Of a DNA stretch of 64,000 nt, positions 1 through 64,000 are shown piece by piece. Within the stretch, counting starts at the first letter, position 1. Each line of letters opens with the position of its first letter. Position numbers and translations under genes: made by a program. The stretch lies in assembly GCF_002798405.1 (NCBI RefSeq), contig NZ_PGGV01000029.1, forward strand, positions 372,001 through 436,000, in the 5' to 3' direction. Below the pieces are notes generated by a model that saw only the letters and a list, made by a program, of their open reading frames with translations, was not told the DNA's origin and searched no databases. The stretch comes from Glycomyces xiaoerkulensis (GTDB lineage Bacteria > Actinomycetota > Actinomycetes > Mycobacteriales > Micromonosporaceae).

Positions 1-1
1 C

Positions 2-769
2 AAGATCACCGCCGCCGAGCGCCGCGGGGTGCCCCACCACGTGTTCGACGTCCTCGAGGTCACCGAGACCGCCGACGTGGTCGCCTACCGCGACCGGGCT
101 CGCGCCGCCGTCGCCGGCATCCGCGAGCGCGGCAACCGCCCGATCCTGGTGGGCGGCTCGGGCCTGTACGTCCAGGCCGCGCTGGACGAGATGGACTTCC
201 CGGGCACCGACCCGGCGGTGCGGGGCCGCCTGGAGGCCGAGCTCGAACGCGTCGGGTCGGCGGCGCTGTGGGAGCGGCTGCGCGAGACCGACCCGGATGC
301 GGCCCGGGCGATCCTGCCGTCCAACGGCCGCCGCATCGTCCGCGCCCTGGAGGTGGTGGAGCTGACCGGTTCGTTCACCGCGAGCCTCCCGGAGGCGCCC
401 CGGCCCCACTTCGAGGCGGTCCGCATCGGCGTCGACCTCGACACCGCCGCCCTGGACGAGCGCATCGAGCACCGCGTGCGGTCGATGTGGGAGGGCGGAC
501 TGGTCGAGGAGGTCCGCGCCCTGGAGGCCGAGGGCCTGCGGGAGGGCCGAACCGCCTCCCGCGCCCTGGGCTACCAGCAGGTGCTGGCCCACCTCGCCGG
601 CGAGTACGACGAGCGGGAGGCCTTCCGCCGCACCGTCCAGGGCACCCGCCGGTTCGTGCGCCGCCAGCGCTCCTGGTTCAAAAGGGACGGCCGCATCGAA
701 TGGTTCGATGCGGCCGACCCGGATCTGGTCGAGCGGGCGGTCAGACTCGCGGCTTCGGGCTCTTGGTGA
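2..769 (+). CDS. miaA: tRNA dimethylallyltransferase MiaA, 5' end missing
   Basis: MiaA transfers a dimethylallyl group to N6 of adenosine-37 in tRNAs reading UNN codons. The reading frame is open from base 2, so the N-terminus with the P-loop lies outside the window; only about 255 residues are present against about 300 for the family. Family signatures are visible: VGGSGLYVQAAL followed by the insert domain, and the C-terminal ASRALGYQQVLAHL and TRRFVRRQRSWFKRD, the last being the diagnostic RRQxTWF-type motif. The first ATG in frame is at 29 but homology continues upstream of it. The 3' end overlaps the convergent aldo/keto reductase gene by 29 bp. Identification is secure. Confidence 0.95.
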   Translation, partial: KITAAERRGVPHHVFDVLEVTETADVVAYRDRARAAVAGIRERGNRPILVGGSGLYVQAALDEMDFPGTDPAVRGRLEAELERVGSAALWERLRETDPDAARAILPSNGRRIVRALEVVELTGSFTASLPEAPRPHFEAVRIGVDLDTAALDERIEHRVRSMWEGGLVEEVRALEAEGLREGRTASRALGYQQVLAHLAGEYDEREAFRRTVQGTRRFVRRQRSWFKRDGRIEWFDAADPDLVERAVRLAASGSW

Positions 770-1736
770 GGGTCGGGTCGGTCAGCGCGACCGGCTCGAA
801 CAGCTCGTCGATCTTGGCCATGACGTCGGCGTCGAGCTTGACGCCGATGGCCTTGACGTTCTCCTTGAGCTGCTCGGGGCGGGAGGCGCCGATGATCGCG
901 GCCGACACGTTCGAGTGCTGGAGCACCCAGGCCAGGCTGAGCTGCGCGGTGGTCAGGCCGACCTCCTCGGCGATGGGACCGAGGCGCTGGACGCGCTCGA
1001 GGACGTCGTCGTTCATCCAGTTCTCGACGAAGCGGCCGTACTTGGGGTCGGCGGCGCGCGAGCCCTCGGGGGCGGGCTGCCCGGGCCGGTACTTGCCGGT
1101 GAGGGTGCCGCCGGCGAGCGGCGACCACACGATCTGGCCGATGCCGAGCTCCTCGCAGGCGGGGACGACCTCCTCCTCGATGACCCGCCACAGGATCGAG
1201 TACTGCGGCTGGCTGGAGACCAGTTGGATCTTCAGGTCCTGGGCGAGGGCGTGGGCGCGGCGGATCTGGTCGGCGGTCCACTCGCTGACGCCGATGTAGT
1301 GGGCCTTGCCGGCGTGGACGATGTCCGCGAACGCCTGCATGGTCTCCTCGAGCGGCGTCTCGTGGTCGTAGCGGTGGGCCTGCAGGAGCTCGACGCGGTC
1401 GGTCTGGAGCCGCCGCAGCGAGTTGTCGATGGCCTCCTTGACGTGCTTGGCCGACAGGCCGCGATCGTTCTTGCCCCCGCCCATGGGCCAGTAGGTCTTG
1501 GTGAAGATCTCGATGCCGTCGCGGCGCTCGCCCTTGAGCGCGCGTCCGAGGACCTCCTCGGCGGCGCCGCGGGCGTAGGTGTCGGCGGTGTCGAAGGTGG
1601 TGATGCCCTCGTCGAGCGCGGCGCGGACGCAGGCGATCGCGGCGTCCTCCTCCACCTGCCCGCCGTGGGTGATCCAGTTGCCGTAGACGAGTTCGGAAAT
1701 GACGAGGCCGGAGCGGCCGAGGTGACGAAACTCCAT
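741..1736 (-). CDS. aldo/keto reductase
   Basis: A 331-aa NADPH-dependent oxidoreductase of the aldo/keto reductase superfamily, of the type close to bacterial YajO/YghZ and potassium-channel beta subunits. The (beta/alpha)8 signature is complete: the opening MEFRHLGRSGLVISEL, the catalytic Asp and Tyr in TFDTADTYARGAAE, the Lys in IFTKTYW, and the His in LLQAHRYD. The C-terminal cofactor region includes SPLAGGTLTGKY and AAIIGASRPEQLKENV. It is cytoplasmic; the substrate cannot be deduced. The ATG at 1736 is the natural start. The gene is convergent with miaA and appears monocistronic. Confidence 0.93.
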   Translation of the reverse strand: MEFRHLGRSGLVISELVYGNWITHGGQVEEDAAIACVRAALDEGITTFDTADTYARGAAEEVLGRALKGERRDGIEIFTKTYWPMGGGKNDRGLSAKHVKEAIDNSLRRLQTDRVELLQAHRYDHETPLEETMQAFADIVHAGKAHYIGVSEWTADQIRRAHALAQDLKIQLVSSQPQYSILWRVIEEEVVPACEELGIGQIVWSPLAGGTLTGKYRPGQPAPEGSRAADPKYGRFVENWMNDDVLERVQRLGPIAEEVGLTTAQLSLAWVLQHSNVSAAIIGASRPEQLKENVKAIGVKLDADVMAKIDELFEPVALTDPTLTKSPKPRV

Positions 1737-1808
1737 GGCGACGAGCCTACCGGCCGCGCGGCAAGTGTCAACGACGGAAACCTCACAAGCCCACAGGCGC
1801 CCGTCCGC

Positions 1809-2906
1809 TCACAGCGGTCCGTCGTCGATCGATACGGCCGCGTCCAGCGACCGGACCGCCTCGGCCCGGTCGGCGCGGGGCGGTAGCAGCTCGTGGCCGT
1901 CGAGCCCGAACGTGCCCCAGGTGAAGCCGTCCAAGGTGACCAGGAACCCGGCCGGGTGCACCAGGACCTGCTGGAACTGGGGGGCGACGATGACGCGTCC
2001 GGAGCGGTGGACGACGCCGGCGCGGCCCTGCTGGGCGGCCACGGCCACGCCGCCGACGAACCCGGTGACGGTCCGGCCGTCGGCGGTGGTGGTGTCGAGC
2101 GAGCTGTAGACCAGCGGGACCACGACGGTGCCGCTGCGGTCGATCGCGCCCCAGTCGGCCTGGCAGACGGCCGCCACGCCGCCGCGGAAATCGCCGGCCT
2201 GGCTGAAGGCGGCCTTGATGACGGGCCGTTCGTCCGGCCCGAGGTAGCCCCACCGGCCGGTCTGCGGGTCCTGGAACCGTTCGGGCGCGGGGTGCCCGGC
2301 GCGTTCGCCCCAGGACCGGGGCGGGGGTCCGAACCCGGCGCCGGCGGCCCAGTCCTCGGCCAGGCCCAGGCCGGTCTCGACGATCTGCATCACGAAGCCG
2401 TGCGAGTTGTACTCGCTGGCGCGCTGCAGGTGGATGAGGGCCTCGGTGACCCGCCCCTGGGCCAGGCACGACAGGGCGGCGTAGGCGCGGACGGCGCCGG
2501 TCAGGGTCTTGGGCACCTCGCCGGCCTCGGCCAGCGCGAACAGTTGGTCGGCCTCCTCGAAGCGGCCCTGGACGCGCAGTACCTGCCCGTGGCGGGCGCG
2601 GGCGGGGGCCAGCAGCAGGTCGGCGCCGACCGCTTCGGCGTATTTGACCGCGGCGGCGGCGTCGACTTCGGCGCTTTCGAAGTCGCCGAGCACGCGCATC
2701 ACGACCGCGCGGATGCCCAGCAGCCGCGACTGGTCGGCCTCGGCCGGGTGGCGGCCGATGCGCTGGGTGGCCTCTTCGCGGATCTGCTGGAGGGCGACGG
2801 TGTCGGCGATGCCGTGGCGCATGGTGGCGCGGTCGAGCGGTCCGAGGGCGCGCACCAGCCCGGCTCGCAGGTCCGCCGCGACATCCACCACGTTGACTAC
2901 TTTCAC
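1809..2906 (-). CDS. TPR-like and WG-repeat protein
   Basis: A 365-aa protein with no recognised enzymatic motif. Residues 1 to about 170 are helical and Ala-rich with a TPR-like pattern, for example LLGIRAVVMRVLGDFESAEVDAAAAVKYAEA. From about residue 215 it carries WG-type beta repeats: GRWGYLGPDERPVIKAAF, ADWGAIDRSGTVVVPLVY, GRAGVVHRSGRVIVAPQF and FTWGTFGLDGHELLPP. Such repeats usually mediate protein or peptide contacts. The start is uncertain: GTG at 2906 gives the longest product but has no good Shine-Dalgarno, and an internal ATG near residue 28 (MRHGIADTV) is possible. No signal peptide is seen. The function is unknown. Confidence 0.8.
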   Translation of the reverse strand: MKVVNVVDVAADLRAGLVRALGPLDRATMRHGIADTVALQQIREEATQRIGRHPAEADQSRLLGIRAVVMRVLGDFESAEVDAAAAVKYAEAVGADLLLAPARARHGQVLRVQGRFEEADQLFALAEAGEVPKTLTGAVRAYAALSCLAQGRVTEALIHLQRASEYNSHGFVMQIVETGLGLAEDWAAGAGFGPPPRSWGERAGHPAPERFQDPQTGRWGYLGPDERPVIKAAFSQAGDFRGGVAAVCQADWGAIDRSGTVVVPLVYSSLDTTTADGRTVTGFVGGVAVAAQQGRAGVVHRSGRVIVAPQFQQVLVHPAGFLVTLDGFTWGTFGLDGHELLPPRADRAEAVRSLDAAVSIDDGPL

Positions 2907-2988
2907 GAGGTCACTGAGGGTTACGACAATCAGATTAAGCCATCGCCGACCCTGAAGCGAGGTCGGCGACGGCTTGGCGCGGTCCGGG

Positions 2989-3702
2989 CTACTTGACTAC
3001 TCGGCCGAGGTCTTCCTCGGTGGCCTTGTAGCTCATCCGTATGCGCGGGTTGCGCATGGAGCGGAACATGATCGACCGCTGGACGGCGTACCAGTACAGG
3101 CCGCCGAACTTCCGGCCCGTCTGCGGGAACCGCTTGTTGACCAGGCGTTTGACCTTGCGGCAGAGGAAGTACGAGTCGACGGCCAGGCCGACCATCATCG
3201 CCACCCACGCCACCATGAGGATGCCGGCGGCGTAGGGGACGACGTTCGTGGCCAGCAGCAGCACCATGGTGATCGCGAAGAAGTACTGGGCGACCGTGCG
3301 CCGGGAGTCGACGATGTCGCGCACCAGCAGCCGCTCGGGTCCGCGGTCGCGCGCCAGGTGGTACTTGTCGAAGAGGGGGTCGCCCTTCCACTGGCCCTCG
3401 GCGATGCGGGCGCGTTCGCGCCGCATGTCGGCCTTGGCCTGGCGTTTCTGGTCCTTGGAGAGTTTGGTGCCCGACTGCTTCGCCTGCCGGCGTTTCTCCT
3501 TGTAGGACATCGGAGGGTTGGCCGGCGGGCGCGGTTTGGCCTGCTTGGGCCGTTTCGGGGTGGGCTTCCCCTTTTTCTCGGTGGCGGCGGCCGGGGCGTC
3601 CGCCTTCGGCGGCGCTTGCGGGCCGTCAATCTGACCGGCGGACTTCTTCCCCACGGGGCGCTCGACCTTCCTTTGCTCGCGACGGGTGCTGCCAACCAGC
3701 AT
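2989..3702 (-). CDS. DUF3043 domain membrane protein
   Basis: A 237-aa actinobacterial protein of the DUF3043 family. It has a long basic Lys/Pro/Ala-rich N-terminal region (about residues 1-95, including KRRQAKQSGTKLSKDQKRQAK). The conserved sequence GDPLFDKYHLARDRGP comes next, followed by two membrane segments (YFFAITMVLLLATNVVPYAAG and ILMVAWVAMMVGLAVDSYFL) and a basic cytoplasmic tail ending in NPRIRMSYKATEEDLGRV. The role of the family is not known. The gene ends 11 bp beyond the murA stop codon on the same strand, so the two may be cotranscribed with murA upstream. Confidence 0.85.
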   Translation of the reverse strand: MLVGSTRREQRKVERPVGKKSAGQIDGPQAPPKADAPAAATEKKGKPTPKRPKQAKPRPPANPPMSYKEKRRQAKQSGTKLSKDQKRQAKADMRRERARIAEGQWKGDPLFDKYHLARDRGPERLLVRDIVDSRRTVAQYFFAITMVLLLATNVVPYAAGILMVAWVAMMVGLAVDSYFLCRKVKRLVNKRFPQTGRKFGGLYWYAVQRSIMFRSMRNPRIRMSYKATEEDLGRVVK

Positions 3703-3713
3703 ACCGACCCCGT

Positions 3714-5099
3714 TTAGGCGTCGGCAGGCGTCGGCTCACGGGTGCGCTCGAGGGCCGGGCGCTCGATCTTGGCGCCCAGGCCGCGCAGTTTGTCCTCGAA
3801 GTTCTCGTAGCCGCGGGTGATGTACCGGTCGACGCCGTAGACCCGGGAGGTCCCCTCGGCGGCGAGCGCGGCGATCAGGTGGCTGAAGCCGGCGCGGAGG
3901 TCGGGGATGCGCAGTTCGGCGGCGTGGAGCTTGGTGGGTCCGGCGATGACGGCCGAGTGCAGGAAGTTGCGGCGGCCCCACCGGCAGGGGGCGCCGCCGA
4001 GGCAGTCGGAGTACAGCTCGATGCCGGCGCCCATCTGCCGCAGCTCGGAGGTGTATCCGAGCCGGTTCTCATAGACCGTCTCGTGCATGATCGACAGGCC
4101 GTCGGCCTGCGTGAGAGCGACGACGATCGGCTGCTGCCAGTCGGTCATCAGGCCGGGGTGGACGTCGGTTTCGAGGGCGACGGGTTTGAGCGGGCCGCCG
4201 GGGTGCCAGAAGCGGATCCCGCCTTCGAGCGGGTCGTCGTCGACGTCGTAGGCGCCGCCGATGGAGCGGAATACGTTGAGGAAGGTCATCATGTCGGCCT
4301 GGTTGGAGCCGCGGACGAAGACGTTGCCGCCGGTGGCCAGGGCCGCCGAGGCCCAGGAGGCGGCCTCGATGCGGTCGGGCAGGGGGCGGTGGCTGTAGCC
4401 GCCGAGGGCGCCGACGCCGACGACCTCGATGACCCGGTTGGTGTGGACCTTGATGATGGCGCCCATCTTCTGGAGCACGCAGATGAGGTCCATGATCTCG
4501 GGTTCGATGGCGGCGTTGCGCAGCTCGGTGGTGCCTTCGGCGGTGACGGCGGTGAGCAGGACCTGCTCGGTGGCGCCGACGGAGGGGAAGTCGAGTTCGT
4601 AGCGGATCCCGTGGAGACCGTCGGGGGCCGACAGGTGGGTGCCTTCGGGGGTCTTGTCGACGACGGCGCCGAACTGGCGGAGGGCCTCGAGGTGGAAGTC
4701 GATGGGGCGGCCGCCGATGTTGCAGCCGCCGAGGTCGGGGATGAAGGCGTGGCCGAGGCGGTGGAGGAGGGGGCCGCAGAACAGGATCGGGATGCGGCTG
4801 GTGCCGGCGTGCACGTTGATCTCGTCGACGCCGGCCTGGCCGACCGAGGTCGGATCCATGTAGAGGGTGTCGCCGTCGAGGTCGACGTCGACGCCGTGGA
4901 CGCGCAGGAGCCCGGTGACGACCTCGACGTCGCGGATGGCGGGGACCCCGCGCAGCACCGAGGGGGAGTTTCCGAGGAGTGCGGCCACCATTGCCTTGGA
5001 GACGAGATTCTTGGCGCCTCTGACGGTGACTTCGCCTTCGAGGGGTGTCCCGCCGTGGATCATCAGCATGTCTTCGGGGGTGGACGCGGTGCCGCTCAA
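3714..5099 (-). CDS. murA: UDP-N-acetylglucosamine 1-carboxyvinyltransferase MurA
   Basis: MurA catalyses the first committed step of peptidoglycan synthesis, transferring enolpyruvate from PEP to UDP-GlcNAc. The 461-aa product is a little longer than the usual 420-430. It shows the Lys-Asn pair of the active site at K30-N31 (RGAKNLVSKA). The loop PDLGGCNIGGRPIDFHL carries the catalytic Cys at residue 126. Mycobacteria have Asp at this position, which makes MurA insensitive to fosfomycin, so this copy looks fosfomycin-sensitive at the target level (inference). The C-terminal signature DLRAGFSHLIAALAAEG is present. The ATG at 5099 is followed by MSGTASTPEDMLMIHGG; upstream lies a 270-bp region with tandem palindromes. 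Confidence 0.95.
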   Translation of the reverse strand: MSGTASTPEDMLMIHGGTPLEGEVTVRGAKNLVSKAMVAALLGNSPSVLRGVPAIRDVEVVTGLLRVHGVDVDLDGDTLYMDPTSVGQAGVDEINVHAGTSRIPILFCGPLLHRLGHAFIPDLGGCNIGGRPIDFHLEALRQFGAVVDKTPEGTHLSAPDGLHGIRYELDFPSVGATEQVLLTAVTAEGTTELRNAAIEPEIMDLICVLQKMGAIIKVHTNRVIEVVGVGALGGYSHRPLPDRIEAASWASAALATGGNVFVRGSNQADMMTFLNVFRSIGGAYDVDDDPLEGGIRFWHPGGPLKPVALETDVHPGLMTDWQQPIVVALTQADGLSIMHETVYENRLGYTSELRQMGAGIELYSDCLGGAPCRWGRRNFLHSAVIAGPTKLHAAELRIPDLRAGFSHLIAALAAEGTSRVYGVDRYITRGYENFEDKLRGLGAKIERPALERTREPTPADA

Positions 5100-5324
5100 C
5101 AGCTCTCCTCAGTGGGTGGATCAACCGGGATCGTCGCCCAACAATAACGGCCGTGTTAAGGGAAAAACTCCCAGGTAGCGGCGTAACACACGGTGATTGT
5201 GCTAACCACGCGCGGGTGTGACGCCGCGGCTCCGATACGTGCCGGGAGGAGCAGGCTTGCACCCGGGACTCTACGCGATCCGGTGCCGCGAGGGGCCGGG
5301 GAGGTCGCCGACGCAACCGGGCGA

Positions 5325-5355
5325 TCCTATAGGAAATAGGATATATCCTATAGGA
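5325..5355. promoter_or_regulatory. three overlapping perfect palindromes, operator-like
   Basis: The 10-bp palindrome TCCTATAGGA occurs twice, at 5325-5334 and 5346-5355, with centres exactly 21 bp apart (two helical turns). Between and overlapping them is a perfect 16-bp palindrome, ATAGGATATATCCTAT, at 5336-5351. The block is very AT-rich against its surroundings, lies 18 bp beyond the nadA stop codon and about 230 bp upstream of murA. The spacing and symmetry suggest cooperative binding of a dimeric regulator on one DNA face; a weak hairpin in the nadA 3' UTR is an alternative. Which gene it controls is not known. Confidence 0.5.
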
Positions 5356-5373
5356 ACGAGCCCGCCTCGCCCG

Positions 5374-6540
5374 CTACGGGAGCTCGAGCATCCGGTCGAG
5401 GGCCGCCCGGGCGTGCTTCGAGGTCGCCGGGTCCACAGTGATCTGATTCGGCACCCGGCCGGCCACGAGCTCCTCCAAGGCCCACACCAGGTGCGGCAGG
5501 TCGATCCGGTTCATCGTGGAGCAGAAGCAGACCGTCCGGTCCAGGAACGAGATGTCCTTGTCCGGGTAGCGGTTCGCCAAGCGCCGCACCAGGTTCAGCT
5601 CGGTGCCGATCGCCCACGAGGTCCCGGGCTCGGCCGCGTCGAGGGTCCTGATGATGTACTCGGTCGAGCCGACGTAGTCGGCGGCCTCCACCACCTCGTG
5701 GACGCATTCGGGGTGGACCAGGATGTTCACCTCGGGGTCGAGGCGGCGCATCTCCTCGACCGAGTCGAGGGTGAACCGCCCGTGCACCGAGCAGTGGCCC
5801 TTCCACAGGATGATCCTGGCATCGCGCAGCTCGGCGTCGGTCAGGCCGCCGCCGGGCTTGTGCGGGTTGTACACCGCGCAGTCGTCGAGGCCGAAGCCCA
5901 TGTCCCGGACCACGGTGTTGCGGCCCAGGTGCTGGTCGGGCAGGAACAGGACCTTCCGGCCGCGCTCGTAGGCCCACCGCAGCGCCCGCTCGGCGTTCGA
6001 GGAGGTGCACACCACCCCGCCCTCGCGGCCGACGAAGCCCTTGATGGCGGCCGAGGAGTTCATGTACGTCATCGGGACCGTCGTCTCGGCGATCCCGGCC
6101 CGCGCGAGGTCCTCCCAGCACTGCTCGACCTGCGCGCCGGTGGCCATGTCGGCCATCGAGCACCCGGCGGCCAGGTCGGGCAGGATCACCTTCTGGTGGT
6201 CGCCGGTGAGGATGTCGGCGCTCTCGGCCATGAAGTGGACGCCGCAGAACACGATGTACTCGGCTCCGGGCCGGGCCGCGGCCTGCTGGGCGAGTTTGAA
6301 CGAGTCGCCGGTGACGTCGGCGAACTGGATGACCTCGTCGCGCTGGTAGTGGTGGCCCAGGACGAACAGGTCCTCGCCGAGGGCCTCCTTGGCGGCCCGG
6401 GCGCGCTCGACCAGCTCCGGGTCGCTGGGCTCGGGCAGCTCCCCGGGACAGTCGACGCCGCGCTCGGATTCGGGGTCGCTTCCCCTGCCGAGCAGCAGGA
6501 GCGCGGTCTGGGTGGGAGCAGGTTCGTTGAAGCCCGTCAT
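5374..6540 (-). CDS. nadA: quinolinate synthase NadA
   Basis: NadA condenses iminoaspartate with dihydroxyacetone phosphate to quinolinate in de novo NAD synthesis, using a 4Fe-4S cluster. The 388-aa protein has the family landmarks: FVLGHHYQRDEVIQFADVTGDS, the cluster Cys in IVFCGVHFMAESADIL, the segment ILPDLAAGCSMADMA, the second Cys region VVCTSSNAERAL, ILWKGHCSVHGRF, VHPECVHEVVEAADYVGSTEYII, and the third-Cys region LDRTVCFCSTMNRI. It stands alone here: nadB and nadC are not adjacent, but nadE is present at 51.4 kb. The ATG at 6540 is divergent from glycerate kinase with a 91-bp shared promoter region. Confidence 0.96.
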   Translation of the reverse strand: MTGFNEPAPTQTALLLLGRGSDPESERGVDCPGELPEPSDPELVERARAAKEALGEDLFVLGHHYQRDEVIQFADVTGDSFKLAQQAAARPGAEYIVFCGVHFMAESADILTGDHQKVILPDLAAGCSMADMATGAQVEQCWEDLARAGIAETTVPMTYMNSSAAIKGFVGREGGVVCTSSNAERALRWAYERGRKVLFLPDQHLGRNTVVRDMGFGLDDCAVYNPHKPGGGLTDAELRDARIILWKGHCSVHGRFTLDSVEEMRRLDPEVNILVHPECVHEVVEAADYVGSTEYIIRTLDAAEPGTSWAIGTELNLVRRLANRYPDKDISFLDRTVCFCSTMNRIDLPHLVWALEELVAGRVPNQITVDPATSKHARAALDRMLELP

Positions 6541-6631
6541 GCGATCGATTCTTGCACGTTTCGATCACGTTCTGCGACTTCACGCGGCAAGCGGTTACCT
6601 CCTGGTTCCGGGCATCGTCTAGGCTTTCGGT

Positions 6632-7732
6632 GTGCGCATCCTCATAGCTCCCGACAAGTTCGCCGGCACCCTGACCGCCGCCGAGGCCGCCGCGGCGATC
6701 GCCGACGGGTGGCGACGCGCCCGGCCCGAGGCCGAAACCGTCGCCCTGCCCCTCGCCGACGGCGGGCCCGGCTTCATCGACGTGCTGGAGGCGGCCGTCC
6801 CCGGCGCGGAGCGCCGCACCGCCCTGAGCTGCGGCCCGCTCGGACGCACCGTCCACGCCGACTACCTCCGCGTCGGCGGCACCGCCTACATCGAGTCGGC
6901 CGCCGCCTGCGGACTCCACCTGCTGGCCCCCGCCGAGCGCGACCCGTCCCGCACCACCACCTACGGCCTGGGCCTGATCATCGCCCACGCCGTCGAGACC
7001 GGCGCCCGGCGCGTGGTGGTGGGCCTGGGCGGCTCGGCCACCAACGACGCCGGCGCCGGCATGCTCACCGCCCTCGGCTACACCTGCCGCGACCTGGCCG
7101 GCGAGGCCCTGCCCTACGGCGGCGCGGCCCTGGCCTCCTGCACCTCGATCGACGGCGACCCCCGCACCCGCGGGGTCGAGTTCGTCGCCGCCTCCGACGT
7201 CGACTCGCCCCTGCTCGGCCCCCACGGGGCGACCTACATGTTCGGGCCCCAGAAGGGCGCCGGCGAGGCCGACCTGCCGGTCCTGGAGGCGGCGCTCGGC
7301 AACTTCGCCGAGGTCGCCGAGCGCGACCTGGGCCCGGCCGGGGCCTCGTCCTGGCCGGGCGCCGGTGCCGCCGGCGGCCTGGGCCTGGCGCTCTTCCTGC
7401 TCGGCGGCCGCCGCGAATCCGGCGCGAGGCTCACCTGCGAGGCCGTCGGCCTCGACGAGGCCATCGCCGCGGCCGACCTGGTCGTCACCGGGGAGGGATC
7501 CTTCGACGGCCAGAGCCTGCGCGGCAAGCTCGCCGCCGAGGTCGCCGATGGTGCGCGGGCTCACGGCAAGCCCTGCCTGGTGCTCGCCGGCAGGTCGGAC
7601 CTCGGCGAGCACCCGCGGCTGGCGGGCGTCCACTCGGTCGCCGACCTGGTCGGGGGCGTCGAGGCCGCCATGCGGGCCCCGCGCGAGGGCCTGGCGGCTC
7701 TGGCCGAGTCGGTCGCCGGTGAGTGGAAGTAG
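6632..7732 (+). CDS. glycerate kinase (GlxK/GarK family)
   Basis: A 366-aa kinase that phosphorylates D-glycerate, feeding glyoxylate-derived or serine-derived carbon into glycolysis. Signatures of the type-1 glycerate kinase family are clear: RILIAPDKFAGTLTAAEAA at the N-terminus, LPLADGGPGFIDVL, ARRVVVGLGGSATNDAGAGML, FGPQKGA, GAAGGLGLALFLLGG, and DLVVTGEGSFDGQSLRGK. The start is the GTG at 6632, immediately upstream of the conserved RILIAPD; no strong Shine-Dalgarno precedes it. It is a single gene divergent from nadA and followed by the Fe-S carrier gene. Confidence 0.93.
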   Translation: MRILIAPDKFAGTLTAAEAAAAIADGWRRARPEAETVALPLADGGPGFIDVLEAAVPGAERRTALSCGPLGRTVHADYLRVGGTAYIESAAACGLHLLAPAERDPSRTTTYGLGLIIAHAVETGARRVVVGLGGSATNDAGAGMLTALGYTCRDLAGEALPYGGAALASCTSIDGDPRTRGVEFVAASDVDSPLLGPHGATYMFGPQKGAGEADLPVLEAALGNFAEVAERDLGPAGASSWPGAGAAGGLGLALFLLGGRRESGARLTCEAVGLDEAIAAADLVVTGEGSFDGQSLRGKLAAEVADGARAHGKPCLVLAGRSDLGEHPRLAGVHSVADLVGGVEAAMRAPREGLAALAESVAGEWK

Positions 7733-7829
7733 GCTCGGGAATACTGACGAGCTCGGAGCTGTTGGGTACTGTTGACAACTCGAATACCGATCGACGCAGT
7801 TGATCCCAACTCAGCAGGAGGACCCACCA

Positions 7830-8198
7830 GTGAGCGCCACTCAGCAGGCCGAGGAAGCCAAGGACACCGCCGCCACAGGCGTTGTGCTCACGGACGCGGC
7901 CGCCGAAAAAGTCAAGGCCCTGATCGAGCAGGAGGGCGAGGAGGGCCTGGCCCTGCGCGTGGAGGTCAGCCCCGGCGGTTGCTCGGGTCTGCGCTACGGC
8001 CTGTACTTCGACACCGACCGGCGCGAGGGCGACGTCGTCCAGCCTTACGGGGGCTTCGAGGTCATCGTCGACCGGATGAGCGTGCCCTACCTGATGGGCG
8101 CCAGCATCGATTTCGCCGACCGCATCGACGCCCAGGGGTTCACCATCGACAACCCCAACGCACAGGGCTCCTGCGCCTGCGGCGACTCCTTCCACTAA
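7830..8198 (+). CDS. ErpA/HesB-type iron-sulfur cluster carrier
   Basis: A 122-aa A-type carrier that transfers Fe-S clusters to apo-proteins. The three cluster-ligating Cys are present, in SPGGCSGLRYGLYFD and the C-terminal CACG. GTG at 7830 is chosen because the Shine-Dalgarno AGGAGG lies at 7817-7822; the frame is open slightly upstream but that region is not homologous. In several actinobacteria this gene sits beside nadA, a PfkB-family kinase and the cytochrome oxidase genes, and nadA is itself an Fe-S enzyme, so a functional link is plausible. A strong terminator follows at 8220. Confidence 0.93.
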   Translation: MSATQQAEEAKDTAATGVVLTDAAAEKVKALIEQEGEEGLALRVEVSPGGCSGLRYGLYFDTDRREGDVVQPYGGFEVIVDRMSVPYLMGASIDFADRIDAQGFTIDNPNAQGSCACGDSFH

Positions 8199-8219
8199 AG
8201 TTTCCGGCGAAACTCCGGC

Positions 8220-8268
8220 AGCCCGGCCGAAAACACCCATAGCGTGTGTTCTCGGCCGGGCTTCATTT
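8220..8268 (+). terminator. intrinsic terminator after the Fe-S carrier
   Basis: A long inverted repeat: GCCCGGCCGA-AAACAC pairs with GTGTT-CTCGGCCGGGC across a short loop, followed by TTCATTTTC. It lies 22 bp after the stop codon of the Fe-S carrier gene and should end its transcript before the degenerate PfkB gene. Confidence 0.8.
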
Positions 8269-8324
8269 TCGTGCGCGCAAGCCGCGTGCTGTCTGCTTGG
8301 CTCTTCTCCTGCGAGGTCCCGTTC

Positions 8325-9008
8325 ATGAAGACCGCCGTCACCGGCTCCACCGCGCCCGAGATCGCTTACGGCATCCGCCGACTGGGCGGGGAGCCGATCA
8401 CGCTCGAGTCGGGCGAGACCGACCTCATCGACGTCATGGAGCGCACCGGCCCGCTGGGTCTGGTCCACATCGGCGCCGACGAGCCCAAGGCGATGCTCTC
8501 GCTCGCCGAGCAGTGCCGCGAACTCGACCTCGAGTTCAGCGCCGACCCGACCGGCCTGGAGGGCGGCGAGGCGGTCGAATTCATCGGGGGCGCGAAGTTC
8601 CTGGTGACCAGCACCGAGGGCTACCAGTTCCTGCAGGCCACCACCGGCCTGGACGACGACGGGATCCTGTCCGAGGTCCGCGTCCGGGTCACCGACGAGG
8701 ACGCCGAGGGCGTCGAGATCGCCGGACACGACATGGACGGCTCCCGCGTGCCCGTCGCCAGGGCGCGCGAGCCGATCGACCCGGCCGGCGTCCACGAGGC
8801 GTTCACCGCCGGCCTGCTGGCCTGCCTCGGCTGGGGCATGTCGCTGCGCCGCGCCGCCGAGGTCGGCGGCCAACTGGGCGTGATCGCCTCGGAATCGGTC
8901 GGAACCCGCTACTACAGCGTGAATCCCGTCGAATTCGTGCAACGCCTGGAGGAATCGTACGGAGCGGCGGCGGCCGCCGAAGCGTCCGCCTACGTGGTGC
9001 CGGATTGA
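8325..9008 (+). CDS. shortened, degenerate PfkB-family carbohydrate kinase homologue
   Basis: A 227-aa protein clearly derived from the actinobacterial PfkB-type sugar/adenosine kinase that neighbours the HesB gene in related genomes, but only about two thirds of its length (normal about 320). It keeps the opening MKTAVTGS and the C-terminal half (FSADPTGLEGGEAVEFIGGAKFL and the tail around SVGTRYYSVNPVEFVQRL). It lacks most of the N-terminal substrate-binding domain. The catalytic signature DTTGAGDAF is replaced by DPAGVHEAF at residues 152-160, so the base Asp is Glu158 and the anion-hole Gly is His157. It is therefore unlikely to be an active kinase. The frame is intact, so it may have been kept for another role. 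ATG 8325 is chosen at the conserved MKTAVTGS. Confidence 0.8.
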   Translation: MKTAVTGSTAPEIAYGIRRLGGEPITLESGETDLIDVMERTGPLGLVHIGADEPKAMLSLAEQCRELDLEFSADPTGLEGGEAVEFIGGAKFLVTSTEGYQFLQATTGLDDDGILSEVRVRVTDEDAEGVEIAGHDMDGSRVPVARAREPIDPAGVHEAFTAGLLACLGWGMSLRRAAEVGGQLGVIASESVGTRYYSVNPVEFVQRLEESYGAAAAAEASAYVVPD

Positions 9009-9143
9009 ACTCCTGAGTCGTCCCTTTTCTCCCGGACATCATTTGCATCTTGGCCGCGATTCCTTTCAGTGATTTCGCGAAGCTTCCCGCGCCGTTAGGT
9101 CTCTTACGGCCGTCCACTGGGTAACGATTTCACAACGGACCCT

Positions 9144-9191
9144 TACAATCGGCCGCGTTGTGAGACATGGTGTGAGTCATCCCATGACTCA
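9144..9191 (+). promoter_or_regulatory. promoter and perfect palindrome upstream of the oligopeptide transporter
   Basis: A TACAAT -10-like hexamer lies at 9144-9149. Downstream, in the presumed 5' UTR, are two adjacent 12-bp direct repeats (TGTGAGACATGG at 9159 and TGTGAGTCATCC at 9171). The second overlaps a perfect 8-bp inverted repeat, TGAGTCAT-ccc-ATGACTCA, at 9173-9191. The translation start is GTG 9214, 22 bp further on. This arrangement looks like an operator just after the transcription start. Confidence 0.5.
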
Positions 9192-9213
9192 ACTCACATC
9201 CATGGAGCGACCA

Positions 9214-10881
9214 GTGAGACGAACTCGTTACGCGGTAGCGACGGGCGCGGCCGCCGCGCTCGCCCTGACCGCCTGCGCCGGCGACGAAAGCGACGTCGAC
9301 AGCGGCGACGGCGACGGAGGCGGCACCGTCAACATGCAGATCGGTGAAGTCCGCAGCCTGATCCCCGGCGGATCGGGCGAATCCGAGGGCTTCCGGATCA
9401 TGAAGAACGTCTACGACGGTCTGGTCTACTACGACGCCGAGACCGGCGAACCGGACAACCTGGTCGCCGAGGAGATCACCTCCGAGGACAACCAGACCTG
9501 GACGATCCGGATCCAGGAGGGACTGGAGTTCCACAACGGCGAGCCGGTCGACGCCGAGGCGTTCGTCCGAGGTTGGAACCGCGTCGCCTACGGCCCGAAC
9601 GCGCTGCCGCTGAACTACTTCATGGCGTCGATCGAGGGCTACGACGAGATGAACCCCGACCCGCTCCCCGAGGAGGAGTGGTCCGACCCCGACACGCCCG
9701 AGTTCCCCGACGTCGACACCACCGAGCTGTCGGGCCTGACCGTCGTCGACGACCTGACGCTCGAAGTCGAGCTGTCGGCGCCGTTCATCGGCTTTCCCAC
9801 CATGCTCGGCTACGAGGCGTTCTTCCCGGTCGCGCAGGAGTGCCTCGACGACACCGACGCCTGCGAAGAGCAGCCGATCGGCAACGGCCCGTTCATGTTC
9901 GAAGAGCCCTACAACATCCAGAGCGGCGGCACCGCCGTCGCCTGGGACGACTACCAGGGCGACAAGCCGGCCAACATCGACGCCGTCGACTGGACGGTCT
10001 ACCTCGAAGGATCGGACTGCTGGTCGGACTTCATGACCGGCTCCATCGACGTGTGCCGCCCCACCGCGGCCGACTACGAGCAGGCCCAGAACGACCCGGA
10101 GCTGGCCGAACGCCACATCCAGCAGGACGGCACCAGCATCCTGATGCTCGCCTACACGCTCTACGACCCGAAGTTCGAAGACGTCAACCTCCGCCGGGCC
10201 CTCTCGGCGGCCATCGACCGCGAAGGCGTCATCACCGTCATCGGCGAGGACCGGGCCAACCCGCTCGACACCTGGGTGCCCGAATCGATCCTCGGCGGCG
10301 GCCAGGGCGCCTGCGGCGAGTACTGCGAGTACAACCCCGACCTCGCCAACGACCTCCTCGACGAGGCCGGCGGCTGGCCCGAGGACGAACCGCTCCGCAT
10401 CTGGGTCAACGACGCCGCCGACAACCTCGACGTCTTCCGCGCCGTCGGCGACTCGATCTCCCAGACGCTCGACATCGAGTACGAGATCGTCCCCATGGAG
10501 TGGACCGACTTCCTGGCCGAGCGCGAGGCGCAGTCCCTCGACGGCCCGTTCCGCTCGGGCTGGGGACCGGACTACAACCTGAACGAGAACTACCTCGACC
10601 CGATCTACGGCGGCGGTGCCCGCGTCAACCACCAGGGATACGAGAGCGAGGAGTACCAGGCCAAGATGGACGAGGCCGCCGCGGCCGACACCCTCGACGA
10701 GGCCGTCGGCCTCTACCAGGAGGCCGAGCAGATCCTCGCCGAGGACATGCCGAGCGCCCCGATCTGGGTCGACCAGGTCAACTACTACTACAGCGAGCGC
10801 GTGGACAACGTCATCGTCCACCCGATCTACTCCGGCCCCGGCGGTGACGCGGAACTCCGCGACATCGAGGTAGTCGAGTAG
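9214..10881 (+). CDS. oligopeptide ABC transporter substrate-binding lipoprotein
   Basis: The extracellular solute receptor (SBP_bac_5, OppA/DppA family) of the transporter encoded by the next four genes. From GTG 9214 the product is 555 aa and begins with a lipoprotein signal: basic RRTRY, a hydrophobic stretch, then the lipobox LTAC, after which an acidic Asp/Gly linker follows. The family hallmark is present in FRIMKNVYDGLVYYDAETGEPDNLVAEEITS and FHNGEPVDAEAFVRGWNRV. GTG 9214 has GGAG six bases upstream (9204-9207); in-frame ATGs at 9184 and 9202 are weaker. The peptide specificity cannot be read from the sequence. Confidence 0.92.
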   Translation: MRRTRYAVATGAAAALALTACAGDESDVDSGDGDGGGTVNMQIGEVRSLIPGGSGESEGFRIMKNVYDGLVYYDAETGEPDNLVAEEITSEDNQTWTIRIQEGLEFHNGEPVDAEAFVRGWNRVAYGPNALPLNYFMASIEGYDEMNPDPLPEEEWSDPDTPEFPDVDTTELSGLTVVDDLTLEVELSAPFIGFPTMLGYEAFFPVAQECLDDTDACEEQPIGNGPFMFEEPYNIQSGGTAVAWDDYQGDKPANIDAVDWTVYLEGSDCWSDFMTGSIDVCRPTAADYEQAQNDPELAERHIQQDGTSILMLAYTLYDPKFEDVNLRRALSAAIDREGVITVIGEDRANPLDTWVPESILGGGQGACGEYCEYNPDLANDLLDEAGGWPEDEPLRIWVNDAADNLDVFRAVGDSISQTLDIEYEIVPMEWTDFLAEREAQSLDGPFRSGWGPDYNLNENYLDPIYGGGARVNHQGYESEEYQAKMDEAAAADTLDEAVGLYQEAEQILAEDMPSAPIWVDQVNYYYSERVDNVIVHPIYSGPGGDAELRDIEVVE

Positions 10882-10945
10882 CCGGAACCTACGACGGGCA
10901 GCGGGCGGGCCACGGGCCCGCCCGCAGCTCTGGAACTGGAAGACA

Positions 10946-11956
10946 ATGGGACGCTACGTAATACGGCGCCTGCTCCAGGGACTGCTGACGCTGTTCATCA
11001 CGCTGTTCCTGCTGCACTACCTCATGGCGCTCTCGGTGCAGATCCGCGGCAACCCCGCCCTGCTGTTCTTCGGCGGCGAACGCACGCCCGACCCCGCCAT
11101 GCTCGCCCAGGTCGAACGCCTCTACGGCCTCGACGACGCCTGCTACGACCGGACCGGCGACCCCTGCCTGGCCCCCTTCGTCGAACGCATGCAGAACTAC
11201 GCCCGCGGCGACTTCGGCACCACGCTCACCGGCAACCAAGACGTCGGCGAACTGCTCGCCATCTGGATCCCCAACACCCTGCGCCTGTTCATCTTCGCCA
11301 CCATCACCCTGGTGACGCTGTCGATGATCCTGGGCACCTGGGCCGCCCGCCACCACGGCAGGTTCGTCGACCACTCGGTGCGCGGCACCACCATCCTGAT
11401 CGACTCCGTACCGGTCTTCCTGGTCCTGCTGGCCTACGTCTACATCATCGCCGTACCCCTCACCAACTGGGCACGCGGCATATGGGGCGACGAATCGTTC
11501 ATGGGCCAACTGTTCAGACCCAGCTACAGCGCCGACTACCCCTGGGTCACGATCATTATCCCCGGCATCATCGTCGGCACCGTGGGACTGGCGACCCTCA
11601 CCCGCCTAGTGAGGGCCAGCCAGCTCGAGAACCTCGGCTCGGACTACGTCCGCACCGCCAAAGCCAAGGGACTCAAGAGAATGCGCATCACCGTCGTACA
11701 CGTGGTGCGCAACTCCATGATCCCCATCGTCACCGGAGTCGGCTACACCTTCGCCTACATGCTCTCGGGCGCGGTGCTCACCGAAGGCGTCATGGGCATC
11801 CCGGGCATGGGCCGCATGATCTTCCAAGCCGTGCAGCGCCAGGAGACGAACCTCGTCATCGTCGGCCTGACCGCCAGCGCCGTAGTCGTCATCACCGTGA
11901 CCATGATCGTCGACCTCCTGTACGCCGCACTCGACCCGAGGATCCGCTATGAGTGA
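10946..11956 (+). CDS. oligopeptide ABC transporter permease (OppB/DppB type)
   Basis: A 336-aa inner membrane permease. It starts with the typical N-terminal helix YVIRRLLQGLLTLFITLFLLH. The Opp-family periplasmic loop includes the motif GDFGTTLTGN, and further TM helices follow. The cytoplasmic EAA loop that docks to the ATPases reads TRLVRASQLENLGSDYVRTAKAKGL, and GAVLTEGVMGIPGMGRM follows it. It lies 64 bp after the receptor gene and overlaps the next permease by 8 bp, so it is the second gene of the operon. Confidence 0.93.
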   Translation: MGRYVIRRLLQGLLTLFITLFLLHYLMALSVQIRGNPALLFFGGERTPDPAMLAQVERLYGLDDACYDRTGDPCLAPFVERMQNYARGDFGTTLTGNQDVGELLAIWIPNTLRLFIFATITLVTLSMILGTWAARHHGRFVDHSVRGTTILIDSVPVFLVLLAYVYIIAVPLTNWARGIWGDESFMGQLFRPSYSADYPWVTIIIPGIIVGTVGLATLTRLVRASQLENLGSDYVRTAKAKGLKRMRITVVHVVRNSMIPIVTGVGYTFAYMLSGAVLTEGVMGIPGMGRMIFQAVQRQETNLVIVGLTASAVVVITVTMIVDLLYAALDPRIRYE

Positions 11957-12860
11957 GTCGCTCAGCTCCGAGGCACCGCAGGCCTCGCTGTGGAAGGACG
12001 CCTTCCGCACCATGCGCCGGCGTCCCGACGTCATCCTCGCCGCGCTGATCCTGCTGTTCGTCGCCACCATGGCGGTCTTCCCGACCCTGTTCACCGACAA
12101 GGACCCCACCCGGTGCATCGGCCGCGACGCCCGCCAGCGGCCCGACACCTGGTTCCGCGGCGAACACCCGCTCGGCACCGACGGCTTCGGCTGCGACTTC
12201 GCCGCCACCATCGTCCACGGCACCCGCCCGACGATCGCGCTGGCGGTGACCGTCATCGTCTTCTCGATCCTGATCGGCCTCACCCTCGGCATCCTGTCGG
12301 GCTACTACGGCGGCTGGGTCGACGCGATCATCTCCCGCGCACTCGACGTCTTCATCGTCATCCCCCTGATGATGGGCGCGATCCTCCTGCTGAGCCTGTT
12401 CCGCGGCCGCGGCTCCTCCGGCGGTCTGCTGGAGACGGTCGGCCCGCCGGCACTCGCGCTCACCCTGTTCGGATGGATGGAGTTCTGCCGCTACACGCGC
12501 GCGGTCTCGATCGAGACCAAGAACCTCGACTACGTCACCGCCGCCCGCTGCCTGGGCGCCAAGGACCGCCGGATCATGTTCCGCCACGTCCTGCCGAACG
12601 CGGTCGTCCCGGTGACCGCGGTCGTGCCGACCACCCTCGGCTCCATCATCGTCGCCGAATCCGCGCTCGCCGTCCTCGGCGTGGGCGTGCAGCCCCCGGC
12701 CACCAGTTGGGGCGTGCTGCTGGCCAAGGGCACCGAATGGGCCGGCGGCGGCTACATCTACCTGTTCGGCCTGCCTCTGGTGCTGCTGATCCTGACCGTG
12801 TTCGCGTTCGCGACCATCGGCGACGCCCTGCGCGACGCCCTCGACCCGAAGCTGAGGTGA
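11949..12860 (+). CDS. oligopeptide ABC transporter permease (OppC/DppC type)
   Basis: A 303-aa second permease that pairs with the preceding one. Features are the N-terminal RRRPDVILAALILLFVATMAVFP helix, the family motif HPLGTDGFGCDF, the helix SILIGLTLGILSGYYGGWVDAIISRALDVF, and the EAA loop SIETKNLDYVTAARCLGAKD. The C-terminal SALAVLGVGVQPPATSWG is typical of OppC. The start overlaps the oppB stop, which indicates translational coupling, and the stop overlaps the ATPase gene region. Confidence 0.93.
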   Translation: MSESLSSEAPQASLWKDAFRTMRRRPDVILAALILLFVATMAVFPTLFTDKDPTRCIGRDARQRPDTWFRGEHPLGTDGFGCDFAATIVHGTRPTIALAVTVIVFSILIGLTLGILSGYYGGWVDAIISRALDVFIVIPLMMGAILLLSLFRGRGSSGGLLETVGPPALALTLFGWMEFCRYTRAVSIETKNLDYVTAARCLGAKDRRIMFRHVLPNAVVPVTAVVPTTLGSIIVAESALAVLGVGVQPPATSWGVLLAKGTEWAGGGYIYLFGLPLVLLILTVFAFATIGDALRDALDPKLR

Positions 12861-12865
12861 CCCGA

Positions 12866-13903
12866 GTGGCACAGACACTCCGCGTCGTCGGCGACACCCT
12901 GCCGGGCGCCGACATGAACGCCCCGCTGCTCGAGGTCGAAGACCTCCAGGTCGAGTTCGCCGTCCGCGGCTCCCGGATCCCGGCCGTCAGAGGCGCGACC
13001 TTCGCGGTCGAACAGGGCCAGACCCTCGCGATCGTCGGCGAGTCCGGCTCGGGCAAGTCGGTGACCTCCCAGGCGGTCATGGGCATCCTCGACTCGCCCC
13101 CGGGCCACATCACCGGCGGCGAGGTGCGCCTCCACGGCGTCGACCTGCTCCAGCAGGACGCCGAGACCCGCCGCACGGTCCGGGCCAACCACATCGGCAT
13201 GGTCTTCCAGGACGCCCTGTCGGCGCTGAACCCGCTGTGGTCGGTCGGATTCCAGATCGGGGAGCTGTTCCGGATGCACCGCGGCACCAGCCGCAAGGAC
13301 GCCAAACTGAAGGCGATCGAACTGCTCGACCTGGTCGGCATCCCCGACGCGAAGAACCGGGTGGGCCAGTACCCGCACCAGTTCTCCGGCGGGATGCGCC
13401 AACGGGTCATGATCGCCATGGCCCTCGCGCTCGACCCCGAGGTCCTCATCGCCGACGAACCGACCACCGCCCTGGACGTGACCGTGCAGGCGCAGATCAT
13501 GAGGCTGCTGAGACAGATCCAGGAAGACCGCGACATGGGCCTGATCCTCATCACCCACGACCTGGGCGTGGTCGCCGACGTGGCCGACGAGGTGGCGGTC
13601 ATGTACGCCGGCCGGATCATGGAGCAGGCGGGGATCCACCAGATCTTCGAGCGGCCGGCCAACCCGTATACCAAGGCGCTGCTGAAGGCCATCCCACGGG
13701 TCGACACGCTCGGCCAGGAGCTGGAGGTCATCTCCGGGCTCCCGCCCAACCCCGGGGCGCTGCCGGGCGGGTGCTCGTTCCACCCCCGCTGCTGGGCCGC
13801 CGAGGACAAGTGCTCGATCGAGGACCCGCCCTACGAAACGGTGGCCACCGGCCACCGCAGCCGCTGCCACTTCGCCGAGGAGGTCTACCGCGATGAACGC
13901 TGA
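12866..13903 (+). CDS. oligopeptide ABC transporter ATPase (OppD/DppD type)
   Basis: A 345-aa nucleotide-binding subunit that powers import. Motifs are the Walker A GESGSGKS, the Q-loop in GMVFQDALSALNPLWSVG, the ABC signature FSGGMRQRVMIAMALAL, the Walker B VLIADEPTTALDVT and the H-loop ILITHDLGVVADVADEV. The C-terminal oligo_HPY domain, GCSFHPRCWAAEDKC, is specific to peptide and nickel transporters. GTG 12866 is chosen because GAGGTGA lies 8 bases upstream; ATG 12914 (MNAPLLEVEDL) is an alternative. It overlaps the last ATPase gene by 11 bp. Confidence 0.92.
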   Translation: MAQTLRVVGDTLPGADMNAPLLEVEDLQVEFAVRGSRIPAVRGATFAVEQGQTLAIVGESGSGKSVTSQAVMGILDSPPGHITGGEVRLHGVDLLQQDAETRRTVRANHIGMVFQDALSALNPLWSVGFQIGELFRMHRGTSRKDAKLKAIELLDLVGIPDAKNRVGQYPHQFSGGMRQRVMIAMALALDPEVLIADEPTTALDVTVQAQIMRLLRQIQEDRDMGLILITHDLGVVADVADEVAVMYAGRIMEQAGIHQIFERPANPYTKALLKAIPRVDTLGQELEVISGLPPNPGALPGGCSFHPRCWAAEDKCSIEDPPYETVATGHRSRCHFAEEVYRDER

Positions 13904-14930
13904 ACTGGGCCAGGAGCACGCCGCCGAACCCGTGCTCGAGGCGACCGACGTGGTCAAGCACTACCCGATCCAGCGCGGCATCGTCATCAAGCGGACCATC
14001 GGGCACGTGCAGGCGGTCGACGGGGTCGACCTGAAGCTCTACCCGGGCAAGACCATCGGCGTGGTGGGCGAGTCCGGTTCGGGCAAGTCCACCCTCGCCA
14101 AGGTCCTGGTGGGCCTGGAGCGGCCGACCTCGGGCTCGGTGAAGGTGCTGGGCAAGGAGATCGGCAACCTCAAGGACCGCCACATCCGACCGGTCAGGCG
14201 CGACATCCAGTTGGTGTTCCAGGACCCGTACACCTCCCTGAACCCGCGCATGACCGTCGGCGACATCGTCGCCGAACCGTTCGCGATCCACCAGGACGTG
14301 GTACCGAAGAACCAGGTGGGATCCGAAGTGAAGGAGCTGCTGGACCTGGTGGGGTTGAGCCCCGACCACGTCAACCGCTACCCGCACCAGTTCTCGGGCG
14401 GGCAGCGGCAGCGCATCGGCATCGCCCGCGCTCTGGCGCTGCGGCCGAAGGTGCTGGTGTGCGACGAGCCGGTGAGCGCGCTGGACGTGTCGATCCAGGG
14501 GCAGGTGATCAACCTGCTGGAGCGGCTGCAGGACGAGCTGGGGCTGGCGTACGTGTTCATCGCCCACGACCTGTCAGTGGTGCGCCACATCGCCGACGAG
14601 GTGGCGGTGATGTACCTGGGCAAGGTCGTCGAGCACGGGACCGGCGCCGAGATCTACGACCACCCGCGGCACCCTTACACGCAGGCGCTGCTGTCGGCGG
14701 TGCCGGTGCCGGACCCCTCACTGCGGGGGCACCGCGAGGAGATCATCCTGCAGGGCGACGTGCCCTCGCCGATCGACCCTCCGTCGGGCTGCCGCTTCCG
14801 CACCAGGTGCTGGAAGGCGACCGAGCGGTGCGCCGAGGAGGTGCCGAGCCTTGACGTGGGGAACCACGGCACCCACCCGACCGCCTGCTTCTACGCCGAG
14901 GAACGCGACGTGACCCACGCGGTCAAGTAA
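13893..14930 (+). CDS. oligopeptide ABC transporter ATPase (OppF/DppF type)
   Basis: The second nucleotide-binding subunit, 345 aa. It has the DppF-type opening VLEATDVVKHYPIQRG, the Walker A GESGSGKSTLAK, the Q-loop LVFQDPYTSLNPRM, the signature FSGGQRQRIGIARALAL, the Walker B VLVCDEPVSALDVS and the H-loop FIAHDLSVVRHI. The C-terminal oligo_HPY domain includes GCRFRTRCWKATERC. This is the last gene of the five-gene operon. The next gene is on the other strand, and the AT content rises sharply after about 15,000. Confidence 0.93.
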   Translation: MNAELGQEHAAEPVLEATDVVKHYPIQRGIVIKRTIGHVQAVDGVDLKLYPGKTIGVVGESGSGKSTLAKVLVGLERPTSGSVKVLGKEIGNLKDRHIRPVRRDIQLVFQDPYTSLNPRMTVGDIVAEPFAIHQDVVPKNQVGSEVKELLDLVGLSPDHVNRYPHQFSGGQRQRIGIARALALRPKVLVCDEPVSALDVSIQGQVINLLERLQDELGLAYVFIAHDLSVVRHIADEVAVMYLGKVVEHGTGAEIYDHPRHPYTQALLSAVPVPDPSLRGHREEIILQGDVPSPIDPPSGCRFRTRCWKATERCAEEVPSLDVGNHGTHPTACFYAEERDVTHAVK

Positions 14931-15081
14931 CCGCGGAAGAAAGCCACAGCCGAGGCCGGTCGCGCAGTGACCGGCCCTGAGGTCATCCCACAACGGCGAG
15001 GACAAATTAGCACAAGCCAGACTGCTAATCGAACCATAAGGGACGCTGAATAATCGAGGTGAATTGAGACAGAAGAGCCAT

Positions 15082-16356
15082 TCAGTCGATATAGCCAGGA
15101 ACGATCTCGTCGACATTACCCGGCCAATAATTGTCTACCTGTTCCGCCTTATCCCAAAGAGCCGGTCCTTCTTGACCGTGCGTATAAATTTCCCTCGCCT
15201 CTTCCAATTTTCTGGTGCAGTCATTCGCTCCGTCGATAAGTTTTTCAGCAACTTCATCGCATGCCTCGCCATCTGGTACCTCTTTGCTACCCGCAAACTC
15301 GATTATTAGTTTGCCGACGGTCCCGGTGATCGGTGACTTCACGTCTCCATCTGTCGTTACCGTGATTGTCGTGTCAACTGCGTTGATTCCTCTGCTGAGG
15401 CCTGGAATCGGAATTTCTCCCAGAATCGTCGATCCGGTATACCGCGCCGCAGACTCTGCTCCAGCCGACGGTTCCGGATGGAGCTTAGCCTGCATTTCAT
15501 TCCAGGCTGTTGCGATATGATTGTACCCCGCGATCATAACCGTGGCCTGCGCAGTTCCCTCGGCCGCTGCCGCTCCCCAGAGATGTGACGTAATTAGTTT
15601 GATCTCCGACACTGCATCCTCGATGCGAAACCCGAACTTCTCAAGTGCAACATCAGCGTCGTCTCCATCCCATTCGTCGAATAGATTCCGGATCTTTCGG
15701 CACTCGCTTTCGTAATGATCGTCATGGATCGCGACGGCAGCATCGTTCACACTCTCCAATTGTGAGATGAGTTCCTGCATCGCAGGAAGATCACACTGGT
15801 CCATGAATTCGTTGTACGCTTCTACGATTCCACCGAATTTATCGTCCATTTTAGTATTGACGGCTTCGTCAATGTCATCATCATCCGACCCATCCGTCCC
15901 TTGCCAACTTTGCTGAAAGCTCTCGCCATTGTGGTATTCTTCCGCAACGCTGTTTGGTACCTCTTTCGGCATGAAGAGTTCCAATTTATCGGACCATCGA
16001 TAGAATCCACTAAGACTGATCTCTTCGTCGATATGGTGAGATTCTTTAACATACCCGCCCCCCATCTCTATGAGCTTCCGGGCTGACCACCATGATCGTA
16101 GCTCCTCGTTGTGGGTTCTGAAAACATAATCGCGATAGCGTTGGTACGCTTCTTCTCGGCGATAGCCTTCCAACATTATGGGCTCAAGTTTCTCGAGATT
16201 TTCGAGTATGTCATCCTTCTTTGGAGCTGAGTCCAGTTCTCCATCATTGAGTTCACGCTCATCAATTGATTCGTAGCGATCGTCGTCATTCAACCAATCA
16301 GTAAAGTCGTCCCACTTATCTGAAGTCCATTCTGTGATGTCATCCCAGAGTCCCAT
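15082..16356 (-). CDS. WXG100/LXG-like ESX-associated hypothetical protein
   Basis: A 424-aa, acidic, Trp-rich protein encoded in DNA clearly poorer in GC than the neighbouring genes. It begins MGLWDDITEWTSDKWDDFTDWL. Residues about 180-260 are helical and include a WxG turn (FDEWDGDDADVALEKF) resembling the WXG100 hairpin of ESX/type VII substrates. A Gly/Pro segment (TILGEIPIPGLSRGINAVDT) and an acidic helical C-terminus follow. There is no signal peptide and no recognisable toxin domain. ATG 16356 has a strong Shine-Dalgarno (GGGAGGA, three bases away). It lies 31 bp downstream of a small EspC-like gene, as in typical ESX substrate pairs. Assignment to type VII secretion is an inference from architecture. 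Confidence 0.65.
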   Translation of the reverse strand: MGLWDDITEWTSDKWDDFTDWLNDDDRYESIDERELNDGELDSAPKKDDILENLEKLEPIMLEGYRREEAYQRYRDYVFRTHNEELRSWWSARKLIEMGGGYVKESHHIDEEISLSGFYRWSDKLELFMPKEVPNSVAEEYHNGESFQQSWQGTDGSDDDDIDEAVNTKMDDKFGGIVEAYNEFMDQCDLPAMQELISQLESVNDAAVAIHDDHYESECRKIRNLFDEWDGDDADVALEKFGFRIEDAVSEIKLITSHLWGAAAAEGTAQATVMIAGYNHIATAWNEMQAKLHPEPSAGAESAARYTGSTILGEIPIPGLSRGINAVDTTITVTTDGDVKSPITGTVGKLIIEFAGSKEVPDGEACDEVAEKLIDGANDCTRKLEEAREIYTHGQEGPALWDKAEQVDNYWPGNVDEIVPGYID

Positions 16357-16387
16357 GGTTCCTCCCTCTCAATAGAACGAATTGGAT

Positions 16388-16744
16388 TCAGCCGTTGAGT
16401 TCATTCAGATAATGGTTCTCCAGATCTTGATCGAAGACGCTATCTAGGTCGAGGATGTTGTCCTCTTCATCAGCATCATACGAATCGGCTATAGTGGCGA
16501 ACGTCTCACCCATTGCATTGAGCGTTTCGGGACTCTCCTCAGTGACAGTTACAAACCGATCCCACAGAGTAGTAAAGGCTTCAGAAGCCGGGTTGGGTAT
16601 AATGCTTTTATTTCTGAATGTTTCGTCGACCAGTGAGTCTGCTTCCGCAGTCCTATTTTTCAAGGTTTCGTAGCTGGCCGCTACCGCCGGGATGGTATCT
16701 GTTCCTATTTCACGAATATCTTCTGGGGTATATTGGCGTCCCAT
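16388..16744 (-). CDS. small EspC/WXG100-like protein
   Basis: A 118-aa acidic helical protein, first gene of a two-gene low-GC operon. The C-terminal half, TLNAMGETFATIADSYDADEED, resembles the conserved end of EspC/DUF2580 ESX-secretion-associated proteins, where a final helix carries LADALRATADAYxxxD. ATG 16744 (MGRQYTPEDI) is chosen; GGAGG lies 12 bases upstream, a long but usable spacing, and an in-frame TTG closer to it would leave no spacer. There are no transmembrane segments. A helical partner or chaperone of the larger downstream protein is the likely role (inference). Confidence 0.6.
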   Translation of the reverse strand: MGRQYTPEDIREIGTDTIPAVAASYETLKNRTAEADSLVDETFRNKSIIPNPASEAFTTLWDRFVTVTEESPETLNAMGETFATIADSYDADEEDNILDLDSVFDQDLENHYLNELNG

Positions 16745-17127
16745 TAGGTAAATCAACCTCCATTATTCTAAGGATTGATCTCGAGTTCCGATAACTGTAT
16801 CGAAACGGTTATTTCTCTTACAGTACGATGCAAGGTCACCAGAATTGCATCAAGAACGCACCAGTGCCCAGCATTGCGCGAGGAGACCGCGATACCAGGG
16901 CTTCTCCAAGATACATAGGAGTGTTAACGTGGCGCTTGATGAGGGACGTAACTGAAGCAACGGGATCTTCGTTGACAGGGGTGTTCAAGCGCCCGCCAGT
17001 TGAAGCATCCCGTTGCGATACAAGCGTCTCACGCACCATGTATCAATGTCGGTCTTCGCCTCGTGTGACGCCAAGCTTCCCTACTCGCGTTCGCCACACG
17101 GGCGTCGGCACTCGCTTTTTAGAGTGG
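16745..17127. other. 383 bp without a recognisable gene
   Basis: Lies between the low-GC pair and the first IS remnant. Short frames on both strands show no family resemblance, and there is no clear terminal inverted repeat. Base composition climbs from AT-rich to GC-rich along the stretch, marking the edge of the transferred segment. Confidence 0.5.
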
Positions 17128-17500
17128 TCGCGACCCTTGCCGGACGCCAGGCGCCGGACGATCTCGGCAATCCACCAGCGGGCGACCGACGCCCCGCACC
17201 TCACGTTGGAGGCGCTGGGGCGCGGAAAGATCGGCGTGGTTTACTTCCCGTCCTCGCACGATACGCTGTGCCGGGCGATCGGTGCGGTCTCTCCGCTGAG
17301 CCTGGCCGAGTTGGCCGCGAAATACGACAACGGCTGCGATGAGCCCGCCGACCTTTAGCACTGGGCGCTGGACGGCAAGCGGCTGCGCGGCTCGCGCCCC
17401 GGCCATCAGAAGATCCTGCTGGTTGCAGTTGGCGCCGGGCGTCAGGTCATCGGCCGGGTGCGGGCCGACGACGGCGAGGGAGATCAGGGCCGGGCGCCCT
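17128..17500 (+). pseudogene. ISAs1-family transposase remnant
   Basis: The translation RRTISAIHQRATDAPHLTLEALG, then SHDTLCRAIGAVS, an in-frame TAG at 17,356, and ALDGKRLRGSRPGHQKILLVAVGAGRQVIGRV follows the order of ISAs1-type DDE transposases. In those, an N-terminal RSFxAIAxWAADA segment precedes xDGKTLRGSR with the first catalytic Asp. Only the N-terminal third to half is left, it contains a stop, and it is cut off at about 17,500 where an IS256 remnant begins on the other strand. It cannot encode an active transposase. Confidence 0.7.
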
Positions 17501-18213
17501 CTGAGCCGTCGCCGACCCACAGGCCCAGCACGTCCCGCTCGCCGTCCAGGCTGATACCCACCGCGACATAGACCGGCCGGGAGGCCACCGCGCCGTCGCG
17601 GGTCCCCCGTAGATGCAGTCGATCATCACCACCGCGTACACCCGGTCCAGCGGACGGCTACGCCACTGGTCGAGCTCGGCGGCGACCGAGTCGGTGACCT
17701 TGCTGACCGTCTCCCGTGAGACCTCAGCGCCGTGGATCTCGGCCAGGTGGGCCCGGATATCACCGGTCGTCAGCCCCCCGCGTACAGGCTGAGCACGGCC
17801 TCGTCGAACCCGCCGACCCGGCGGTCGTGCCCCGGGACGATCGCCGGATCGAACCGGCCGGCCCAGTCCCGGGGGATGTCCGGCTCGACCGGCCCCACGC
17901 CGGTCTGCACGGTCTCCTTCGAGGTGCCGTTGCGGTGGTTGCCCTCCCCGGCCTCAGCCGCACCGGCGCGGTCGCCCTTGACGTAGCCGAGGTGCTCGGT
18001 CATCTCGGCCTCAAGTGCGGTCTGGATGACGTTCTTGGTCACCGCCGCCAGCAGCCCGTCCGGACCGGTCAGCTCCAAGCCCTCGGTCCAGGCCCGCTCG
18101 ACCAGTTCGTCAGCGATCCGCACCTCCAGGCCACCGGCGCTGTTGGAGGTCTCGTTCTCGATCGTGTTGTCGTTCAAAGCAATCCATTCCCGGCTGAAGC
18201 AGCAGACTACTTC
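17490..18213 (-). pseudogene. IS256-family (mutator-type) transposase remnant with frameshifts
   Basis: Reading leftwards, the translation gives LVERAWTEGLELTGPDGLLAAVTKNVIQTALEAEMTEHLGY, then GNHRNGTSKETVQT, and after a frameshift near 17,772 LTTGDIRAHLAEIHGAEVSRETVSKVTD. It continues RSRPLDRVYAVVMIDCI with the first catalytic Asp. After a second frameshift near 17,613 comes ASRPVYVAVGISLDGERDVLGLWVGDG. This is the canonical IS256 order. It stops at the junction with the ISAs1 remnant, so the C-terminal half with the other catalytic residues is gone. Its upstream end abuts the SARP gene. Confidence 0.8.
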
Positions 18214-21163
18214 AACCTTCCTGGACCACCTTGACACCCAAAATATCTGCCAGACCCCCGGATCTCCGGGCAGCGGTGAGGGCCGATTCGGATCGGTGGC
18301 GCCATAGGCGATCGGGCATCGACTCGTAGAGGGTCACGGCCTTCTGACCTTCCTCGATCGCTTCGGCTTGGTGGCCAGCTTGGGTGTGGATCTTGCAGAG
18401 CACCAGTGCGCGCCGAGCCTCCTCGGTCGGACGGAGGCGCCCCTCGTCGTTCTGGAATGTCTTCCGAAGATGGGTCATCGCCTCGTCGGACCTGCCGCTT
18501 TCGGCCAAGGTCTCGGCGAGGAAGATTCGGACTCGTCGCGCCATACCCGTGCGCTGTGTGGCTTCGGCATCGGCGAGCGCCTGCTCCAACAGGGTCAGGG
18601 ACTGAGAGTATCGGCCGCGCATCCGGAGCATTTCTCCGCGCATCCTCGCCGCCAGGATTTTGAAACGGACGGCGTTCTCCTCGTTTGCGAATCGCTCCAC
18701 TTCGTCCAATGTCGCTTCGACCGCCTCCCAGTGGCAAAGGTCGAGGTCCAGGAGCGCCGCCGTGAGGCGGCAGTCCATGACGTCCACGCGGTTGCCAGCG
18801 GCTTCGGCGATTTCGATCGCTTCATTGACCAGTGCTTCGGCGCGTCCGTGGTTGCCCATGGCGCGTGCCAGGTGCGCCACGCATCCCAGGTCGCCGCCCA
18901 GCCGAGCCGCGTTGACCGTGCGGCCGATCGCCACCGCCTTCTCGCCGAACTCCATCGCTTCCCGGTACCGGCCGAATCCGTACAGCGCCACGGCCATGTC
19001 GCCGTATGCGGCAGCGGCTTCGGTGTCCGAGACCTTCTCGGCCGCCGCGGCTGCGAGCCGCGCATGGTGCAACGCGTCGGTGTACTCTCCGGCCGACCAC
19101 AGGACCTGGAATCGAGTCGAGTGCAGCTCGTAACGCATCGATGCGGCTTCGACTTCGGCTTCGGCCGGCAGAGCCGCCTCGACCTCGTTTCGGACGCATT
19201 TGGTGCTGAACGCCAAGGGCGCGAACATCGACAGCGGCCTGGCCAGCCGCACCGCCCGGCGGTGCCCGGCCCACCGGCGCACCGCCGCGAGCACGTTGTC
19301 GAACTCGAGTGCCTTCATCGTCCCGGTCCTCGAGTAGTACCAGTCGGTGTACCGGTCGTGGACCGACTCCTGCACCTCCTGCTTCAGCTCGCCCCGCGCA
19401 AGTTCATCCACGTAGGTCTTCACCAGATCGTGGAAGCGGCTTCGCCCTGCGCCGTCCGGCTCCAGCAGCGAGGCGTTCTCGACGCGTCGGATGGTGCTCA
19501 CCGCACCGCGCAGGTCGGTGTCGGCGATTTCCGCGGCGAGTTCGTGCGGGAAGCCGCTGCCCGGCAGGAGACCGAGCTTCATCAGGAAGTTCAATGTCAT
19601 CGCGTCGAGCCGCCGCAGCGAGCCGTCGAACGCCGACCGCACCGCCGCCAAGGGATCGTCCTCGATCTCCAGCGCCGACAAACGGTCGGCCCCCAGCTCT
19701 TCGCACAGGTCCGCGATGCCGACTCCCTCAGCGTCGAGCAGCCGCGAGGTGGCTATCCGCAGTGCCAGCGGGAGATGTCCGCACTGCTCGCACATCTGCT
19801 CGGCCGCTTCCGGCTCGGCCGCGACGCACTCGGTTCCGAGCATCGCGCCCAGCAAGTCCAAAGACTCGGTCGTCGTCAACGGTTCGAGTCGGAGCAGGGC
19901 CGCGTCCTCGCGGACGGTGAGACCGGAAAGTCGGTTCCTGCTCGTCACCAGGGTCGCGCTCCCGCCGGCGCCGGGTAGCAGCGGCCGCACCTGTGCCGCG
20001 TCCGCGGCGTTGTCGAGGACCACGAGCAGTCGCCGGTCAGCGGTCATCGACCGGTACATCGCCACCGCCTCGTCGATCGAGTCCGGAACGGCCGTAACCG
20101 ACAGCGACCGCAGCACGTGCGTCAGCGCACGCCCCGGCGGCATTGGGGCCGACGCGTCGGCCCCGCGGAGGTCGACGTACAGGTGCCCGTCGGGGAAGCG
20201 TTCTCGCTCCCGATGCGCCCACTCCAGGGCCAGAGCGGTCTTGCCCGAACCGGCCAGTCCGGTGATCGCGACCAGGTGCCGTGAAGCGGGTTCGGACATG
20301 ATTTCGGTCAATCGTCGAAGTTCACCGTCGCGGCCGGTGAACGTCCGCGGGGCGCTCGGCAGTTGGGCCGGTCGAGGGGCCGTATCCCGATGCGGCGCTT
20401 CAGGTCTCTGCGGCGCCTCCTGGAGCCGCACCTCGTCGCGCAGGATCGCTGTGTGGAGTTCGCGGATCTCGTGGGGCGGGTCGATGCCGAGGTCGTCGGC
20501 GAGCCGCTCCTGGAACCGCTGGTAGGCGTCCAGCGCATCGGGGGTCCGGCCGAGGCGGTAGAGCGCGGTCATGAGCTGCCCGACGATCCTGGACCGGTGC
20601 GGGTGGTCGGCGCACAGCCGCTGCAGTTCGTTGACGACCCGTTCGTAGTCGCGCTCTACCCGTGTCTCCAGGTCGATGAGGTCCTCGATGGCGACGAGCC
20701 TGGCTTCATCGAGGGAGTGGGCCGCAGATTCGAAGTACTGGCCGGTCAGGTCGGCCAGCGCCTGCCCGCGCCAGAGGGCGAGCCCGTCGCGGAGGTATGC
20801 GAGCGCAGTCGCGAGTTCGCCGTTGGCGCGGGCGTCTTTGGCTAGCGCGACCGACTCCTTGAACCGTTCGGCGTCGCATTGGTCGGTGTCGACGTTGATC
20901 GTGTAGCTGCCGGCGGTGTGCGTCAGCAGGTTCCCGCAGTCGAGTCGCCTTCGGATCAGGGCGGCGGTGTTCTGGATCTGCCTGCGGGCCGTCTGCGGCG
21001 GGTCGTCGGGCCACAGTGCGTCGACCAGGGTGGAGGTGCTGACGGCCCATCCGGGTTGCAAGAGCAGTGCGGCCAGCATCCGGGTCGGCGCCTGTCGCGG
21101 AAAACGTACGGGCTCGCCGTCGCGGAGGATCTCCACGGGGCCGAGGAGGCGGAATTCGAGCAT
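18212..21163 (-). CDS. SARP/AfsR-type regulator: OmpR-like DNA-binding, BTAD, NB-ARC and TPR domains
   Basis: A 983-aa STAND regulator of the AfsR class. Residues 1-95 are the winged-helix DNA-binding domain (MLEFRLLGPVEILRDGEPV) and about 96-245 the BTAD domain (FQERLADDLGIDPPHEIRELH). From 276 an NB-ARC ATPase follows, with Walker A GLAGSGKT at 302-309, Walker B RRLLVVLDNAAD and the GLPL-like CGHLPLALRIA. From about 650 to the end are TPR repeats. AfsR-type proteins activate secondary-metabolite genes in response to phosphorylation or ligands. ATG 21163 has GGGGA upstream. The last few codons (GVKVVQEG) run into DNA next to the IS256 remnant, so the natural C-terminus may have been replaced. 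Confidence 0.9.
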   Translation of the reverse strand: MLEFRLLGPVEILRDGEPVRFPRQAPTRMLAALLLQPGWAVSTSTLVDALWPDDPPQTARRQIQNTAALIRRRLDCGNLLTHTAGSYTINVDTDQCDAERFKESVALAKDARANGELATALAYLRDGLALWRGQALADLTGQYFESAAHSLDEARLVAIEDLIDLETRVERDYERVVNELQRLCADHPHRSRIVGQLMTALYRLGRTPDALDAYQRFQERLADDLGIDPPHEIRELHTAILRDEVRLQEAPQRPEAPHRDTAPRPAQLPSAPRTFTGRDGELRRLTEIMSEPASRHLVAITGLAGSGKTALALEWAHRERERFPDGHLYVDLRGADASAPMPPGRALTHVLRSLSVTAVPDSIDEAVAMYRSMTADRRLLVVLDNAADAAQVRPLLPGAGGSATLVTSRNRLSGLTVREDAALLRLEPLTTTESLDLLGAMLGTECVAAEPEAAEQMCEQCGHLPLALRIATSRLLDAEGVGIADLCEELGADRLSALEIEDDPLAAVRSAFDGSLRRLDAMTLNFLMKLGLLPGSGFPHELAAEIADTDLRGAVSTIRRVENASLLEPDGAGRSRFHDLVKTYVDELARGELKQEVQESVHDRYTDWYYSRTGTMKALEFDNVLAAVRRWAGHRRAVRLARPLSMFAPLAFSTKCVRNEVEAALPAEAEVEAASMRYELHSTRFQVLWSAGEYTDALHHARLAAAAAEKVSDTEAAAAYGDMAVALYGFGRYREAMEFGEKAVAIGRTVNAARLGGDLGCVAHLARAMGNHGRAEALVNEAIEIAEAAGNRVDVMDCRLTAALLDLDLCHWEAVEATLDEVERFANEENAVRFKILAARMRGEMLRMRGRYSQSLTLLEQALADAEATQRTGMARRVRIFLAETLAESGRSDEAMTHLRKTFQNDEGRLRPTEEARRALVLCKIHTQAGHQAEAIEEGQKAVTLYESMPDRLWRHRSESALTAARRSGGLADILGVKVVQEG

Positions 21164-21465
21164 GGCCGTCCCCTTTGGGTCGGTGCCGACACCGTGGTCG
21201 AAGTGCTGTTCGGCCCGGTACCGGCGGGTCGATTGCCACCGCTCGTAGGCGGTTCGCGTGCTGTCGTCCTCTATAGGCGCGTTTGCGGACCTTGCACGTT
21301 GCGATTAGTGGTGAAGACCACATGATGGCGATCCCAGTCAAACGTATCCGTGCTGGACCGTTGCCGCAATTCCAGGCGGAGCCGCATTGGCGGCCACGCC
21401 CTACCGTGGAAGACCATCCCTGATGGAGCACTTGTCCCGATTGGTCCCCTGCCTTGGAGCCCTCT
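21164..21465. other. divergent intergenic region between the SARP gene and the membrane-protein gene
   Basis: 302 bp without a gene. It should contain the promoters of both flanking genes. The only symmetric element noticed is the short inverted repeat GTGGT-gaag-ACCAC at 21,308-21,321; no clear SARP-type direct heptamer repeats were recognised. Confidence 0.5.
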
Positions 21466-22452
21466 ATGTCGACGCCGTTGCTGATCGCCCACTACGTCGT
21501 CTCCGCCGCGGTCCCGGTGCTGGTTCTGGTGCTGATCCTCTGCTCCAGGCGGTTCCCGAGTGCGGAGGCCGCGGAGGAGGCGATCCGTGCGACCGGGGAG
21601 CTCGGACTCCGGCACTTTGCGGCGATCTCCGGTGGTCCGATTCGGGCGATCGACGCGCGCATCGTCGCGCTGCTCGAGAAGGGACTGCTCACCTTCGCCG
21701 AACAGCGCCGGTTCGGCCGCGAGCCCAAGCTCGTCCTCGTGATCGCCGAGGGCGTCGATCTCGACTCGCCGGACTTCGACGAATCCGATCGCAGGATCTT
21801 GCGCCTCCTCGCCGAGCACCCGGGCGACCTGCGGGACGCCAGGAAGCGGATCGGGACCGAAGGGCACCTGCCCGAGGCGACCTGGCTCCTGCGACACCGG
21901 CTGGTGTCGACACGGGCCGGCCAGCGCGCCTTGATCATGCTCGGCACGCCGGTGCCCTCGGCGTTGACCGCATACCTGGCCTACAACATTTCGAAGGCCC
22001 GGCTGGACCCGTCGGAGCACTGGAGGTTCTCCGTCGATTGGGGAGCGCAGATGTTCCACCTTCCCGCGCTCTCGATCGTCGCGGCGTTCATCCTGATGAA
22101 GATCCTCTCCATGATGGTCCTCCATAACGGCCGGACCTCGAAGGGAACGGCCGTATACAAGCTGCTGATGCCGCGTTTCGCGGGCTACCGGTCGCAGAAC
22201 GCGCGGGTCGCCTGGTGGGGCCTGTCGGCGATGAGCGACCACGAACTGCTCCGCAGACTGAAGGCCGACGGGATCAGAGACTCGAAATGGGTCAAGCTAC
22301 ATCGGACCCGAGGCGGACCGGTCGCCGGTGCCTCGGGTGCTGGCGGCTTCAGCGTCTCGATCGACGTCGGAATGGACGGCGGCGGAGGCGGCGGTGGCTT
22401 CTCCGGCGGAGGCGACGGCGGCGGTGGTGGCGGCGGTGGGGGAGGCCCGTAG
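21466..22452 (+). CDS. TIGR04222-like membrane protein with polyglycine tail
   Basis: A 328-aa protein. An N-terminal signal anchor (HYVVSAAVPVLVLVLILCS) is followed by a cytoplasmic-looking helical domain (about 35-165, including IDARIVALLEKGLLTFAEQRRFGREPKL). A second hydrophobic segment (LPALSIVAAFILMKILSMMVL) and a basic domain come next, and the C-terminus is a low-complexity Gly/Ser/Asp tail. This layout matches the actinobacterial TIGR04222 group, whose function is unknown. ATG 21466 has GGAG seven bases upstream. The gene is divergent from the SARP regulator. Confidence 0.65.
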   Translation: MSTPLLIAHYVVSAAVPVLVLVLILCSRRFPSAEAAEEAIRATGELGLRHFAAISGGPIRAIDARIVALLEKGLLTFAEQRRFGREPKLVLVIAEGVDLDSPDFDESDRRILRLLAEHPGDLRDARKRIGTEGHLPEATWLLRHRLVSTRAGQRALIMLGTPVPSALTAYLAYNISKARLDPSEHWRFSVDWGAQMFHLPALSIVAAFILMKILSMMVLHNGRTSKGTAVYKLLMPRFAGYRSQNARVAWWGLSAMSDHELLRRLKADGIRDSKWVKLHRTRGGPVAGASGAGGFSVSIDVGMDGGGGGGGFSGGGDGGGGGGGGGGP

Positions 22453-22728
22453 TCGGGCCAGCGGGCCGATCGCGCGCCTCCGGCGGCCGTGGCACCGTGT
22501 GTCGCATATCCGACCAATGTCGACCCATCCAGGTGCCGTGTTGTCCGCCTTGCCTCGGTAAACGCCGATGAGACCCGGGCTAGCCTCTCGGACTGATGAC
22601 ACAAAGGACTTGAGTTGATCTTCATGTAGCTATAGCGTTACTCATTGTTCAGGTCACCATGCCTGCAGTCGGGCCCGACTCTCGTAGAACCACCTCTCTT
22701 CAACGCACGAGCAGATCGGACGCAATAC

Positions 22729-23937
22729 ATGAAGAGTCCCATCGCGAAGCGCGTGTTCATCGCGCTCGTGGCCCCCGGACTGCTGCTGGCTTCGCCGGCC
22801 GCGGTCAATGCCCAAGAAGAAGATCCGCCCCCGGAAGACGGCTACCAGAGCCCCGAGGAGAGCCTCGAAGACGACCTCCGCATCACCGCCGAAGCCCGCG
22901 GCTGGAGCTTCGAGGAGGCCGAAGCCCAGTACCGCGTCGCCGAGGCGATCGGCGAGATCGCCGACGAGATCGCCCCGGAACGCCTCGACGTGTTCGTCGG
23001 CACCGCCCTGTCCGAGAAGTCCGGCGGCCCGCCGACGCTCTACATCAAAGGCGAGGCCGACGACTACATCTGGCGCGTGATCGAGGAAAGCGGCCTCGAC
23101 GTGATCGTCGCCGAGCACCAGCCGTTCTCGTTCCTCGAACTCGAAGAGCGCAACCAGCGGCTCAACCAAGAGCTGATCGAACTCGGCTACGAGGACCTGT
23201 CCAGCGGCTTCGACATCACCGACGGCCGGATCGCCACCGAACTCGCCGCCCAGCCCGACCTGCCCACCGACCCCGACGAGATCCGCGAGCGGCTCTCCGA
23301 GGAGTTCCACAAGGGCGTCGACCTCGAGGTCGTCGACCGGCTCGGCAACCGTACCGAGCACGCCTACGGCGGCTCCGCGGTCTACGACGACGGGAACTTC
23401 GAATGCACCAGCGGCTGGACCGTCATCAGCCCCGAGGGCGTCACCGGCGTGACCACCGCCGGGCACTGCACCGGCATCAACCAGCTCTACCAGCCCAACT
23501 GGGGCTTCAACGATCTGCGCTTCCAGCGCCAGCACCGCGGCTACTGGGGCGACGTCGAGTGGCACATCGCCCCGTACCACGTCGAACCGGCGGAGTTCTA
23601 CGCTCACCCCAACTACCGGCGCGACACCCTGTCGGTGGAACCGTGGTGGGGATTCTCCGTCGGCGAGTCGATCTGCATCTTCGGCCGCTCCACCGGCTCC
23701 CGCCAGTGCTCGCTCGACGTGCAGAACCCCTGGTGGTCGTGCACGCTCGGCGGCTACTACACCCAGAGCCTGGTCCGAATGGACGGTGACGTCACCATCG
23801 GCGGCGACTCCGGTGGCGGCTGGTCGTGGAACAACCGCGCCTACGGATCGCACGTAGGCGACTGCAGTTGGCAGAACGTCTTCTCCAGAGCCGACGACTT
23901 CGACGAGGCGATCGGCGTGACCGTACGCACCAAGTAG
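22729..23937 (+). CDS. secreted S1 family serine protease with prodomain (streptogrisin-like)
   Basis: A 402-aa preproprotease. Residues 1-28 form a Sec signal peptide (MKSPIAKRVFIALVAPGLLL then ASPAAVNA). Residues about 30-205 form an acidic prodomain related to the alpha-lytic/streptogrisin propeptide. The catalytic domain starts near 212 (HAYGGSAVY). The triad is His246 in TTAGHC, Asp275 in GDVEW and Ser361 in GGDSGGG. Cys pairs flank the His and Ser as in streptogrisins (ECTSG, GHC; SICIFGRSTGSRQC). It acts outside the cell. ATG 22729 is chosen at the signal peptide. A strong terminator follows. Confidence 0.93.
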   Translation: MKSPIAKRVFIALVAPGLLLASPAAVNAQEEDPPPEDGYQSPEESLEDDLRITAEARGWSFEEAEAQYRVAEAIGEIADEIAPERLDVFVGTALSEKSGGPPTLYIKGEADDYIWRVIEESGLDVIVAEHQPFSFLELEERNQRLNQELIELGYEDLSSGFDITDGRIATELAAQPDLPTDPDEIRERLSEEFHKGVDLEVVDRLGNRTEHAYGGSAVYDDGNFECTSGWTVISPEGVTGVTTAGHCTGINQLYQPNWGFNDLRFQRQHRGYWGDVEWHIAPYHVEPAEFYAHPNYRRDTLSVEPWWGFSVGESICIFGRSTGSRQCSLDVQNPWWSCTLGGYYTQSLVRMDGDVTIGGDSGGGWSWNNRAYGSHVGDCSWQNVFSRADDFDEAIGVTVRTK

Positions 23938-23950
23938 CCCCATCGCATGT

Positions 23951-23990
23951 GGCTGCGGCCCTGCGGGAGCGCAGGGCCGCAGCCCTTTCG
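23951..23990 (+). terminator. intrinsic terminator after the serine protease
   Basis: A perfect 15-bp stem, GGCTGCGGCCCTGCG (23,951-23,965) with its complement at 23,970-23,984, four-base loop GGAG-type, followed by CTTTCG, 14 bp after the stop codon. Confidence 0.85.
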
Positions 23991-24031
23991 CCGCGCGAGT
24001 CTCCTACTCGCGGCCCGCGTAGCCTCGTCAT

Positions 24032-25510
24032 GTGGATCCGAAGAGCCTCAGCGACGCCGCGCTGGCGGTCGCTGCAGTGAACGCGGGAGCCGAGGTAGTG
24101 GGCGAGATGTTCGCCGGCCCGCTGGAGCGCTTCGAGAAGTCGCCCGGGGATTTCGCCACCGACGCCGACCTCAAGGCCGAGCAGGCGATCCTCGATATCC
24201 TCCGCGCCGCCCGCCCGGACGATGCGGTGACGGGGGAGGAGAGCGGTCGGACCGGAGCGGGCGGCACCGACCGGAGGTGGCTGGTCGACCCGTTGTGCGG
24301 GACGGTCAACTACGCGGCCGGGCACCTGCTGGCCGCTGTGAATGTGGCCCTGCGGGACGGGGCGGGCATCGCCGCGGCGGCCTCGGCCGACCCGGCGACC
24401 GGCGAGGTGTTCTGGACCGATGGCGAACGGGCCTTCGCGCGGCGTGACTCCGGCGACGAGACGCTGCGTCCCGCGTCTTGGACCGGCCTGGTGGACGTCA
24501 ACCTCGATGTCCGGTACACCACCGTGCCCGGATTCACCGGTACCGGACTCCTCGCCGATCCGGCGTTCGCCGAGCGGTTCGGACCCCGCGTGGTCTCCTC
24601 CACGCTGGCGGTCGCGTGGGTGGCGGCCGGGCGTCGGGCGGCCTATGTGACCGACGGGCCGATGCGGGACAACGTGCATTTCTCCAGCGGCATCGCCCTC
24701 TGCCGGGCGGCCGGATGCGTCGTGACCGACCTGCGTGGTGAACCGGTCGGCTCGGGCGAGACCGGACTGATAGCCGCCGCCGACCGCGAGACCCACGAAG
24801 CGCTGATGGCGATCGTCCGGCGCACGGAGCGTTCGTTACATGTTGCACCCGAACTCGGCGTCCGCCGTACCCGTTCACCGCCGAGGCACTGTCACCGGTC
24901 GGCGGCCCGCCGAGCCCTGTGTGCTCGGACCTTGTGCCGGTTGCCGCACCGTTCCATCGAGCACCATCGTCGTGCGCCGGGACGGGAGGAGTCGACGAAT
25001 ACCAGCGGGCAGTTTTCGCCCGCGCATTCGCGGATGCGCTCGGCGAGCGGCCCCGAGAGCAGTTCGATCATTTCCCGCGCCAGCGTCGACAGCGCCTGCG
25101 CCGCCTGCACCGGCGGTGCCCACTTAGCGGTGGTGCCAGCGGCGGCGAGCTCTGGGGCAAGCGGCGCGGCGGCGGCGACCCGGTTGATGCACATGACCGC
25201 CGCCTCGGGGAGGGCGCGGCCCGCGGCGCGTGCGTGTGCGGTGTCCCAGATCGCCTGGCGGAGCGTCTTGGCGGTAGCCAGCTCGTCGAACGTGACGGGG
25301 ACTGTCGTCACCACCGACAGTGGGGGCTGCGCCAGCCATTCGCCCAGGTCGACCGGCTCGTGGAGGGTCTCGAACACCGCGTACCGGCCTTCACCTCCGG
25401 TGTGGGCGAAGTCCAGGCACGCCGCACCGGCATCGAACCAGAACGATCCTCCTTTGGGATCGTGCAGCCGCTGTCCGGTCGCATTCCGTCGCATGAAACC
25501 AGTATATTAG
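24032..25510 (+). CDS. inositol-monophosphatase-like protein with altered metal ligands and a long antisense extension
   Basis: Residues 1 to about 270 belong to the IMPase/FIG superfamily: FATDADLKAEQAIL, VTGEESG and VDPLCGTVNYAAG are all in register. However the canonical DPLDGT is DPLCGT (Cys89 replaces a metal-binding Asp) and the C-terminal WDxAAG is VHFSSG. An actinobacterial subgroup appears to share these changes, so activity may differ from true IMPases. No stop codon follows the domain: the frame stays open for about 220 Arg/Ser-rich residues, entirely antisense to the CGNR gene, to 25,510. The extension has no protein-like pattern, so the authentic end may be near 24,860 with a lost stop or a frameshift. 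GTG 24032 is the start. Confidence 0.7.
   Translation: MDPKSLSDAALAVAAVNAGAEVVGEMFAGPLERFEKSPGDFATDADLKAEQAILDILRAARPDDAVTGEESGRTGAGGTDRRWLVDPLCGTVNYAAGHLLAAVNVALRDGAGIAAAASADPATGEVFWTDGERAFARRDSGDETLRPASWTGLVDVNLDVRYTTVPGFTGTGLLADPAFAERFGPRVVSSTLAVAWVAAGRRAAYVTDGPMRDNVHFSSGIALCRAAGCVVTDLRGEPVGSGETGLIAAADRETHEALMAIVRRTERSLHVAPELGVRRTRSPPRHCHRSAARRALCARTLCRLPHRSIEHHRRAPGREESTNTSGQFSPAHSRMRSASGPESSSIISRASVDSACAACTGGAHLAVVPAAASSGASGAAAATRLMHMTAASGRARPAARACAVSQIAWRSVLAVASSSNVTGTVVTTDSGGCASHSPRSTGSWRVSNTAYRPSPPVWAKSRHAAPASNQNDPPLGSCSRCPVAFRRMKPVY
24892..25494 (-). CDS. CGNR zinc-finger (ABATE domain) transcriptional regulator
   Basis: A 200-aa protein with the N-terminal stress-induced ABATE domain (GAACLDFAHT, LGEWLAQPP). 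The C-terminal CGNR zinc finger follows: C..C in RECAGENCPLVFVD and the diagnostic RRWCSMERCGNRHKVRAHRAR. Members are actinobacterial DNA-binding regulators of unknown targets. It is divergent from the ridA-like gene, 69 bp away, and lies completely inside the antisense extension of the upstream IMPase-like frame. The coding pattern and conserved motifs make this strand the genuine gene in the overlap. Confidence 0.9.
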   Translation of the reverse strand: MRRNATGQRLHDPKGGSFWFDAGAACLDFAHTGGEGRYAVFETLHEPVDLGEWLAQPPLSVVTTVPVTFDELATAKTLRQAIWDTAHARAAGRALPEAAVMCINRVAAAAPLAPELAAAGTTAKWAPPVQAAQALSTLAREMIELLSGPLAERIRECAGENCPLVFVDSSRPGARRWCSMERCGNRHKVRAHRARRAADR

Positions 25511-25563
25511 GTTTCACAAGAAGGAACCCCTATAACCGGTTACACTGATCGAGGAGGCGAATC

Positions 25564-25953
25564 GTGCAGATGCGGCACATCAATCCGGAGGGACTTCAGC
25601 GCAGCCCGGCGTTCAGCCAGGCCGTCGTGGTCGAAGAACCGACGAAGACGATCTACATCGGCGGGCAGAACGGCGTCGACGCCGACGGCAAGGTCGTCGG
25701 TCCCACGGTCGGGGAGCAGAGTAGGCAGGCGTTCCGCAACCTCGCGACGATCCTCGAAAGCGAGGGAGCGAGCCTGGCGAATATCGTGCACTGGAGAATT
25801 GCCACGGTCGAGGGCGAGTCGTTCGACGAGGGCGTGGCCGCCTTCCAGGAGGTGTGGAATCGGGCCGACCCACCGCCGGCGATCACGGTCCACGTCGTCT
25901 CGGCCCTGGCTCCCGGAGCCCTGGTCGAGATCGACGCGGTGGCCGTGGTCTGA
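25564..25953 (+). CDS. RidA family protein
   Basis: A 129-aa protein of the YjgF/YER057c/UK114 family; archetypal RidA hydrolyses reactive enamine/imine intermediates. Family features include TIYIGGQNGVDADGKVVGP, GEQSRQAFRNLATILESEGASLANIVHW and the C-terminal PGALVEIDAVAVV. The archetypal Arg in the xxxRxxV motif is replaced, since the segment reads PPPAITVHVVSAL. It may therefore be one of the Rid subfamilies without imine deaminase activity. GTG 25564 has GAGGAGG six bases upstream. Confidence 0.9.
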   Translation: MQMRHINPEGLQRSPAFSQAVVVEEPTKTIYIGGQNGVDADGKVVGPTVGEQSRQAFRNLATILESEGASLANIVHWRIATVEGESFDEGVAAFQEVWNRADPPPAITVHVVSALAPGALVEIDAVAVV

Positions 25954-26048
25954 GCACGCGGAGGTCAGAACGGCAGGAAATCGTCCGGCAAGACATGCCA
26001 CCGCTCGGCTGCAGAGTCGGTCGCCTTGGGGCCGTACGGGAGGTCGCC

Positions 26049-26300
26049 TTAGCCGGCGGCGTTGATCAGGGCGGCGAAGTCGTCGGCGGAGAGGTCGAAG
26101 ACGGGGGAAGCTGAGTCCAGCTTCGAGTCGCGCAGGTGGAAGCCGTCGTCGGAGCACGGGGCGACCTCGACGCAGTTGGTGTCGTTCCCGCCGCCGCTGC
26201 GGGTGCTCTTGCGCCAGGCCCGACGGATCTCGACGCAGCTCGTGTCGTTGCCACCCCCGCTGCGGGTGCTCTTGCGCCACGCGGTCACGTCAGTAGTCAT
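26049..26300 (-). CDS. DUF397 protein with duplicated N-terminal motif
   Basis: An 83-aa DUF397 protein, the small partner that in actinobacteria usually follows a Scr1/DUF5753 HTH regulator. Normally the motif WRKSxxSxxxxxCVEVA occurs once. Here AWRKSTRSGGGNDTSCVEI is followed directly by AWRKSTRSGGGNDTNCVEV, a tandem duplication also visible in the DNA (about 60 bp). The conserved end is present as RDSKLDSASPVFDLSADDFAAL. ATG 26300 overlaps the upstream regulator's stop by 11 bp, so translation is coupled. Confidence 0.88.
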   Translation of the reverse strand: MTTDVTAWRKSTRSGGGNDTSCVEIRRAWRKSTRSGGGNDTNCVEVAPCSDDGFHLRDSKLDSASPVFDLSADDFAALINAAG

Positions 26301-27129
26301 TGCGGTACTCCTCATATCGGATCGCTCTGGGCCACCTCTTCTGGCGGAACTCATCGTACTTCGCGATCCTGGAGGGGTTCGGAATGAGCCAACTCGAATC
26401 GTGGATCTCGGTGTAGACGAACGGCGGACCTGCGGAGCTGCTGGAGCCCTCCCCGTAGATCTCAAAGTTCCCCTGCCTGCTTGCCCAGGGATCGGTCAGC
26501 ACCTTGATCTCCCAGCCGGGTCGACGGTCGCAGACGTCGAGGAAGTCCAGTTGCTCGTGCTGGATCTCCTCGGGCTCCCTCTTGAGAAGCTGGAAGGCCG
26601 CCTCTCCGATGAGGAACTGGATCTTCAGTTGGTCCTGCCGGTCCTCCAGCACTCGACGCCGCTCTGTTTTGAAGCGCCACCCGCCTTCGAAGTAGTCATC
26701 CGAGGAGATGAGCTCGGACTTGCGGACGACCGAGAAGTGGAAGCCCTGCGTCTGGAGCGGACCGGGGATCAGGACCGAGTCCCACTTGAAGATGTCGCCG
26801 TAGTGCGCCTCTCCCAGCGAGAGGTACATGGCGTTGAACCGCATGTCGGCCTCGATCGGGATCGGCTCGCCCTTGTGCCGCGCCCTGGCGACCTTCTTCA
26901 TGTAGCCCCTGAGTTCGGAGCTCATGCCGGTCGCCTCGGCGAGGGCGTCGATGCAGGAGTGCGGGACGTCGGTCTTGCCCAGCTCCCAGCCGCGGATGGT
27001 GTCGTCGGAGCGTCCGATGGCGTCGCCCAAGTCCCTCTGGGAGAGTCCGGCGCTATTCCGAGCCTTCCTCAGCATCCTCCGGAGAAAGAACCGACCCATG
27101 TCCGGTCTCCGCATGATCGCCTCCCGCAT
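26290..27129 (-). CDS. XRE-type HTH regulator with DUF5753/Scr1 domain
   Basis: A 279-aa regulator. The N-terminal helix-turn-helix spans about residues 15-75 (LRKARNSAGLSQRDLGDAIGRSDDTIRGWELG). The C-terminal DUF5753 (Scr1-type) domain contains YLSLGEAHYGDIFKWDSVLIPGPLQTQGF, RRRVLEDRQDQLKIQFLIGEAAFQ and FVYTEIHDSSWLI. WhiJ-like regulators of this type act with adjacent DUF397 proteins in development and antibiotic control in Streptomyces. ATG 27129 gives the longest product; ATG 27114 is also possible. Confidence 0.92.
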   Translation of the reverse strand: MREAIMRRPDMGRFFLRRMLRKARNSAGLSQRDLGDAIGRSDDTIRGWELGKTDVPHSCIDALAEATGMSSELRGYMKKVARARHKGEPIPIEADMRFNAMYLSLGEAHYGDIFKWDSVLIPGPLQTQGFHFSVVRKSELISSDDYFEGGWRFKTERRRVLEDRQDQLKIQFLIGEAAFQLLKREPEEIQHEQLDFLDVCDRRPGWEIKVLTDPWASRQGNFEIYGEGSSSSAGPPFVYTEIHDSSWLIPNPSRIAKYDEFRQKRWPRAIRYEEYRNDY

Positions 27130-27623
27130 CGTTGCGCGTTGGATTTCGGTCTCTCACTATGACACAGTCCAATTGCCTGGTAATCAACTGGAAAGTCGGT
27201 GGGGGAGAAAGCGACCGTGAATATTTCGAGGTGGAATCCTCCTGGTTCGAAGTTGGGGTAGCGGCCTTGCGTTTCCATTTCTCTTGTTGCCGTGCAACGG
27301 AAGATGCGTCTATGTTGAAGTCAGTCGCGAGCACGCCAGAGGTTCGCGACCGGTGGGGATGCGCCCGGGAGCCAGCGACCTCCCGATCCACAAGCGGCTC
27401 CCGGGCGCTCTGACGATCGGATATCAGACATTCCGAAATGGATTCACGAATGTGCGGTCTGAGTGCGTCGACTCCCCCCATCGGAAGGGATGAACACTCG
27501 GGCGCGGCGGTCGGTCGTTGCTAGCCGTCCCCTGGCCTCACAATGGCCGCCGCGCCCGACCACCGGGTGAGGAATCGGCGGGGTCGATCGGTCCACGGGA
27601 CCGACCGGCCCCGCCGACTCGGA
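27130..27623. other. 494-bp intergenic region
   Basis: No supported gene on either strand. It holds the presumed promoter of the HTH regulator, an ATATCAGAC motif at 27,421-27,429 that recurs in other intergenic regions, and a terminator hairpin at 27,577-27,615. Confidence 0.55.
27577..27615 (-). terminator. terminator hairpin after the YbaB-like gene
   Basis: GGCGGGGTCGATCGGTCC pairs with GGACCGACCGGCCCCGCC through about 17 of 18 positions, three-base loop. It sits 9 bp beyond the stop codon of the leftward gene. Confidence 0.7.
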
Positions 27624-28643
27624 TCAGGAAATCGGTGCGGCGGCGGAGGACTGGGCCGAATGGACGGCCCCGGCGACGTCGGTGGCGAGGCTGTCGCGCC
27701 CGGCGGGGCCGAACAGGTCGTCTTCCAGGAAGACGACCTCGCTCAGGCGGCCGTTCCGGTCGACGCCGACTCGGCAGGCACCCGAGTCGGACTTGACCTG
27801 GATCTCGGTGCGCTCCAGCACCGCCGGCGCTTGCGGATCGGTGATGCCGAAGCGCCGGTTGGTCGCCTCGCGGCCCGCGGCCCGCTCCCGCTCGGCCACG
27901 TTCCAGGCGCACATGATCGCCTCAGCCACGCCACGGCCGTCCTTCCGCTCGATTCCCGCGTGGAGCTCGAGGCCCCGCAGATCGCCTGCGAAGTCGAGCG
28001 CGACCGACGCATGGCGGTCGGGGTCGGAGCCGGTGAACTCGCTTTCGGCGATCTCGGAGCGCATCTCGAGGTACCGGCGGTCCAGCTCCGCCAGTTCGTC
28101 GCTGAGGACCTCTTCACCGGTGGCGGCCTCGCCTTCGAACTCGGGGATGGTCTCCGGTTCCGGCTCGGCCTCGGGTTCGGGTTCGGCTGGGGCGCTTGGG
28201 CGCTGCGGAGCCTCGGGCCGGGGCGGCTCGATGAGGCCGATGATCGTGGCCGACTCCGCCACGATCTGCTCCGCATTGGCCTTGGCCTGCGGGTACAGCT
28301 TGGCGAGTTCGCGGATCACCAGGTGCTGCGCCGTCCGGAGCTGCTGCTGGTTCATCCCCGACCGCCGGTCCGCGTTCTCCAGGACCGTCCGCAGGACCCG
28401 CTTGACCCCGCCGCCGTAATCCGGATGGCGGGCGGCGATGCGCCTGATGAGCCGGTCGACGTCGTCCTTGATGAACTCGCCGCCGAAATGATGGGAGACC
28501 ATCACCGAGAACACCGTGTTCACCAGCCCGTAGTAGGCGGCATGCTGCTCGGCCGGAAGATCCCGGTAGGCGGTGCGGTCGGCTCGGCTGCCGGTCCGGA
28601 TGTACGAGGCGAGCGAGCTGGCACCGGGAACTGCGTCGGTCAT
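27624..28643 (-). CDS. hypothetical protein with two YbaB/EbfC-like domains
   Basis: A 339-aa protein. Residues 1 to about 125 form a helical domain of unknown family (YYGLVNTVFSVMVSHHFGGEF). A Pro/Glu linker follows (about 130-160), then a predicted coiled region. Two segments resemble YbaB/EbfC-like domains common in actinobacterial ESX loci: ASVALDFAGDLRGLELHAG with the helix GVAEAIMCAWNVAERERA, and GACRVGVDRNGRLSEVVFLED with LATDVAGAVHSAQSSAA. ATG 28643 is chosen over 28649 because AGGTGG then sits six bases upstream. It faces the DoxX gene divergently; the small helical gene at 29,524 lies beyond. The function is unknown. Confidence 0.6.
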   Translation of the reverse strand: MTDAVPGASSLASYIRTGSRADRTAYRDLPAEQHAAYYGLVNTVFSVMVSHHFGGEFIKDDVDRLIRRIAARHPDYGGGVKRVLRTVLENADRRSGMNQQQLRTAQHLVIRELAKLYPQAKANAEQIVAESATIIGLIEPPRPEAPQRPSAPAEPEPEAEPEPETIPEFEGEAATGEEVLSDELAELDRRYLEMRSEIAESEFTGSDPDRHASVALDFAGDLRGLELHAGIERKDGRGVAEAIMCAWNVAERERAAGREATNRRFGITDPQAPAVLERTEIQVKSDSGACRVGVDRNGRLSEVVFLEDDLFGPAGRDSLATDVAGAVHSAQSSAAAPIS

Positions 28644-28914
28644 GTGCATCCACCTGGTCTCGACTTCTGTGCGGCACGGTCAACCCGGAGGCGGGTCCGG
28701 CCATGCTACTCAGCGGCGTCCACCGGGAGCGCCGATGACCTCGGCCGCGACCGGCTCGCCTCGACACCCCCAGCGCCCCGTCCGGGATCGGTCACCCCCG
28801 GTGAAGGACCGGGCGACTCCGTCCACCGCCACCGCGCCGTCTCCGATAGGCTTCGCCGGAGGCGGGATCGGGCGGCAGGCCATCCGCCCGGCCTCAGACC
28901 TCGGAAGGAGCGCC

Positions 28915-29262
28915 ATGTTCACCGCCACCGTCGTGCTCACCGTGATCCTCGCGCTGCTGATGGGCAACTCCGGCATCGGCAAGTTCCGCCGGCAGGCCCT
29001 GATGATGGACACCCTCGAAGAGGTCGGCGCCGCCCGGATAGCCGACCCGCTCGGGATACTCGAGATCGCGGGCGCGATCGGCCTGCTCGCGGGCCTGTTC
29101 TGGTGGCCGATCGGCGTAGCCGCCGCCATCGGCAGCGCGCTCTACTTCATCGGGGCGGTCATTGCCCACCTGCGAGTCGGCCACCGCCAGGGCACCCCGC
29201 TGCCGACGCTCCTGGCGCTGGCCGCGATCGCGATCCTCGTGCTGCGGCTCCTCACCGCCTGA
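28915..29262 (+). CDS. DoxX family membrane protein
   Basis: A 115-aa four-helix membrane protein of the DoxX/DoxX-like superfamily. Helices are TVVLTVILALLMGNSGIGKF, then DPLGILEIAGAIGLLAGLFWW, PIGVAAAIGSALYFIGAVIAHL and LLALAAIAILVLRLL. The family motif around the conserved Gly-Lys-Phe and LGxLEIAGAIGLL is present. ATG 28915 has GGAAGGAG seven bases upstream; the frame is open far upstream but without homology. Its stop codon lies one base from the stop of the convergent small gene. Confidence 0.88.
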   Translation: MFTATVVLTVILALLMGNSGIGKFRRQALMMDTLEEVGAARIADPLGILEIAGAIGLLAGLFWWPIGVAAAIGSALYFIGAVIAHLRVGHRQGTPLPTLLALAAIAILVLRLLTA

Positions 29263-29263
29263 G

Positions 29264-29524
29264 TTAAATGCTGTTCATGTACTGCTCGGCGGTGGTGTTG
29301 CCGGCCTGGAACGTCGTCATCGCCTCGGTGAGCCGCTCGATGGCCTCCTGCCACTGGCCGACCGCCTCCCCGGGCATGGAGCTGGACGTGTCCTGAGTCG
29401 TCGAACTCATCGACTCGATGGCGCTCTCGCCCTGGGTCTGCGCGTTCGTCACCGAGGCGATCGCCTCGTTCGCCTGCTCCATCGCCGCCTGAATCTGGGC
29501 CTTGATCTCCGCTGTAGTCGCCAT
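29264..29524 (-). CDS. small helical WXG100-like protein
   Basis: An 86-aa Ala/Thr/Gln-rich helical protein: TAEIKAQIQAAMEQANEAIASV, a polar turn, then GQWQEAIERLTEAMTTFQAGNTTAEQYM. The two-helix layout and length suit WXG100-like or DUF6244-like secreted/helper proteins, though no WxG turn is present. ATG 29524 has AAGGAG ten bases upstream. It is on the same strand as the YbaB-like gene, separated by the opposing doxX gene. The assignment is tentative. Confidence 0.55.
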   Translation of the reverse strand: MATTAEIKAQIQAAMEQANEAIASVTNAQTQGESAIESMSSTTQDTSSSMPGEAVGQWQEAIERLTEAMTTFQAGNTTAEQYMNSI

Positions 29525-29701
29525 CGCCACCGGTCTCCTTCTCGCTCGCGGGTTCGTGTTCACCACCGGCACGGGCCGCCGCAGAATCGTGCCGCCTCAT
29601 ACGCCGACTCTCACGGTACCGGACCACGGCGATTCGCAGCGTCCGCGACCCGGACGAATTCCCTTGCCCGGCAGCAAGATCAACCCCATAGAGAAGCAGG
29701 G

Positions 29702-29742
29702 GCGCCGGGCTCGGAACCAGTGGGAAATCCCGAGCCCGGCGC
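29702..29742 (-). terminator. terminator after the cysteine desulfurase gene
   Basis: A perfect 13-bp inverted repeat, GCGCCGGGCTCGG (29,702-29,714) with its complement at 29,730-29,742, 15-base loop, ending 2 bp from the stop codon of the leftward gene. Confidence 0.75.
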
Positions 29743-29744
29743 GT

Positions 29745-30860
29745 CTATGAGGCGATACGCCGAATGTCCGCGACGATGCCCGGCAGCACGTCCAGGAAGC
29801 GTTCGACCTCGTCCTCGGTGGTCTCGCGGTGCAGGGAGATCCGCACGTTGCCGTGGCTGAGCACGCCCATCGCCTGCAGCACGTGCGAGGGCCGCAGCCT
29901 GGTGGAGGCGCACGCCGAACCCGAGGAGACCGCGAAACCGGCCTTGTTCAGCTCGCCGAGCAGGACCTCGCCGTCGACGCCCAGGCAGGAGAAGGTGACG
30001 ATGTGGGGGAGCCGGTCGTCCGGGTCGCCGGGCAGCTCGACCTCGGGGATCGAGGCGGCGATCTCCCGCCGCAGGTGGTCGGTCAGGTCCCGCATCCGCT
30101 TGGACAGCTCGTCGCGCTCGGCCGCCACCGCCCGCAGCGCCGCCGCCGCCGCGACCGCGGCCGGCACGTCGACCTCCCCGATCGCCTCCTGCAGCGAGGA
30201 GTCCTCACCGGGGAACGGGTTCCGCCAGCGCGTGCCCTTCCGGACCACCAGGACCCCGCAGCCCGACAGCCCGCCCCACTTCTTGGCGCTGGCGGCCAGG
30301 ACCGACCATCCGGCCGGGGCCGGTTCCCACGGCAGGCTCGCGGCCGCGTCGCACACCAGCGGCACGCCCTCGGCGTTCGCGGCGATCTCGGTGATCGGCT
30401 GTCGGGTTCCGACCTCGTGGTTGGCGCTCTGCACGGCCAGCACGGCCGCGTCCTCGACGCCGGCGAGCGGGTCGGGATCGACCCGTCCGAGCCGGTCCAC
30501 CGGGAGCTCGACCGAGGTGCCGCCGGAGCGTTCATGCCATTGGGCCGCGTGCAGGACCGACGAGTGCTCGACGGCGCCGTGGGCCAGTGCGCCCGGTTCG
30601 CTCCGGGCGGTGATCACGCCGAGTATCCCCGCGTGCACGGCCTGCGTCCCACTGGATGTGAAAGTGACCTCATCCGGCGCCGCGCCGAGGGCGTCGGCGA
30701 CCGACCGGCGGGCGGCCTCCAGGAGCATATGCGAGCGTCGGCCCAATGTGTACAGTCGTCCCGGTCCGGCCCATCCCTCCGACAAAGCCGCAGCATAGGC
30801 GTCCTGGGCGGCGGGGTGCGGCGGCTGAGCGGTCGCACCGTCGAAGTACGTCTGCGTCAC
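29745..30860 (-). CDS. cysteine desulfurase (NifS/IscS-like, PLP-dependent)
   Basis: A 371-aa class-V aminotransferase that removes sulfur from cysteine as a persulfide for Fe-S or thio-cofactor synthesis. It begins TYFDGATAQPPHPAA. The PLP Lys is K194 in SAKKWGGLSGCG (the preceding His of the common SAHK motif is Lys193), Asp171 supports the cofactor, and the sulfur-accepting Cys is C317 in VSSGSACAS. It is divergent from ctaC. This order (cysteine desulfurase next to ctaC) is common in actinobacteria. Confidence 0.93.
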   Translation of the reverse strand: MTQTYFDGATAQPPHPAAQDAYAAALSEGWAGPGRLYTLGRRSHMLLEAARRSVADALGAAPDEVTFTSSGTQAVHAGILGVITARSEPGALAHGAVEHSSVLHAAQWHERSGGTSVELPVDRLGRVDPDPLAGVEDAAVLAVQSANHEVGTRQPITEIAANAEGVPLVCDAAASLPWEPAPAGWSVLAASAKKWGGLSGCGVLVVRKGTRWRNPFPGEDSSLQEAIGEVDVPAAVAAAAALRAVAAERDELSKRMRDLTDHLRREIAASIPEVELPGDPDDRLPHIVTFSCLGVDGEVLLGELNKAGFAVSSGSACASTRLRPSHVLQAMGVLSHGNVRISLHRETTEDEVERFLDVLPGIVADIRRIAS

Positions 30861-31002
30861 CTGTCAAATGTAGAAGACGCCGGGCACCGGTCCCAACCCC
30901 TTGCGACCGGCAATCCGGGCCGGGCAGTAGGCTCTGAGCCGTTAGATCTGCGTGCCGCCGCCTGCCCAGGCGGCGACTCGGCAGCCAAGCAGTGAGAAAG
31001 GC

Positions 31003-31950
31003 ATGAGACAGGTGGTCGGAAAACCGTCCCGGGAATCTCGCGGCCGAACCCGCCGCGCCATAGGTCTCACCGGCATCGCCGCGCTGCTCCCCGTGGTACT
31101 CGCAGGGTGCAGTTATGAGGACGCCTTCTACTTCGGGTGGCCTCGTCTGCGGCCCACCGACCAGTCCGAACTGATGTTCGACCTCTGGATCGGCGCCACG
31201 ATCGCCGCGCTCGCGGTCGGCGTCATCGTCTGGGGCCTCACTTTCTGGTGCGTCGCCGCCTACAAGAAGCGCGACCAGAAGCTGCCCGAGCAGGAGCGCA
31301 TGGAGGAGGAAGACCTCCCGCGCCAGACGAAGTACAACCTGCCCGCCGAGCTCACCTTCACCGGCCTCCCGGTCATCATGGTCCTCGTCCTCTTCTACTT
31401 CACGGTGATCGTGCAGGACGAGGTCACGGCGATGAGCGACGAGCCGACCTCCTGCACCAACGTGACCGCCTTCAAGTGGAACTGGCAGTTCACCTACGCC
31501 GACGAGGAGTGCGAGCCGATCACCGACGCCTCCGGCGAGCCGGTGACCGAGACCGGCAGCTCCGACTACGTCCCGATCGTCGTCGTGCCGAACCAGGAGG
31601 ACGTCCGGTTCGAGGCCACCTCCGAGGACGTCATCCACTCCTTCTGGGTCCCGGACCTGCTGTTCAAGCGGGACGTGATCCCCGGCAGCGAGGCACAGAC
31701 GCAGCGGTTCGAGGTCGACTTCAACTCCGAGGGGACCTTCGTCGGCCGCTGCGCCGAGCTGTGCGGCGCCTACCACGCGTTCATGAACTTCGAGATGCGC
31801 GTGGTCTCCCCGGACGACTACGAGACGTTCATCGACGCCCGCGCGGGCGGCTCGACCACCCCCGAGGCGCTCGAGGCGATCGGCCAGGACGGGTACGCGC
31901 AGACGACCGAGGTCTTCGACACCGACCCCAACTCGGGCGAAGCGAGCTAA
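31003..31950 (+). CDS. ctaC: cytochrome c oxidase subunit II (CtaC/CoxB)
   Basis: Subunit II of the aa3-type oxidase, carrying the CuA centre that accepts electrons from cytochrome c of the bc1 complex. The 315-aa product starts with a lipoprotein signal (LLPVVLAGC, Cys36). It has two membrane helices (FDLWIGATIAALAVGVIVWG and TGLPVIMVLVLFYFTVIV) and an extracytoplasmic cupredoxin domain. The CuA ligands are His212 (VIHSFWVPDLLFK) and C250-x3-C254-x3-H258-x2-M261 in RCAELCGAYHAFM. ATG 31003 follows GAAAGG. It is followed 12 bp later by ctaF; ctaD is not next to it. Confidence 0.96.
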   Translation: MRQVVGKPSRESRGRTRRAIGLTGIAALLPVVLAGCSYEDAFYFGWPRLRPTDQSELMFDLWIGATIAALAVGVIVWGLTFWCVAAYKKRDQKLPEQERMEEEDLPRQTKYNLPAELTFTGLPVIMVLVLFYFTVIVQDEVTAMSDEPTSCTNVTAFKWNWQFTYADEECEPITDASGEPVTETGSSDYVPIVVVPNQEDVRFEATSEDVIHSFWVPDLLFKRDVIPGSEAQTQRFEVDFNSEGTFVGRCAELCGAYHAFMNFEMRVVSPDDYETFIDARAGGSTTPEALEAIGQDGYAQTTEVFDTDPNSGEAS

Positions 31951-31962
31951 GGAGAGCGCAGC

Positions 31963-32409
31963 ATGAAGACCGAGAACCGCCTCTTCCTGATCGTCATGGT
32001 GGCGATGTTCGCCTTCGCCGCCGGCTACGGCTACTGGACCTACATCGACGAGAACCCGGCGCACGGCCACGTCGGGCAGATCGAATGGGTCGGCACCATC
32101 GCGCTGCTGATGTCCGGGCTGCTGACCGGGATGATCTGGGCGTTCTTCTGGATGATCTCGCGGCGCATCGACCCGCGGCCCGAGGACCGCCCGAACGGGG
32201 AGATCGCCGACGTCTCCGGTGAGGTCGGCTTCTTCAGCCCCGGCTCCTACTGGCCGCTGGGACTGGCCGCCACCGCGGTGCTCGCGGGCATCGGCGTGGT
32301 GTTCTGGCTGCCGTGGCTGATGGTCGCCGGCGGGATCACGGTGCTGCTGGCCACCGGCGGGCTGACCTTCGAGTACTACACCGGCACCCGCAAACTCGGG
32401 CCGGAGTAG
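31963..32409 (+). CDS. ctaF: cytochrome c oxidase subunit IV (CtaF)
   Basis: A 148-aa actinobacterial oxidase subunit with four membrane helices: LFLIVMVAMFAFAAGYGYWTY, TIALLMSGLLTGMIWAFFWM, PLGLAATAVLAGIGVVFWLPW and MVAGGITVLLATGGLTFEYY. The loop EIADVSGEVGFFSPGSYWPL is characteristic. ATG 31963 has GGAGAG upstream and lies 12 bp after ctaC, forming an operon. Direct ctaC-ctaF linkage without ctaD resembles the mycobacterial order. Confidence 0.95.
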   Translation: MKTENRLFLIVMVAMFAFAAGYGYWTYIDENPAHGHVGQIEWVGTIALLMSGLLTGMIWAFFWMISRRIDPRPEDRPNGEIADVSGEVGFFSPGSYWPLGLAATAVLAGIGVVFWLPWLMVAGGITVLLATGGLTFEYYTGTRKLGPE

Positions 32410-32424
32410 CGGCAAGCTTGAGCG

Positions 32425-32452
32425 AAGGCCCGGCGCTCCTGCGCCGGGCCTT
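32425..32452. terminator. bidirectional terminator between ctaF and the Nudix gene
   Basis: A perfect 12-bp stem AAGGCCCGGCGC / GCGCCGGGCCTT with loop TCCT, followed by TTTCG on the plus strand. It lies between convergent stop codons (32,409 and 32,456). Confidence 0.88.
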
Positions 32453-32455
32453 TCG

Positions 32456-32977
32456 TCATTCGGCCAGTGGTCCCATGCCGTAGTTGGACAGGAGCCGGGC
32501 GGTCGCGCGGGTCGTCTCGGGCAGCTCGGCGGCCGGATGCCAGGCGGCGTCCCACACCTCGTGGCCGTCGACGCTGATCTGCGTGGTCTGCGGGTCGCGG
32601 ACCAGGTGGAAGACGTTGTCGACCCACCGGCCCTTGGTGTGCACCACCGCGCAGGGGTCGGCCGGGGCCAGCTCCTCGAGGTCGGCCTCGATGCCGGTCT
32701 CTTCGGCCAGTTCGCGCCGCGCTCCTTCGATAGGCTGCTCGCGCCGGTTCAGCAGTCCGGCCGGGAGCGTCCAGCGCCTTCCGGGCGGCTGGCGCAGCAT
32801 CAGCAGGTGCTCCCGGGCCTGGTCCATGACCAGGACTACCGAGCCGAGGGTGTAGGTGGGGGTGACGATGCGGACGATGCGCCGCCGCATCGGGTGGGGG
32901 AGGCTGTAGAAGACCAGCCCGGCCGCTCTGCGGATCAGTGGGGCCCGGCGTCGCTGCACAGAGGGAGTCACCGGCAC
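32456..32977 (-). CDS. Nudix hydrolase
   Basis: A 173-aa pyrophosphohydrolase. The Nudix box is intact as GLLNRREQPIEGARRELAEETGI, matching Gx5Ex7REUxEExGU. The N-terminal 35 residues are basic and hydrophobic (LIRRAAGLVFYSLPHPMRRRI) and may bring it to the membrane. The substrate is not predictable. ATG 32977 lies 3 bp after the stop of a small membrane-protein gene on the same strand, so the two form an operon. Confidence 0.9.
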   Translation of the reverse strand: MPVTPSVQRRRAPLIRRAAGLVFYSLPHPMRRRIVRIVTPTYTLGSVVLVMDQAREHLLMLRQPPGRRWTLPAGLLNRREQPIEGARRELAEETGIEADLEELAPADPCAVVHTKGRWVDNVFHLVRDPQTTQISVDGHEVWDAAWHPAAELPETTRATARLLSNYGMGPLAE

Positions 32978-32980
32978 ACC

Positions 32981-33220
32981 CTATCGGTCCACCGGGCCGC
33001 GTTTCCGGTCGTCCTCGACCGGTGCGTCGCCGGTGCTGCGGGTCCCAGATCGCGGCCTGCGGAAGCTGAGGGCGGTGAAGACCCCCGCCAGTTCTCGCAG
33101 GATCGCGGGGCGCTCGCTGGGCTCGCTGCCGCGGAGCGCAAGGACGGCGACGAGCGCCGCGACGACGGCCGGTATCGCCGTCGCCGCGAGGATCCAGAAC
33201 CCGAGACTCAACGCGGCCAT
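32981..33220 (-). CDS. small single-pass membrane protein
   Basis: A 79-aa protein with an N-terminal membrane helix (LGFWILAATAIPAVVAALVAVLAL) and a basic, polar C-terminus (SFRRPRSGTRSTGD). It directly precedes the Nudix gene (3-bp gap) and is probably cotranscribed. No family is recognised. The promoter region upstream contains overlapping palindromes at 33,266-33,282. Confidence 0.6.
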   Translation of the reverse strand: MAALSLGFWILAATAIPAVVAALVAVLALRGSEPSERPAILRELAGVFTALSFRRPRSGTRSTGDAPVEDDRKRGPVDR

Positions 33221-33584
33221 ACTTCAGGGTAAAGCTCCGGCGCGTCGTGCAAGCTACCGTGCTAATGCACGTGCATATGCACGGATTGATTCACGGGCGC
33301 TCGGCCGGTAAGATGTTTCGCCGCCCATTCGCCTGCGCCGGAACGACTGTGGCTCCGGGGCCAGGGGTTCCGGCAGTGAAGCAAGCGTCCAAGGCGCCAC
33401 TGCATTCGGTGAAGTCCCAGCGCGACCCTCACGGCCGCGTCCAAACGTCGCGACGACGTGTCGGATATCCGACGCTCTGGGTCCGCGCCCGAGGGCGGCA
33501 GTGCGCTGGTCGCATCCCACAGCGGTGCCGTCGAACCCGCGCCGGTGAGCTGGAGGAACCGCGGCCGTTGCCGGCAGGGCTCGT
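33221..33584. other. 364-bp intergenic region with palindromes
   Basis: No supported gene. Two overlapping perfect palindromes, TGCACGTGCA (33,266-33,275) and GTGCATATGCAC (33,271-33,282), lie 46-62 bp upstream of the small membrane-protein start and look like an operator. A further perfect 14-bp palindrome, GTCGGATATCCGAC, is at 33,460-33,473. Confidence 0.5.
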
Positions 33585-34406
33585 TCAGGTTCCCGATCGG
33601 TCGAGGTCGGGGCGTTCTGCGGTCATGAGCACATAGCCGGTCTCCGGCTGCGCACCGAACGCTTCGACGGTGTCGGCGGCGGCCGCCAGGCGGTCGGTCG
33701 CCTCCGCCGGGAAACCCTCGACGTTTCGCAGCGCTGCGGCGAGAACGTCGTAGGTGGGCCGAACGCCGCGGCCGATGTCGTCGCTCCCGATCACGCTCAT
33801 GCCCGCGTCCTCTAGGTATCCGCGGAAGCACTGCATGTCGGGCACGCGCGAGAGCCCGAACGTCCGCTCAAGTGCCGTCGCCGTTGCGAGGACCCGGTCA
33901 TGAAGTGGTCCACGCATGCAGATATCGGCGATGACGAGTCGGCCCCCCGGCCGCAGGACTCTGGCGATCTCGGCGACGGTCCCGGCGCGGTCGGCTTCGT
34001 AGAGGAGTGTGTCGACGGCGTATGCCCCGTCGAAGGTCCCATCGGGGAAGCAGAGCTGATCGACCGGACCGTGATGGAAGGTGACCTGTCCCTCCCGAGC
34101 GGCCGGCGTCCGGGCCGCCGTGAATTGGGCGAGGCTGGCCGTGACTCCGGCGACGCGGGCGCCGCCGGCCGCGGAGATGCGCCTCGCCGGTCTGCCGCTG
34201 CCGCACCCGATGTCGACTATCCGCGCTCCCCGAGTGGCGGCCAGGCGCCCGGCGACGAGGTCGGTCAGGCGGTCCGTGGCCGCACCTATGGGCTCGGAGC
34301 CGGCCGGTTCGATCCAGTAACCGAAGTGGGTGTTGCCTCCCAGCGCGCGCGTGACCAGCTCGGTGATCGGATCCCACAGGTCGCCCAGCTCGCTTCGGCG
34401 CGTCAT
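33585..34406 (-). CDS. class I SAM-dependent methyltransferase, terpenoid-type context
   Basis: A 273-aa methyltransferase. It starts with the HFGYW signature (ALGGNTHFGYWIEPAG, about residues 21-36) shared by sterol, tocopherol and geranyl-diphosphate C-methyltransferase relatives. Motif I for SAM is VDIGCGSGRPA (64-74), followed by GVTASLAQF and the post-I acidic FPDGTFDGAYAVDTLLYEAD. Motif III is the RVLRPGGRLVIAD segment. ATG 34406 overlaps the upstream prenyl-synthase-like stop by 4 bp, so the two proteins are made together. A C-methylation of an isoprenoid is the natural guess, but the substrate is unknown. Confidence 0.82.
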   Translation of the reverse strand: MTRRSELGDLWDPITELVTRALGGNTHFGYWIEPAGSEPIGAATDRLTDLVAGRLAATRGARIVDIGCGSGRPARRISAAGGARVAGVTASLAQFTAARTPAAREGQVTFHHGPVDQLCFPDGTFDGAYAVDTLLYEADRAGTVAEIARVLRPGGRLVIADICMRGPLHDRVLATATALERTFGLSRVPDMQCFRGYLEDAGMSVIGSDDIGRGVRPTYDVLAAALRNVEGFPAEATDRLAAAADTVEAFGAQPETGYVLMTAERPDLDRSGT

Positions 34407-35182
34407 GTCCGAGCCACCTCGGCCGACGGCGGTAGCACCGAACGGGCCTTGTTCAGAATGCCGTGGCAGAAGTCGCGGCCGGGGCAGTGCCGGGGAAGCG
34501 AGTCCACGAACCGCTCTCCCAGCGATAGCTGCCGCTGAGCGTACCGGCGCATGTCGGCTTCGGTCCACCCGTCCGGCCACAGATCCACGCCTCGCGCGAG
34601 GTCCTCCTCCCGGTCGCCGTAGACATTGAGCGCTTGGAGCGCACGGGCGTAACCGATACCGAGACTGCGATCCACCGGCGTGCCGTCGAACCACGTCCAC
34701 AGATCGCACAGCAGCAGTACCACCGTCCCGATGACGGCGTAGGCATAGCGTTCGAAGTCGGCCTGGGTTCGGACCGGCCATCCGTCCGCCGCCCACGAGG
34801 CCATCCGCTCGGCCATCGTCGCGGCCGTCTCCTGGATCCGCGGCGCGATGTCCACCGGCGACAGCTCCATCCAGTCGCCGATCCTCAGACTGACATCAGG
34901 CAGTCGCCCCTCGCAACCGTGCAGGGGAACGGAAAAGTCGGGCTCTCGCCGCTGCTCCTGCAGTACCCCGCTGATGCCCCGCAGCAGTCGTACCCGCGTT
35001 TCGACGGACAGCCGCGGATGGTCTTCGACCTCGTCGATCGCTCGGAGCAGCAGGTAGGTCGAGGACACCGCGCGGTCTAGCCCCGGAGGCAACTGCAGGA
35101 TCGATTCGTACCAGGTGCTGCTGAACCGACCGATGACCTCGTACGCGTCGGCCAGCTCGGGCGGTGAGTCGCGAGTGGTCAT
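34403..35182 (-). CDS. squalene/phytoene synthase-like protein
   Basis: A 259-aa protein of the head-to-head trans-prenyl synthase fold. The first Asp-rich motif is D50-E-V-E-D54 in STYLLLRAIDEVEDHP, matching the YLVLRALDxxEDD of squalene synthases. The second is D190-R-E-E-D194 in ALQALNVYGDREEDLARGVDLWP, matching the DYxED motif. Both Mg-diphosphate-binding sites are therefore present and it may condense or cyclise prenyl diphosphates. ATG 35182 lacks a good Shine-Dalgarno; the frame is open upstream to 35,710 but without homology. Methyltransferase and IPP isomerase neighbours support an isoprenoid pathway. Confidence 0.78.
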   Translation of the reverse strand: MTTRDSPPELADAYEVIGRFSSTWYESILQLPPGLDRAVSSTYLLLRAIDEVEDHPRLSVETRVRLLRGISGVLQEQRREPDFSVPLHGCEGRLPDVSLRIGDWMELSPVDIAPRIQETAATMAERMASWAADGWPVRTQADFERYAYAVIGTVVLLLCDLWTWFDGTPVDRSLGIGYARALQALNVYGDREEDLARGVDLWPDGWTEADMRRYAQRQLSLGERFVDSLPRHCPGRDFCHGILNKARSVLPPSAEVART

Positions 35183-35497
35183 GTGACCGGCGCCGACGCT
35201 GAGACGGCGCTTCGGGCGCCGAATCCGAGCTCGAGCCGTGGAGTCGGATGGACGCCTTCCATCGAGTGCCGCAACTCGACCACCGCCTGCCATGAACACC
35301 AAAGATTGAATATCTGACATATACATCATAACGCAAATTCGCCGCATATCAGACCATCGATTCGATCGCGAAGCGGAGCACGTCCGGGGATGTGCGGAGG
35401 CTCGGCTCGCTCCTTCTTCGATTCGCGGCCCATGCTGGTGATGCGGAGCCCCGGGCACTGCGATACCATCGGTGACCTGTCGATCACGGGAGGATTC
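35183..35497. other. divergent promoter region of the terpenoid-like cluster
   Basis: 315 bp between the squalene-synthase-like gene (leftward) and idi (rightward). The centre is AT-rich. ATATCTGAC at 35,310-35,318 and ATATCAGAC at 35,346-35,354 are variants of a motif seen in other intergenic regions here. An open frame enters it from idi upstream to 35,390, but is not conserved-looking. Confidence 0.5.
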
Positions 35498-36046
35498 GTG
35501 GGCGATGCGGCCGAAGCGGTCGTGCTGCTCGGCGACGACGGCACGCCGATCGGTCGCGAGCGCAAGGACCGTGTGCACGGGCCGGAGACGCCGCTGCATC
35601 TCGCGTTCTCCTGCTACGGATTCGACGCCGAGGGACGTCTCCTGGTCACCCGGCGGTCGTCCGCCAAGCGAGCCTTCCCCGGAGTCTGGACGAACACCTG
35701 CTGCGGGCACCCCGGCCCCGGCGAGTTCATGGAATCGGCCATCGCACGGCGCCTGCGCTCGGAACTGGACGTCGAGGCCCGGACGCTGGTGTGCGCGCTG
35801 CCCACATTCCGGTACCGGGCGGAGTCGAACGGAGTGGTCGAGAACGAGATCTGCCCGGTCTACCTGTGCCGCATCGACGGCGACCCCGCACCGGCCCCCG
35901 AGGAGGTCTCCCGGTTCGCCTGGATCGACTGGTCCGAGTACGTCGCCCGTGCGAGGCGCGCCGACTCGGACCTGTCGCCGTGGACCCGGCTCCAGGTCGA
36001 GCAGCTTCGACGCTGGGGTCTGGCCGAGCGCTACCTGACCGGTTGA
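35498..36046 (+). CDS. idi: type I isopentenyl-diphosphate delta-isomerase
   Basis: Idi interconverts isopentenyl and dimethylallyl diphosphate, supplying both prenyl building blocks. The 182-aa product from GTG 35498 has normal length. It contains the substrate signature HLAFSCYGFDAEGRLLVTRR and the catalytic Cys in WTNTCCGHP. The Nudix-like metal site is ESAIARRLRSELDV, with the Glu segment ESNGVVENEICPVY. GGGAGG precedes GTG 35498 by four bases; in-frame ATGs farther up would add about 36 unmatched residues. It is divergent from the squalene-synthase-like gene. Confidence 0.93.
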   Translation: MGDAAEAVVLLGDDGTPIGRERKDRVHGPETPLHLAFSCYGFDAEGRLLVTRRSSAKRAFPGVWTNTCCGHPGPGEFMESAIARRLRSELDVEARTLVCALPTFRYRAESNGVVENEICPVYLCRIDGDPAPAPEEVSRFAWIDWSEYVARARRADSDLSPWTRLQVEQLRRWGLAERYLTG

Positions 36047-36493
36047 CGCAGGGCTTGCTCAAGTTCCTTGACCGCGCGAAGGGCCGGGGCGCCTGACGAA
36101 GTAGGCAGCAGGGGCCGCCCGGATCATCGTGGTGCTGAAGCCGGACCATCGAGAAGGCATCCCGCGCCCGCCCGATCGGACCCTCTTGTTCGGACCGGCA
36201 GGACGCCCAGGCGGTCGAGCAACGGAGGGCCGAACCCGTTCCCCCGATCGCAAGCGGTCCCCGCTCGGTGCGCTGCGCCGGCTCCAGAACCTCCCCGCGA
36301 CGGTCGAACGCTTCCTCGGCCACCCCGAACTCGCTTACATCCGTGCGGCTCAGCCAGAATGGAACCCGGACACCCGACCTGGGCGTTCCGGACCAACGGC
36401 GCCCCGGCGCGCCCCGAAAGGCAAGCTCATATCCGAATCGGAGGAATGCTGCCGGTGTGTGCGGGCAACCGCCCCTGCGGCGTTCGAACATGG
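36047..36493. other. 447-bp region with a probable scar of an older element
   Basis: No intact gene. At 36,401-36,429 a 29-base stretch matches 50,074-50,103, just after the integrase stop, at about 27 of 30 positions. Both copies lie about 65 bp from their respective 26-bp att repeats, and the spacers are weakly alike. The frame before it contains FLGHPELAYIRAA, which may be a decayed integrase C-terminus (compare FLGHKDPGFTLR). I read this as the int-side end of a former related element inserted in tandem, otherwise deleted. Confidence 0.45.
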
Positions 36494-36519
36494 GGGACGA
36501 GTCGGCCGGTACGCCGGAT
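36494..36519. repeat. attL, 26-bp direct repeat
   Basis: The left copy of the att core, beginning GGGACGAGTCGGCCGG and ending GCCGGAT. It is identical over 26 bases to 50,170-50,195 and diverges on both sides. It is a duplicated fragment of the rnpB 3' end. Confidence 0.88.
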
Positions 36520-36746
36520 AGGTTCGCGGAACTTCTCCGACTCCAGCTCATCGAGGGCGGATGGCAGTTGACCTGGTAATTCGAACAGTCGTTGTCAGTC
36601 GTTGTTGGTCAGCATAAGTCGCTCTGGAGCGCCCCCAGCGCGCCCCTGCGCCCCGAACGCGCCCCCATGGGGTGTGCTGGTGCCAGGCGGGGCTGTCTCA
36701 GAAAGTGCTGCCAAGACAGCCCGCGCACAATGCCAAGGTGAGAACT

Positions 36747-36950
36747 CTACTCTTGCTTGGGAACGACCGTTATGAAGGTATTCTCTCCGTTATGCCCCAC
36801 ATACCGGATATCCACCAGTCCAGGGACCTCGATTCGCACGCAGTCCTCCTTAGCGTGCATTCGCTGGTCCTTGGGATGGTTAATCCGGGGGTCGTCCTTC
36901 ATCTCCGCGATAATCTGGCGTGCCTTGGCAACCTGATCTGATCTCTCCAC
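36747..36950 (-). CDS. small hypothetical protein at the left end of the element
   Basis: A 67-aa product from GTG 36950, which has GAGGAG seven to eight bases upstream; an upstream in-frame ATG at 36,989 lacks one. It reads as a soluble protein: a helix (SDQVAKARQIIAEMKDDPRI), then MHAKEDCVRIEVPGLVDIRYV and GENTFITVVPKQE, a beta-rich end. No family is recognised. It is the first gene inside attL and points towards it. Confidence 0.5.
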   Translation of the reverse strand: MERSDQVAKARQIIAEMKDDPRINHPKDQRMHAKEDCVRIEVPGLVDIRYVGHNGENTFITVVPKQE

Positions 36951-37603
36951 AAGGGTCTCCTCTCGATCGGTTTGGCCATTGTCGCGCACCGCTCGTCAGG
37001 GGGATCCATGTAGGGGGGGTCCTCCAGAGCCTCGATATGGGTGAAGTCAACGGCGGTGTCACCTTGTCTGAGTCCGACGACGGAGTCGGCGGCGGTTACC
37101 TGGATCCGCTCGGGCGCTGGTGAAGGTGCCCGCCGGTCTGCTGGCTCACCGGGGTCCCGGACGCCGTTCGTGTCGGTCTCGGGCTCGACGCTGCCCGGAG
37201 TCCCCCGCCGGCCTCCACGTCGCCGGACGGATCGACGTGTGCCGGCCGCTGCGGTCTCCTCGTTGTCGCTGCCTTGGCGCCCCTGCGCCCACCTGTAGTG
37301 GTGTCGGTCGTCGTGCTCGGCTTCGGTTCAGCGCGCACTGCTCCCGCTGGCGCCGCCGCCGGACGGGACCGGCGCCAGCCGCACGCCCGGCCGAGCGGCG
37401 CGCGCCAGGCGCGCGAAGCGCGCCCTTGATGATGTATAGAAAGTTTGAACACGAGCTATGCCGAAGCCGGACGGCTGCAAGGGGATACGGGCTATGGGTT
37501 GGTACTGAGACGGGTCCTGAGTCTTGCAGGCGGGGCGATGGGATTCAGACTGTGACGAGTTTGAGGCTGGCGTCAATGAGGTATCACGGCTAGAATCACA
37601 GGT
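36951..37603. other. 653 bp without a confident gene
   Basis: Several overlapping frames are open on the minus strand (37,452 to 36,985) but are Arg/Pro/Thr-rich and not convincing. One stretch around 37,110-37,000, reading RIQVTAADSVVGLRQGDTAVDF, looks protein-like and could be the end of a decayed gene. A TAGAAT hexamer at 37,591-37,596 sits seven bases before the antitoxin ATG, suggesting a leaderless transcript. Confidence 0.4.
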
Positions 37604-37837
37604 ATGAGTACAGGAAACGTCACAGTCTCGCTGGAATCAGCGATAATCGATATGGCGAAGCAACAGGCGGCTGCCGCGGGTATGAGCATGTCAGCCTGGG
37701 TTGCTCGCACGATCCGGAGTGCCACCTTCGAGGAGGCGGCCCGGCGGTATGCCGAGTTTGATGCAGATGATTCGGACATGTCGGCTTGGGATGCCGAGCA
37801 TGTGTCTTCGGATCGTCTGGCTGGTGCTGAGTGGTAA
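37604..37837 (+). CDS. antitoxin of a MazEF-like pair
   Basis: A 77-aa protein: N-terminal beta strand and helix NVTVSLESAIIDMAKQQAAAAGMSMSAWVARTIRSA, typical of ribbon-helix-helix/CopG-like DNA-binding antitoxins, then an acidic C-terminal tail (YAEFDADDSDMSAWDAEHV) suited to blocking a toxin. ATG 37604 is preceded by a -10-like TAGAAT, with no clear Shine-Dalgarno. It overlaps the toxin gene by 7 bp. Antitoxin-toxin pairs commonly stabilise integrative elements. Confidence 0.8.
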   Translation: MSTGNVTVSLESAIIDMAKQQAAAAGMSMSAWVARTIRSATFEEAARRYAEFDADDSDMSAWDAEHVSSDRLAGAEW

Positions 37838-38127
37838 GGCAGGGCGAGTTCTACGACCATGAGCTGAGGGGACACCGGTACCGGGTGCTTGTAGTGAGCT
37901 CGGATGCTCATAACGCGGTGGGAATGCCGTGGGTGGTTCCACTGCGGCGTAAGACTATGGACGCTCCGCCGTACCTGGTGGCCCTATCTGAGGCTGATCC
38001 GCTCGGTGGTACGGCTGATATAGGACGACTGGCACAGGTCAATGTGAGTGGCGATCCTATCGGGTTGGTCGCGGGTGCGACTATGGATCGCGTGCGTAAC
38101 GCAATTAATGACATCTTCGCCGGATAG
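37831..38127 (+). CDS. PemK/MazF-family endoribonuclease toxin
   Basis: A 98-aa MazF-like toxin. The fold signatures are RQGEFYDHELRGHRYRVLVVSSDAHNAVG, the central VVPLRRKT, and ADIGRLAQVNVSGDP followed by GATMDRVRNAINDIF, which match the tail of PemK/MazF proteins. MazF toxins cleave mRNA at short sequence motifs. GTG 37831 lies within the antitoxin's last codons, so translation is coupled. Its 3' 220 bp are overlapped antisense by the HAD hydrolase reading frame. Confidence 0.82.
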   Translation: MVRQGEFYDHELRGHRYRVLVVSSDAHNAVGMPWVVPLRRKTMDAPPYLVALSEADPLGGTADIGRLAQVNVSGDPIGLVAGATMDRVRNAINDIFAG

Positions 38128-38801
38128 TGTATTAACCTTTCCCCAAGGATGTATCGAAGGTCTGTCATGTGGCCGATCACAGATGAAGCCCCAGCCGCTG
38201 TCAGAGCCTTTCGCTTACCTGGCCTATTTGCATATCCGATGGTCCTGATGTTCGCTGCTTTTCCAGCACTCACGTCTGACGGGGAATCACCCACGAATAG
38301 AGCGGCTGTTGCCTTGATTCCAAGGCTTTCTAGCGCTGTATTGACGACTTGTGGATTCGGCTTCATAAGATCGGGACGGCGATAAGGACGGCCAACAGTT
38401 GTGGAAACGAACTGGGATATTCCTTGAATTTCTAGATAGTATTCGATCGCCTCGGCCGAATTGTTGCTCGCGATCGCGATACGTGTACCACTCTGAGTGA
38501 GATCAGCAAGTAGGCTATTGGTTCCTGGCGTGGAAGTCGCGGTAGAGATCGCCTTTAGCTCTGCTTGGCAGAGTTGGTCTTCGATTGTCTGTGAGGTGTC
38601 CTCTGGAAGCCTGGAGTAGGCCACACGCAGCACTTCCATCGGGTCGGTCAGATCGCCAATCTCTTGCGATACAGCGACGTCGCTAAGGCGAATCGTCGCT
38701 GTGAGTTCACGTGCCACGAGGTCGGCGTTATAGCCAGAGAAGACACTGCAGACCGGTCCATCGAAGTCGAGAATGACGGCTGATAGGTCCGTATAGATCA
38801 T
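37908..38801 (-). CDS. HAD-superfamily hydrolase coupled to the GntR regulator
   Basis: A 297-aa frame whose first 230 residues are a HAD phosphatase. Motif I is ILDFDGP (Asp12, Asp14), motif II IAIASNN, the Lys region RPDLMKPNPQVV and motif IV LFVGDSPSD. After about residue 233 (MTDLRYILGE) the frame continues for 65 residues antisense to the mazF-like gene with no homology, so the natural end is unclear. ATG 38801 overlaps the GntR stop by 4 bp. In pSAM2 the gene paired with the KorSA regulator is Pif, a Nudix hydrolase that blocks redundant transfer. A HAD enzyme in that place may have an analogous role (inference). Confidence 0.78.
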   Translation of the reverse strand: MIYTDLSAVILDFDGPVCSVFSGYNADLVARELTATIRLSDVAVSQEIGDLTDPMEVLRVAYSRLPEDTSQTIEDQLCQAELKAISTATSTPGTNSLLADLTQSGTRIAIASNNSAEAIEYYLEIQGISQFVSTTVGRPYRRPDLMKPNPQVVNTALESLGIKATAALFVGDSPSDVSAGKAANIRTIGYANRPGKRKALTAAGASSVIGHMTDLRYILGERLIHYPAKMSLIALRTRSIVAPATNPIGSPLTLTCASRPISAVPPSGSASDRATRYGGASIVLRRSGTTHGIPTAL

Positions 38802-39667
38802 AAGTCGATTCTACGTTCCGTTGCAATGGTTGTCCATGCGGAGTCAAACCAAGCTCTGGCCGAATCAAGAAACTGAATGCCTTGTTGAGTCGAACTGTCT
38901 CGGCTTGAGAAGTGCGAAAGATGCGCATCTTTGCCCATAGGGTCAAAAATCTCAGCAGATTCGCCATTGATTTTAACTGAATGTTGAACGATCGGATAGA
39001 ACCCAAAGAACACTTCTGTTTCGTTCAGTACGAACATCTTAAAAGTGGGTGCAATTCCGAGCATTCGAGCCTCAAGAGTTCCAGACTTGATGAAGTCCAT
39101 TTCTTGAAGTTCGTGGACCTCGTTGGCTATCTGGTCTAGAGCCTGGTCGGTGATTCGGGTCATTCTACGGCGAACAGTTTCGGAATCGGTTTCATCATTG
39201 ATCGGTCTTGGAAGGGCAAGGGGCTTTGTCATGTCCGACACGATTGCACGAATTGTGATGGTCTCTGGCGAGAGTTCTCCGAGACGGATACGGTCGAACG
39301 CTTCCGCTGTCGCGCCTTGGAGCGTTTCGCCAGAGAACCCCGCAAAATCAATGCTGACGTTGACCTCTTCGAAGGCGGCGGAAACGTGGGGGCGAAGCTC
39401 GATCGCTCGGTGAACCTTGGAGCGAACCCGCGGCTTCTTTCCCTGCTGCGTTACTAGGAGGCCGTCTTGCGAGAGCTTCGTGACCGCTCGCTTGACGGTC
39501 TCGCGAACTACTCCGTAGTGATCTTGAAGTTGCTGGTTGGACGGTAGCTCCTGGCCAGGAGTGAGCTTCCCTGTCTTGATGGCTGCGCGAATGTGATTCG
39601 CGATCTGTACGGATGCGCTGTAGCTGCTCTCAGCGTTGAGTTTGGGCAGGTAGTCGAGGCTGTTCAT
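38798..39667 (-). CDS. GntR-family transcriptional regulator (KorSA-like)
   Basis: A 289-aa regulator. The N-terminal winged helix (about residues 15-85) reads SVQIANHIRAAIKTGKLTPGQELPSNQQLQDHYGVVRETVKRAVTKL and is followed by DGLLVTQQGKKPRVRSK. The C-terminal domain (about 90-289) differs from a standard UTRA domain. In AICEs such regulators repress excision, replication and transfer genes. The gene is divergent from 39,833, and the 165-bp intergenic region carries three copies of a palindrome that is probably its operator. Its stop overlaps the HAD start. Confidence 0.88.
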   Translation of the reverse strand: MNSLDYLPKLNAESSYSASVQIANHIRAAIKTGKLTPGQELPSNQQLQDHYGVVRETVKRAVTKLSQDGLLVTQQGKKPRVRSKVHRAIELRPHVSAAFEEVNVSIDFAGFSGETLQGATAEAFDRIRLGELSPETITIRAIVSDMTKPLALPRPINDETDSETVRRRMTRITDQALDQIANEVHELQEMDFIKSGTLEARMLGIAPTFKMFVLNETEVFFGFYPIVQHSVKINGESAEIFDPMGKDAHLSHFSSRDSSTQQGIQFLDSARAWFDSAWTTIATERRIDL

Positions 39668-39682
39668 GCCCCTACTCTACTA

Positions 39683-39773
39683 CATGGCTAGCCAGGACAG
39701 AAAATCTCTGCCAGGGCCTTGCATGGCTAGCCAGGTGTGTGTACCATCGAGATATCGAGCATGGCTAGCCAGG
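39683..39773. promoter_or_regulatory. three palindromic operator copies
   Basis: CATGGCTAGCCAGG occurs exactly at 39,683-39,696, 39,722-39,735 and 39,760-39,773, with spacings of 39 and 38 bp. Each contains the perfect 10-bp palindrome TGGCTAGCCA. The array fills the divergent promoter between the GntR gene (start 39,667) and the next rightward gene (39,833). A dimeric GntR repressor binding all three sites would control itself and the element's rightward transcript. Confidence 0.75.
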
Positions 39774-39832
39774 CAAGCCAGCTTGCTTCACCAGGAAGGT
39801 CTTGGTGGGGGACTCGGAAAGAGGTGTTCTCG

Positions 39833-40204
39833 ATGCTGCAGAAGCTGCCGATCGATCTGAGCGGCTACACGCTGATGATCTCTGAGGCTCCGGAGCTGAA
39901 GTCGTTCACCGACAAGAACGGTCAGACCCAGGTGGCGACCGAGTACGGCACGGATAAGCCGGTGTACGTGGTGAGCGTGTTCGCGAAGTCGCGGCAGACG
40001 TTCGCCAACGGCAAGCGGCCCAAAGGCGAGGAGATCAAGGTGGAGTTCACTCGCGAGCCTGCCGAGCAGGAGTTCGACGAGGGTATGTACATCCAGCTCG
40101 ATCGCCCGACCGTGTCGGTTTCGGACTTCACGAACCCCGAGGGCAACCGGTTCATCAATCAGAAGTTTCACGCTGAGGGGCTGGTGCCGGCGCCGAAGGG
40201 CTAG
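39833..40204 (+). CDS. conserved AICE hypothetical protein
   Basis: A 123-aa soluble protein: MLQKLPIDLSGYTLMISEAPELKSF, a central VYVVSVFAKSRQTFANGKRPKGEEIKVEF and an end VSDFTNPEGNRFINQKFHAEGL. Proteins like this accompany the tra genes in actinomycete elements, but no function is known. ATG 39833 has AGAGGTG eight bases upstream. It is the first gene of the rightward transcript controlled by the triple palindrome. Confidence 0.75.
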   Translation: MLQKLPIDLSGYTLMISEAPELKSFTDKNGQTQVATEYGTDKPVYVVSVFAKSRQTFANGKRPKGEEIKVEFTREPAEQEFDEGMYIQLDRPTVSVSDFTNPEGNRFINQKFHAEGLVPAPKG

Positions 40205-40418
40205 CGGCTGGCGCTGCTGGGTGGCCCTGCTTCCGGTGTTTGACGGGACGGCCGGTTTGAGTCCGGCCGGGGTGCTGGGCCGGTGATTCGGCACGGGTGG
40301 ATTGCATAAGTCTGCGCGTTGCGTTCGCTGGTGTGTTGTTCGACGAATTGCACAGGGTGTTTGAGATTGCCTTTTTCCGGGCTGACCTGCCGACCATAAG
40401 CGACACTGGCTGTCGTGG
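40205..40418. other. intergenic stretch with a hairpin
   Basis: Together with the leader that follows, this is a gene-free gap of about 320 bp. It contains a hairpin GGCCGG-tttgagt-CCGGCC near 40,249-40,267, a possible terminator of the preceding gene, without a T-run. Confidence 0.4.
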
Positions 40419-40524
40419 TCGATGGGTTCATTCCTCTACGGGCACAACAGGAAGGAGCTGGACTCCCCGTGGGGGTTTGTGCGCATCGAGAGTCGATGTG
40501 CGGGTCACCGGAAAGAGAGAAGAG
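40419..40524 (+). promoter_or_regulatory. repeated 5' leader, copy 1
   Basis: It starts with TCGATGGGTTCATT (40,419-40,432) and contains a 22-base block beginning GTGGGGGTTTGTGCGC and ending CATCGAG (40,469-40,490), then GGTCACCGGAAAG. Both blocks and the distance to the start codon (34 bases) recur in copy 2 at 41,025. TCGATG can pair with CATCGA, closing a stem around the variable middle. It may be a cis-acting RNA or a conserved promoter-leader unit. Confidence 0.55.
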
Positions 40525-40710
40525 TTGCGCGAGGACTACAACGCCAAGATTGCTGATGAGCTGGAGGCGCGGAAGCTGCGGGAGTTCGTGGACGACCTGA
40601 GTCGTCTGTACATGGACGCGGGCGACCTCGAGAAGCTCGTGAACCGCGTCCGGCGCGAGGCGAAGGACCTGGGATTCCGACTCATCGAGTCGACGGATGC
40701 CGGCCAGTAG
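40525..40710 (+). CDS. small hypothetical protein
   Basis: A 61-aa charged helical protein (EDYNAKIADELEARKLREFVDDLSRLYMDAGDLEKLVNRV). The TTG start at 40,525 is chosen by analogy with copy 2 of the repeated leader, where the ATG lies at the equivalent distance after CCGGAAAG. An upstream in-frame GTG at 40,498 would fall within the leader. No family is recognised. Confidence 0.6.
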   Translation: MREDYNAKIADELEARKLREFVDDLSRLYMDAGDLEKLVNRVRREAKDLGFRLIESTDAGQ

Positions 40711-40766
40711 CGGTGCCGTCGTGGGTCGGTCGGGGAGTGTGATCTCTCCGGCCGGCCCTGACCGGC

Positions 40767-40952
40767 TTAGTGGTCAGGCAGTTTGCGTTGCATCTCGGCG
40801 ATGTCGTCGCGAAGGTGACCGATCGCCTCGTGCAGTTGCTGGATGTCGCTTCTGGCTCGTGCGAGTTCGTCGGCGTGGGCAGCAAGTGCGCTAGCGAGTT
40901 CGTCGCTGCGGTCGTCTACTTGGTCGGTCGGATGTTGCGTTTCGTCTGTCAT
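40767..40952 (-). CDS. small coiled-coil protein
   Basis: A 61-aa acidic protein on the strand opposite to its neighbours. Residues about 17-60 form a likely coiled coil with heptad spacing (LASALAAHADELARARSDIQQLHEAIGHLRDDIAEMQRKL). There is no clear Shine-Dalgarno before ATG 40952. It could be a small structural or regulatory protein of the element; equally it may be a chance frame, but the amino-acid pattern favours coding. Confidence 0.5.
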   Translation of the reverse strand: MTDETQHPTDQVDDRSDELASALAAHADELARARSDIQQLHEAIGHLRDDIAEMQRKLPDH

Positions 40953-41024
40953 GTGTTGGGAGCCTAAGCGATCGGGCGTCGCTGTGGTGTCGCTCGCCTG
41001 ACAGTTCCGGTTCCCTTGTGCCGC

Positions 41025-41118
41025 TCGATGGGTTCATTTCTGCGCTGCTGCGTTGCTGTGGCGGTGGGGGTTTGTGCGCATCGAGGTCCGGTGCGTGGGT
41101 CTCCGGAAAGGAAAGTGC
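41025..41118 (+). promoter_or_regulatory. repeated 5' leader, copy 2
   Basis: TCGATGGGTTCATT (41,025-41,038), the same 22-base block (41,064-41,085) and GGTCTCCGGAAAG before the ATG at 41,119. CTCGATG pairs perfectly with CATCGAG around a variable loop. The middle segment differs in length and sequence from copy 1, so the two conserved blocks are under separate constraint. Confidence 0.55.
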
Positions 41119-41463
41119 ATGGACTATTCGAAGTCGCTGACATTGTCAGAGTATTTGGCAGGATCGATCAGCGCTGAGGAGCTGCCTGGGCGGATCGCCG
41201 CTGGGTTGGCTGTGCGGCTGCCTGACGGGGTCACTGTCGACGAGGTTTGGGAGCGGCGCCCCGGGTTCTGGATGGCCGACTGCGAGGGCATCGCGACGGT
41301 TTTGGACCTGATCGATGTCGCTGCGGCGCTCGATTGCGGGGTGATGCTCTCGGCTGAGGGTGACCGGCAAGTCGGAGTCGTGAAGTGCTGGCTGCCGGAT
41401 GGCTGGGTCGAGATCGTTGAGTCGTTCCCGTTCACCGCGACCGAGGAGGCCGAGCATGGCTAG
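41119..41463 (+). CDS. hypothetical protein of the element
   Basis: A 114-aa acidic protein: SLTLSEYLAGSISAEELPGRIAAGLAVRLPDGVTVDEVWERRPGFWMADCEGIATVLDL, ending VGVVKCWLPDGWVEIVESFPF. ATG 41119 has GGAAAGGAAAG upstream. It overlaps the next gene by 8 bp and is the first of five tightly packed genes (41,119-42,710). No function is recognised. Confidence 0.7.
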   Translation: MDYSKSLTLSEYLAGSISAEELPGRIAAGLAVRLPDGVTVDEVWERRPGFWMADCEGIATVLDLIDVAAALDCGVMLSAEGDRQVGVVKCWLPDGWVEIVESFPFTATEEAEHG

Positions 41464-41677
41464 GTCTCGAACCCGGTTCTGTCCCAAGGGCAGCGAGTGC
41501 GGCGCCTGTGGCCGCCGGCGGCATCTGGTGGTCGTTGAGGTCGGCACGGACTTCGGGACCGCCTGCGAAACGGTCTGCGGCGGTTGCGCCGAGCGTGGGG
41601 ACCTCCCACCGATCGGGGTGTTCGCTGCTGCGGCGTGTGTCAACGCGCATCGGACGCACCTTGGGCAGGTGGCGTGA
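41456..41677 (+). CDS. Cys-rich zinc-ribbon-like protein, paralogue 1
   Basis: A 73-aa protein with FCPKGSECGACG and CETVCGGCAERGDLPPIG: two C-x2-3-C pairs likely to bind zinc. It aligns with the next gene along its whole length (C..C..C, VVE, CxxCxxxGxLPxxG, AHxxHxG), so the pair arose by duplication. ATG 41456 overlaps the previous stop and its own stop overlaps the next ATG (TGATG), so translation is coupled. Confidence 0.72.
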   Translation: MARSRTRFCPKGSECGACGRRRHLVVVEVGTDFGTACETVCGGCAERGDLPPIGVFAAAACVNAHRTHLGQVA

Positions 41678-41934
41678 TGATCGATCACGGGATCGACCGG
41701 TGCCCGGGCGAAGAGGAATGCGAGTCCTGCGAGGACGACGGGTATCTCCTGATCGTCGAATTCGAGTCACCGGTGGGGCTGTTGTGCCTGACGCTGTGTG
41801 AATCGTGCCGCGAACTGGGGGAGCTGCCGTCGCTCGGCTGGGGCACGGCGGTGCGGAAAGTCATGGCGCACTGCGAGCATCGCGGCGTCGACGGTGACTT
41901 CGATCTGCGGCAACGCGAGGCCGAAGCATCGTGA
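41677..41934 (+). CDS. Cys-rich zinc-ribbon-like protein, paralogue 2
   Basis: An 85-aa protein with RCPGEEECESCEDDGYLLIVEF and LCLTLCESCRELGELPSLGWG, the same Cys spacing and framework as the preceding gene, plus an acidic C-terminal extension. It probably binds zinc. It is coupled to both neighbours by start-stop overlaps. Small zinc-ribbon proteins in AICEs have no assigned role. Confidence 0.72.
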   Translation: MIDHGIDRCPGEEECESCEDDGYLLIVEFESPVGLLCLTLCESCRELGELPSLGWGTAVRKVMAHCEHRGVDGDFDLRQREAEAS

Positions 41935-42284
41935 TCACCGCCGAACAGGTCGCAGCAGTCGCCGCCGATGGCGACATCGATGCGGTGGACGGGTTGTTCC
42001 GGCAGGCGCTGACACCGGTAGTGCCTGCCGGGCTGGTCCAGCCTCGCTGGGTCGCTGGGAGCCGGTTGCGGGGCGTGTTCGAGGGCTATGGGGCGGTGCG
42101 GGCCTTCGCCGAGTGGTGCGAGGTCTTCGAGGTCGAGGCCGAGGTGGAGTTCGCCCGGCCGCCGGAGGTGGTCCTGTTCTGCGAGGTCGCTCTTGCCGGC
42201 TACCGCGTGGGGCTCTCGTGCTGGGCCGATGAGCACGAGGCCGGGGCGTTCTTCTGCCTCAACCCTGGTTGGGGCGTTGATTGA
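41931..42284 (+). CDS. hypothetical protein of the element
   Basis: A 117-aa acidic protein from GTG 41931, overlapping the previous gene by 4 bp. It opens with a helix (ITAEQVAAVAADGDIDAVDGLF) and continues with beta-rich sequence rich in Trp and Phe (FEVEAEVEFARPPEVVLFCEVALAGYRVGLSCW). No family is recognised. Confidence 0.65.
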   Translation: MITAEQVAAVAADGDIDAVDGLFRQALTPVVPAGLVQPRWVAGSRLRGVFEGYGAVRAFAEWCEVFEVEAEVEFARPPEVVLFCEVALAGYRVGLSCWADEHEAGAFFCLNPGWGVD

Positions 42285-42302
42285 TCGAAAGGAGGTGTAG
42301 CG

Positions 42303-42710
42303 GTGGGCGCCACCGTGACCGATACCGGCACCGCGGCGGTGAGTCTGGAGGCGCGGCTTGCCGGGCTGATCGAGCGGGAGTCTGACCGGCCCGACCGGGA
42401 CGGCCCGTTCGCTACCTACCAGTTGAACGCGTTCTTCGCCGAGGCGTGCCCCGGCTTGGAACTGCCGTGGGAGTGGCGTTGGCACTACGGGTGCCCGCGA
42501 GGCCGGTTGACCTCGATGGTCCGGCCGGGGGTGACCGGGTGGGCCGATGCCTGCGGCGATGGGTCGGTGGAGGCCGAGGCGGTTGGCGGCTCGGAGGTGA
42601 TGGTGCAGGCCGACTGCTGGGCCTTCGGCCAGCGGTTCACCGTCTGGGGCTACCTCGACCGGTCCGAGGCCGACGACATACCCAATCTGGCCTGGGGCCG
42701 CTCGATGTGA
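42303..42710 (+). CDS. hypothetical protein of the element
   Basis: A 135-aa acidic, Trp-rich protein from GTG 42303, which has a strong GGAGGTG nine bases upstream. Segments include ARLAGLIERESDRPDRDGPFATYQLNAFF and DCWAFGQRFTVWGYLDRSEADDIPNLAWG. It lies in the run of small genes between the regulator and TraB. No family is recognised. Confidence 0.65.
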   Translation: MGATVTDTGTAAVSLEARLAGLIERESDRPDRDGPFATYQLNAFFAEACPGLELPWEWRWHYGCPRGRLTSMVRPGVTGWADACGDGSVEAEAVGGSEVMVQADCWAFGQRFTVWGYLDRSEADDIPNLAWGRSM

Positions 42711-42743
42711 TCGCCCTGGGAGACAAGGAAGGAGGTGTACCGG

Positions 42744-42851
42744 ATGGGGGACTACTGGTGGGTGTGGCTGGTGCTGGGCTGCTCGCTGCTGCTGAACCTG
42801 GCGCTGATCCGTCGTGAGTGCCGGCGGCTGTTCCGGTACTGGAATCTCTAG
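42744..42851 (+). CDS. 35-aa single-pass membrane peptide
   Basis: ATG 42744 has an excellent Shine-Dalgarno (AAGGAAGGAGGTG, ending eight bases upstream). The product starts MGDYWWVWLVLGCSLLLNLA, continues with a basic RRECRRLFRYW and ends NL at TAG 42849-42851. One hydrophobic helix with a positive cytoplasmic-side tail is clear. It could be a partner of the TraB/Spd membrane apparatus. Confidence 0.55.
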   Translation: MGDYWWVWLVLGCSLLLNLALIRRECRRLFRYWNL

Positions 42852-42959
42852 CAATGCCTGATTGCTTCTTGCCCTTGCCGCGTGACGGGGATCGGTAGGG
42901 GTGAGTGGTCACCAGGCATGGCGGCCACGTCGAACATACCGAATCAAGAAGGGAGCATT

Positions 42960-43244
42960 GTGGACAAGATCGATTGGTTCAAGGCCAATGAGCGGTCGCG
43001 GCGGAAGTATGAGCACTTCATGAGCTCGCTCGACGGCCTGGGTCTCGCGATCGAGGAGGCCGAGGTGGTCGTGGGCATGTACACCGCCGCGGCCTCGACC
43101 CGGCCGGTCGGGCGGGGCTTCATGCACGTCGAGCCCGAGGAGCTCAAGGGCGCCTTGAACGATCTGTATGAGTCGCTGAATGCGCTGGTCGCGAAGGCGC
43201 GGAGGAACGAAGCGAAGCTCAAGTCCTGGGAGTGGCAGGTTTAG
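42960..43244 (+). CDS. small helical hypothetical protein
   Basis: A 94-aa helical protein from GTG 42960 (GAAGGGAG upstream): DKIDWFKANERSRRKYEHFMSSLDGLGLAIEEAEVVV, then ELKGALNDLYESLNALVAKARRNEAKLKSW. It probably forms a helical bundle. It precedes another small helical gene and traB. No family is recognised. Confidence 0.62.
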   Translation: MDKIDWFKANERSRRKYEHFMSSLDGLGLAIEEAEVVVGMYTAAASTRPVGRGFMHVEPEELKGALNDLYESLNALVAKARRNEAKLKSWEWQV

Positions 43245-43272
43245 CCGCTCCCCGACAGGAAGGAGATATTCC

Positions 43273-43461
43273 GTGGCGATGCCCACTGCTCGCCTGGTTG
43301 ATGACGTGATCGACTCGGTCAACATCGCGATGAAGGAAGTGCGCAAGGCGATGAAGGGGATCCCGGACCGGGAGTTCGGGTTCAATCGGGCGCACAATGC
43401 CGCCGCTCAGGAGGTGGCGCACCTGACGGTGCTGCTCGAAGAGGTCAAGTACCAACTGTGA
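43273..43461 (+). CDS. small helical hypothetical protein
   Basis: A 62-aa product from GTG 43273 (AGGAAGGAGA upstream; ATG 43279 is the alternative): RLVDDVIDSVNIAMKEVRKAMKGIP and NAAAQEVAHLTVLLEEVKYQL. It is all-helical and charged, located just upstream of traB. Its function is unknown. Confidence 0.6.
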   Translation: MAMPTARLVDDVIDSVNIAMKEVRKAMKGIPDREFGFNRAHNAAAQEVAHLTVLLEEVKYQL

Positions 43462-43592
43462 GGCCGGTCCGGCTGGTCTGATCCTCCTCAAACCCGTTGC
43501 CGGGGTTGGGGAGCGGTCATGTCTGCCGGGAAGCAGGCACATCTTACTGATCATCATCTATTCGTATCCGTCAATGACGGGAGGTATTCGTC

Positions 43593-44993
43593 ATGCCCGA
43601 AAACCAGGGCCATTCGAAACGGAAAGTCGGTCTGGAATGGAAGGCGGCCGGTTGGGCGGCGCGGCATCCGGGCCTGTCGCTGGGGACTCCGGCCGTTGGG
43701 GTTGCGGCGGCCTCGGCGCCCGAAGTCGCCGCGGTCGTGGCCGGTGGCGGTATCGCCGGGGCTCTGGCGTGGGCGCGGGCGCACCCCAACAGCTTCGACC
43801 GGTACGTGCTGCCGCCGCTGCGGACGGTGCGCCGCCGCTGGTCGTGGACCTATGCGGGCCTGGGTTGGCGTCGGAACATGCGCGAGGTCGGGCTGGCTCG
43901 CCAGCATCCGGATACCGGTGAGCTGCTGGTGCCGCGGGTGCTGCGGGTGCGGGCCCACAACCGGCATGTGGAAACGGTGTGGGTCAAGCTCCTCAAGGGC
44001 CAGACCCACCGGCAGTGGAGCGACACGTTGGAGGCTCTGGCGGTGGCGTTCAATGCCGAGCGGGTCTCCATTGAGAAGGTCAAGCCGCGGGTGGTGGCGC
44101 TGATCGTGCAGCGCACCGAGCCGTTCACCGATCCGATCCCGGCCCCGGAGCTGGTCGATGACCTGGAGTCGGTGGACTTGGCCTCGGTGTATCTGGGGAG
44201 GGACGAGTTCGGGCGCCAGTGGCGCGAATCGGTCCTCGACAACCACTTCTTGGTTGCCGGGGCCTCCCGGTCGGGCAAGAACTCGGTCACCTGGGCGCTG
44301 CTGGGGTCGCTGGCTCCGGCGATCCGGGCCGGTCTGGTCCGGGTGTGGCTGCTGGATCCCAAGCAGACCGAGCTGTCGGTCGGGCGGGGGCTGGCTCACC
44401 GGTACGGGGCGGGGCTGGCCGAATGCGCCGACGTCTGCCGCGAGTTCCTCAACGACCAGCAACGCGTGCAGGCGCTCTTGCAGGACCAGGGGTTGCGGAA
44501 GTTCACTCCGAGCGTCCAGACGCCGCTGAACCTGCTGATCGCTGACGAGCTGGGGGCGCTGCTGGCCTACGGGTCCGGTAGCGACGACGACCGCAAGCAC
44601 ATCCGGACCGTCCGGACCACGCTCGATCTGATCGGCTCCCAGGGGCTGGCGACCGGGCACGCGATGCACGGGTATGTGCAGGAGCCGACCAAGGATGTCG
44701 TCTCCTGCCGTGAGCTGTTCACCCTGCGGGTCTGCCTGCGGGTCACCAGTGCCGCTCACCCCGAAATGGTGCTGGGCGACGGGATGCGCACCCGTGGCGC
44801 GATTGCTGATGAAATCCCGGCTGTCCCCGAGTCGGCCGGTATCGGGTTCAAGGTCGTCGAACGCACCCGCGTTCCAGTCCGCGTCCGCGCTGCTTACTCC
44901 TCGGACGCCGACATCAAGCGCCTGGTCGACTTCGTCAACACCGGCCCCGGTCCCGACTCTGAGCAGTCGCCGGGCCTGCGCCTGGTCGCCTGA
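43593..44993 (+). CDS. FtsK/SpoIIIE-type DNA translocase (TraB/TraSA-like)
   Basis: A 466-aa conjugative translocase of the kind that moves double-stranded DNA between mycelia with no relaxase or type IV system. Residues about 33-65 are hydrophobic (PAVGVAAASAPEVAAVVAGGGIAGALAWA) and may anchor it. The motor has Walker A GASRSGKNS (223-231), with Asn230 in the position usually Ser/Thr/Gly. The segment VRVWLLDPKQTELSVGRG and Walker B LNLLIADELGALL follow, then the C-terminal motif RVTSAAHPEMVLGDG. ATG 43593 has GGGAGG upstream. DNA recognition in this family uses a C-terminal winged helix, which is not obvious here. Confidence 0.88.
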   Translation: MPENQGHSKRKVGLEWKAAGWAARHPGLSLGTPAVGVAAASAPEVAAVVAGGGIAGALAWARAHPNSFDRYVLPPLRTVRRRWSWTYAGLGWRRNMREVGLARQHPDTGELLVPRVLRVRAHNRHVETVWVKLLKGQTHRQWSDTLEALAVAFNAERVSIEKVKPRVVALIVQRTEPFTDPIPAPELVDDLESVDLASVYLGRDEFGRQWRESVLDNHFLVAGASRSGKNSVTWALLGSLAPAIRAGLVRVWLLDPKQTELSVGRGLAHRYGAGLAECADVCREFLNDQQRVQALLQDQGLRKFTPSVQTPLNLLIADELGALLAYGSGSDDDRKHIRTVRTTLDLIGSQGLATGHAMHGYVQEPTKDVVSCRELFTLRVCLRVTSAAHPEMVLGDGMRTRGAIADEIPAVPESAGIGFKVVERTRVPVRVRAAYSSDADIKRLVDFVNTGPGPDSEQSPGLRLVA

Positions 44994-45023
44994 CCATCAA
45001 CGAATCGAAAGGAGGTGATCGCC

Positions 45024-45920
45024 GTGGGCGCCAACACTGAAGCTGAGGAGAAGGGCGGTGGTCGGGAGGCGCGGAAGGTGGTCAAGCTCCGGCGGAAGGT
45101 CGGGCAGGCGCGCCAGGTCCAGGCCATCGCCGATGACCCGTATCTGAAGGTCGTGGAGCTGGACCGGATGCGCGGCTCGATCACGCGGGCGATGTGGCTG
45201 CTGCTGGCGGTCGGGCTGGCGTTCACGACCACCGGCGTCCATGACTACATCGCCGCCGGGCTGACCGTGGCTGATCCGATGTGGTGGGGCGGCTGGGCCG
45301 TGGAGCCGACCTTCGCCGGGCTGCTGATCACGCTGCTGCGGTGGGAGACGATCATGGCCACCCGCGGGGTAGCGGTCGGGTCGGGCTGGGTGCGGGCCAC
45401 TAAGTACCTGCTGCTCGGCTCCACGCTGGTGATGAACCTCCTTGCCGGGCTCGCCAAGGGCGGGGTGTTCGTCGCGCTGCACCTGATCATCCCGGCCCTG
45501 GTGTTCTGCCTGGCCGAAGTCATGCCGGTCATTCAGGAGCGGTTCACCACCGCCCGTGACCGGCTCCTAGCCGAGATCAAGCAGGCAGACGCCACACCGG
45601 ACCGGCCGGAGTCGTCGGTGCCCGACACGGTGGCGGGCTTGGCAACCGAGCCGGGCCAGGAAGCGGGACCGGCGCCGGTCTCACCGACCCTGCCGCCGGT
45701 CGCCTCCGAAGCGACTGCCAGCGAGCCGACTCCGCCGGCCGACGTCCGGCCGCCGAAACTCCCGCCGCAACTGATGCGGTCGATCGAGACCAAGGCCGCC
45801 GAAGTCGCCGAGACCGGTCGGGCTATCACCGCCGGCGAAATCCAGCAGGTGGTCAAGCTGCCGACCGGCATGGCCGAACAAGCCGCTCGCTACTTCGCCG
45901 CCGCTCACGCTCGCGCCTGA
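45024..45920 (+). CDS. DUF2637 membrane protein (Spd-like)
   Basis: A 298-aa protein from GTG 45024, with GAAAGGAGGTGATC upstream. A basic N-terminus precedes membrane helices AMWLLLAVGLAFTTTGVHDYI, WAVEPTFAGLLITLLRWETI, YLLLGSTLVMNLLAGLAKGG and VFVALHLIIPALVFCLAEVMP, typical of DUF2637. A Pro/Ala-rich linker and a helical C-terminal domain (LMRSIETKAAEVAETGRAITAGEIQQVV) follow. DUF2637 proteins are encoded beside TraB in AICEs and plasmids and are thought to help intramycelial spread. A terminator follows. Confidence 0.85.
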   Translation: MGANTEAEEKGGGREARKVVKLRRKVGQARQVQAIADDPYLKVVELDRMRGSITRAMWLLLAVGLAFTTTGVHDYIAAGLTVADPMWWGGWAVEPTFAGLLITLLRWETIMATRGVAVGSGWVRATKYLLLGSTLVMNLLAGLAKGGVFVALHLIIPALVFCLAEVMPVIQERFTTARDRLLAEIKQADATPDRPESSVPDTVAGLATEPGQEAGPAPVSPTLPPVASEATASEPTPPADVRPPKLPPQLMRSIETKAAEVAETGRAITAGEIQQVVKLPTGMAEQAARYFAAAHARA

Positions 45921-45955
45921 CCGGCCCCAGCACACACCACATACCGCGCACTACT

Positions 45956-45997
45956 GGCCCGGATCGGACACGAACCGTTCGATCCGGGCCTCTTGTC
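45956..45997 (+). terminator. intrinsic terminator after the DUF2637 gene
   Basis: Stem GGCCCGGATCG (45,956-45,966) pairs with CGATCCGGGCC (45,980-45,990), 13-base loop, followed by TCTTGTCT. Confidence 0.78.
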
Positions 45998-46027
45998 TCT
46001 ACCGAACCATCAAGCGAGGGGAAACCA

Positions 46028-46357
46028 ATGCGCCACAAGATGTACGGGCTCATGACCGGTCTCAACTGGTACCTGTTCATGGACCGCGTCGAACAAGCCA
46101 CCGGCGACGCCGTCGACTGGACCACCGTCAAGGGCAACACCGGCGACCCGTGGCCGCCCGATCTGTGGATCGAGGGCAACAACGGCCGCGGCTCGATGCG
46201 GCTGAACTACAAAGGCCACCGCACCGAGTTCACCTACAGCGACTACATCTCCGGCGAGGAGTTCGACTCCGAACAGTTCATGTCCGATGTCGGGGACTGG
46301 CTTGACCGCCAGATGCGCGACGACCCCTACCCGTGGGCCGAAGGGAGCCGGACATGA
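46028..46357 (+). CDS. hypothetical protein of the element
   Basis: A 109-aa acidic protein: MRHKMYGLMTGLNWYLFMDRV, DLWIEGNNGRGSMRLNYKG and YISGEEFDSEQFMSDVGDWLDRQM. ATG 46028 has GAGGGGA upstream. It overlaps the next gene by 4 bp. No family is recognised; it lies between the transfer and replication modules. Confidence 0.65.
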   Translation: MRHKMYGLMTGLNWYLFMDRVEQATGDAVDWTTVKGNTGDPWPPDLWIEGNNGRGSMRLNYKGHRTEFTYSDYISGEEFDSEQFMSDVGDWLDRQMRDDPYPWAEGSRT

Positions 46358-46656
46358 TCCCCATCTACATGACCGGGGACTCCCTGTTCGTCCGCATCGT
46401 CGGCGACTGGCTCCAAATCAAAGGCGCCCGACTGATCCTCGACGACGAATGCGCCGAGAACTGGGAGGAAGACGGCACACGGTTCACCAAGGTGCACTTC
46501 GACCACGGCCGAGCGGTCATGGTCACCCTGATGCCCGAACGCGATGAGGTCGCTATCGACCTCCCGCTCAACGACCTCGGCCAGCCTGAATGGCCGTTGG
46601 ACTGGCCGACCGTTGCCGATCAGATCATCGCTGTCAACGACAACCGCGGCTGCTAA
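46354..46656 (+). CDS. hypothetical protein of the element
   Basis: A 100-aa acidic beta-rich protein (MIPIYMTGDSLFVRIVGDWL, LILDDECAENWEEDGTRF, GRAVMVTLMPERDEVAIDLPL). ATG 46354 overlaps the previous stop (ATGA), so the pair is translationally coupled. Its function is unknown. Confidence 0.65.
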   Translation: MIPIYMTGDSLFVRIVGDWLQIKGARLILDDECAENWEEDGTRFTKVHFDHGRAVMVTLMPERDEVAIDLPLNDLGQPEWPLDWPTVADQIIAVNDNRGC

Positions 46657-46776
46657 CGAGCGGCGCCGACGATCACCGATCGATTCGGCCGCCTTGATCC
46701 TGAAAGGACTTCCGCTCGGACCGGCTTCATCGCTGGCCCGAGCGCTTGTCGTCGCCACATGCTGGAAGGAATCATC

Positions 46777-47055
46777 ATGCCGTACATCGTCTTGCAAGGC
46801 GAGATGTACAACCTGCTCGCCGACGCCGTCGAAGCCAACGGCGGCAAAGCCTACAGGCACATCGAATGCATTGAGGAAGCCGGATCGGACGCGCCCATCA
46901 CCTCCGTCACCATCCGGTTTGCACACCTGATCCTGAACTACGAGCACCCTGACCCCGCTCGGAACCGAACGATCCGAGTCCCTTACCCGGCCGGTCCCGA
47001 CGCCGTCGACCAGGCCGCGTCCCTGATCGTGGAGATCGCTGAGCACCCCGGCTAA
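46777..47055 (+). CDS. hypothetical protein of the element
   Basis: A 92-aa protein: MPYIVLQGEMYNLLADAVEA, YRHIECIEEAGSDAPITSVTIRF and PYPAGPDAVDQAASLIVEIAE. ATG 46777 is chosen because GGAAGGA lies six bases upstream; ATG 46759 is in frame but within that ribosome site context. It is followed by a terminator hairpin before repSA. No family is recognised. Confidence 0.62.
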   Translation: MPYIVLQGEMYNLLADAVEANGGKAYRHIECIEEAGSDAPITSVTIRFAHLILNYEHPDPARNRTIRVPYPAGPDAVDQAASLIVEIAEHPG

Positions 47056-47089
47056 ACCGACACGACACAACCGAATCACGACTGTCTGC

Positions 47090-47125
47090 GCCCGGACCGG
47101 CTGTATCTGCTGGTCCGGGCTTGCT
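47090..47125 (+). terminator. hairpin before the replication gene
   Basis: Stem GCCCGGACC (47,090-47,098) with GGTCCGGGC (47,112-47,120), then TTGCT. It lies 34 bp after the preceding stop and 34 bp before repSA. Confidence 0.62.
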
Positions 47126-47154
47126 GTGTCTCCACCACGAAAGGAAGGTGACCG

Positions 47155-48534
47155 ATGCCGACTACTGCCGATCTCGACCGGGCGTTGAGCGAGTTCGCCT
47201 CCAGACCCGGCTTCGCTCTCTGGCGGGAAAAGGTCAAGTCCACGCACGGCTGTGCGGCGCCGGTCAAGCTGCGCGGCTCCTCGACCATCCGCCGCAAGCA
47301 CACCGGCGAGGTCCTGCGGGCCACCGGCGGCTCGGTCTGGGTCCCCTGCGGAACCCGTCGCGAACAACTCTGCGCCTCCTGTTCGGCCTGGTATGCCGAT
47401 GATGCCTTCCACCTCATCCGCGCCGGTCTCTCCGGCGACGACACCAAGGACGTTGACGCCGCCGTCGCCGACCGGCCGCGGTGGTTCGTCACCCTCACCC
47501 CGCCGAGCTTCGGCCCGGTCCACTCCCGCATCGTCGGCCCCACTGGGCGGCTGCGGCGGCCGTGCGCCTGCGGGTCCTGGCACTCCGAGCACGACTCCCG
47601 GCTCGGGCAGGCGGTCGAGCCCGACGCCTACGACTATGAGGCGGCGGTGCTGTGGCAGGCTCACGCCGGGGAACTATGGCACCGGTTCACCATCGCCTTG
47701 CGCCGCGAGCTGGCGCGGCTGGGCGGGGTGAAGGTCGCCGAGCTGAACCGGGCGGTTCGGCTGTCGTATGCCAAGGTCGCCGAGTACCAGCGGCGCGGTC
47801 TGGTCCACTTCCACGCCGCGATCCGCCTCGACGGCGCCGACGGCCCGGCCACCGCTCCGCCGGGGTGGGCCAGCAAGGACACGCTTGCGGCTGCTATCCG
47901 GGCCGCCGCCGATGCGGTCACCGTCGCTACCGTCCGCCCGGACGGGTCGGTTCTCGAGCTCGGGTTCGGGGCGCAACTCGATGTGCGCGATATCGCCGGT
48001 CGAGCCGACCAGGCCGACCAGGAGCACGAGTCGGAACGGGTCGCCTCCGACCGGGTGGCCTCCTACGTCGCCAAGTACGCCACCAAGTCCACCGGCGCCC
48101 ATGACGGTCCCGACCGCCGCGTCTGCTCGCTCGAGCAGATCGACCTGCTACCGGTGTCGGACCATCACCGGGCGATGATGCGCACCGCCTGGCACCTGGG
48201 CGGCCTGGACCGATACGAGGGCCTGAACCTCCGCCGGTGGGCGCACATGCTCGGCTTCCGCGGCCACTTCCTCACCAAATCCCGCCGCTGGTCGACCACT
48301 CTCGGCGAGCTGCGCTCGATCCGCGCCCGCTACCGCCTGGCCGAAATCCTCGCCGAGCTCGAAGTCGCCGAGTCCGACGTGGTCGTGGTCAACGACTGGG
48401 AAGCGGTCGGCTTCGGGCACGCCTCCGCCGCCGAACGTGAGCTCGCGGCCGGTATCGCCGAAACCATGCTTCAACAAAAACTGACCAAAAAGGATACAAA
48501 GAAGGGGATGCACCATGCGCGCACGCAATCCTGA
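47155..48534 (+). CDS. RepSA-family rolling-circle replication initiator
   Basis: A 459-aa initiator that nicks the excised circle to start rolling-circle replication. A zinc-binding N-terminal part is visible (VWVPCGTRREQLCASCSAWYADDAF and CACGSWH). The HUH metal-binding motif is LVHFHAA (His218, His220). The catalytic Tyr motif is VASYVAKYATKSTG (Tyr304/Tyr308, Lys311). The helical C-terminus includes RRWAHMLGFRGHFLTKSRRWSTTLGELR, a hallmark of RepSA proteins. ATG 47155 has GGAAGGTGACC upstream. It overlaps the next small gene by 20 bp. Confidence 0.92.
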   Translation: MPTTADLDRALSEFASRPGFALWREKVKSTHGCAAPVKLRGSSTIRRKHTGEVLRATGGSVWVPCGTRREQLCASCSAWYADDAFHLIRAGLSGDDTKDVDAAVADRPRWFVTLTPPSFGPVHSRIVGPTGRLRRPCACGSWHSEHDSRLGQAVEPDAYDYEAAVLWQAHAGELWHRFTIALRRELARLGGVKVAELNRAVRLSYAKVAEYQRRGLVHFHAAIRLDGADGPATAPPGWASKDTLAAAIRAAADAVTVATVRPDGSVLELGFGAQLDVRDIAGRADQADQEHESERVASDRVASYVAKYATKSTGAHDGPDRRVCSLEQIDLLPVSDHHRAMMRTAWHLGGLDRYEGLNLRRWAHMLGFRGHFLTKSRRWSTTLGELRSIRARYRLAEILAELEVAESDVVVVNDWEAVGFGHASAAERELAAGIAETMLQQKLTKKDTKKGMHHARTQS

Positions 48535-48712
48535 CCGTCCGGCCGTGCAGATCCGACTCACCGGCACTAGGGCCGACGTCGTCGACGCCCTCGCAGCACT
48601 CGACGAAGCCGCCCTCGAGTCCTGGCGCCTCGAAGTCCAGGCCACCAAACACCGGGACACCGGGCAGGTACAGGCATACGGCCGCCTCCTGCGACGGGTG
48701 GAGGTGCGCTGA
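48515..48712 (+). CDS. small hypothetical protein between repSA and xis
   Basis: A 65-aa basic protein: VQIRLTGTRADVVDALAALDEAALESWRLEVQATKHRDTG. It overlaps the end of repSA by 20 bp and its stop overlaps the xis ATG (TGATG). AICE operons often have a small protein here; its role is unknown. Confidence 0.68.
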   Translation: MRARNPDRPAVQIRLTGTRADVVDALAALDEAALESWRLEVQATKHRDTGQVQAYGRLLRRVEVR

Positions 48713-48891
48713 TGGAACGACTCTGGACCATCGAAGAGACCGCCGCATACCTCGGTTTTCCAGTGGAGACCCTCCGAACCTGGCGAAAGCGCAAGGTCGG
48801 GCCGAAGGCGGCGAAGATGGGACGTCACCTCCGCTACCACCCGGGACACGTCAAACGGTGGGTTGAGCAATGCGGGGGAGAGGTCGCCTGA
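48712..48891 (+). CDS. xis: excisionase-like HTH protein
   Basis: A 59-aa helix-turn-helix protein of the excisionase/MerR-like HTH_17 group. It opens MERLWTIEETAAYLGFPVET, continues LRTWRKRKVGPKAAKMGRHL and ends with a wing of the type RYHPGHVKRWVEQ. Such proteins bind near att sites and steer the integrase towards excision. Both ends overlap neighbouring genes by one to a few bases, so it is translated with the integrase. Confidence 0.88.
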   Translation: MERLWTIEETAAYLGFPVETLRTWRKRKVGPKAAKMGRHLRYHPGHVKRWVEQCGGEVA

Positions 48892-50072
48892 TGCGTGCCT
48901 ATATCGAGGATCGCTGGTGGAAGGTCGTCTACGAGGACGGGAAGCGGAAGCGGATCAAGACCCGACGCTACGGCGCGGGGAATCGGTACCGAGCTCGTTG
49001 GACCGACCCGACCGGGAAGTGGCGCTCAGCGTCGTTCGAAAAGAAGGGCGACGCCGTCGACAAGATCGACCAGGTCAAGCAGGACCTGAAAACCGGCAGC
49101 TACATCGACCCGGACGCCGGCAAGACTGATGTCGGCGCCTTCGCCGAGCAGTGGCTTGTGGGGCTCGGCGGTGACCCCTCCACCAAGGAGAAGGTCAAGC
49201 AGTCGATGAATAAGCACGTGATCCCGTACTTCACCGGTCGGCCCGTGGAGACGGTCGCGCCGAGCACGATCCGCACATGGCTCGGTGAGTTGGGATTGGG
49301 TGAGGCGGCCAAGTCGGTGCTCTTCGTCTATGTGAACTCGATGTTCGAGGCGGCCGTGGACGATCGGCTGATCCGCACCAACCCGTGTCAGGCGAAAAGT
49401 CTTCAAAAGCCGCGGCCGGTACAGCGCAGGATCAAGCCGTGGACGCGAGCTCAACTCGACTCCGTCCATGCCAACCTTGCGCCCCGCTATCGGGCGATGG
49501 TTCCGGTCGGAGCCGGGTGCGGGCACCGGATCGGCGAAGTCTTCGGCATCGGCGTCGATGACATCGACTGGGCTAACGAAGAGATCGACATTCGACGCCA
49601 GGTGAAGCTGGTCGGCAGTAAGCGGGTATTCGCACCACCGAAACGCAACTCGGTACGGACGGTACCGCTTCCCAGGTTCACCGCCAGGGCCCTTCGCGAC
49701 CACATGGAGCGGTTCCCGCCCGTGTCGGTGACGCTGCCGTGGCTGGAACCGGACGGGGAACCGGTCTCGGTGAAGCTGGTCTTCACCAACATACGTCGAA
49801 ACCCGATCCACCGAAGCACGTTCATGAGCGAACCGGGCGGGTGGAAGCGAGGGATCTCGAATACGGCCTTCGAGCCGGAGCAGGACACCGGTACGCACTC
49901 GTGGCGGCACTACTTCGCAGCCGCGTATCTGGAGCACAGCGGGAACGTCCGCGCCCTGGCCGACTTCCTTGGGCACAAGGACCCGGGTTTCACACTGCGC
50001 GTCTACGGCCATTTGATGCCCAACAGTCGGCCCCGTGCCCGTCAGATTCTCGATGAGGCTTGGGAGGCTTAG
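48891..50072 (+). CDS. int: tyrosine site-specific integrase
   Basis: A 393-aa phage-type integrase. The N-terminal AP2/SAM-like arm-binding region spans about 1-80 and the core-binding domain about 80-175. The catalytic domain has the complete set R213 (GCGHRIGEV), H336-x-x-R339 (THSWRHYFA), H362 (FLGHKD) and nucleophile Y372 (LRVYGHLM). ATG 48891 overlaps the xis stop. It ends 97 bp from the right att repeat, the normal position for the enzyme that inserted the element at the rnpB 3' end. Confidence 0.93.
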   Translation: MRAYIEDRWWKVVYEDGKRKRIKTRRYGAGNRYRARWTDPTGKWRSASFEKKGDAVDKIDQVKQDLKTGSYIDPDAGKTDVGAFAEQWLVGLGGDPSTKEKVKQSMNKHVIPYFTGRPVETVAPSTIRTWLGELGLGEAAKSVLFVYVNSMFEAAVDDRLIRTNPCQAKSLQKPRPVQRRIKPWTRAQLDSVHANLAPRYRAMVPVGAGCGHRIGEVFGIGVDDIDWANEEIDIRRQVKLVGSKRVFAPPKRNSVRTVPLPRFTARALRDHMERFPPVSVTLPWLEPDGEPVSVKLVFTNIRRNPIHRSTFMSEPGGWKRGISNTAFEPEQDTGTHSWRHYFAAAYLEHSGNVRALADFLGHKDPGFTLRVYGHLMPNSRPRARQILDEAWEA

Positions 50073-50169
50073 CGCCCCAGGCGCGCCCCGAGAGGCAAGT
50101 TCAAGACCAATAAGGAGGGTGTCTAGCAGCATTTATGCAGCTAGGCGCCCTTCTCTGCGTTGAGAGTGT

Positions 50170-50195
50170 GGGACGAGTCGGCCGGTACGCCGGAT
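50170..50195. repeat. attR, 26-bp direct repeat inside the rnpB 3' end
   Basis: The right copy of the att core, identical to 36,494-36,519. On the minus strand it is the last 26 nucleotides of RNase P RNA, including the 3' strand of helix P1 (GGCCGACTCGTCCC). Integration therefore leaves a complete RNA gene on this side. Confidence 0.88.
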
Positions 50196-50544
50196 TCTGT
50201 CTCGGGCGGCCATCCATCTAGGCGCGCCGTCGCCGACGCGCTCGAGCGGTCTACCCGCGAAGGATTCGGGCGGGCAGCCCTCGGACCCTCGCGCAGGACC
50301 TCGCGGCCCCTCTTGACCTTGCTCCGGGTGGGGTTTACCGAGCCGCCGCCGTCACCGGCGGCGCTGGTGGTCTCTTACACCACCGTTTCACCCTTACCGA
50401 CCGGGGTCGGCGGTCTGCTTTCTGTGGCACTTTCCCGCGGGTCGCCCCGGGTTGCCGTTGGCAACCACCCTGCCCTGTGGAGTCCGGACGTTCCTCGGCA
50501 GCGACGAACCCGTCACTGACGCGGCCGCCTGGCCGACTCGTCCC
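50170..50544 (-). ncRNA. rnpB: RNase P RNA (bacterial type A)
   Basis: The catalytic RNA that trims the 5' leader of pre-tRNAs. Read on the minus strand, it has the universal GAGGAACGTCCGGACTCC segment, then ACAGGGCAGGGTGGTTGCC, GGGAAAGTGCCACAGAAA and GTAAGGGTGAAACGGTGG. AAACCCCACCCGGAGCAAGG and, near the 3' end, AGATGGATGGCCGCC with ACAGAATCCGGCG follow. The ends are set by helix P1: GGGACGAGTCGGCC at 50,531-50,544 pairs with GGCCGACTCGTCCC at 50,170-50,183. Length is about 375 nt. The integrative element ends exactly at the 3' terminus. Confidence 0.95.
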
Positions 50545-50571
50545 AACGCTCAAGCGTACGCTGTCGGCGCC

Positions 50572-51324
50572 ATGACTGTCCTCGAGGTCCTCCTGCTGCT
50601 GCTGGCGGGCGTCGGCGCGGGCGCGCTCAACGCCGTCGCGGGCGGCGGCTCGCTGCTGACCTACCCCGCCCTGCTCGCGGTCGGCGTCGTGCCGCTCCAC
50701 GCCAACGCCACGAACGCCATCGCCGTCGCCCCGGCCTACACCGCCGCCGCGATCGGCTCCCGCCAGGGCCTGCGCGGCCAGCGACGGCGCGTCCTCGGCC
50801 TCGTCCCCACCGCCTTCACCGCCGGGCTGGCCGGAACGATCCTGCTGCTCAACACCCCGCACCACCTCTTCGAAGACCTGGTGCCGCTCCTCGTGTTCGT
50901 CGCCACCGCCCTGGTCGCGGTCGGCCCGTGGATCAACCGCCGCGTCATGGCCCTCAACGGCGGCCGCGCGCTCCACCCGATCGCCCTGCACCTCGGAGTC
51001 GGATTCGGCTGCCTCTACGGCGCCTACTTCAACGCCGCGCTCGGCCTGGTCCTCATCGCCTTCATCTCCATGTGCCTGCCCGAGGCGCTGAGCCGGGTCG
51101 GGGCGCTCAAGAACGCCATGACCTTCATCGTCGGCGTGGTCACCACCGTCGTCTACGGCATCTTCGCCGACATCGCCTGGTGGGCGATCGCCGTGCTGGT
51201 CCCGGCCACCTTCTTCGGCGGCTACGTCGGCGCCCGCCTGTTCGTGCGGATCCCCGACCGGCCCCTGCGTATCGGCATAGTCCTCTACGGCTTCGTCCTG
51301 AGCGTCATCCTCCTGCTCAGATGA
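50572..51324 (+). CDS. TSUP family (TauE/SafE) membrane transporter
   Basis: A 250-aa permease of the sulfite/sulfonate exporter superfamily. The N-terminal motif GVGAGALNAVAGGGSLLTYPALLAVGV with HANATNAIAVAP is diagnostic, and it repeats in degenerate form in the second half (FGCLYGAYFNAALGLVLIAF, RVGALKNAMTFIVGVVTTVVYGIF). About eight membrane helices are visible. The substrate is unknown. ATG 50572 lies 28 bp from the rnpB 5' end on the other strand, so the promoters must overlap. Confidence 0.9.
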   Translation: MTVLEVLLLLLAGVGAGALNAVAGGGSLLTYPALLAVGVVPLHANATNAIAVAPAYTAAAIGSRQGLRGQRRRVLGLVPTAFTAGLAGTILLLNTPHHLFEDLVPLLVFVATALVAVGPWINRRVMALNGGRALHPIALHLGVGFGCLYGAYFNAALGLVLIAFISMCLPEALSRVGALKNAMTFIVGVVTTVVYGIFADIAWWAIAVLVPATFFGGYVGARLFVRIPDRPLRIGIVLYGFVLSVILLLR

Positions 51325-51356
51325 CGCGAGCCGGTCCCACAGGGAACAATGGGTAC

Positions 51357-53099
51357 ATGCCGACACTCCGTATCGCACTCGCCCAGGACAACCCGGTCGT
51401 AGGCGACCTCGACGCCAACGCCTCGCTCATCCGGGAGGCCGCCTCCGCCGCTTCGGCCGCCGGAGCTCACCTGCTGGCCACCGGCGAGCAGGCCCTCACC
51501 GGCTACCCGGTGGAGGATCTCGCGCTGCGTCACTCCTTCATCGAGGCCAGCCGCGAGCGTCTCGAGCGGCTCGCCGCCGAGCTCGAGGCCGACGGCAACG
51601 GCGGCCTGCCGGTCGCGGTCGGCTACCTCGACGCCGACGGGCCCGTCCACAACCGGCACGGGCACGGCATCCGAAATGCGCTGGCGCTGATCCAGGATGG
51701 CAAGGTCCTGTTCCGCTACTACAAACACCACCTTCCGAACTACGGAGTATTCGATGAGGACCGGTACTTCGTCTCCGGCCACGAACTGCACCTCGCCCGC
51801 ATCGCCGGAGTGGACGTGGCCTTCACCATCTGCGAAGACCTCTGGCAGGCGGGCGTCCCGTTCCGCGCCGCCGGCGAGGCCGGCGCCGGACTCGTGGTCA
51901 ACATCAACGCCTCCCCCTACGAGCAGGGCAAACACGAGCAGCGCCTGGAGCTGCTGCTGCGCCGCGCCGCCGACAATGACGTCCCGATCGCCTACCTCAA
52001 CACCGTCGGCGGACAGGACGAACTGGTATTCGACGGCGGCTCGACGATCGTCGGCACCGACCGCGAGGTCATCGCCTCGGCCCGCCGGTTCGCGCCCGAG
52101 CTGTTCATCGCCGACCTGGACCTGACTCCCGGGCACGGCGACCGCGACCTGGCCAACCAGACCACCACCGACATGAGCGTGAGCCACCACCTCCTGTCCG
52201 AGCAGCAGCCGGCGCCCCGGCCGGCGGTCGAGCGCTCGGCGGCCCGCCCGCTCGACCGCCTCGAGGAGGCCTGGCAGGCCCTCACCCTGGGCCTGGGCGA
52301 CTACGTGCGCAAGAACGGCTTCAAATCGGTCGTCTTCGGGCTCTCGGGCGGGATCGACTCGGCCCTGACCGCCGCGCTCGCGGCCGACGCGATCGGCCCG
52401 GAGAACGTCCACGCCGTCTCGATGCCCAGCCAGTTCTCCTCGCAGCACTCGCTCGACGACGCCGCCGAGCTGGCCCGCCGCTGCGGCCTGAACTACTCGG
52501 TCGAGCCGATCCAGCACATCGTCGACAGCTACCTGACCGACCTGTCGATCTCCGGGCTGGCGCTGGAGAACCTCCAGGCGCGGGTGCGGGGCGCGGTCGT
52601 GATGGCCCTGTCCAACCAGCACGGCCACCTGGTGCTGGCCCCGGGCAACAAGAGCGAGTACGCCGTGGGCTACTCCACGATCTACGGCGACTCGGTCGGC
52701 GGCTTCGCCCCGATCAAGGACGTGCCCAAGACCCTCGTCTACGAGCTGGTGAATTGGCGCAACGAGTTGGCCCGGCGGCAGGGCGAGCCCGCGCCGGTAC
52801 CCGAGAACATCGTGGTCAAGGCCCCCAGCGCCGAGCTGCGGCCCGACCAGCGCGATTCGGACTCCCTGCCCGACTACGCGGTCCTGGACGCGATCCTGGC
52901 CGCCTACGTCGACGGCGACGCCGGACGCGAGGACCTGATCGGCGCCGGCTACCCCGAGGACGTCGTCGAGCGGGTGACGAACCTGGTCGACGGGGCCGAG
53001 TACAAGCGCCGCCAGACCGCTCCGGGCACCAAGATCTCGGTCAAGTCCTTCGGGCGCGACCGCCGCCTGCCGATCACGAACAAGTTCCGGGGGAGATGA
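51357..53099 (+). CDS. nadE: glutamine-dependent NAD+ synthase
   Basis: A 580-aa enzyme that amidates nicotinic acid adenine dinucleotide using glutamine. The N-terminal nitrilase-type glutaminase (1 to about 270) has its Glu in TGEQALTGYP, its Lys in FRYYKHHLPN and its nucleophilic Cys in FTICEDLWQ. The synthetase domain (about 290-580) has the P-loop FGLSGGIDSAL, LSNQHGHLVLAPGNKSEYAVGY and the C-terminal PITNKFRGR. ATG 51357 is the only start consistent with the conserved LRIALAQ. With nadA at 5.4-6.5 kb, two NAD-biosynthesis genes lie in this window. Confidence 0.95.
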   Translation: MPTLRIALAQDNPVVGDLDANASLIREAASAASAAGAHLLATGEQALTGYPVEDLALRHSFIEASRERLERLAAELEADGNGGLPVAVGYLDADGPVHNRHGHGIRNALALIQDGKVLFRYYKHHLPNYGVFDEDRYFVSGHELHLARIAGVDVAFTICEDLWQAGVPFRAAGEAGAGLVVNINASPYEQGKHEQRLELLLRRAADNDVPIAYLNTVGGQDELVFDGGSTIVGTDREVIASARRFAPELFIADLDLTPGHGDRDLANQTTTDMSVSHHLLSEQQPAPRPAVERSAARPLDRLEEAWQALTLGLGDYVRKNGFKSVVFGLSGGIDSALTAALAADAIGPENVHAVSMPSQFSSQHSLDDAAELARRCGLNYSVEPIQHIVDSYLTDLSISGLALENLQARVRGAVVMALSNQHGHLVLAPGNKSEYAVGYSTIYGDSVGGFAPIKDVPKTLVYELVNWRNELARRQGEPAPVPENIVVKAPSAELRPDQRDSDSLPDYAVLDAILAAYVDGDAGREDLIGAGYPEDVVERVTNLVDGAEYKRRQTAPGTKISVKSFGRDRRLPITNKFRGR

Positions 53100-53221
53100 G
53101 AAGGGAGTTCGTCACACTCGGTTCGCGTCCAGACTCTGGGACATCGACGAGCGCTAGCCTCGTTCGGGTAAGCCCGGGGACCGGGGAGATCCGGCCCCGA
53201 GGAACCACAAGGAGCACGAAG

Positions 53222-54073
53222 ATGTCTCAAGCCACTTCCTCAGACGAGATCCCGAGCTTGTACGGGCCGGGCAAGACCGTCAAGCGAGTCCGGGCCCGCC
53301 ACCTCGTCGACGCCAAGGAGCGCGGCGAGAAGTGGGCGATGCTCACTTCCTACGACACCTACACCGCGTCGCTGTTCGACGAGGCCGGCATCCCGGCCCT
53401 GCTGGTCGGCGACTCCGCCGCCAACAACGTCTACGGCTACGAGACCACCATCCCGGTCACCGTCGACGAGATGGTCCCGCTGGTGGCGGCCGTCGCCCGT
53501 TCCACCCGCCGGTCGCTGGTGATCGCCGACATGCCGTTCGGGTCCTATGAGGCCGGACCGGCGCAGGCGCTGGAGACCGCCGTCCGGTTCATGAAGGTCG
53601 GCGCCCATGCGGTCAAGCTCGAAGGCGGGCGCCGCATGGCCGACCAGATCAAGGCCCTCGTCGACGCCGGCATCCCGGTGATGGGCCACGTGGGGTTCAC
53701 CCCCCAGAGCGAGCACGCCGTCGGCGGCTACCGGGTCCAGGGCCGCGACGCCCAGGCCGCCGAGGTCGAGGCCGACGCGCACGCCGTCGCCGAGGCCGGC
53801 GCCTTCGCGGTGGTCCTGGAGATGGTGACCGCGGCCGTCGCCGCCGAGATCACCAAGCAGTTGCCGATCCCCACCGTCGGCATCGGGGCCGGAGGCGGCA
53901 CCGACGCCCAGGTCCTGGTCTGGCAGGACATGGCCGGGCTGCGGCGCGGCAGGTCGCCCCGGTTCGTCAAGCGCTTCGCCGACGTCGCCTCCGTCCTGGA
54001 GGACGCGGCCAAGTCCTACGCCGACGAGGTCCGCGCCGGTACGTTCCCGGCCGAGGAGCACGGTTTCAAGTGA
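53222..54073 (+). CDS. panB: 3-methyl-2-oxobutanoate hydroxymethyltransferase PanB
   Basis: PanB transfers a hydroxymethyl group from methylene-tetrahydrofolate to ketoisovalerate, the first step to pantothenate and CoA. The 283-aa protein has WAMLTSYDTYTASLFDEAGIPALLVGDS (Mg-binding Asp), VIADMPFGSYE, KLEGG, GHVGFTPQ and VGIGAG. ATG 53222 follows AAGGAGCACGAAG. Its closeness to glnA2 and glnE matches the order in mycobacteria and other actinobacteria. Confidence 0.95.
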   Translation: MSQATSSDEIPSLYGPGKTVKRVRARHLVDAKERGEKWAMLTSYDTYTASLFDEAGIPALLVGDSAANNVYGYETTIPVTVDEMVPLVAAVARSTRRSLVIADMPFGSYEAGPAQALETAVRFMKVGAHAVKLEGGRRMADQIKALVDAGIPVMGHVGFTPQSEHAVGGYRVQGRDAQAAEVEADAHAVAEAGAFAVVLEMVTAAVAAEITKQLPIPTVGIGAGGGTDAQVLVWQDMAGLRRGRSPRFVKRFADVASVLEDAAKSYADEVRAGTFPAEEHGFK

Positions 54074-54126
54074 ATGTCGTCCCCTTCCCCTAGGCAGCGG
54101 CCCCGACGCCTGTAGCGTGTCCGCAC

Positions 54127-54888
54127 GTGAACCACAATGCGACCTTGCTCTTCGACTACGACGGCACCGTGCGACTCGGTTGGGAGCACGCCGGACATTA
54201 CGCCCGCCTGGTCGCCTCCGAACTCCCGGAGGACGACCGGCGGGCGTTCCTCGCCGCGCACGAGGCCTTCTGCAAGGGCAAGCCCACCACCGCCTCCACC
54301 TTCGACGCCTACGATCCGGACAACGCGGTGCGCCGCCTGTCGGTTGAGTACGGCGTCCCCGACCCGGTCCGGCAGGCCGCCTACGAGGCCACCCGCGCCA
54401 GGATGGCCGAGGGCGAGTTCCAGATCTGGGCCCCCTCCGGGCTGCGCGAACTGATCTGGGCCCTGCCGCGGGACGTGGAGGTCGTCCTGGTCACCAACGC
54501 ACCCGCCGCCAGCCTGGAGCCCGCGCTCGAACGCCTGGGCCTGGCCGGATTGTTCGACGAAGTCGTCGGCGACGCGGCCAAGCCCGACGGACTCGGCGAG
54601 GTCATCGACCGGCTGCTGAAGGACCGCGACCCGTCGACGCTGCTGAGCATCGGCGACATCCCCCGCAACGACCTGGCCCCGGCCGCCGAGCGCGGATGCG
54701 CGACCGCCTACATCGACCACTTCGGGCGCGCCTGGCCGCAGGCCGACGTCTCGGTGGCCCACCCGGAGGACCTGTGGCCGTACATTCACCGATGGGTCAA
54801 CGAGCGCGCCGCCTTGAATGCCTTATGCGCCAAAGCGATACCGGTTCGCGCCGAAAACTGTACCGAATCTGTCGCCGGGCCGAATTAA
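54127..54888 (+). CDS. HAD-superfamily hydrolase
   Basis: A 253-aa phosphatase-like protein. Motif I is LLFDYDGTV (Asp10, Asp12), motif II VVLVTNAPAAS, the Lys region VVGDAAKPDGLGE and motif IV LLSIGDIPRNDLAPAAERG. An alpha-helical cap lies between motifs I and II. GTG 54127 is the start and no other fits motif I. The substrate is unknown. A terminator separates it from the convergent MOSC gene. Confidence 0.88.
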   Translation: MNHNATLLFDYDGTVRLGWEHAGHYARLVASELPEDDRRAFLAAHEAFCKGKPTTASTFDAYDPDNAVRRLSVEYGVPDPVRQAAYEATRARMAEGEFQIWAPSGLRELIWALPRDVEVVLVTNAPAASLEPALERLGLAGLFDEVVGDAAKPDGLGEVIDRLLKDRDPSTLLSIGDIPRNDLAPAAERGCATAYIDHFGRAWPQADVSVAHPEDLWPYIHRWVNERAALNALCAKAIPVRAENCTESVAGPN

Positions 54889-54898
54889 GCTGAAGGTG

Positions 54899-54931
54899 CG
54901 CCCTGAGCCGACCGATCCCCGGCTCAGGGCG
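54899..54931. terminator. hairpin between convergent HAD and MOSC genes
   Basis: CGCCCTGAGCCG (54,899-54,910) pairs with CGGCTCAGGGCG (54,920-54,931), 9-base loop. No T-run follows on the plus strand; on the minus strand AATT lies a few bases beyond. Confidence 0.65.
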
Positions 54932-54939
54932 TCGGACGT

Positions 54940-55647
54940 CTACCAGCAGGTAACCGGGTCGCCCAAGCGCACGGGCGCTTCCCGAGAGGTCTTGAGGTAG
55001 AGGCCGAACAGGTTGCGGTGCCCGCCGACGATGAGCCGGTGCAGCTCCCGGTCCCGCTCGCGTCCATAAGGGTCCCAGCTCGGCAGCACGCACCGCTCGC
55101 ACGGCTCCTGCACGCCCAGCTCGGCCTCCCCGAGGCGCACCGCCGTTCCCGGTTCCAGCTCCAGCTCGGCGAAGGGGTCGGCGTCGGTCTCGACCATGAC
55201 GTTGGGGCGGAACCGCTCGGGCTCGACCGCGCGGCCCAGCTCCTCTTCGAGGCGCTTGAGGCTGGCCTCGAAGATCACCAGGATGCGGTCGACGTTCCGG
55301 TTCGGGCGCAGCTCCACGCCCCGTTCGAGAGCCAGATCGGACGCGAGCCGCTCCGGTAGGCCCGGGTCGTCGGCCGCCCAGGGCGCCCCGCCCGGTTCGT
55401 ACAGCACCGGCGCGTCGCCGGTGCCGTCGGCGCTGCCGCACTGGGCCGGCCACGCCGCCTCCCAGCCCATCATCCGGGGCAGGCCGCCGCCCCACAATCG
55501 CTCTCCGGTCCCGGACTCGAGCACGCGCAGTACCCGGTCCCCGGCCATGCCGGCGGGGCCGACGGTGGCCGATCGCACCGTCTCGCCGCGGAGGCCCTTG
55601 ACCGGCCAGCGCCACATTCGGGTCACCGTACCTGCGAACACGCCCAC
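54940..55647 (-). CDS. MOSC domain protein
   Basis: A protein of up to 235 aa with the MOSC N-terminal beta-barrel (MWRWPVKGLRGETVRSATVGPAGMAGDRVLRVLE). The MOSC core contains RFRPNVMVETD, GEAELGVQEPCERCVLPSWDPYG with the conserved Cys, and a final RLGDPV. Relatives (YiiM, MARC) handle molybdenum cofactor or N-hydroxylated substrates. The start is uncertain: GTG 55647, 55641 and 55626 and ATG 55617 are in frame, and the frame stays open far upstream opposite glnA2 without homology. It is divergent from glnA2. Confidence 0.85.
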   Translation of the reverse strand: MGVFAGTVTRMWRWPVKGLRGETVRSATVGPAGMAGDRVLRVLESGTGERLWGGGLPRMMGWEAAWPAQCGSADGTGDAPVLYEPGGAPWAADDPGLPERLASDLALERGVELRPNRNVDRILVIFEASLKRLEEELGRAVEPERFRPNVMVETDADPFAELELEPGTAVRLGEAELGVQEPCERCVLPSWDPYGRERDRELHRLIVGGHRNLFGLYLKTSREAPVRLGDPVTCW

Positions 55648-55749
55648 GAATGTACCGCCTTCGCGTTCGTGCCCGCGACCCCGCAGAGTAACGTCCGGGA
55701 AATAAGCCAGTGAGACAATGGCCGCCCCAGGACCGAGAGGAAACGCGCA

Positions 55750-57090
55750 ATGGAACGGCAGAAAGAGTTCGTGCTCCGCACGCTCGAAGAGCGTGACATC
55801 CGGTTCGTGCGGTTGTGGTTCACCGACGTGCTCGGAACGCTCAAATCGGTGAGCGTGGCACCCGCCGAACTCGAATCCGCCTTCGAAGAGGGCATCGGCT
55901 TCGACGGCTCCGCGATCGAGGGCTTCGCCCGCGTCTACGAGTCCGACATGGTCGCCATGCCCGACCCCACCACCTTCCAGGTCTTCCCGTTCGAGGGCCG
56001 GGGGATCGGGGAGTCGGCGCGGATGTTCTGCGACATCCTCACCCCCGAGGGCGCTCCGTCCTGGGCCGACCCGCGCCACGTGCTGCGCCGGTCGCTGTCG
56101 AAGGCCGCCGACCGCGGCTTCACCTTCTACGTCCACCCCGAGATCGAGTTCTTCCTGCTCAAGGACGGCGGCGACGACCCCAGGCCGGTCGACGACGGCG
56201 GCTACTTCGACCACACCACGCACTCGACCGCGCGCGACTTCCGCCGCCAGGCCATCCTCGGGCTCGAGCGGGTCGGCATCTCGGTCGAGTTCAGCCACCA
56301 CGAGGTCGCCCCCGGCCAGCAGGAGATCGACCTGCGCTACGCTGACGCGCTGACCACCGCCGACAACATCATGACCTTCAGGCACATCGTCAAGGAGGTG
56401 GCCCTGTCCTCGGGCGTCACCGCCTCGTTCATGCCCAAGCCGTTCGCCGACCAGCCCGGCTCGGGCATGCACAGCCACCTGTCGCTGTTCGAAGGCGAGG
56501 ACAACGCCTTCCACGACCCGGGCGACGAGCAGCGCCTGTCCAAGACCGGCAAGGCCTTCGTCGCCGGCATGCTCAAGCACGCCCCGGAGTTCACCGCGAT
56601 CACCTGCCAGTGGGTCAACTCCTACAAACGCCTCTACTCCAGTCCGCTGCCCGGCCAGATCTCCGAGGCGCCCTCGTACGTGTGCTGGGGCAAGGCCAAC
56701 CGGTCGGCGCTGGTGCGCGTGCCCGCCTACGGCAAGCCGAACTCGGCCCGCGTCGAGATCCGCTCCCTGGACGCGGCGGCCAACCCGTATCTGACCTACG
56801 CGGTCCTGCTCGGCGCCGGCCTCAAGGGCATCGAGGAGGGCTACGAGCTCCCTCCGGGCACCGAGGACGACGTCAGCGCCCTCACCGGCGCCGAGCGCGT
56901 CGCCGCCGGCTACCAGCCGCTGCCCTCGTCGCTGAACGAGGCCCTCGACGCCATGGAGGCCTCCGACCTGGTCCCCGAGGTCCTCGGCGAGCACGTCTTC
57001 GACTACTTCCTGAAGAACAAGCGCAAGGAATGGGACGACTACCGCACGCAGGTCACCGCCTTCGAGCGCCAGAGGTACATCAATCTCTGA
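55750..57090 (+). CDS. glnA2: glutamine synthetase, GlnA2-type
   Basis: A 446-aa type-I glutamine synthetase family member, shorter than GlnA1 (about 470). Motifs are FDGSAIEGFARVYESDM, the metal-binding Glu in YVHPEIEFFLL, SHHEVAPGQQEID, GSGMHSHLSLF, ANRSALVRVPAYG and the catalytic Glu-Arg in SARVEIRSLDAAANPYL. Tyr365 in GYELPP lies where GlnA1 has the adenylylated NLYDLPP Tyr. Actinobacterial GlnA2 may be a glutamine or gamma-glutamylpolyamine synthetase. ATG 55750 follows GAGAGGAAACGC. It is followed by a degenerate amidotransferase and glnE. Confidence 0.92.
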   Translation: MERQKEFVLRTLEERDIRFVRLWFTDVLGTLKSVSVAPAELESAFEEGIGFDGSAIEGFARVYESDMVAMPDPTTFQVFPFEGRGIGESARMFCDILTPEGAPSWADPRHVLRRSLSKAADRGFTFYVHPEIEFFLLKDGGDDPRPVDDGGYFDHTTHSTARDFRRQAILGLERVGISVEFSHHEVAPGQQEIDLRYADALTTADNIMTFRHIVKEVALSSGVTASFMPKPFADQPGSGMHSHLSLFEGEDNAFHDPGDEQRLSKTGKAFVAGMLKHAPEFTAITCQWVNSYKRLYSSPLPGQISEAPSYVCWGKANRSALVRVPAYGKPNSARVEIRSLDAAANPYLTYAVLLGAGLKGIEEGYELPPGTEDDVSALTGAERVAAGYQPLPSSLNEALDAMEASDLVPEVLGEHVFDYFLKNKRKEWDDYRTQVTAFERQRYINL

Positions 57091-57107
57091 CCGCTTACGA
57101 TGGGACG

Positions 57108-57791
57108 GTGACCACTGCACTCGTGATCGAGAACGACCCCGGACAGGGGCTCGGACGCGCGGGGGACTGGCTCGCCGAGGCGGGCATGGGGTTCGACGTC
57201 GTCCGGCCCCACGCCGGGGACCCCGTCCCGAAAAGCGCCGGCGGCCACGAGGGCCTCATCGCCCTCGGCGGCGGCCGCGGCGAGGACTGGGACGAGGAAC
57301 TGACCGGCCTGCTCGAATGCGCCGTCGCCGACTCGACCCCCGTCTTCGCCCTCGGCGCCTCCGCCCGCATGCTCGCCGCCGCCTTCGGCGGCGCCTCCGA
57401 GCCCACCGACCGGGCCAACGGCCCCCGGATGCTCGCCAAACGCGACGCGGCCGGTTTCGACCTGCTGTTCGGGCCCGCCCCCATGACCCTCGACGTCATC
57501 CGCCGCGGCGAGCGGGAGCTCACCGCCCTCCCCGAGACCGCCACGCTGCTGGCGGCCTCCCCGTACGGCTCGCTGGAGGCCTTCCGCATCGGCGAGGCGG
57601 CCTGGGGCGTCCAGTCCCACTTCGAACTCGCCCCCGACCAGCTCGCCGCCTTCGGCGACTTCGACGACGAAGCGCTCGACCAGGCCCGCGGGGTCGACCC
57701 GCACATCGTCGAGACCTGGCGGCCGATCATGCAGCGCTTCGCGCGCATCGCCGCCGGCGAGCGCCGCGAGCTGCCGGTGCTCGATGCCTGA
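57108..57791 (+). CDS. class-I glutamine amidotransferase-like protein lacking the catalytic Cys
   Basis: A 227-aa protein with the flavodoxin-like GATase fold: TTALVIENDPGQGLGRAGDWL, GLIALGGGRGEDWD, the elbow segment PVFALGASARMLAAAFGG and the His-Glu end AAWGVQSHFELAPDQL. In active enzymes the elbow reads PVLGxCLGxQLLA; aligned without gaps, the nucleophilic Cys is Gly83 here. His171 and Glu173 of the triad remain. It cannot hydrolyse glutamine in the usual way, but may still bind it. GTG 57108 lies 18 bp after glnA2, and the stop overlaps the glnE ATG, which suggests a role in glutamine sensing or GS control (inference). Confidence 0.78.
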   Translation: MTTALVIENDPGQGLGRAGDWLAEAGMGFDVVRPHAGDPVPKSAGGHEGLIALGGGRGEDWDEELTGLLECAVADSTPVFALGASARMLAAAFGGASEPTDRANGPRMLAKRDAAGFDLLFGPAPMTLDVIRRGERELTALPETATLLAASPYGSLEAFRIGEAAWGVQSHFELAPDQLAAFGDFDDEALDQARGVDPHIVETWRPIMQRFARIAAGERRELPVLDA

Positions 57792-60381
57792 GCCCGACCA
57801 CGCCCGCCTGGCGGTGACCGAGGCCAGCAACGCCCTCGGCGACTTCATGCGCGCCCACCCCGAGGTCGAATCCGCCCTCACCGAGACCGAGGAGGCCGGG
57901 CTCGGCCGCATCCGCGCCGCCGACGCCGCCGGCCTCGGCTTCGCCTGGAAAGCCAACCTGCTGCGCATCAGCGCCGCCGACCTCACCGGCGAGACCGACC
58001 TGACCGCCACCTCCGACGCCATCTCCCGCCTGGCCGACGCCGTCCTCGCCCGCGGCCTCGAACTGGCCCGCGAGGAGATCCCCGGTTCGACCCGGCTGGC
58101 GGTGATCGCGATGGGCAAGACCGGCGCCGAGGAGCTCAACTACGTCTCCGACGTCGACGTCGTCTTCGTCGCCGAAGACGACCTCGACCTCGCCACCCGG
58201 CAGGCGGCCCGCATGATCCAGATCGTCGGCCCCGCCACCTGGCCGGTCGACGCCGGGCTGCGCCCCGAGGGCCGCCACGGCGCACTGGTGCGCACCGTCG
58301 ACTCCTACCTGGCCTACCTGCGCGACTGGGCCCGTACCTGGGAGTTCCAGGCCCTGCTCAAGGCCAGGCCCGCCGCCGGCGACCTCCAGCTCGGGCTCGA
58401 CTGGCTCGCCGCCGTCCAGCCGTTCATCTGGGACGCCGCCAACCGCCCCGGCGTCGTCGCCGAGATCCGCGACATGCGCCGCAAGGTCGCCGAATCGGTG
58501 CCCCGCGCCGAACGCAGATGGGAGCTCAAGCTCGGCCCCGGGGGCCTGCGTGACATCGAGTTCGCCGTGCAACTGCTCCAACTCGTCCACGGCCGCGGCG
58601 ACCCCGGCCTGCGGGTGCGGTCCACGCTCGAAGCACTCGAAGTGCTCGTCGACGCCGGCTACCTCGCCCGCCGCGACGGCGAGGACCTCACCGACACCTA
58701 CGCCTTCCTGCGCAGCGTCGAGCACCGCCTCCAGCTCCAGCGGCTGCTGCGCACCCACCGCGTCCCCGACGGCGGCGAACCGCTCCACCGGCTCGCCCGC
58801 GGCATGGGCTACCACTCCGACGAGGACTTCCTCACCGCCTGGCGCGCCCACGCCTCGACCGCGAGGCGCCTGCACGAGAAACTGCTGTACAAGCCCCTGC
58901 TCGACGCGGTCGCCCGGGTGCCGACCGACGAGCTGCGCATGCCCGAGACCGAGGCCGCCTCGCGCCTGGCCGTGCTCGGCTTCGCCGACCCCGCCGGCGC
59001 CCTCACCCACATCCGCCGGCTCACCGCCGGCGTCTCCCGCACCGCCACCGTCCAGCGGGCGCTGCTGCCGGTCGTGCTCCACGAACTGGCCGACTCGCCC
59101 GAACCGAACCGCGGCCTGCTCGCCTACCGCCAGGTCTCCGACAAGCTCGGCTCCACCCCCTGGTACCTGCGGCTGCTGCGCGACGGCGGCCCGGCCGCGG
59201 TACGCCTGGCCCGACTGCTGGGCACCTCCCGCTATTTCGCCGGCCTGCTGCTGCGCGACCCCCAGTCGCTGCGGTACCTCTCCGACAACGCCGACCTCGA
59301 ACCCCGCGGCCGCGATCACCTCGCCGAAGGGATGCGGCAGGCCGCCGCCCGGCACGCCGACGCGACCGCCGCCGTCGCCGCCGTCCGCGCCATCCGCCGC
59401 CGCGAACTCATCCGCATCGCCGCCGCCGACCTCCTCGGCCTCCTCGACGACCAGGAGGTCGGCCTGGCCCTGTCCGACCTCACCGATGCCGTCGTCGACG
59501 CCACACTCGCCGTCGCCGCCCGCGACGTGCCCGACCCCCCGCCGCTGGCCGTGGTCGGCATGGGACGCTTCGGCGGCCGCGAGACCGGCTACGGCTCCGA
59601 CGCCGACGTCGTGTTCGTCCACAACGGCGAGGGCGACGCCGCCCGCAAGGCCGCCGGCCGCATCGTCGAATCGGTCCGCACGCTCCTGTCGGCGCCCACC
59701 GACGACCCCCCGGTCGAGATCGACCTCGGCCTGCGCCCCGAAGGCAAAGGCGGCCCGCTCGTGCCGAGCCTGGCCGCCTACGAGCGCTACTACGCCGACC
59801 GGGCCCGGCTGTGGGAGCGGCAGGCGCTGCTGCGGGCCCGCCCCGTCGCCGGAGACCAGGACCTGCTCGACCGGTGGAGCGAACTGGCCGACTCGATCCG
59901 CTACCGGCCCGGCGGACTGAGCGAGGCCGAACGGCTCGAGTTCCGCCGCGTCAAGGCCCGCGTCGACTCCGAGCGCCTCCCGCTCGGGGCCGACCCCAAC
60001 GCCCACACCAAGCTCGGGCGCGGCGGCCTGGTCGACATCGAATGGGCCGCCCAGTTGCTCCAACTCGAGCACGGCGACGACGCCGACTTCCGCACCACCC
60101 GCACCGTCCCGGTCCTGGAAGCCGCCGCCGCGGCCGGCTACATCGACCGGACCGATCTGGACGACCTGCGGTCGGCCTGGGAGTTCGTCACCCGGGTCCG
60201 CAACGACATGACCCTGGCGCGCGGGGTGCCGCGCGACGAGCTGCCGCGTTCGGGGCCCGAGCTGACCGCGCTGGCGCAGACGCTCGACTTCGGCGAGGAC
60301 ACGCAGGAGTTCCTCAATCACTACCGGCGGCTGACCAGGCGCGCGCACGAAGCCTCGCACCGGATCGTCTACGGAGGCTGA
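57784..60381 (+). CDS. glnE: glutamine-synthetase adenylyltransferase/deadenylylase GlnE
   Basis: GlnE adds or removes AMP on glutamine synthetase. The 865-aa protein is shorter than the usual 950-1000, mainly at the N-terminus. Both nucleotidyltransferase domains are present: MGKTGAEELNYVSDVDVVFV (near residue 110) and MGRFGGRETGYGSDADVVFV (near 595), each with its metal-binding SDxD. The domain-end signatures KLGPGGLRDIEFAVQLLQL and KLGRGGLVDIEWAAQLLQL also occur in both halves. ATG 57784 overlaps the previous stop by 8 bp. The glnA2-glnE linkage is conserved in actinobacteria. Confidence 0.93.
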   Translation: MPEPDHARLAVTEASNALGDFMRAHPEVESALTETEEAGLGRIRAADAAGLGFAWKANLLRISAADLTGETDLTATSDAISRLADAVLARGLELAREEIPGSTRLAVIAMGKTGAEELNYVSDVDVVFVAEDDLDLATRQAARMIQIVGPATWPVDAGLRPEGRHGALVRTVDSYLAYLRDWARTWEFQALLKARPAAGDLQLGLDWLAAVQPFIWDAANRPGVVAEIRDMRRKVAESVPRAERRWELKLGPGGLRDIEFAVQLLQLVHGRGDPGLRVRSTLEALEVLVDAGYLARRDGEDLTDTYAFLRSVEHRLQLQRLLRTHRVPDGGEPLHRLARGMGYHSDEDFLTAWRAHASTARRLHEKLLYKPLLDAVARVPTDELRMPETEAASRLAVLGFADPAGALTHIRRLTAGVSRTATVQRALLPVVLHELADSPEPNRGLLAYRQVSDKLGSTPWYLRLLRDGGPAAVRLARLLGTSRYFAGLLLRDPQSLRYLSDNADLEPRGRDHLAEGMRQAAARHADATAAVAAVRAIRRRELIRIAAADLLGLLDDQEVGLALSDLTDAVVDATLAVAARDVPDPPPLAVVGMGRFGGRETGYGSDADVVFVHNGEGDAARKAAGRIVESVRTLLSAPTDDPPVEIDLGLRPEGKGGPLVPSLAAYERYYADRARLWERQALLRARPVAGDQDLLDRWSELADSIRYRPGGLSEAERLEFRRVKARVDSERLPLGADPNAHTKLGRGGLVDIEWAAQLLQLEHGDDADFRTTRTVPVLEAAAAAGYIDRTDLDDLRSAWEFVTRVRNDMTLARGVPRDELPRSGPELTALAQTLDFGEDTQEFLNHYRRLTRRAHEASHRIVYGG

Positions 60382-60433
60382 ACCGGGCCCGGACCGGCAT
60401 GCCGCGGGCCTGGAAATTTTTTCGCGCCGAGCC

Positions 60434-60489
60434 TTGACTTCGAAGGATCCACCCGTAAAGATAAAGATACTTATCAATTAAGTCTCTTT
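60434..60489 (+). promoter_or_regulatory. promoter and operator-like inverted repeat of the chitinase gene
   Basis: TTGACT (60,434) with TAAAGA (60,456), 16 bases apart, makes a plausible sigma-70-type promoter. Directly downstream is an 11-bp inverted repeat with one mismatch, AAAGATACTTA-tcaat-TAAGTCTCTTT (60,463-60,489), 18 bp before the TTG start. It does not resemble the DasR or 12-bp repeats known from Streptomyces chitinase promoters. Confidence 0.55.
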
Positions 60490-60506
60490 ACTTTTGGGAG
60501 GAAGCA

Positions 60507-62168
<1,662 letters not shown>

Positions 62169-62212
62169 TCCGGCGCGGCGGGCGGACCGGCGCTGCCCGC
62201 CCGCCGCGGACG

Positions 62213-62250
62213 CCGTCGGTCGCCGACCCCGCGGGGTCGGCGACCGACGG
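62213..62250. terminator. bidirectional terminator after the chitinase gene
   Basis: A perfect 18-bp inverted repeat (62,213-62,230 with 62,233-62,250; CCGTCGGTCGCCGACCCC and complement) with a minimal loop, between the convergent chitinase and PRC-barrel genes. Confidence 0.82.
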
Positions 62251-62267
62251 CCTCGTCCGGCCATTCC

Positions 62268-62687
62268 TCATCGGAACGGGTATCCCGGATAGATGTACCC
62301 CGACCCCCAGTGGGGCACGACCCCGTAGTGCCCGTAGACGTCCTCCAGGTAGCCCCGCTCCGGCTCGGGGGCCAGCTCGGGATCGTAGCCCGGTCCGGCC
62401 GCGACGTGGGCGCGTTCCCGGTTGATGTAGACGTTGTCGTCGTCGACCCCGGTGACGGCGTCGACCGGGATGAGCACCTGCCGCTTACCCATGCCGAGGA
62501 AGCCCCCGGAACCGACCTCGAGGAACCGCACCCTGCGCTCCCCGCGGTCGATCAGCAGGCTGTCGACCTTGCCGACCTCGTTGCCCCGCGGGTCGAAGAC
62601 CTTCAGCCCCCGGACATCGTCGGCTTCGTTGGCGACGGTCAGGTCGGTGTCGCCGAGCCTGACCAGTGTCGAAGTCTCATCGGCCAT
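62268..62687 (-). CDS. PRC-barrel domain protein
   Basis: A 139-aa protein with a PRC-barrel (residues about 25-95): LKVFDPRGNEVGKVDSLLIDRGERRVRFLEVGSGGFLGMGKRQVLIPVDAV. It has a Tyr/Gly/Pro-rich C-terminal tail (DVYGHYGVVPHWGSGYIYPGYPF). Stand-alone PRC-barrel proteins in actinobacteria are often stress-related; no partner is visible here. ATG 62687 has AAGGGAGGGACATC upstream. The gene is convergent with the chitinase gene. Confidence 0.88.
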   Translation of the reverse strand: MADETSTLVRLGDTDLTVANEADDVRGLKVFDPRGNEVGKVDSLLIDRGERRVRFLEVGSGGFLGMGKRQVLIPVDAVTGVDDDNVYINRERAHVAAGPGYDPELAPEPERGYLEDVYGHYGVVPHWGSGYIYPGYPFR

Positions 62688-62764
62688 GATGTCCCTCCCT
62701 TGCGATCAGCAAGCGGAGGATACCCGGCAAAACCGGCATGAAACGGTCCCGGCCACGGCCGTGC

Positions 62765-63250
62765 TCAAAGGGCCGAGACCGCGACCGCCAGACACACCAG
62801 CGACGCGGTGCTCAGCAGCACCCGGACGGTGTTCCAGCGCCGCCACACGTCCTCGGAGAACCGCTCGCGGACCACGGCCGGGTCGATGCCGTCGGGCTCG
62901 CCGGCGGCCTTGATCTCGTCGTTGCGCGGCACGTGCACCCGCCCGGTGATCGCCACGGCCGCGAAGTAGAGCGCGAACGCCACGATGGCCCAGGTCGCCA
63001 CCCGGGCACGGCCGTCGACGAGGTACAGCACGGCCGCGGCGGCGGTGGCGAGGAGCGCGCCGACGAAGACCGACAGGAACACCGGGTTGAGGATGGCCCG
63101 ATCGACGGCCTGGAACGCTCCGACGAAGGTGCGGTCGTCGGTCCGTCCGAGCCCGGGCATCACCGACACCGAATACGCGAAGAACACCCCGGCCATCAGG
63201 CCGACCAGCACCAAGGCCGCCACCAGCACCGCAATCCGCACCGCATCCAC
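62765..63250 (-). CDS. DUF1772 (anthrone-oxygenase-like) membrane protein
   Basis: A 161-aa four-helix membrane protein: IAVLVAALVLVGLMAGVFFAYSVSVMPGL, FLSVFVGALLATAAAAVLYLV, TWAIVAFALYFAAVAITG and LLSTASLVCLAVAV. The conserved VHVPRNDEIKAAG and WRRWNTVRVL are characteristic of DUF1772. Its natural activity is unknown. GTG 63250 is chosen because GGAAGGAG lies six bases upstream. Confidence 0.87.
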   Translation of the reverse strand: MDAVRIAVLVAALVLVGLMAGVFFAYSVSVMPGLGRTDDRTFVGAFQAVDRAILNPVFLSVFVGALLATAAAAVLYLVDGRARVATWAIVAFALYFAAVAITGRVHVPRNDEIKAAGEPDGIDPAVVRERFSEDVWRRWNTVRVLLSTASLVCLAVAVSAL

Positions 63251-63453
63251 CGCAGACTCCTTCCGACCCACCCATGATGCACCGCCGCCGCCGCGGCCGC
63301 CCACCCGGCGCGCACCGAGGGTCCACCTTGGTCGACGACCTGGCGCTTGTTAACACATAGGACGTAGACTGCAGCGCGGTGGGCGGCGCCGCGCGCGCCG
63401 ATTCACCCGTGCCGGCGCAGCCGCGCCCCGTCCCAGAAAGGTGCCCCCAGAGC

Positions 63454-64000
63454 GTGGACGAGCCACCGGCCGAAACACCCCGAACCCCCGCCGACCGGCC
63501 GGGACCGGAGATTCCACGCCGGATCAAACTCGTCATCGGGCTCCTCCTCGCCGCCTCGTTCGTCATGATCCTCAACGAGACGGTGATGAGCGTGGCGATC
63601 CCCAAGCTCATGACCGAACTGTCGGTCACCGCCGCGACCGCGCAGTGGCTGACCACCGCCTTCATGCTGACCATGGCCGTGGTCATCCCCACCACCGGGC
63701 TGATCCTGCAGCGATTCACCACCCGCGCGGTCTTCATCGGCGCCATGTCGCTGTTCTCCGGCGGCACCCTGCTCGCGGCCATCGCCCCGGTCTTCGGATT
63801 CCTCGTGGCCGCCCGCGTGATCCAGGCCGGCGGCACCGCCGTCATGCTGCCGCTGCTGATCACCACCGTGCTCACCTTCGTCCCCGCCGACCGCCGCGGA
63901 CGCACCATGGGGCTGATCACCATCGTCATCTCCGTGGCCCCGGCCGTCGGCCCGACCTTCTCGGGGTTCATCCTCTCGGTCCTGGGATGGCGGTGGATGT
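63454..64000 (+). CDS. DHA2-family MFS drug exporter, 3' end beyond the window
   Basis: The first 182 codons of a multidrug-type major facilitator. A polar Pro-rich N-terminus is followed by helix 1, LVIGLLLAASFVMILNETVM, then SVAIPKLMTEL, as in EmrB/QacA (DHA2) transporters. Further helices include AFMLTMAVVIPTTGLILQRF, VFIGAMSLFSGGTLLAAIAP and ARVIQAGGTAVMLPLLITTV, with the motif PADRRGRTMGLI in the cytoplasmic loop. GTG 63454 is preceded by AAAGGTG ten bases upstream. The frame is open to the right edge. Confidence 0.9.
   Translation, partial: MDEPPAETPRTPADRPGPEIPRRIKLVIGLLLAASFVMILNETVMSVAIPKLMTELSVTAATAQWLTTAFMLTMAVVIPTTGLILQRFTTRAVFIGAMSLFSGGTLLAAIAPVFGFLVAARVIQAGGTAVMLPLLITTVLTFVPADRRGRTMGLITIVISVAPAVGPTFSGFILSVLGWRWM

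Follow-up and report, generated by a model that had tools for sequence, protein, structure and literature searches.

An AICE-like element integrated at the 3' end of the RNase P RNA gene of Glycomyces xiaoerkulensis, and reuse of this site in its family

Can the gene of the RNase P ribozyme, rnpB, serve as the attB of an AICE, and has it done so more than once? The question is raised by a window of 64,000 nucleotides from Glycomyces xiaoerkulensis (assembly GCF_002798405.1, contig NZ_PGGV01000029.1, positions 372,001 to 436,000), the features of which are collected in Table 1. A perfect 26-bp direct repeat bounds here a 13.7-kb AICE-like element. Both copies reported in a preliminary description proved exact on re-checking; no third copy exists in the window, even with up to 3 mismatches allowed, and 100 dinucleotide shuffles gave none. 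As that description also stated, the right copy is the 3' terminus of rnpB (here as delimited by Rfam), and the stop of a tyrosine integrase gene lies 97 bp from the repeat. This rnpB is the only RF00010 match in the assembly (97.65% complete). No tRNA or tmRNA was found in the window, and the element falls outside the class that targets such genes, its att being the rnpB 3' end. We are highly confident that this is an AICE of the RepSA/TraB kind integrated at the 3' end of rnpB, that the end of the ribozyme has been replaced and that the site has been reused.

Table 1. Features of the rnpB locus (positions within the window; G numbers denote genomes)
Feature	Positions	Strand	Evidence
NUDIX gene, conserved next to rnpB on the chromosome of relatives lacking the element	32456..32977	-	rnpB-neighbourhood comparison
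Extra DNA, from conserved neighbour to fossil	32978..36285	.	unmatched in relatives' rnpB neighbourhoods
Remains of older element (decayed P' arm, 3' end of int), outside distal att	36286..36493	-	local alignment z 5.2, 0/200 dinucleotide shuffles
Distal att copy	36494..36519	.	exact repeat; equivalent copies in G002, G017
Four P-arm heptamers GCGCCCC, same orientation, spacing 11, 8, 11	36629..36665	+	
HAD hydrolase	37908..38801	-	PF13419 8e-19
GntR regulator	38798..39667	-	PF00392 1.2e-14
TraB-like FtsK/SpoIIIE translocase, 466 aa	43593..44993	+	PF01580 1.3e-9; PHROG FtsK/SpoIIIE 2e-18
Conserved element protein, hydrophobic stretches	45015..45920	+	phrog_25954 (function unknown); no Pfam match E<=10
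RepSA-type replication initiator	47155..48534	+	PF20199 1.3e-140; NCBIfam RepSA 445 bits vs equivalog cut-off 700
xis, 59-aa excisionase	48712..48891	+	HTH_17 2.7e-10; TIGR01764 6e-5, under its curated cut-off
400-aa ORF of the tyrosine integrase; start may instead be near 48,891	48870..50072	+	PF00589 2e-17; PHROG integrase 2e-49
P'-arm heptamer GCGCCCC in two copies 11 bp apart, putative arm-type sites for the integrase	50072..50089	+	
Hairpin shortly after rnpB, element-supplied, putative terminator	50116..50151	-	
rnpB-proximal att copy	50170..50195	.	exact repeat; final 26 nt of rnpB, with the P4 and P1 3' strands
Class A RNase P RNA gene (rnpB), serving as attB	50170..50540	-	Rfam RF00010 278.7 bits, model 1-367

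The features by which AICEs are recognised are largely present: a site-specific integrase with flanking direct repeats, an excisionase, a RepSA-type initiator and an FtsK/SpoIIIE-type main transfer protein. The AICE gene set listed earlier thus stands for int, xis, RepSA, the FtsK/SpoIIIE (TraB-type) protein and the GntR regulator, and falls for the DUF2637 protein, to which none of the ten element ORFs gave a match in a Pfam scan at E up to 10. Judged by position, the protein so labelled is taken to be the conserved one with hydrophobic stretches, which has ca. 56% identical homologues in G001, G002 and G017 and which, with no Pfam match and only a PHROG of unknown function, is the candidate for the Spd spread proteins. 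The same three genomes contain homologues of the translocase (61-63% identity) and a counterpart of the xis ORF. We also considered as xis a 65-aa ORF (48,515-48,712), which has only a weak DUF match, and the 59-aa ORF was taken instead. The HAD hydrolase might be cargo or a partner of the GntR regulator. Searches against plasmids gave three short matches, all within repSA; those against phages gave integrase matches in 968 records, with 24-27% identity in the 20 listed. The integrase and excisionase are presumably active, and the element would be able to transfer.

The comparison of 22 genomes of the host genus, Glycomyces, supports the identification of the target. A close integrase (at least 67% identity) was found in five of them and ends ca. 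100 bp from rnpB in all five, which answers in the affirmative the question, posed at the outset, of whether its homologues also sit next to this gene. Among the 17 without a close integrase, 15 have a homologue of the NUDIX gene no more than 0.9 kb from rnpB; the contig of G018 stops 3 bp past rnpB and is uninformative. From these two observations together we conclude that rnpB is attB. In G002 and G017 the NUDIX homologue comes after the distal att copy, and the 300 bp outside that copy in G002 could be aligned to the empty site of G012 with 246 identities, 37 mismatches and 6 gap positions. The pair of attL and attR and the empty site of the relatives bear out an AICE-type element integrated at rnpB. 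We propose a grouping of rnpB-targeting integrases, defined by an integrase that adjoins the rnpB 3' end, or lies one element length from it, together with a far-side copy of that end, and the present integrase belongs to it.

How could a ribozyme gene withstand the replacement of its end? The repeat spans the 3' strand of P4, a joining region and the 3' strand of P1. It had been suggested that the element exploits a symmetric P1 stem, a basis for the att site that we reject, as the partner of this P1 strand is at the opposite end of rnpB, at a distance of some 330-350 nt. We propose that the tyrosine integrase would recombine attP with the last 26 bp of rnpB, the crossover presumably falling within them, which would leave the body of the ribozyme joined to one att copy, with a second, spare copy at the other end of the element. 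Since both P4 and P1 have their 3' strands within the identity block, the part donated by the element would still pair with the 5' strands of the host, and therefore the ribozyme would stay functional. In all 22 Glycomyces genomes the P4 closing base and P1 are indeed paired. Among 15 family loci, three have att copies that are not identical, and each time the proximal copy makes a Watson-Crick pair where the distal one would make a G-U. The donated strand is sometimes imperfect, with a C-A mismatch in the rnpB-proximal P1 of G460 and G494 and a G-U in that of G563.

Relatives lacking the element had been predicted to show rnpB followed directly by the sequence left of 36,494. The empty rnpB was indeed seen; however, what follows it is the homologue of the NUDIX gene and not the sequence adjoining 36,494, because 32,978-36,493 is extra DNA. 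We read this stretch as the remnant of an earlier element, ending in a decayed int and P' arm; an older occupant of the same site would have decayed there, outside the distal att copy. The genes in 32,978-36,285, coding for a methyltransferase, a squalene/phytoene-synthase-like protein and an isopentenyl-diphosphate isomerase (idi equivalog), are its probable cargo. That these 3.5 kb are instead native chromosome, lying in this lineage between rnpB and its usual neighbour, is a reading that we reject as quite improbable, although the three genes resemble a small biosynthetic cluster and the search near 33,000 revealed no degenerate far-side att. The stretch has no match in the rnpB neighbourhoods of the relatives, the synthase-like gene was found in one of the 22 genus genomes, that of the window itself, and the sequence touching the repeat is collinear with a P' arm and the 3' end of int. 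Similar int-like scars occur in G003, in G021 and outside the element of G017. In this fossil test four of 19 flanks stood at 0/200 shuffles and the other 15, which are not counted as fossils, reached z up to 3.6 (G012, 1/200); among them are also the counterpart of the G012 flank outside the G002 element (8/200), G011 and G016 (6/200 each) and G019 (7/200).

With a decayed element as its left neighbour, the element itself might be a stranded genomic island, a former AICE now immobile, in which the rnpB-side repeat is kept only as part of rnpB; truncated units at the rnpB site of other family members (G565, G527, G462) point the same way. We consider this unlikely, since the att pair is still perfect though the distal copy is free of RNA constraint, and the reading frames of int, xis, repSA and the translocase are all open.

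An integrated AICE at this position also brings its own sequences next to the ribozyme. Of 13 att pairs, 12 have arm repeats in the same orientation that score above 200 mononucleotide shuffles (in G485 and G494 the margin is a single point), while G460 fails (3 vs. a shuffle maximum of 3); the repeats of G490 score 6 with the arm inverted too. Between these repeats and the core lies a hairpin which, on the element end joined to rnpB, would plausibly end the rnpB transcript, acting as a substitute terminator directly after the gene in the Glycomyces elements. The rnpB-proximal element ends fold better than empty sites (p 0.001; the 14 "empty" folds include G019, where 5.8 kb of other content are inserted). 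Outside Glycomyces the hairpin is weak (proximal vs. distal ends, p 0.17). Alternatively, the hairpin could be part of the att architecture, as its position suggests, or the end of the int transcript, since this inverted repeat, read on the int strand, could also stop the int message. We give this alternative somewhat less than an even chance. Against it, the z of the proximal end is at or below -2.9 in all five Glycomyces elements, that of the window being -2.94 with 65 nt folded but -1.07, not significant, with 90 nt. Moreover, the stem covaries in nine aligned arms, fossils included (it was taken from G002, one of the nine, and is thereby favoured over slid controls), and in three of the five elements the stem is followed, at most 3 bases further on the rnpB strand, by 4-5 T.

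Beyond the genus, the use of rnpB as a docking site is no isolated case but recurs within the GTDB family (Micromonosporaceae). Outside Glycomyces, integrases with 40-46% identity share the site, and the core there has the opposite orientation to int: the element end next to rnpB is the integrase end in Glycomyces and the other end in the remaining family members examined. Single elements, tandem arrays and fossils are all seen. In a family sample, 16 of 101 genomes had an integrase at E <= 1e-60, ten of them with rnpB on the same contig within 20 kb and six without (G424, G433, G471, G480, G481, G503); in G481 and G503 rnpB is near a contig end, and G481 has an att copy adjoining int. Of 16 loci compared, that of G562 yielded the repeat pair but no integrase, and a gap of 0.8-3.3 kb lies between the end of the integrase and the distal att copy in G217, G468 and G517. 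At Rfam gathering scores no RNA was detected in the flanks (up to 1.5 kb) of 40 integrase loci (L059-L098), drawn from 45 fetched outside the genus, which for the rnpB users is explained by rnpB being at the other end of the element. A class sample gave matches in 33 genomes, 30 of them outside the family, with rnpB linkage in none of the 30, although in 17 of these rnpB and the integrase are on different contigs and linkage could be missed.

In the integrase tree the five Glycomyces sequences form one group (100/100), while the ten rnpB-linked rows of other family members (including three identical copies from G460) fall inside a group of 15 rows (97/93), the other five of which lack contig linkage (G471, G480, G481 and G424 twice). 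With only 57/81 for the union of both groups, the two polarities may go back to a single origin followed by an inversion or to two separate origins. A broader reading, which we regard as evenly poised, is that rnpB is a dedicated AICE docking site across a bacterial family, with the att core used in both polarities and arm-type repeats fixed relative to int. The element would bring with it a substitute ribozyme 3' end, comprising strands of P4 and P1, and in Glycomyces at least also a transcript-ending hairpin, and host-specific P1/P4 pairing may limit the hosts it can enter. The locus would place an essential catalytic RNA gene among the gene ends used by integrative elements. It would offer a natural experiment on the properties that favour an attB, namely deep conservation, single copy and tolerance of an exchanged 3' end. 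How core orientation is determined could be studied on one site that a single integrase family uses in opposite polarities, and an rnpB integrase could provide a single-copy landing site for the genetics of Glycomyces and its relatives.

The literature searched contained no report in which rnpB serves as attB. A survey of Actinobacteria describes 144 AICEs, most with tyrosine integrases, the vast majority of these residing in tRNA 3' ends with the exception of the pSLS subfamily (PMC3218068); neither "rnpB" nor "RNase P" appears in its main text. As described for AICEs of the pSAM2/pACPL kind in Streptomyces and Actinoplanes, these likewise have int, xis, RepSA, an FtsK-type transfer protein and repeats flanking the attP core, and their identity segment likewise forms the 3' end of an RNA gene; pACPL, however, targets a proline tRNA gene, its identity segment being 43 nt long (PMC3364876), and the Glycomyces element the gene of the RNase P ribozyme. 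The integrase of a class-mate (G246) has 42% identity and belongs to the same integrase family, but its att repeat is in the 3' end of a gene that reads as glutamine synthetase. The reuse of one single-copy structural RNA gene by related mobile elements has its parallel in the ssrA-specific islands of Dehalococcoides, which differ in their hosts and in targeting tmRNA, according to their published account (PMC3146451).

The element in this window is bounded by an exact 26-bp direct repeat, without further copies in the window at up to three mismatches, and its right copy coincides with the 3' end of rnpB (RF00010, 278.7 bits), which has a single match in the whole 4.37-Mb assembly. The perfect repeat, its coincidence with the rnpB terminus and the 97 bp between the integrase stop and the repeat had all been claimed in the preliminary description, and all were borne out. 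The AICE gene set proposed there was recovered for the integrase, excisionase, RepSA, translocase and GntR regulator, while the DUF2637 label was left unconfirmed by our search. The window element is a new AICE member.

Features of the rnpB-integrated element and its left flank in the window
Feature	Position	Location	Remarks
NUDIX gene	32,456-32,977	left flank	
Small cluster	33585-36046	3.5-kb left flank	methyltransferase, squalene/phytoene-synthase-like protein, isopentenyl-diphosphate isomerase (idi)
Distal att copy	36,494-36,519	left end	26 bp
RepSA		between repeats	PF20199, 1e-140
FtsK/SpoIIIE translocase		between repeats	
GntR regulator		between repeats	
HAD hydrolase		between repeats	
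Excisionase	48,712-48,891	between repeats	
Tyrosine integrase	48,870-50,072	between repeats	
rnpB-proximal att copy	50,170-50,195	right end	26 bp
rnpB	50,540-50,170	right end	minus strand

One rnpB match was found in each of the 22 Glycomyces genomes (that of the window included); five of them carry an integrase with 67% or more identity to that of the window. The preliminary description had asked whether such homologues sit beside rnpB, and all five end 101-107 bp from it; three further matches (27-32% identity) are on contigs other than that of rnpB. The arrangement predicted for element-free relatives was found in part: in 15 of the 22 genomes a homologue of the NUDIX gene, succeeded by cytochrome oxidase genes, comes within 0.9 kb after an empty rnpB, but the window's immediate left flank is not the continuation, since 3.5 kb of extra sequence separates the NUDIX gene from the distal att copy. 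A copy of the rnpB end matching at 25 of 26 positions lies 14.4 kb away in G002 and 16.6 kb away in G017, two of the Glycomyces genomes, with the NUDIX gene beyond it in both, and an alignment of the 300 bp outside the distal copy of G002 with the empty site in G012 has 246 identities, 37 mismatches and 6 gap positions. The two leftover genomes are G018, whose contig ends, and G019, where 5.8 kb of different content is inserted between rnpB and the homologue of the NUDIX gene (locus L050, G019:C121), in which we found neither a match to the window's element proteins nor a copy of the rnpB end at up to six mismatches.

The small cluster in the extra 3.5 kb is possibly terpenoid cargo; its synthase-like gene was found in one of the 22 Glycomyces genomes, that of the window, and in none of the 21 others. 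The stretch abutting the repeat (36,286-36,484) aligns collinearly with the P' (integrase-side) arm and integrase 3' end of the intact element, with a score of 59 vs. a shuffle mean of 33.6 (z 5.2, 0 of 200 dinucleotide shuffles). Like scars lie downstream of rnpB in G003 (z 9.2) and G021 (z 5.4) and outside the G017 element (z 6.1), each with 0 of 200 shuffles; the remaining 15 of the 19 flanks tested gave z of at most 3.6. By these four scars, elements have entered rnpB more than once within Glycomyces.

In wider samples (threshold E <= 1e-60), such integrases were present in 16 of 101 genomes of the family sample, the family being the GTDB family of the window's genome (f1), and in 33 of 394 of the class sample. 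In ten of the 16 (G000, G017, G116, G217, G460, G468, G477, G485, G490 and G494) rnpB is found within 20 kb on the contig of the integrase, a linkage seen in none of the 30 integrase-bearing class-sample genomes outside the family, in 17 of which the two stand on different contigs. One genome outside the family, G246 (locus L123, G246:C23:538634-558633), has an integrase 42% identical, for which the 3' end of an apparent glutamine synthetase gene serves as att site.

All eight non-Glycomyces linked cases have the reversed polarity, with rnpB at the end far from the integrase. An integrase or a fragment of one ends less than 100 bp from a distal att copy, reading toward it, at 12 of 16 loci of reversed-polarity genomes; at the other four the integrase is 0.8-3.3 kb from that copy (three loci) or none was detected (one). 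Before the att copy in G565, G527, G462 and the second unit of G485 there are integrase fragments only. G460 has six att copies spaced about 16 kb apart, in a five-unit array at rnpB (L165-L169, G460:C1:3882500-3968000) with three identical integrases. In G494 a second integrase (L163 15819-16943), about 33% identical and encoded on the opposite strand, adjoins the att copy of the first one from its other side, which is the Glycomyces-type polarity inside one array.

The five Glycomyces integrases form one group (support 100/100), and a 15-row group (97/93) contains the ten rnpB-linked rows of other family members, together with five rows unlinked by contig. Support for the two groups being sisters is only 57/81; one origin and a subsequent inversion would be a possible reading.

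In 12 of 13 att pairs, all but that of G460, the heptamers that the two arms have in common in the same orientation exceed mononucleotide shuffles. The layout is similar throughout: the integrase-side arm has two copies 11 bp apart in nine of the 13 (7 bp in G477; one exact copy in G485, G494 and G460), and the far-side arm mostly three to five, about 95-149 bp from the core. Their sequence varies, from GCGCCCC in the window and ACGGCCC in G002 and G017 to GACGCCC, ATGGCCC or AGCCCCC elsewhere. The arms thus have a constant orientation to the integrase, while the core is reversed between Glycomyces and other family members. Their likeness to the 21-nt repeats reported for pACPL (PMC3364876) makes the heptamers putative integrase arm sites.

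When 354 family genomes were searched by pattern, blind to integrases, 85 genomes had places among the matches listed, none of them Glycomyces; by hand count, 11 of these 85 carried at least two copies on the same strand of a single contig, within 25 kb. A stricter pattern was applied to 80 genomes of g2, one other genus of the family with 160 genomes in the first search by our count. They were chosen for at least two same-strand loose matches (G728, G732, G733, G734, G736, G116 and G217 also qualified and were left out), so that the share of same-strand pairs, 38 of the 78 genomes with listed places (hand count), is raised by this choice; for the whole genus it is at least 38 of 160. The identity of one copy of a pair as rnpB was checked only at the loci of the linkage and att/integrase sets.

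Read as RNA, the repeat is 5'-AUCCGGCGUACCGGCCGACUCGUCCC, in which GGCCGACUCG is the 3' strand of P1 and UCCGGCGU is what we take, from established RNase P knowledge, to be the 3' strand of P4. In all 22 genus genomes the variable P4 base agrees with its partner (A-T or G-C) and none of the ten P1 pairs is mismatched (G-U allowed), the five carriers included. The two att copies, compared across 24 nt, are identical at 12 of 15 non-Glycomyces family loci; at the other three (G477, G517, G562) the proximal copy pairs Watson-Crick with the 5' strand where the distal one would give G-U. The proximal P1 has a C-A mismatch in G460 and G494 and an inner G-U in G563. Taken together, these data are consistent with a proximal copy maintained, somewhat loosely, by ribozyme function; the G460 and G494 mismatches weaken strict P1 matching, not rnpB as the target.

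Glycomyces elements have a 14-position stem 3' of rnpB. Across nine aligned arms (five intact, four fossil), from one of which the stem definition was read, 84.9% of cells pair vs. 76.7% for shuffles (0 of 500) and no more than 50% when the stem is slid, and seven pairs changed on both sides (1 of 500). Folding of 65 nt gave z of -2.9 to -5.9 in the five Glycomyces elements, with means of -2.44 for 17 rnpB-proximal ends, -0.74 for 15 distal ends (p 0.011 vs. proximal) and -0.21 for 14 element-free sites (p 0.001 vs. proximal); for non-Glycomyces alone the comparison of proximal with distal ends gave p 0.17, and the window's own hairpin gave z -1.07 in a 90-nt fold. We infer that the hairpin is a terminator.

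We found no report of rnpB as attB, nor any paper treating an AICE together with rnpB, in the open literature searched (subscription papers and island tables were outside its scope); the one paper there that combines rnpB with an integrase and attB, or with a genomic-island integration site, has rnpB as a promoter source. Within these searches, the rnpB 3' end is an unreported attB class for AICEs. According to PMC3218068, AICEs with tyrosine integrases use tRNA 3' ends in the vast majority of cases; what is most novel here is that, across a family, the end of an essential ribozyme gene serves repeatedly and in both directions as the target.
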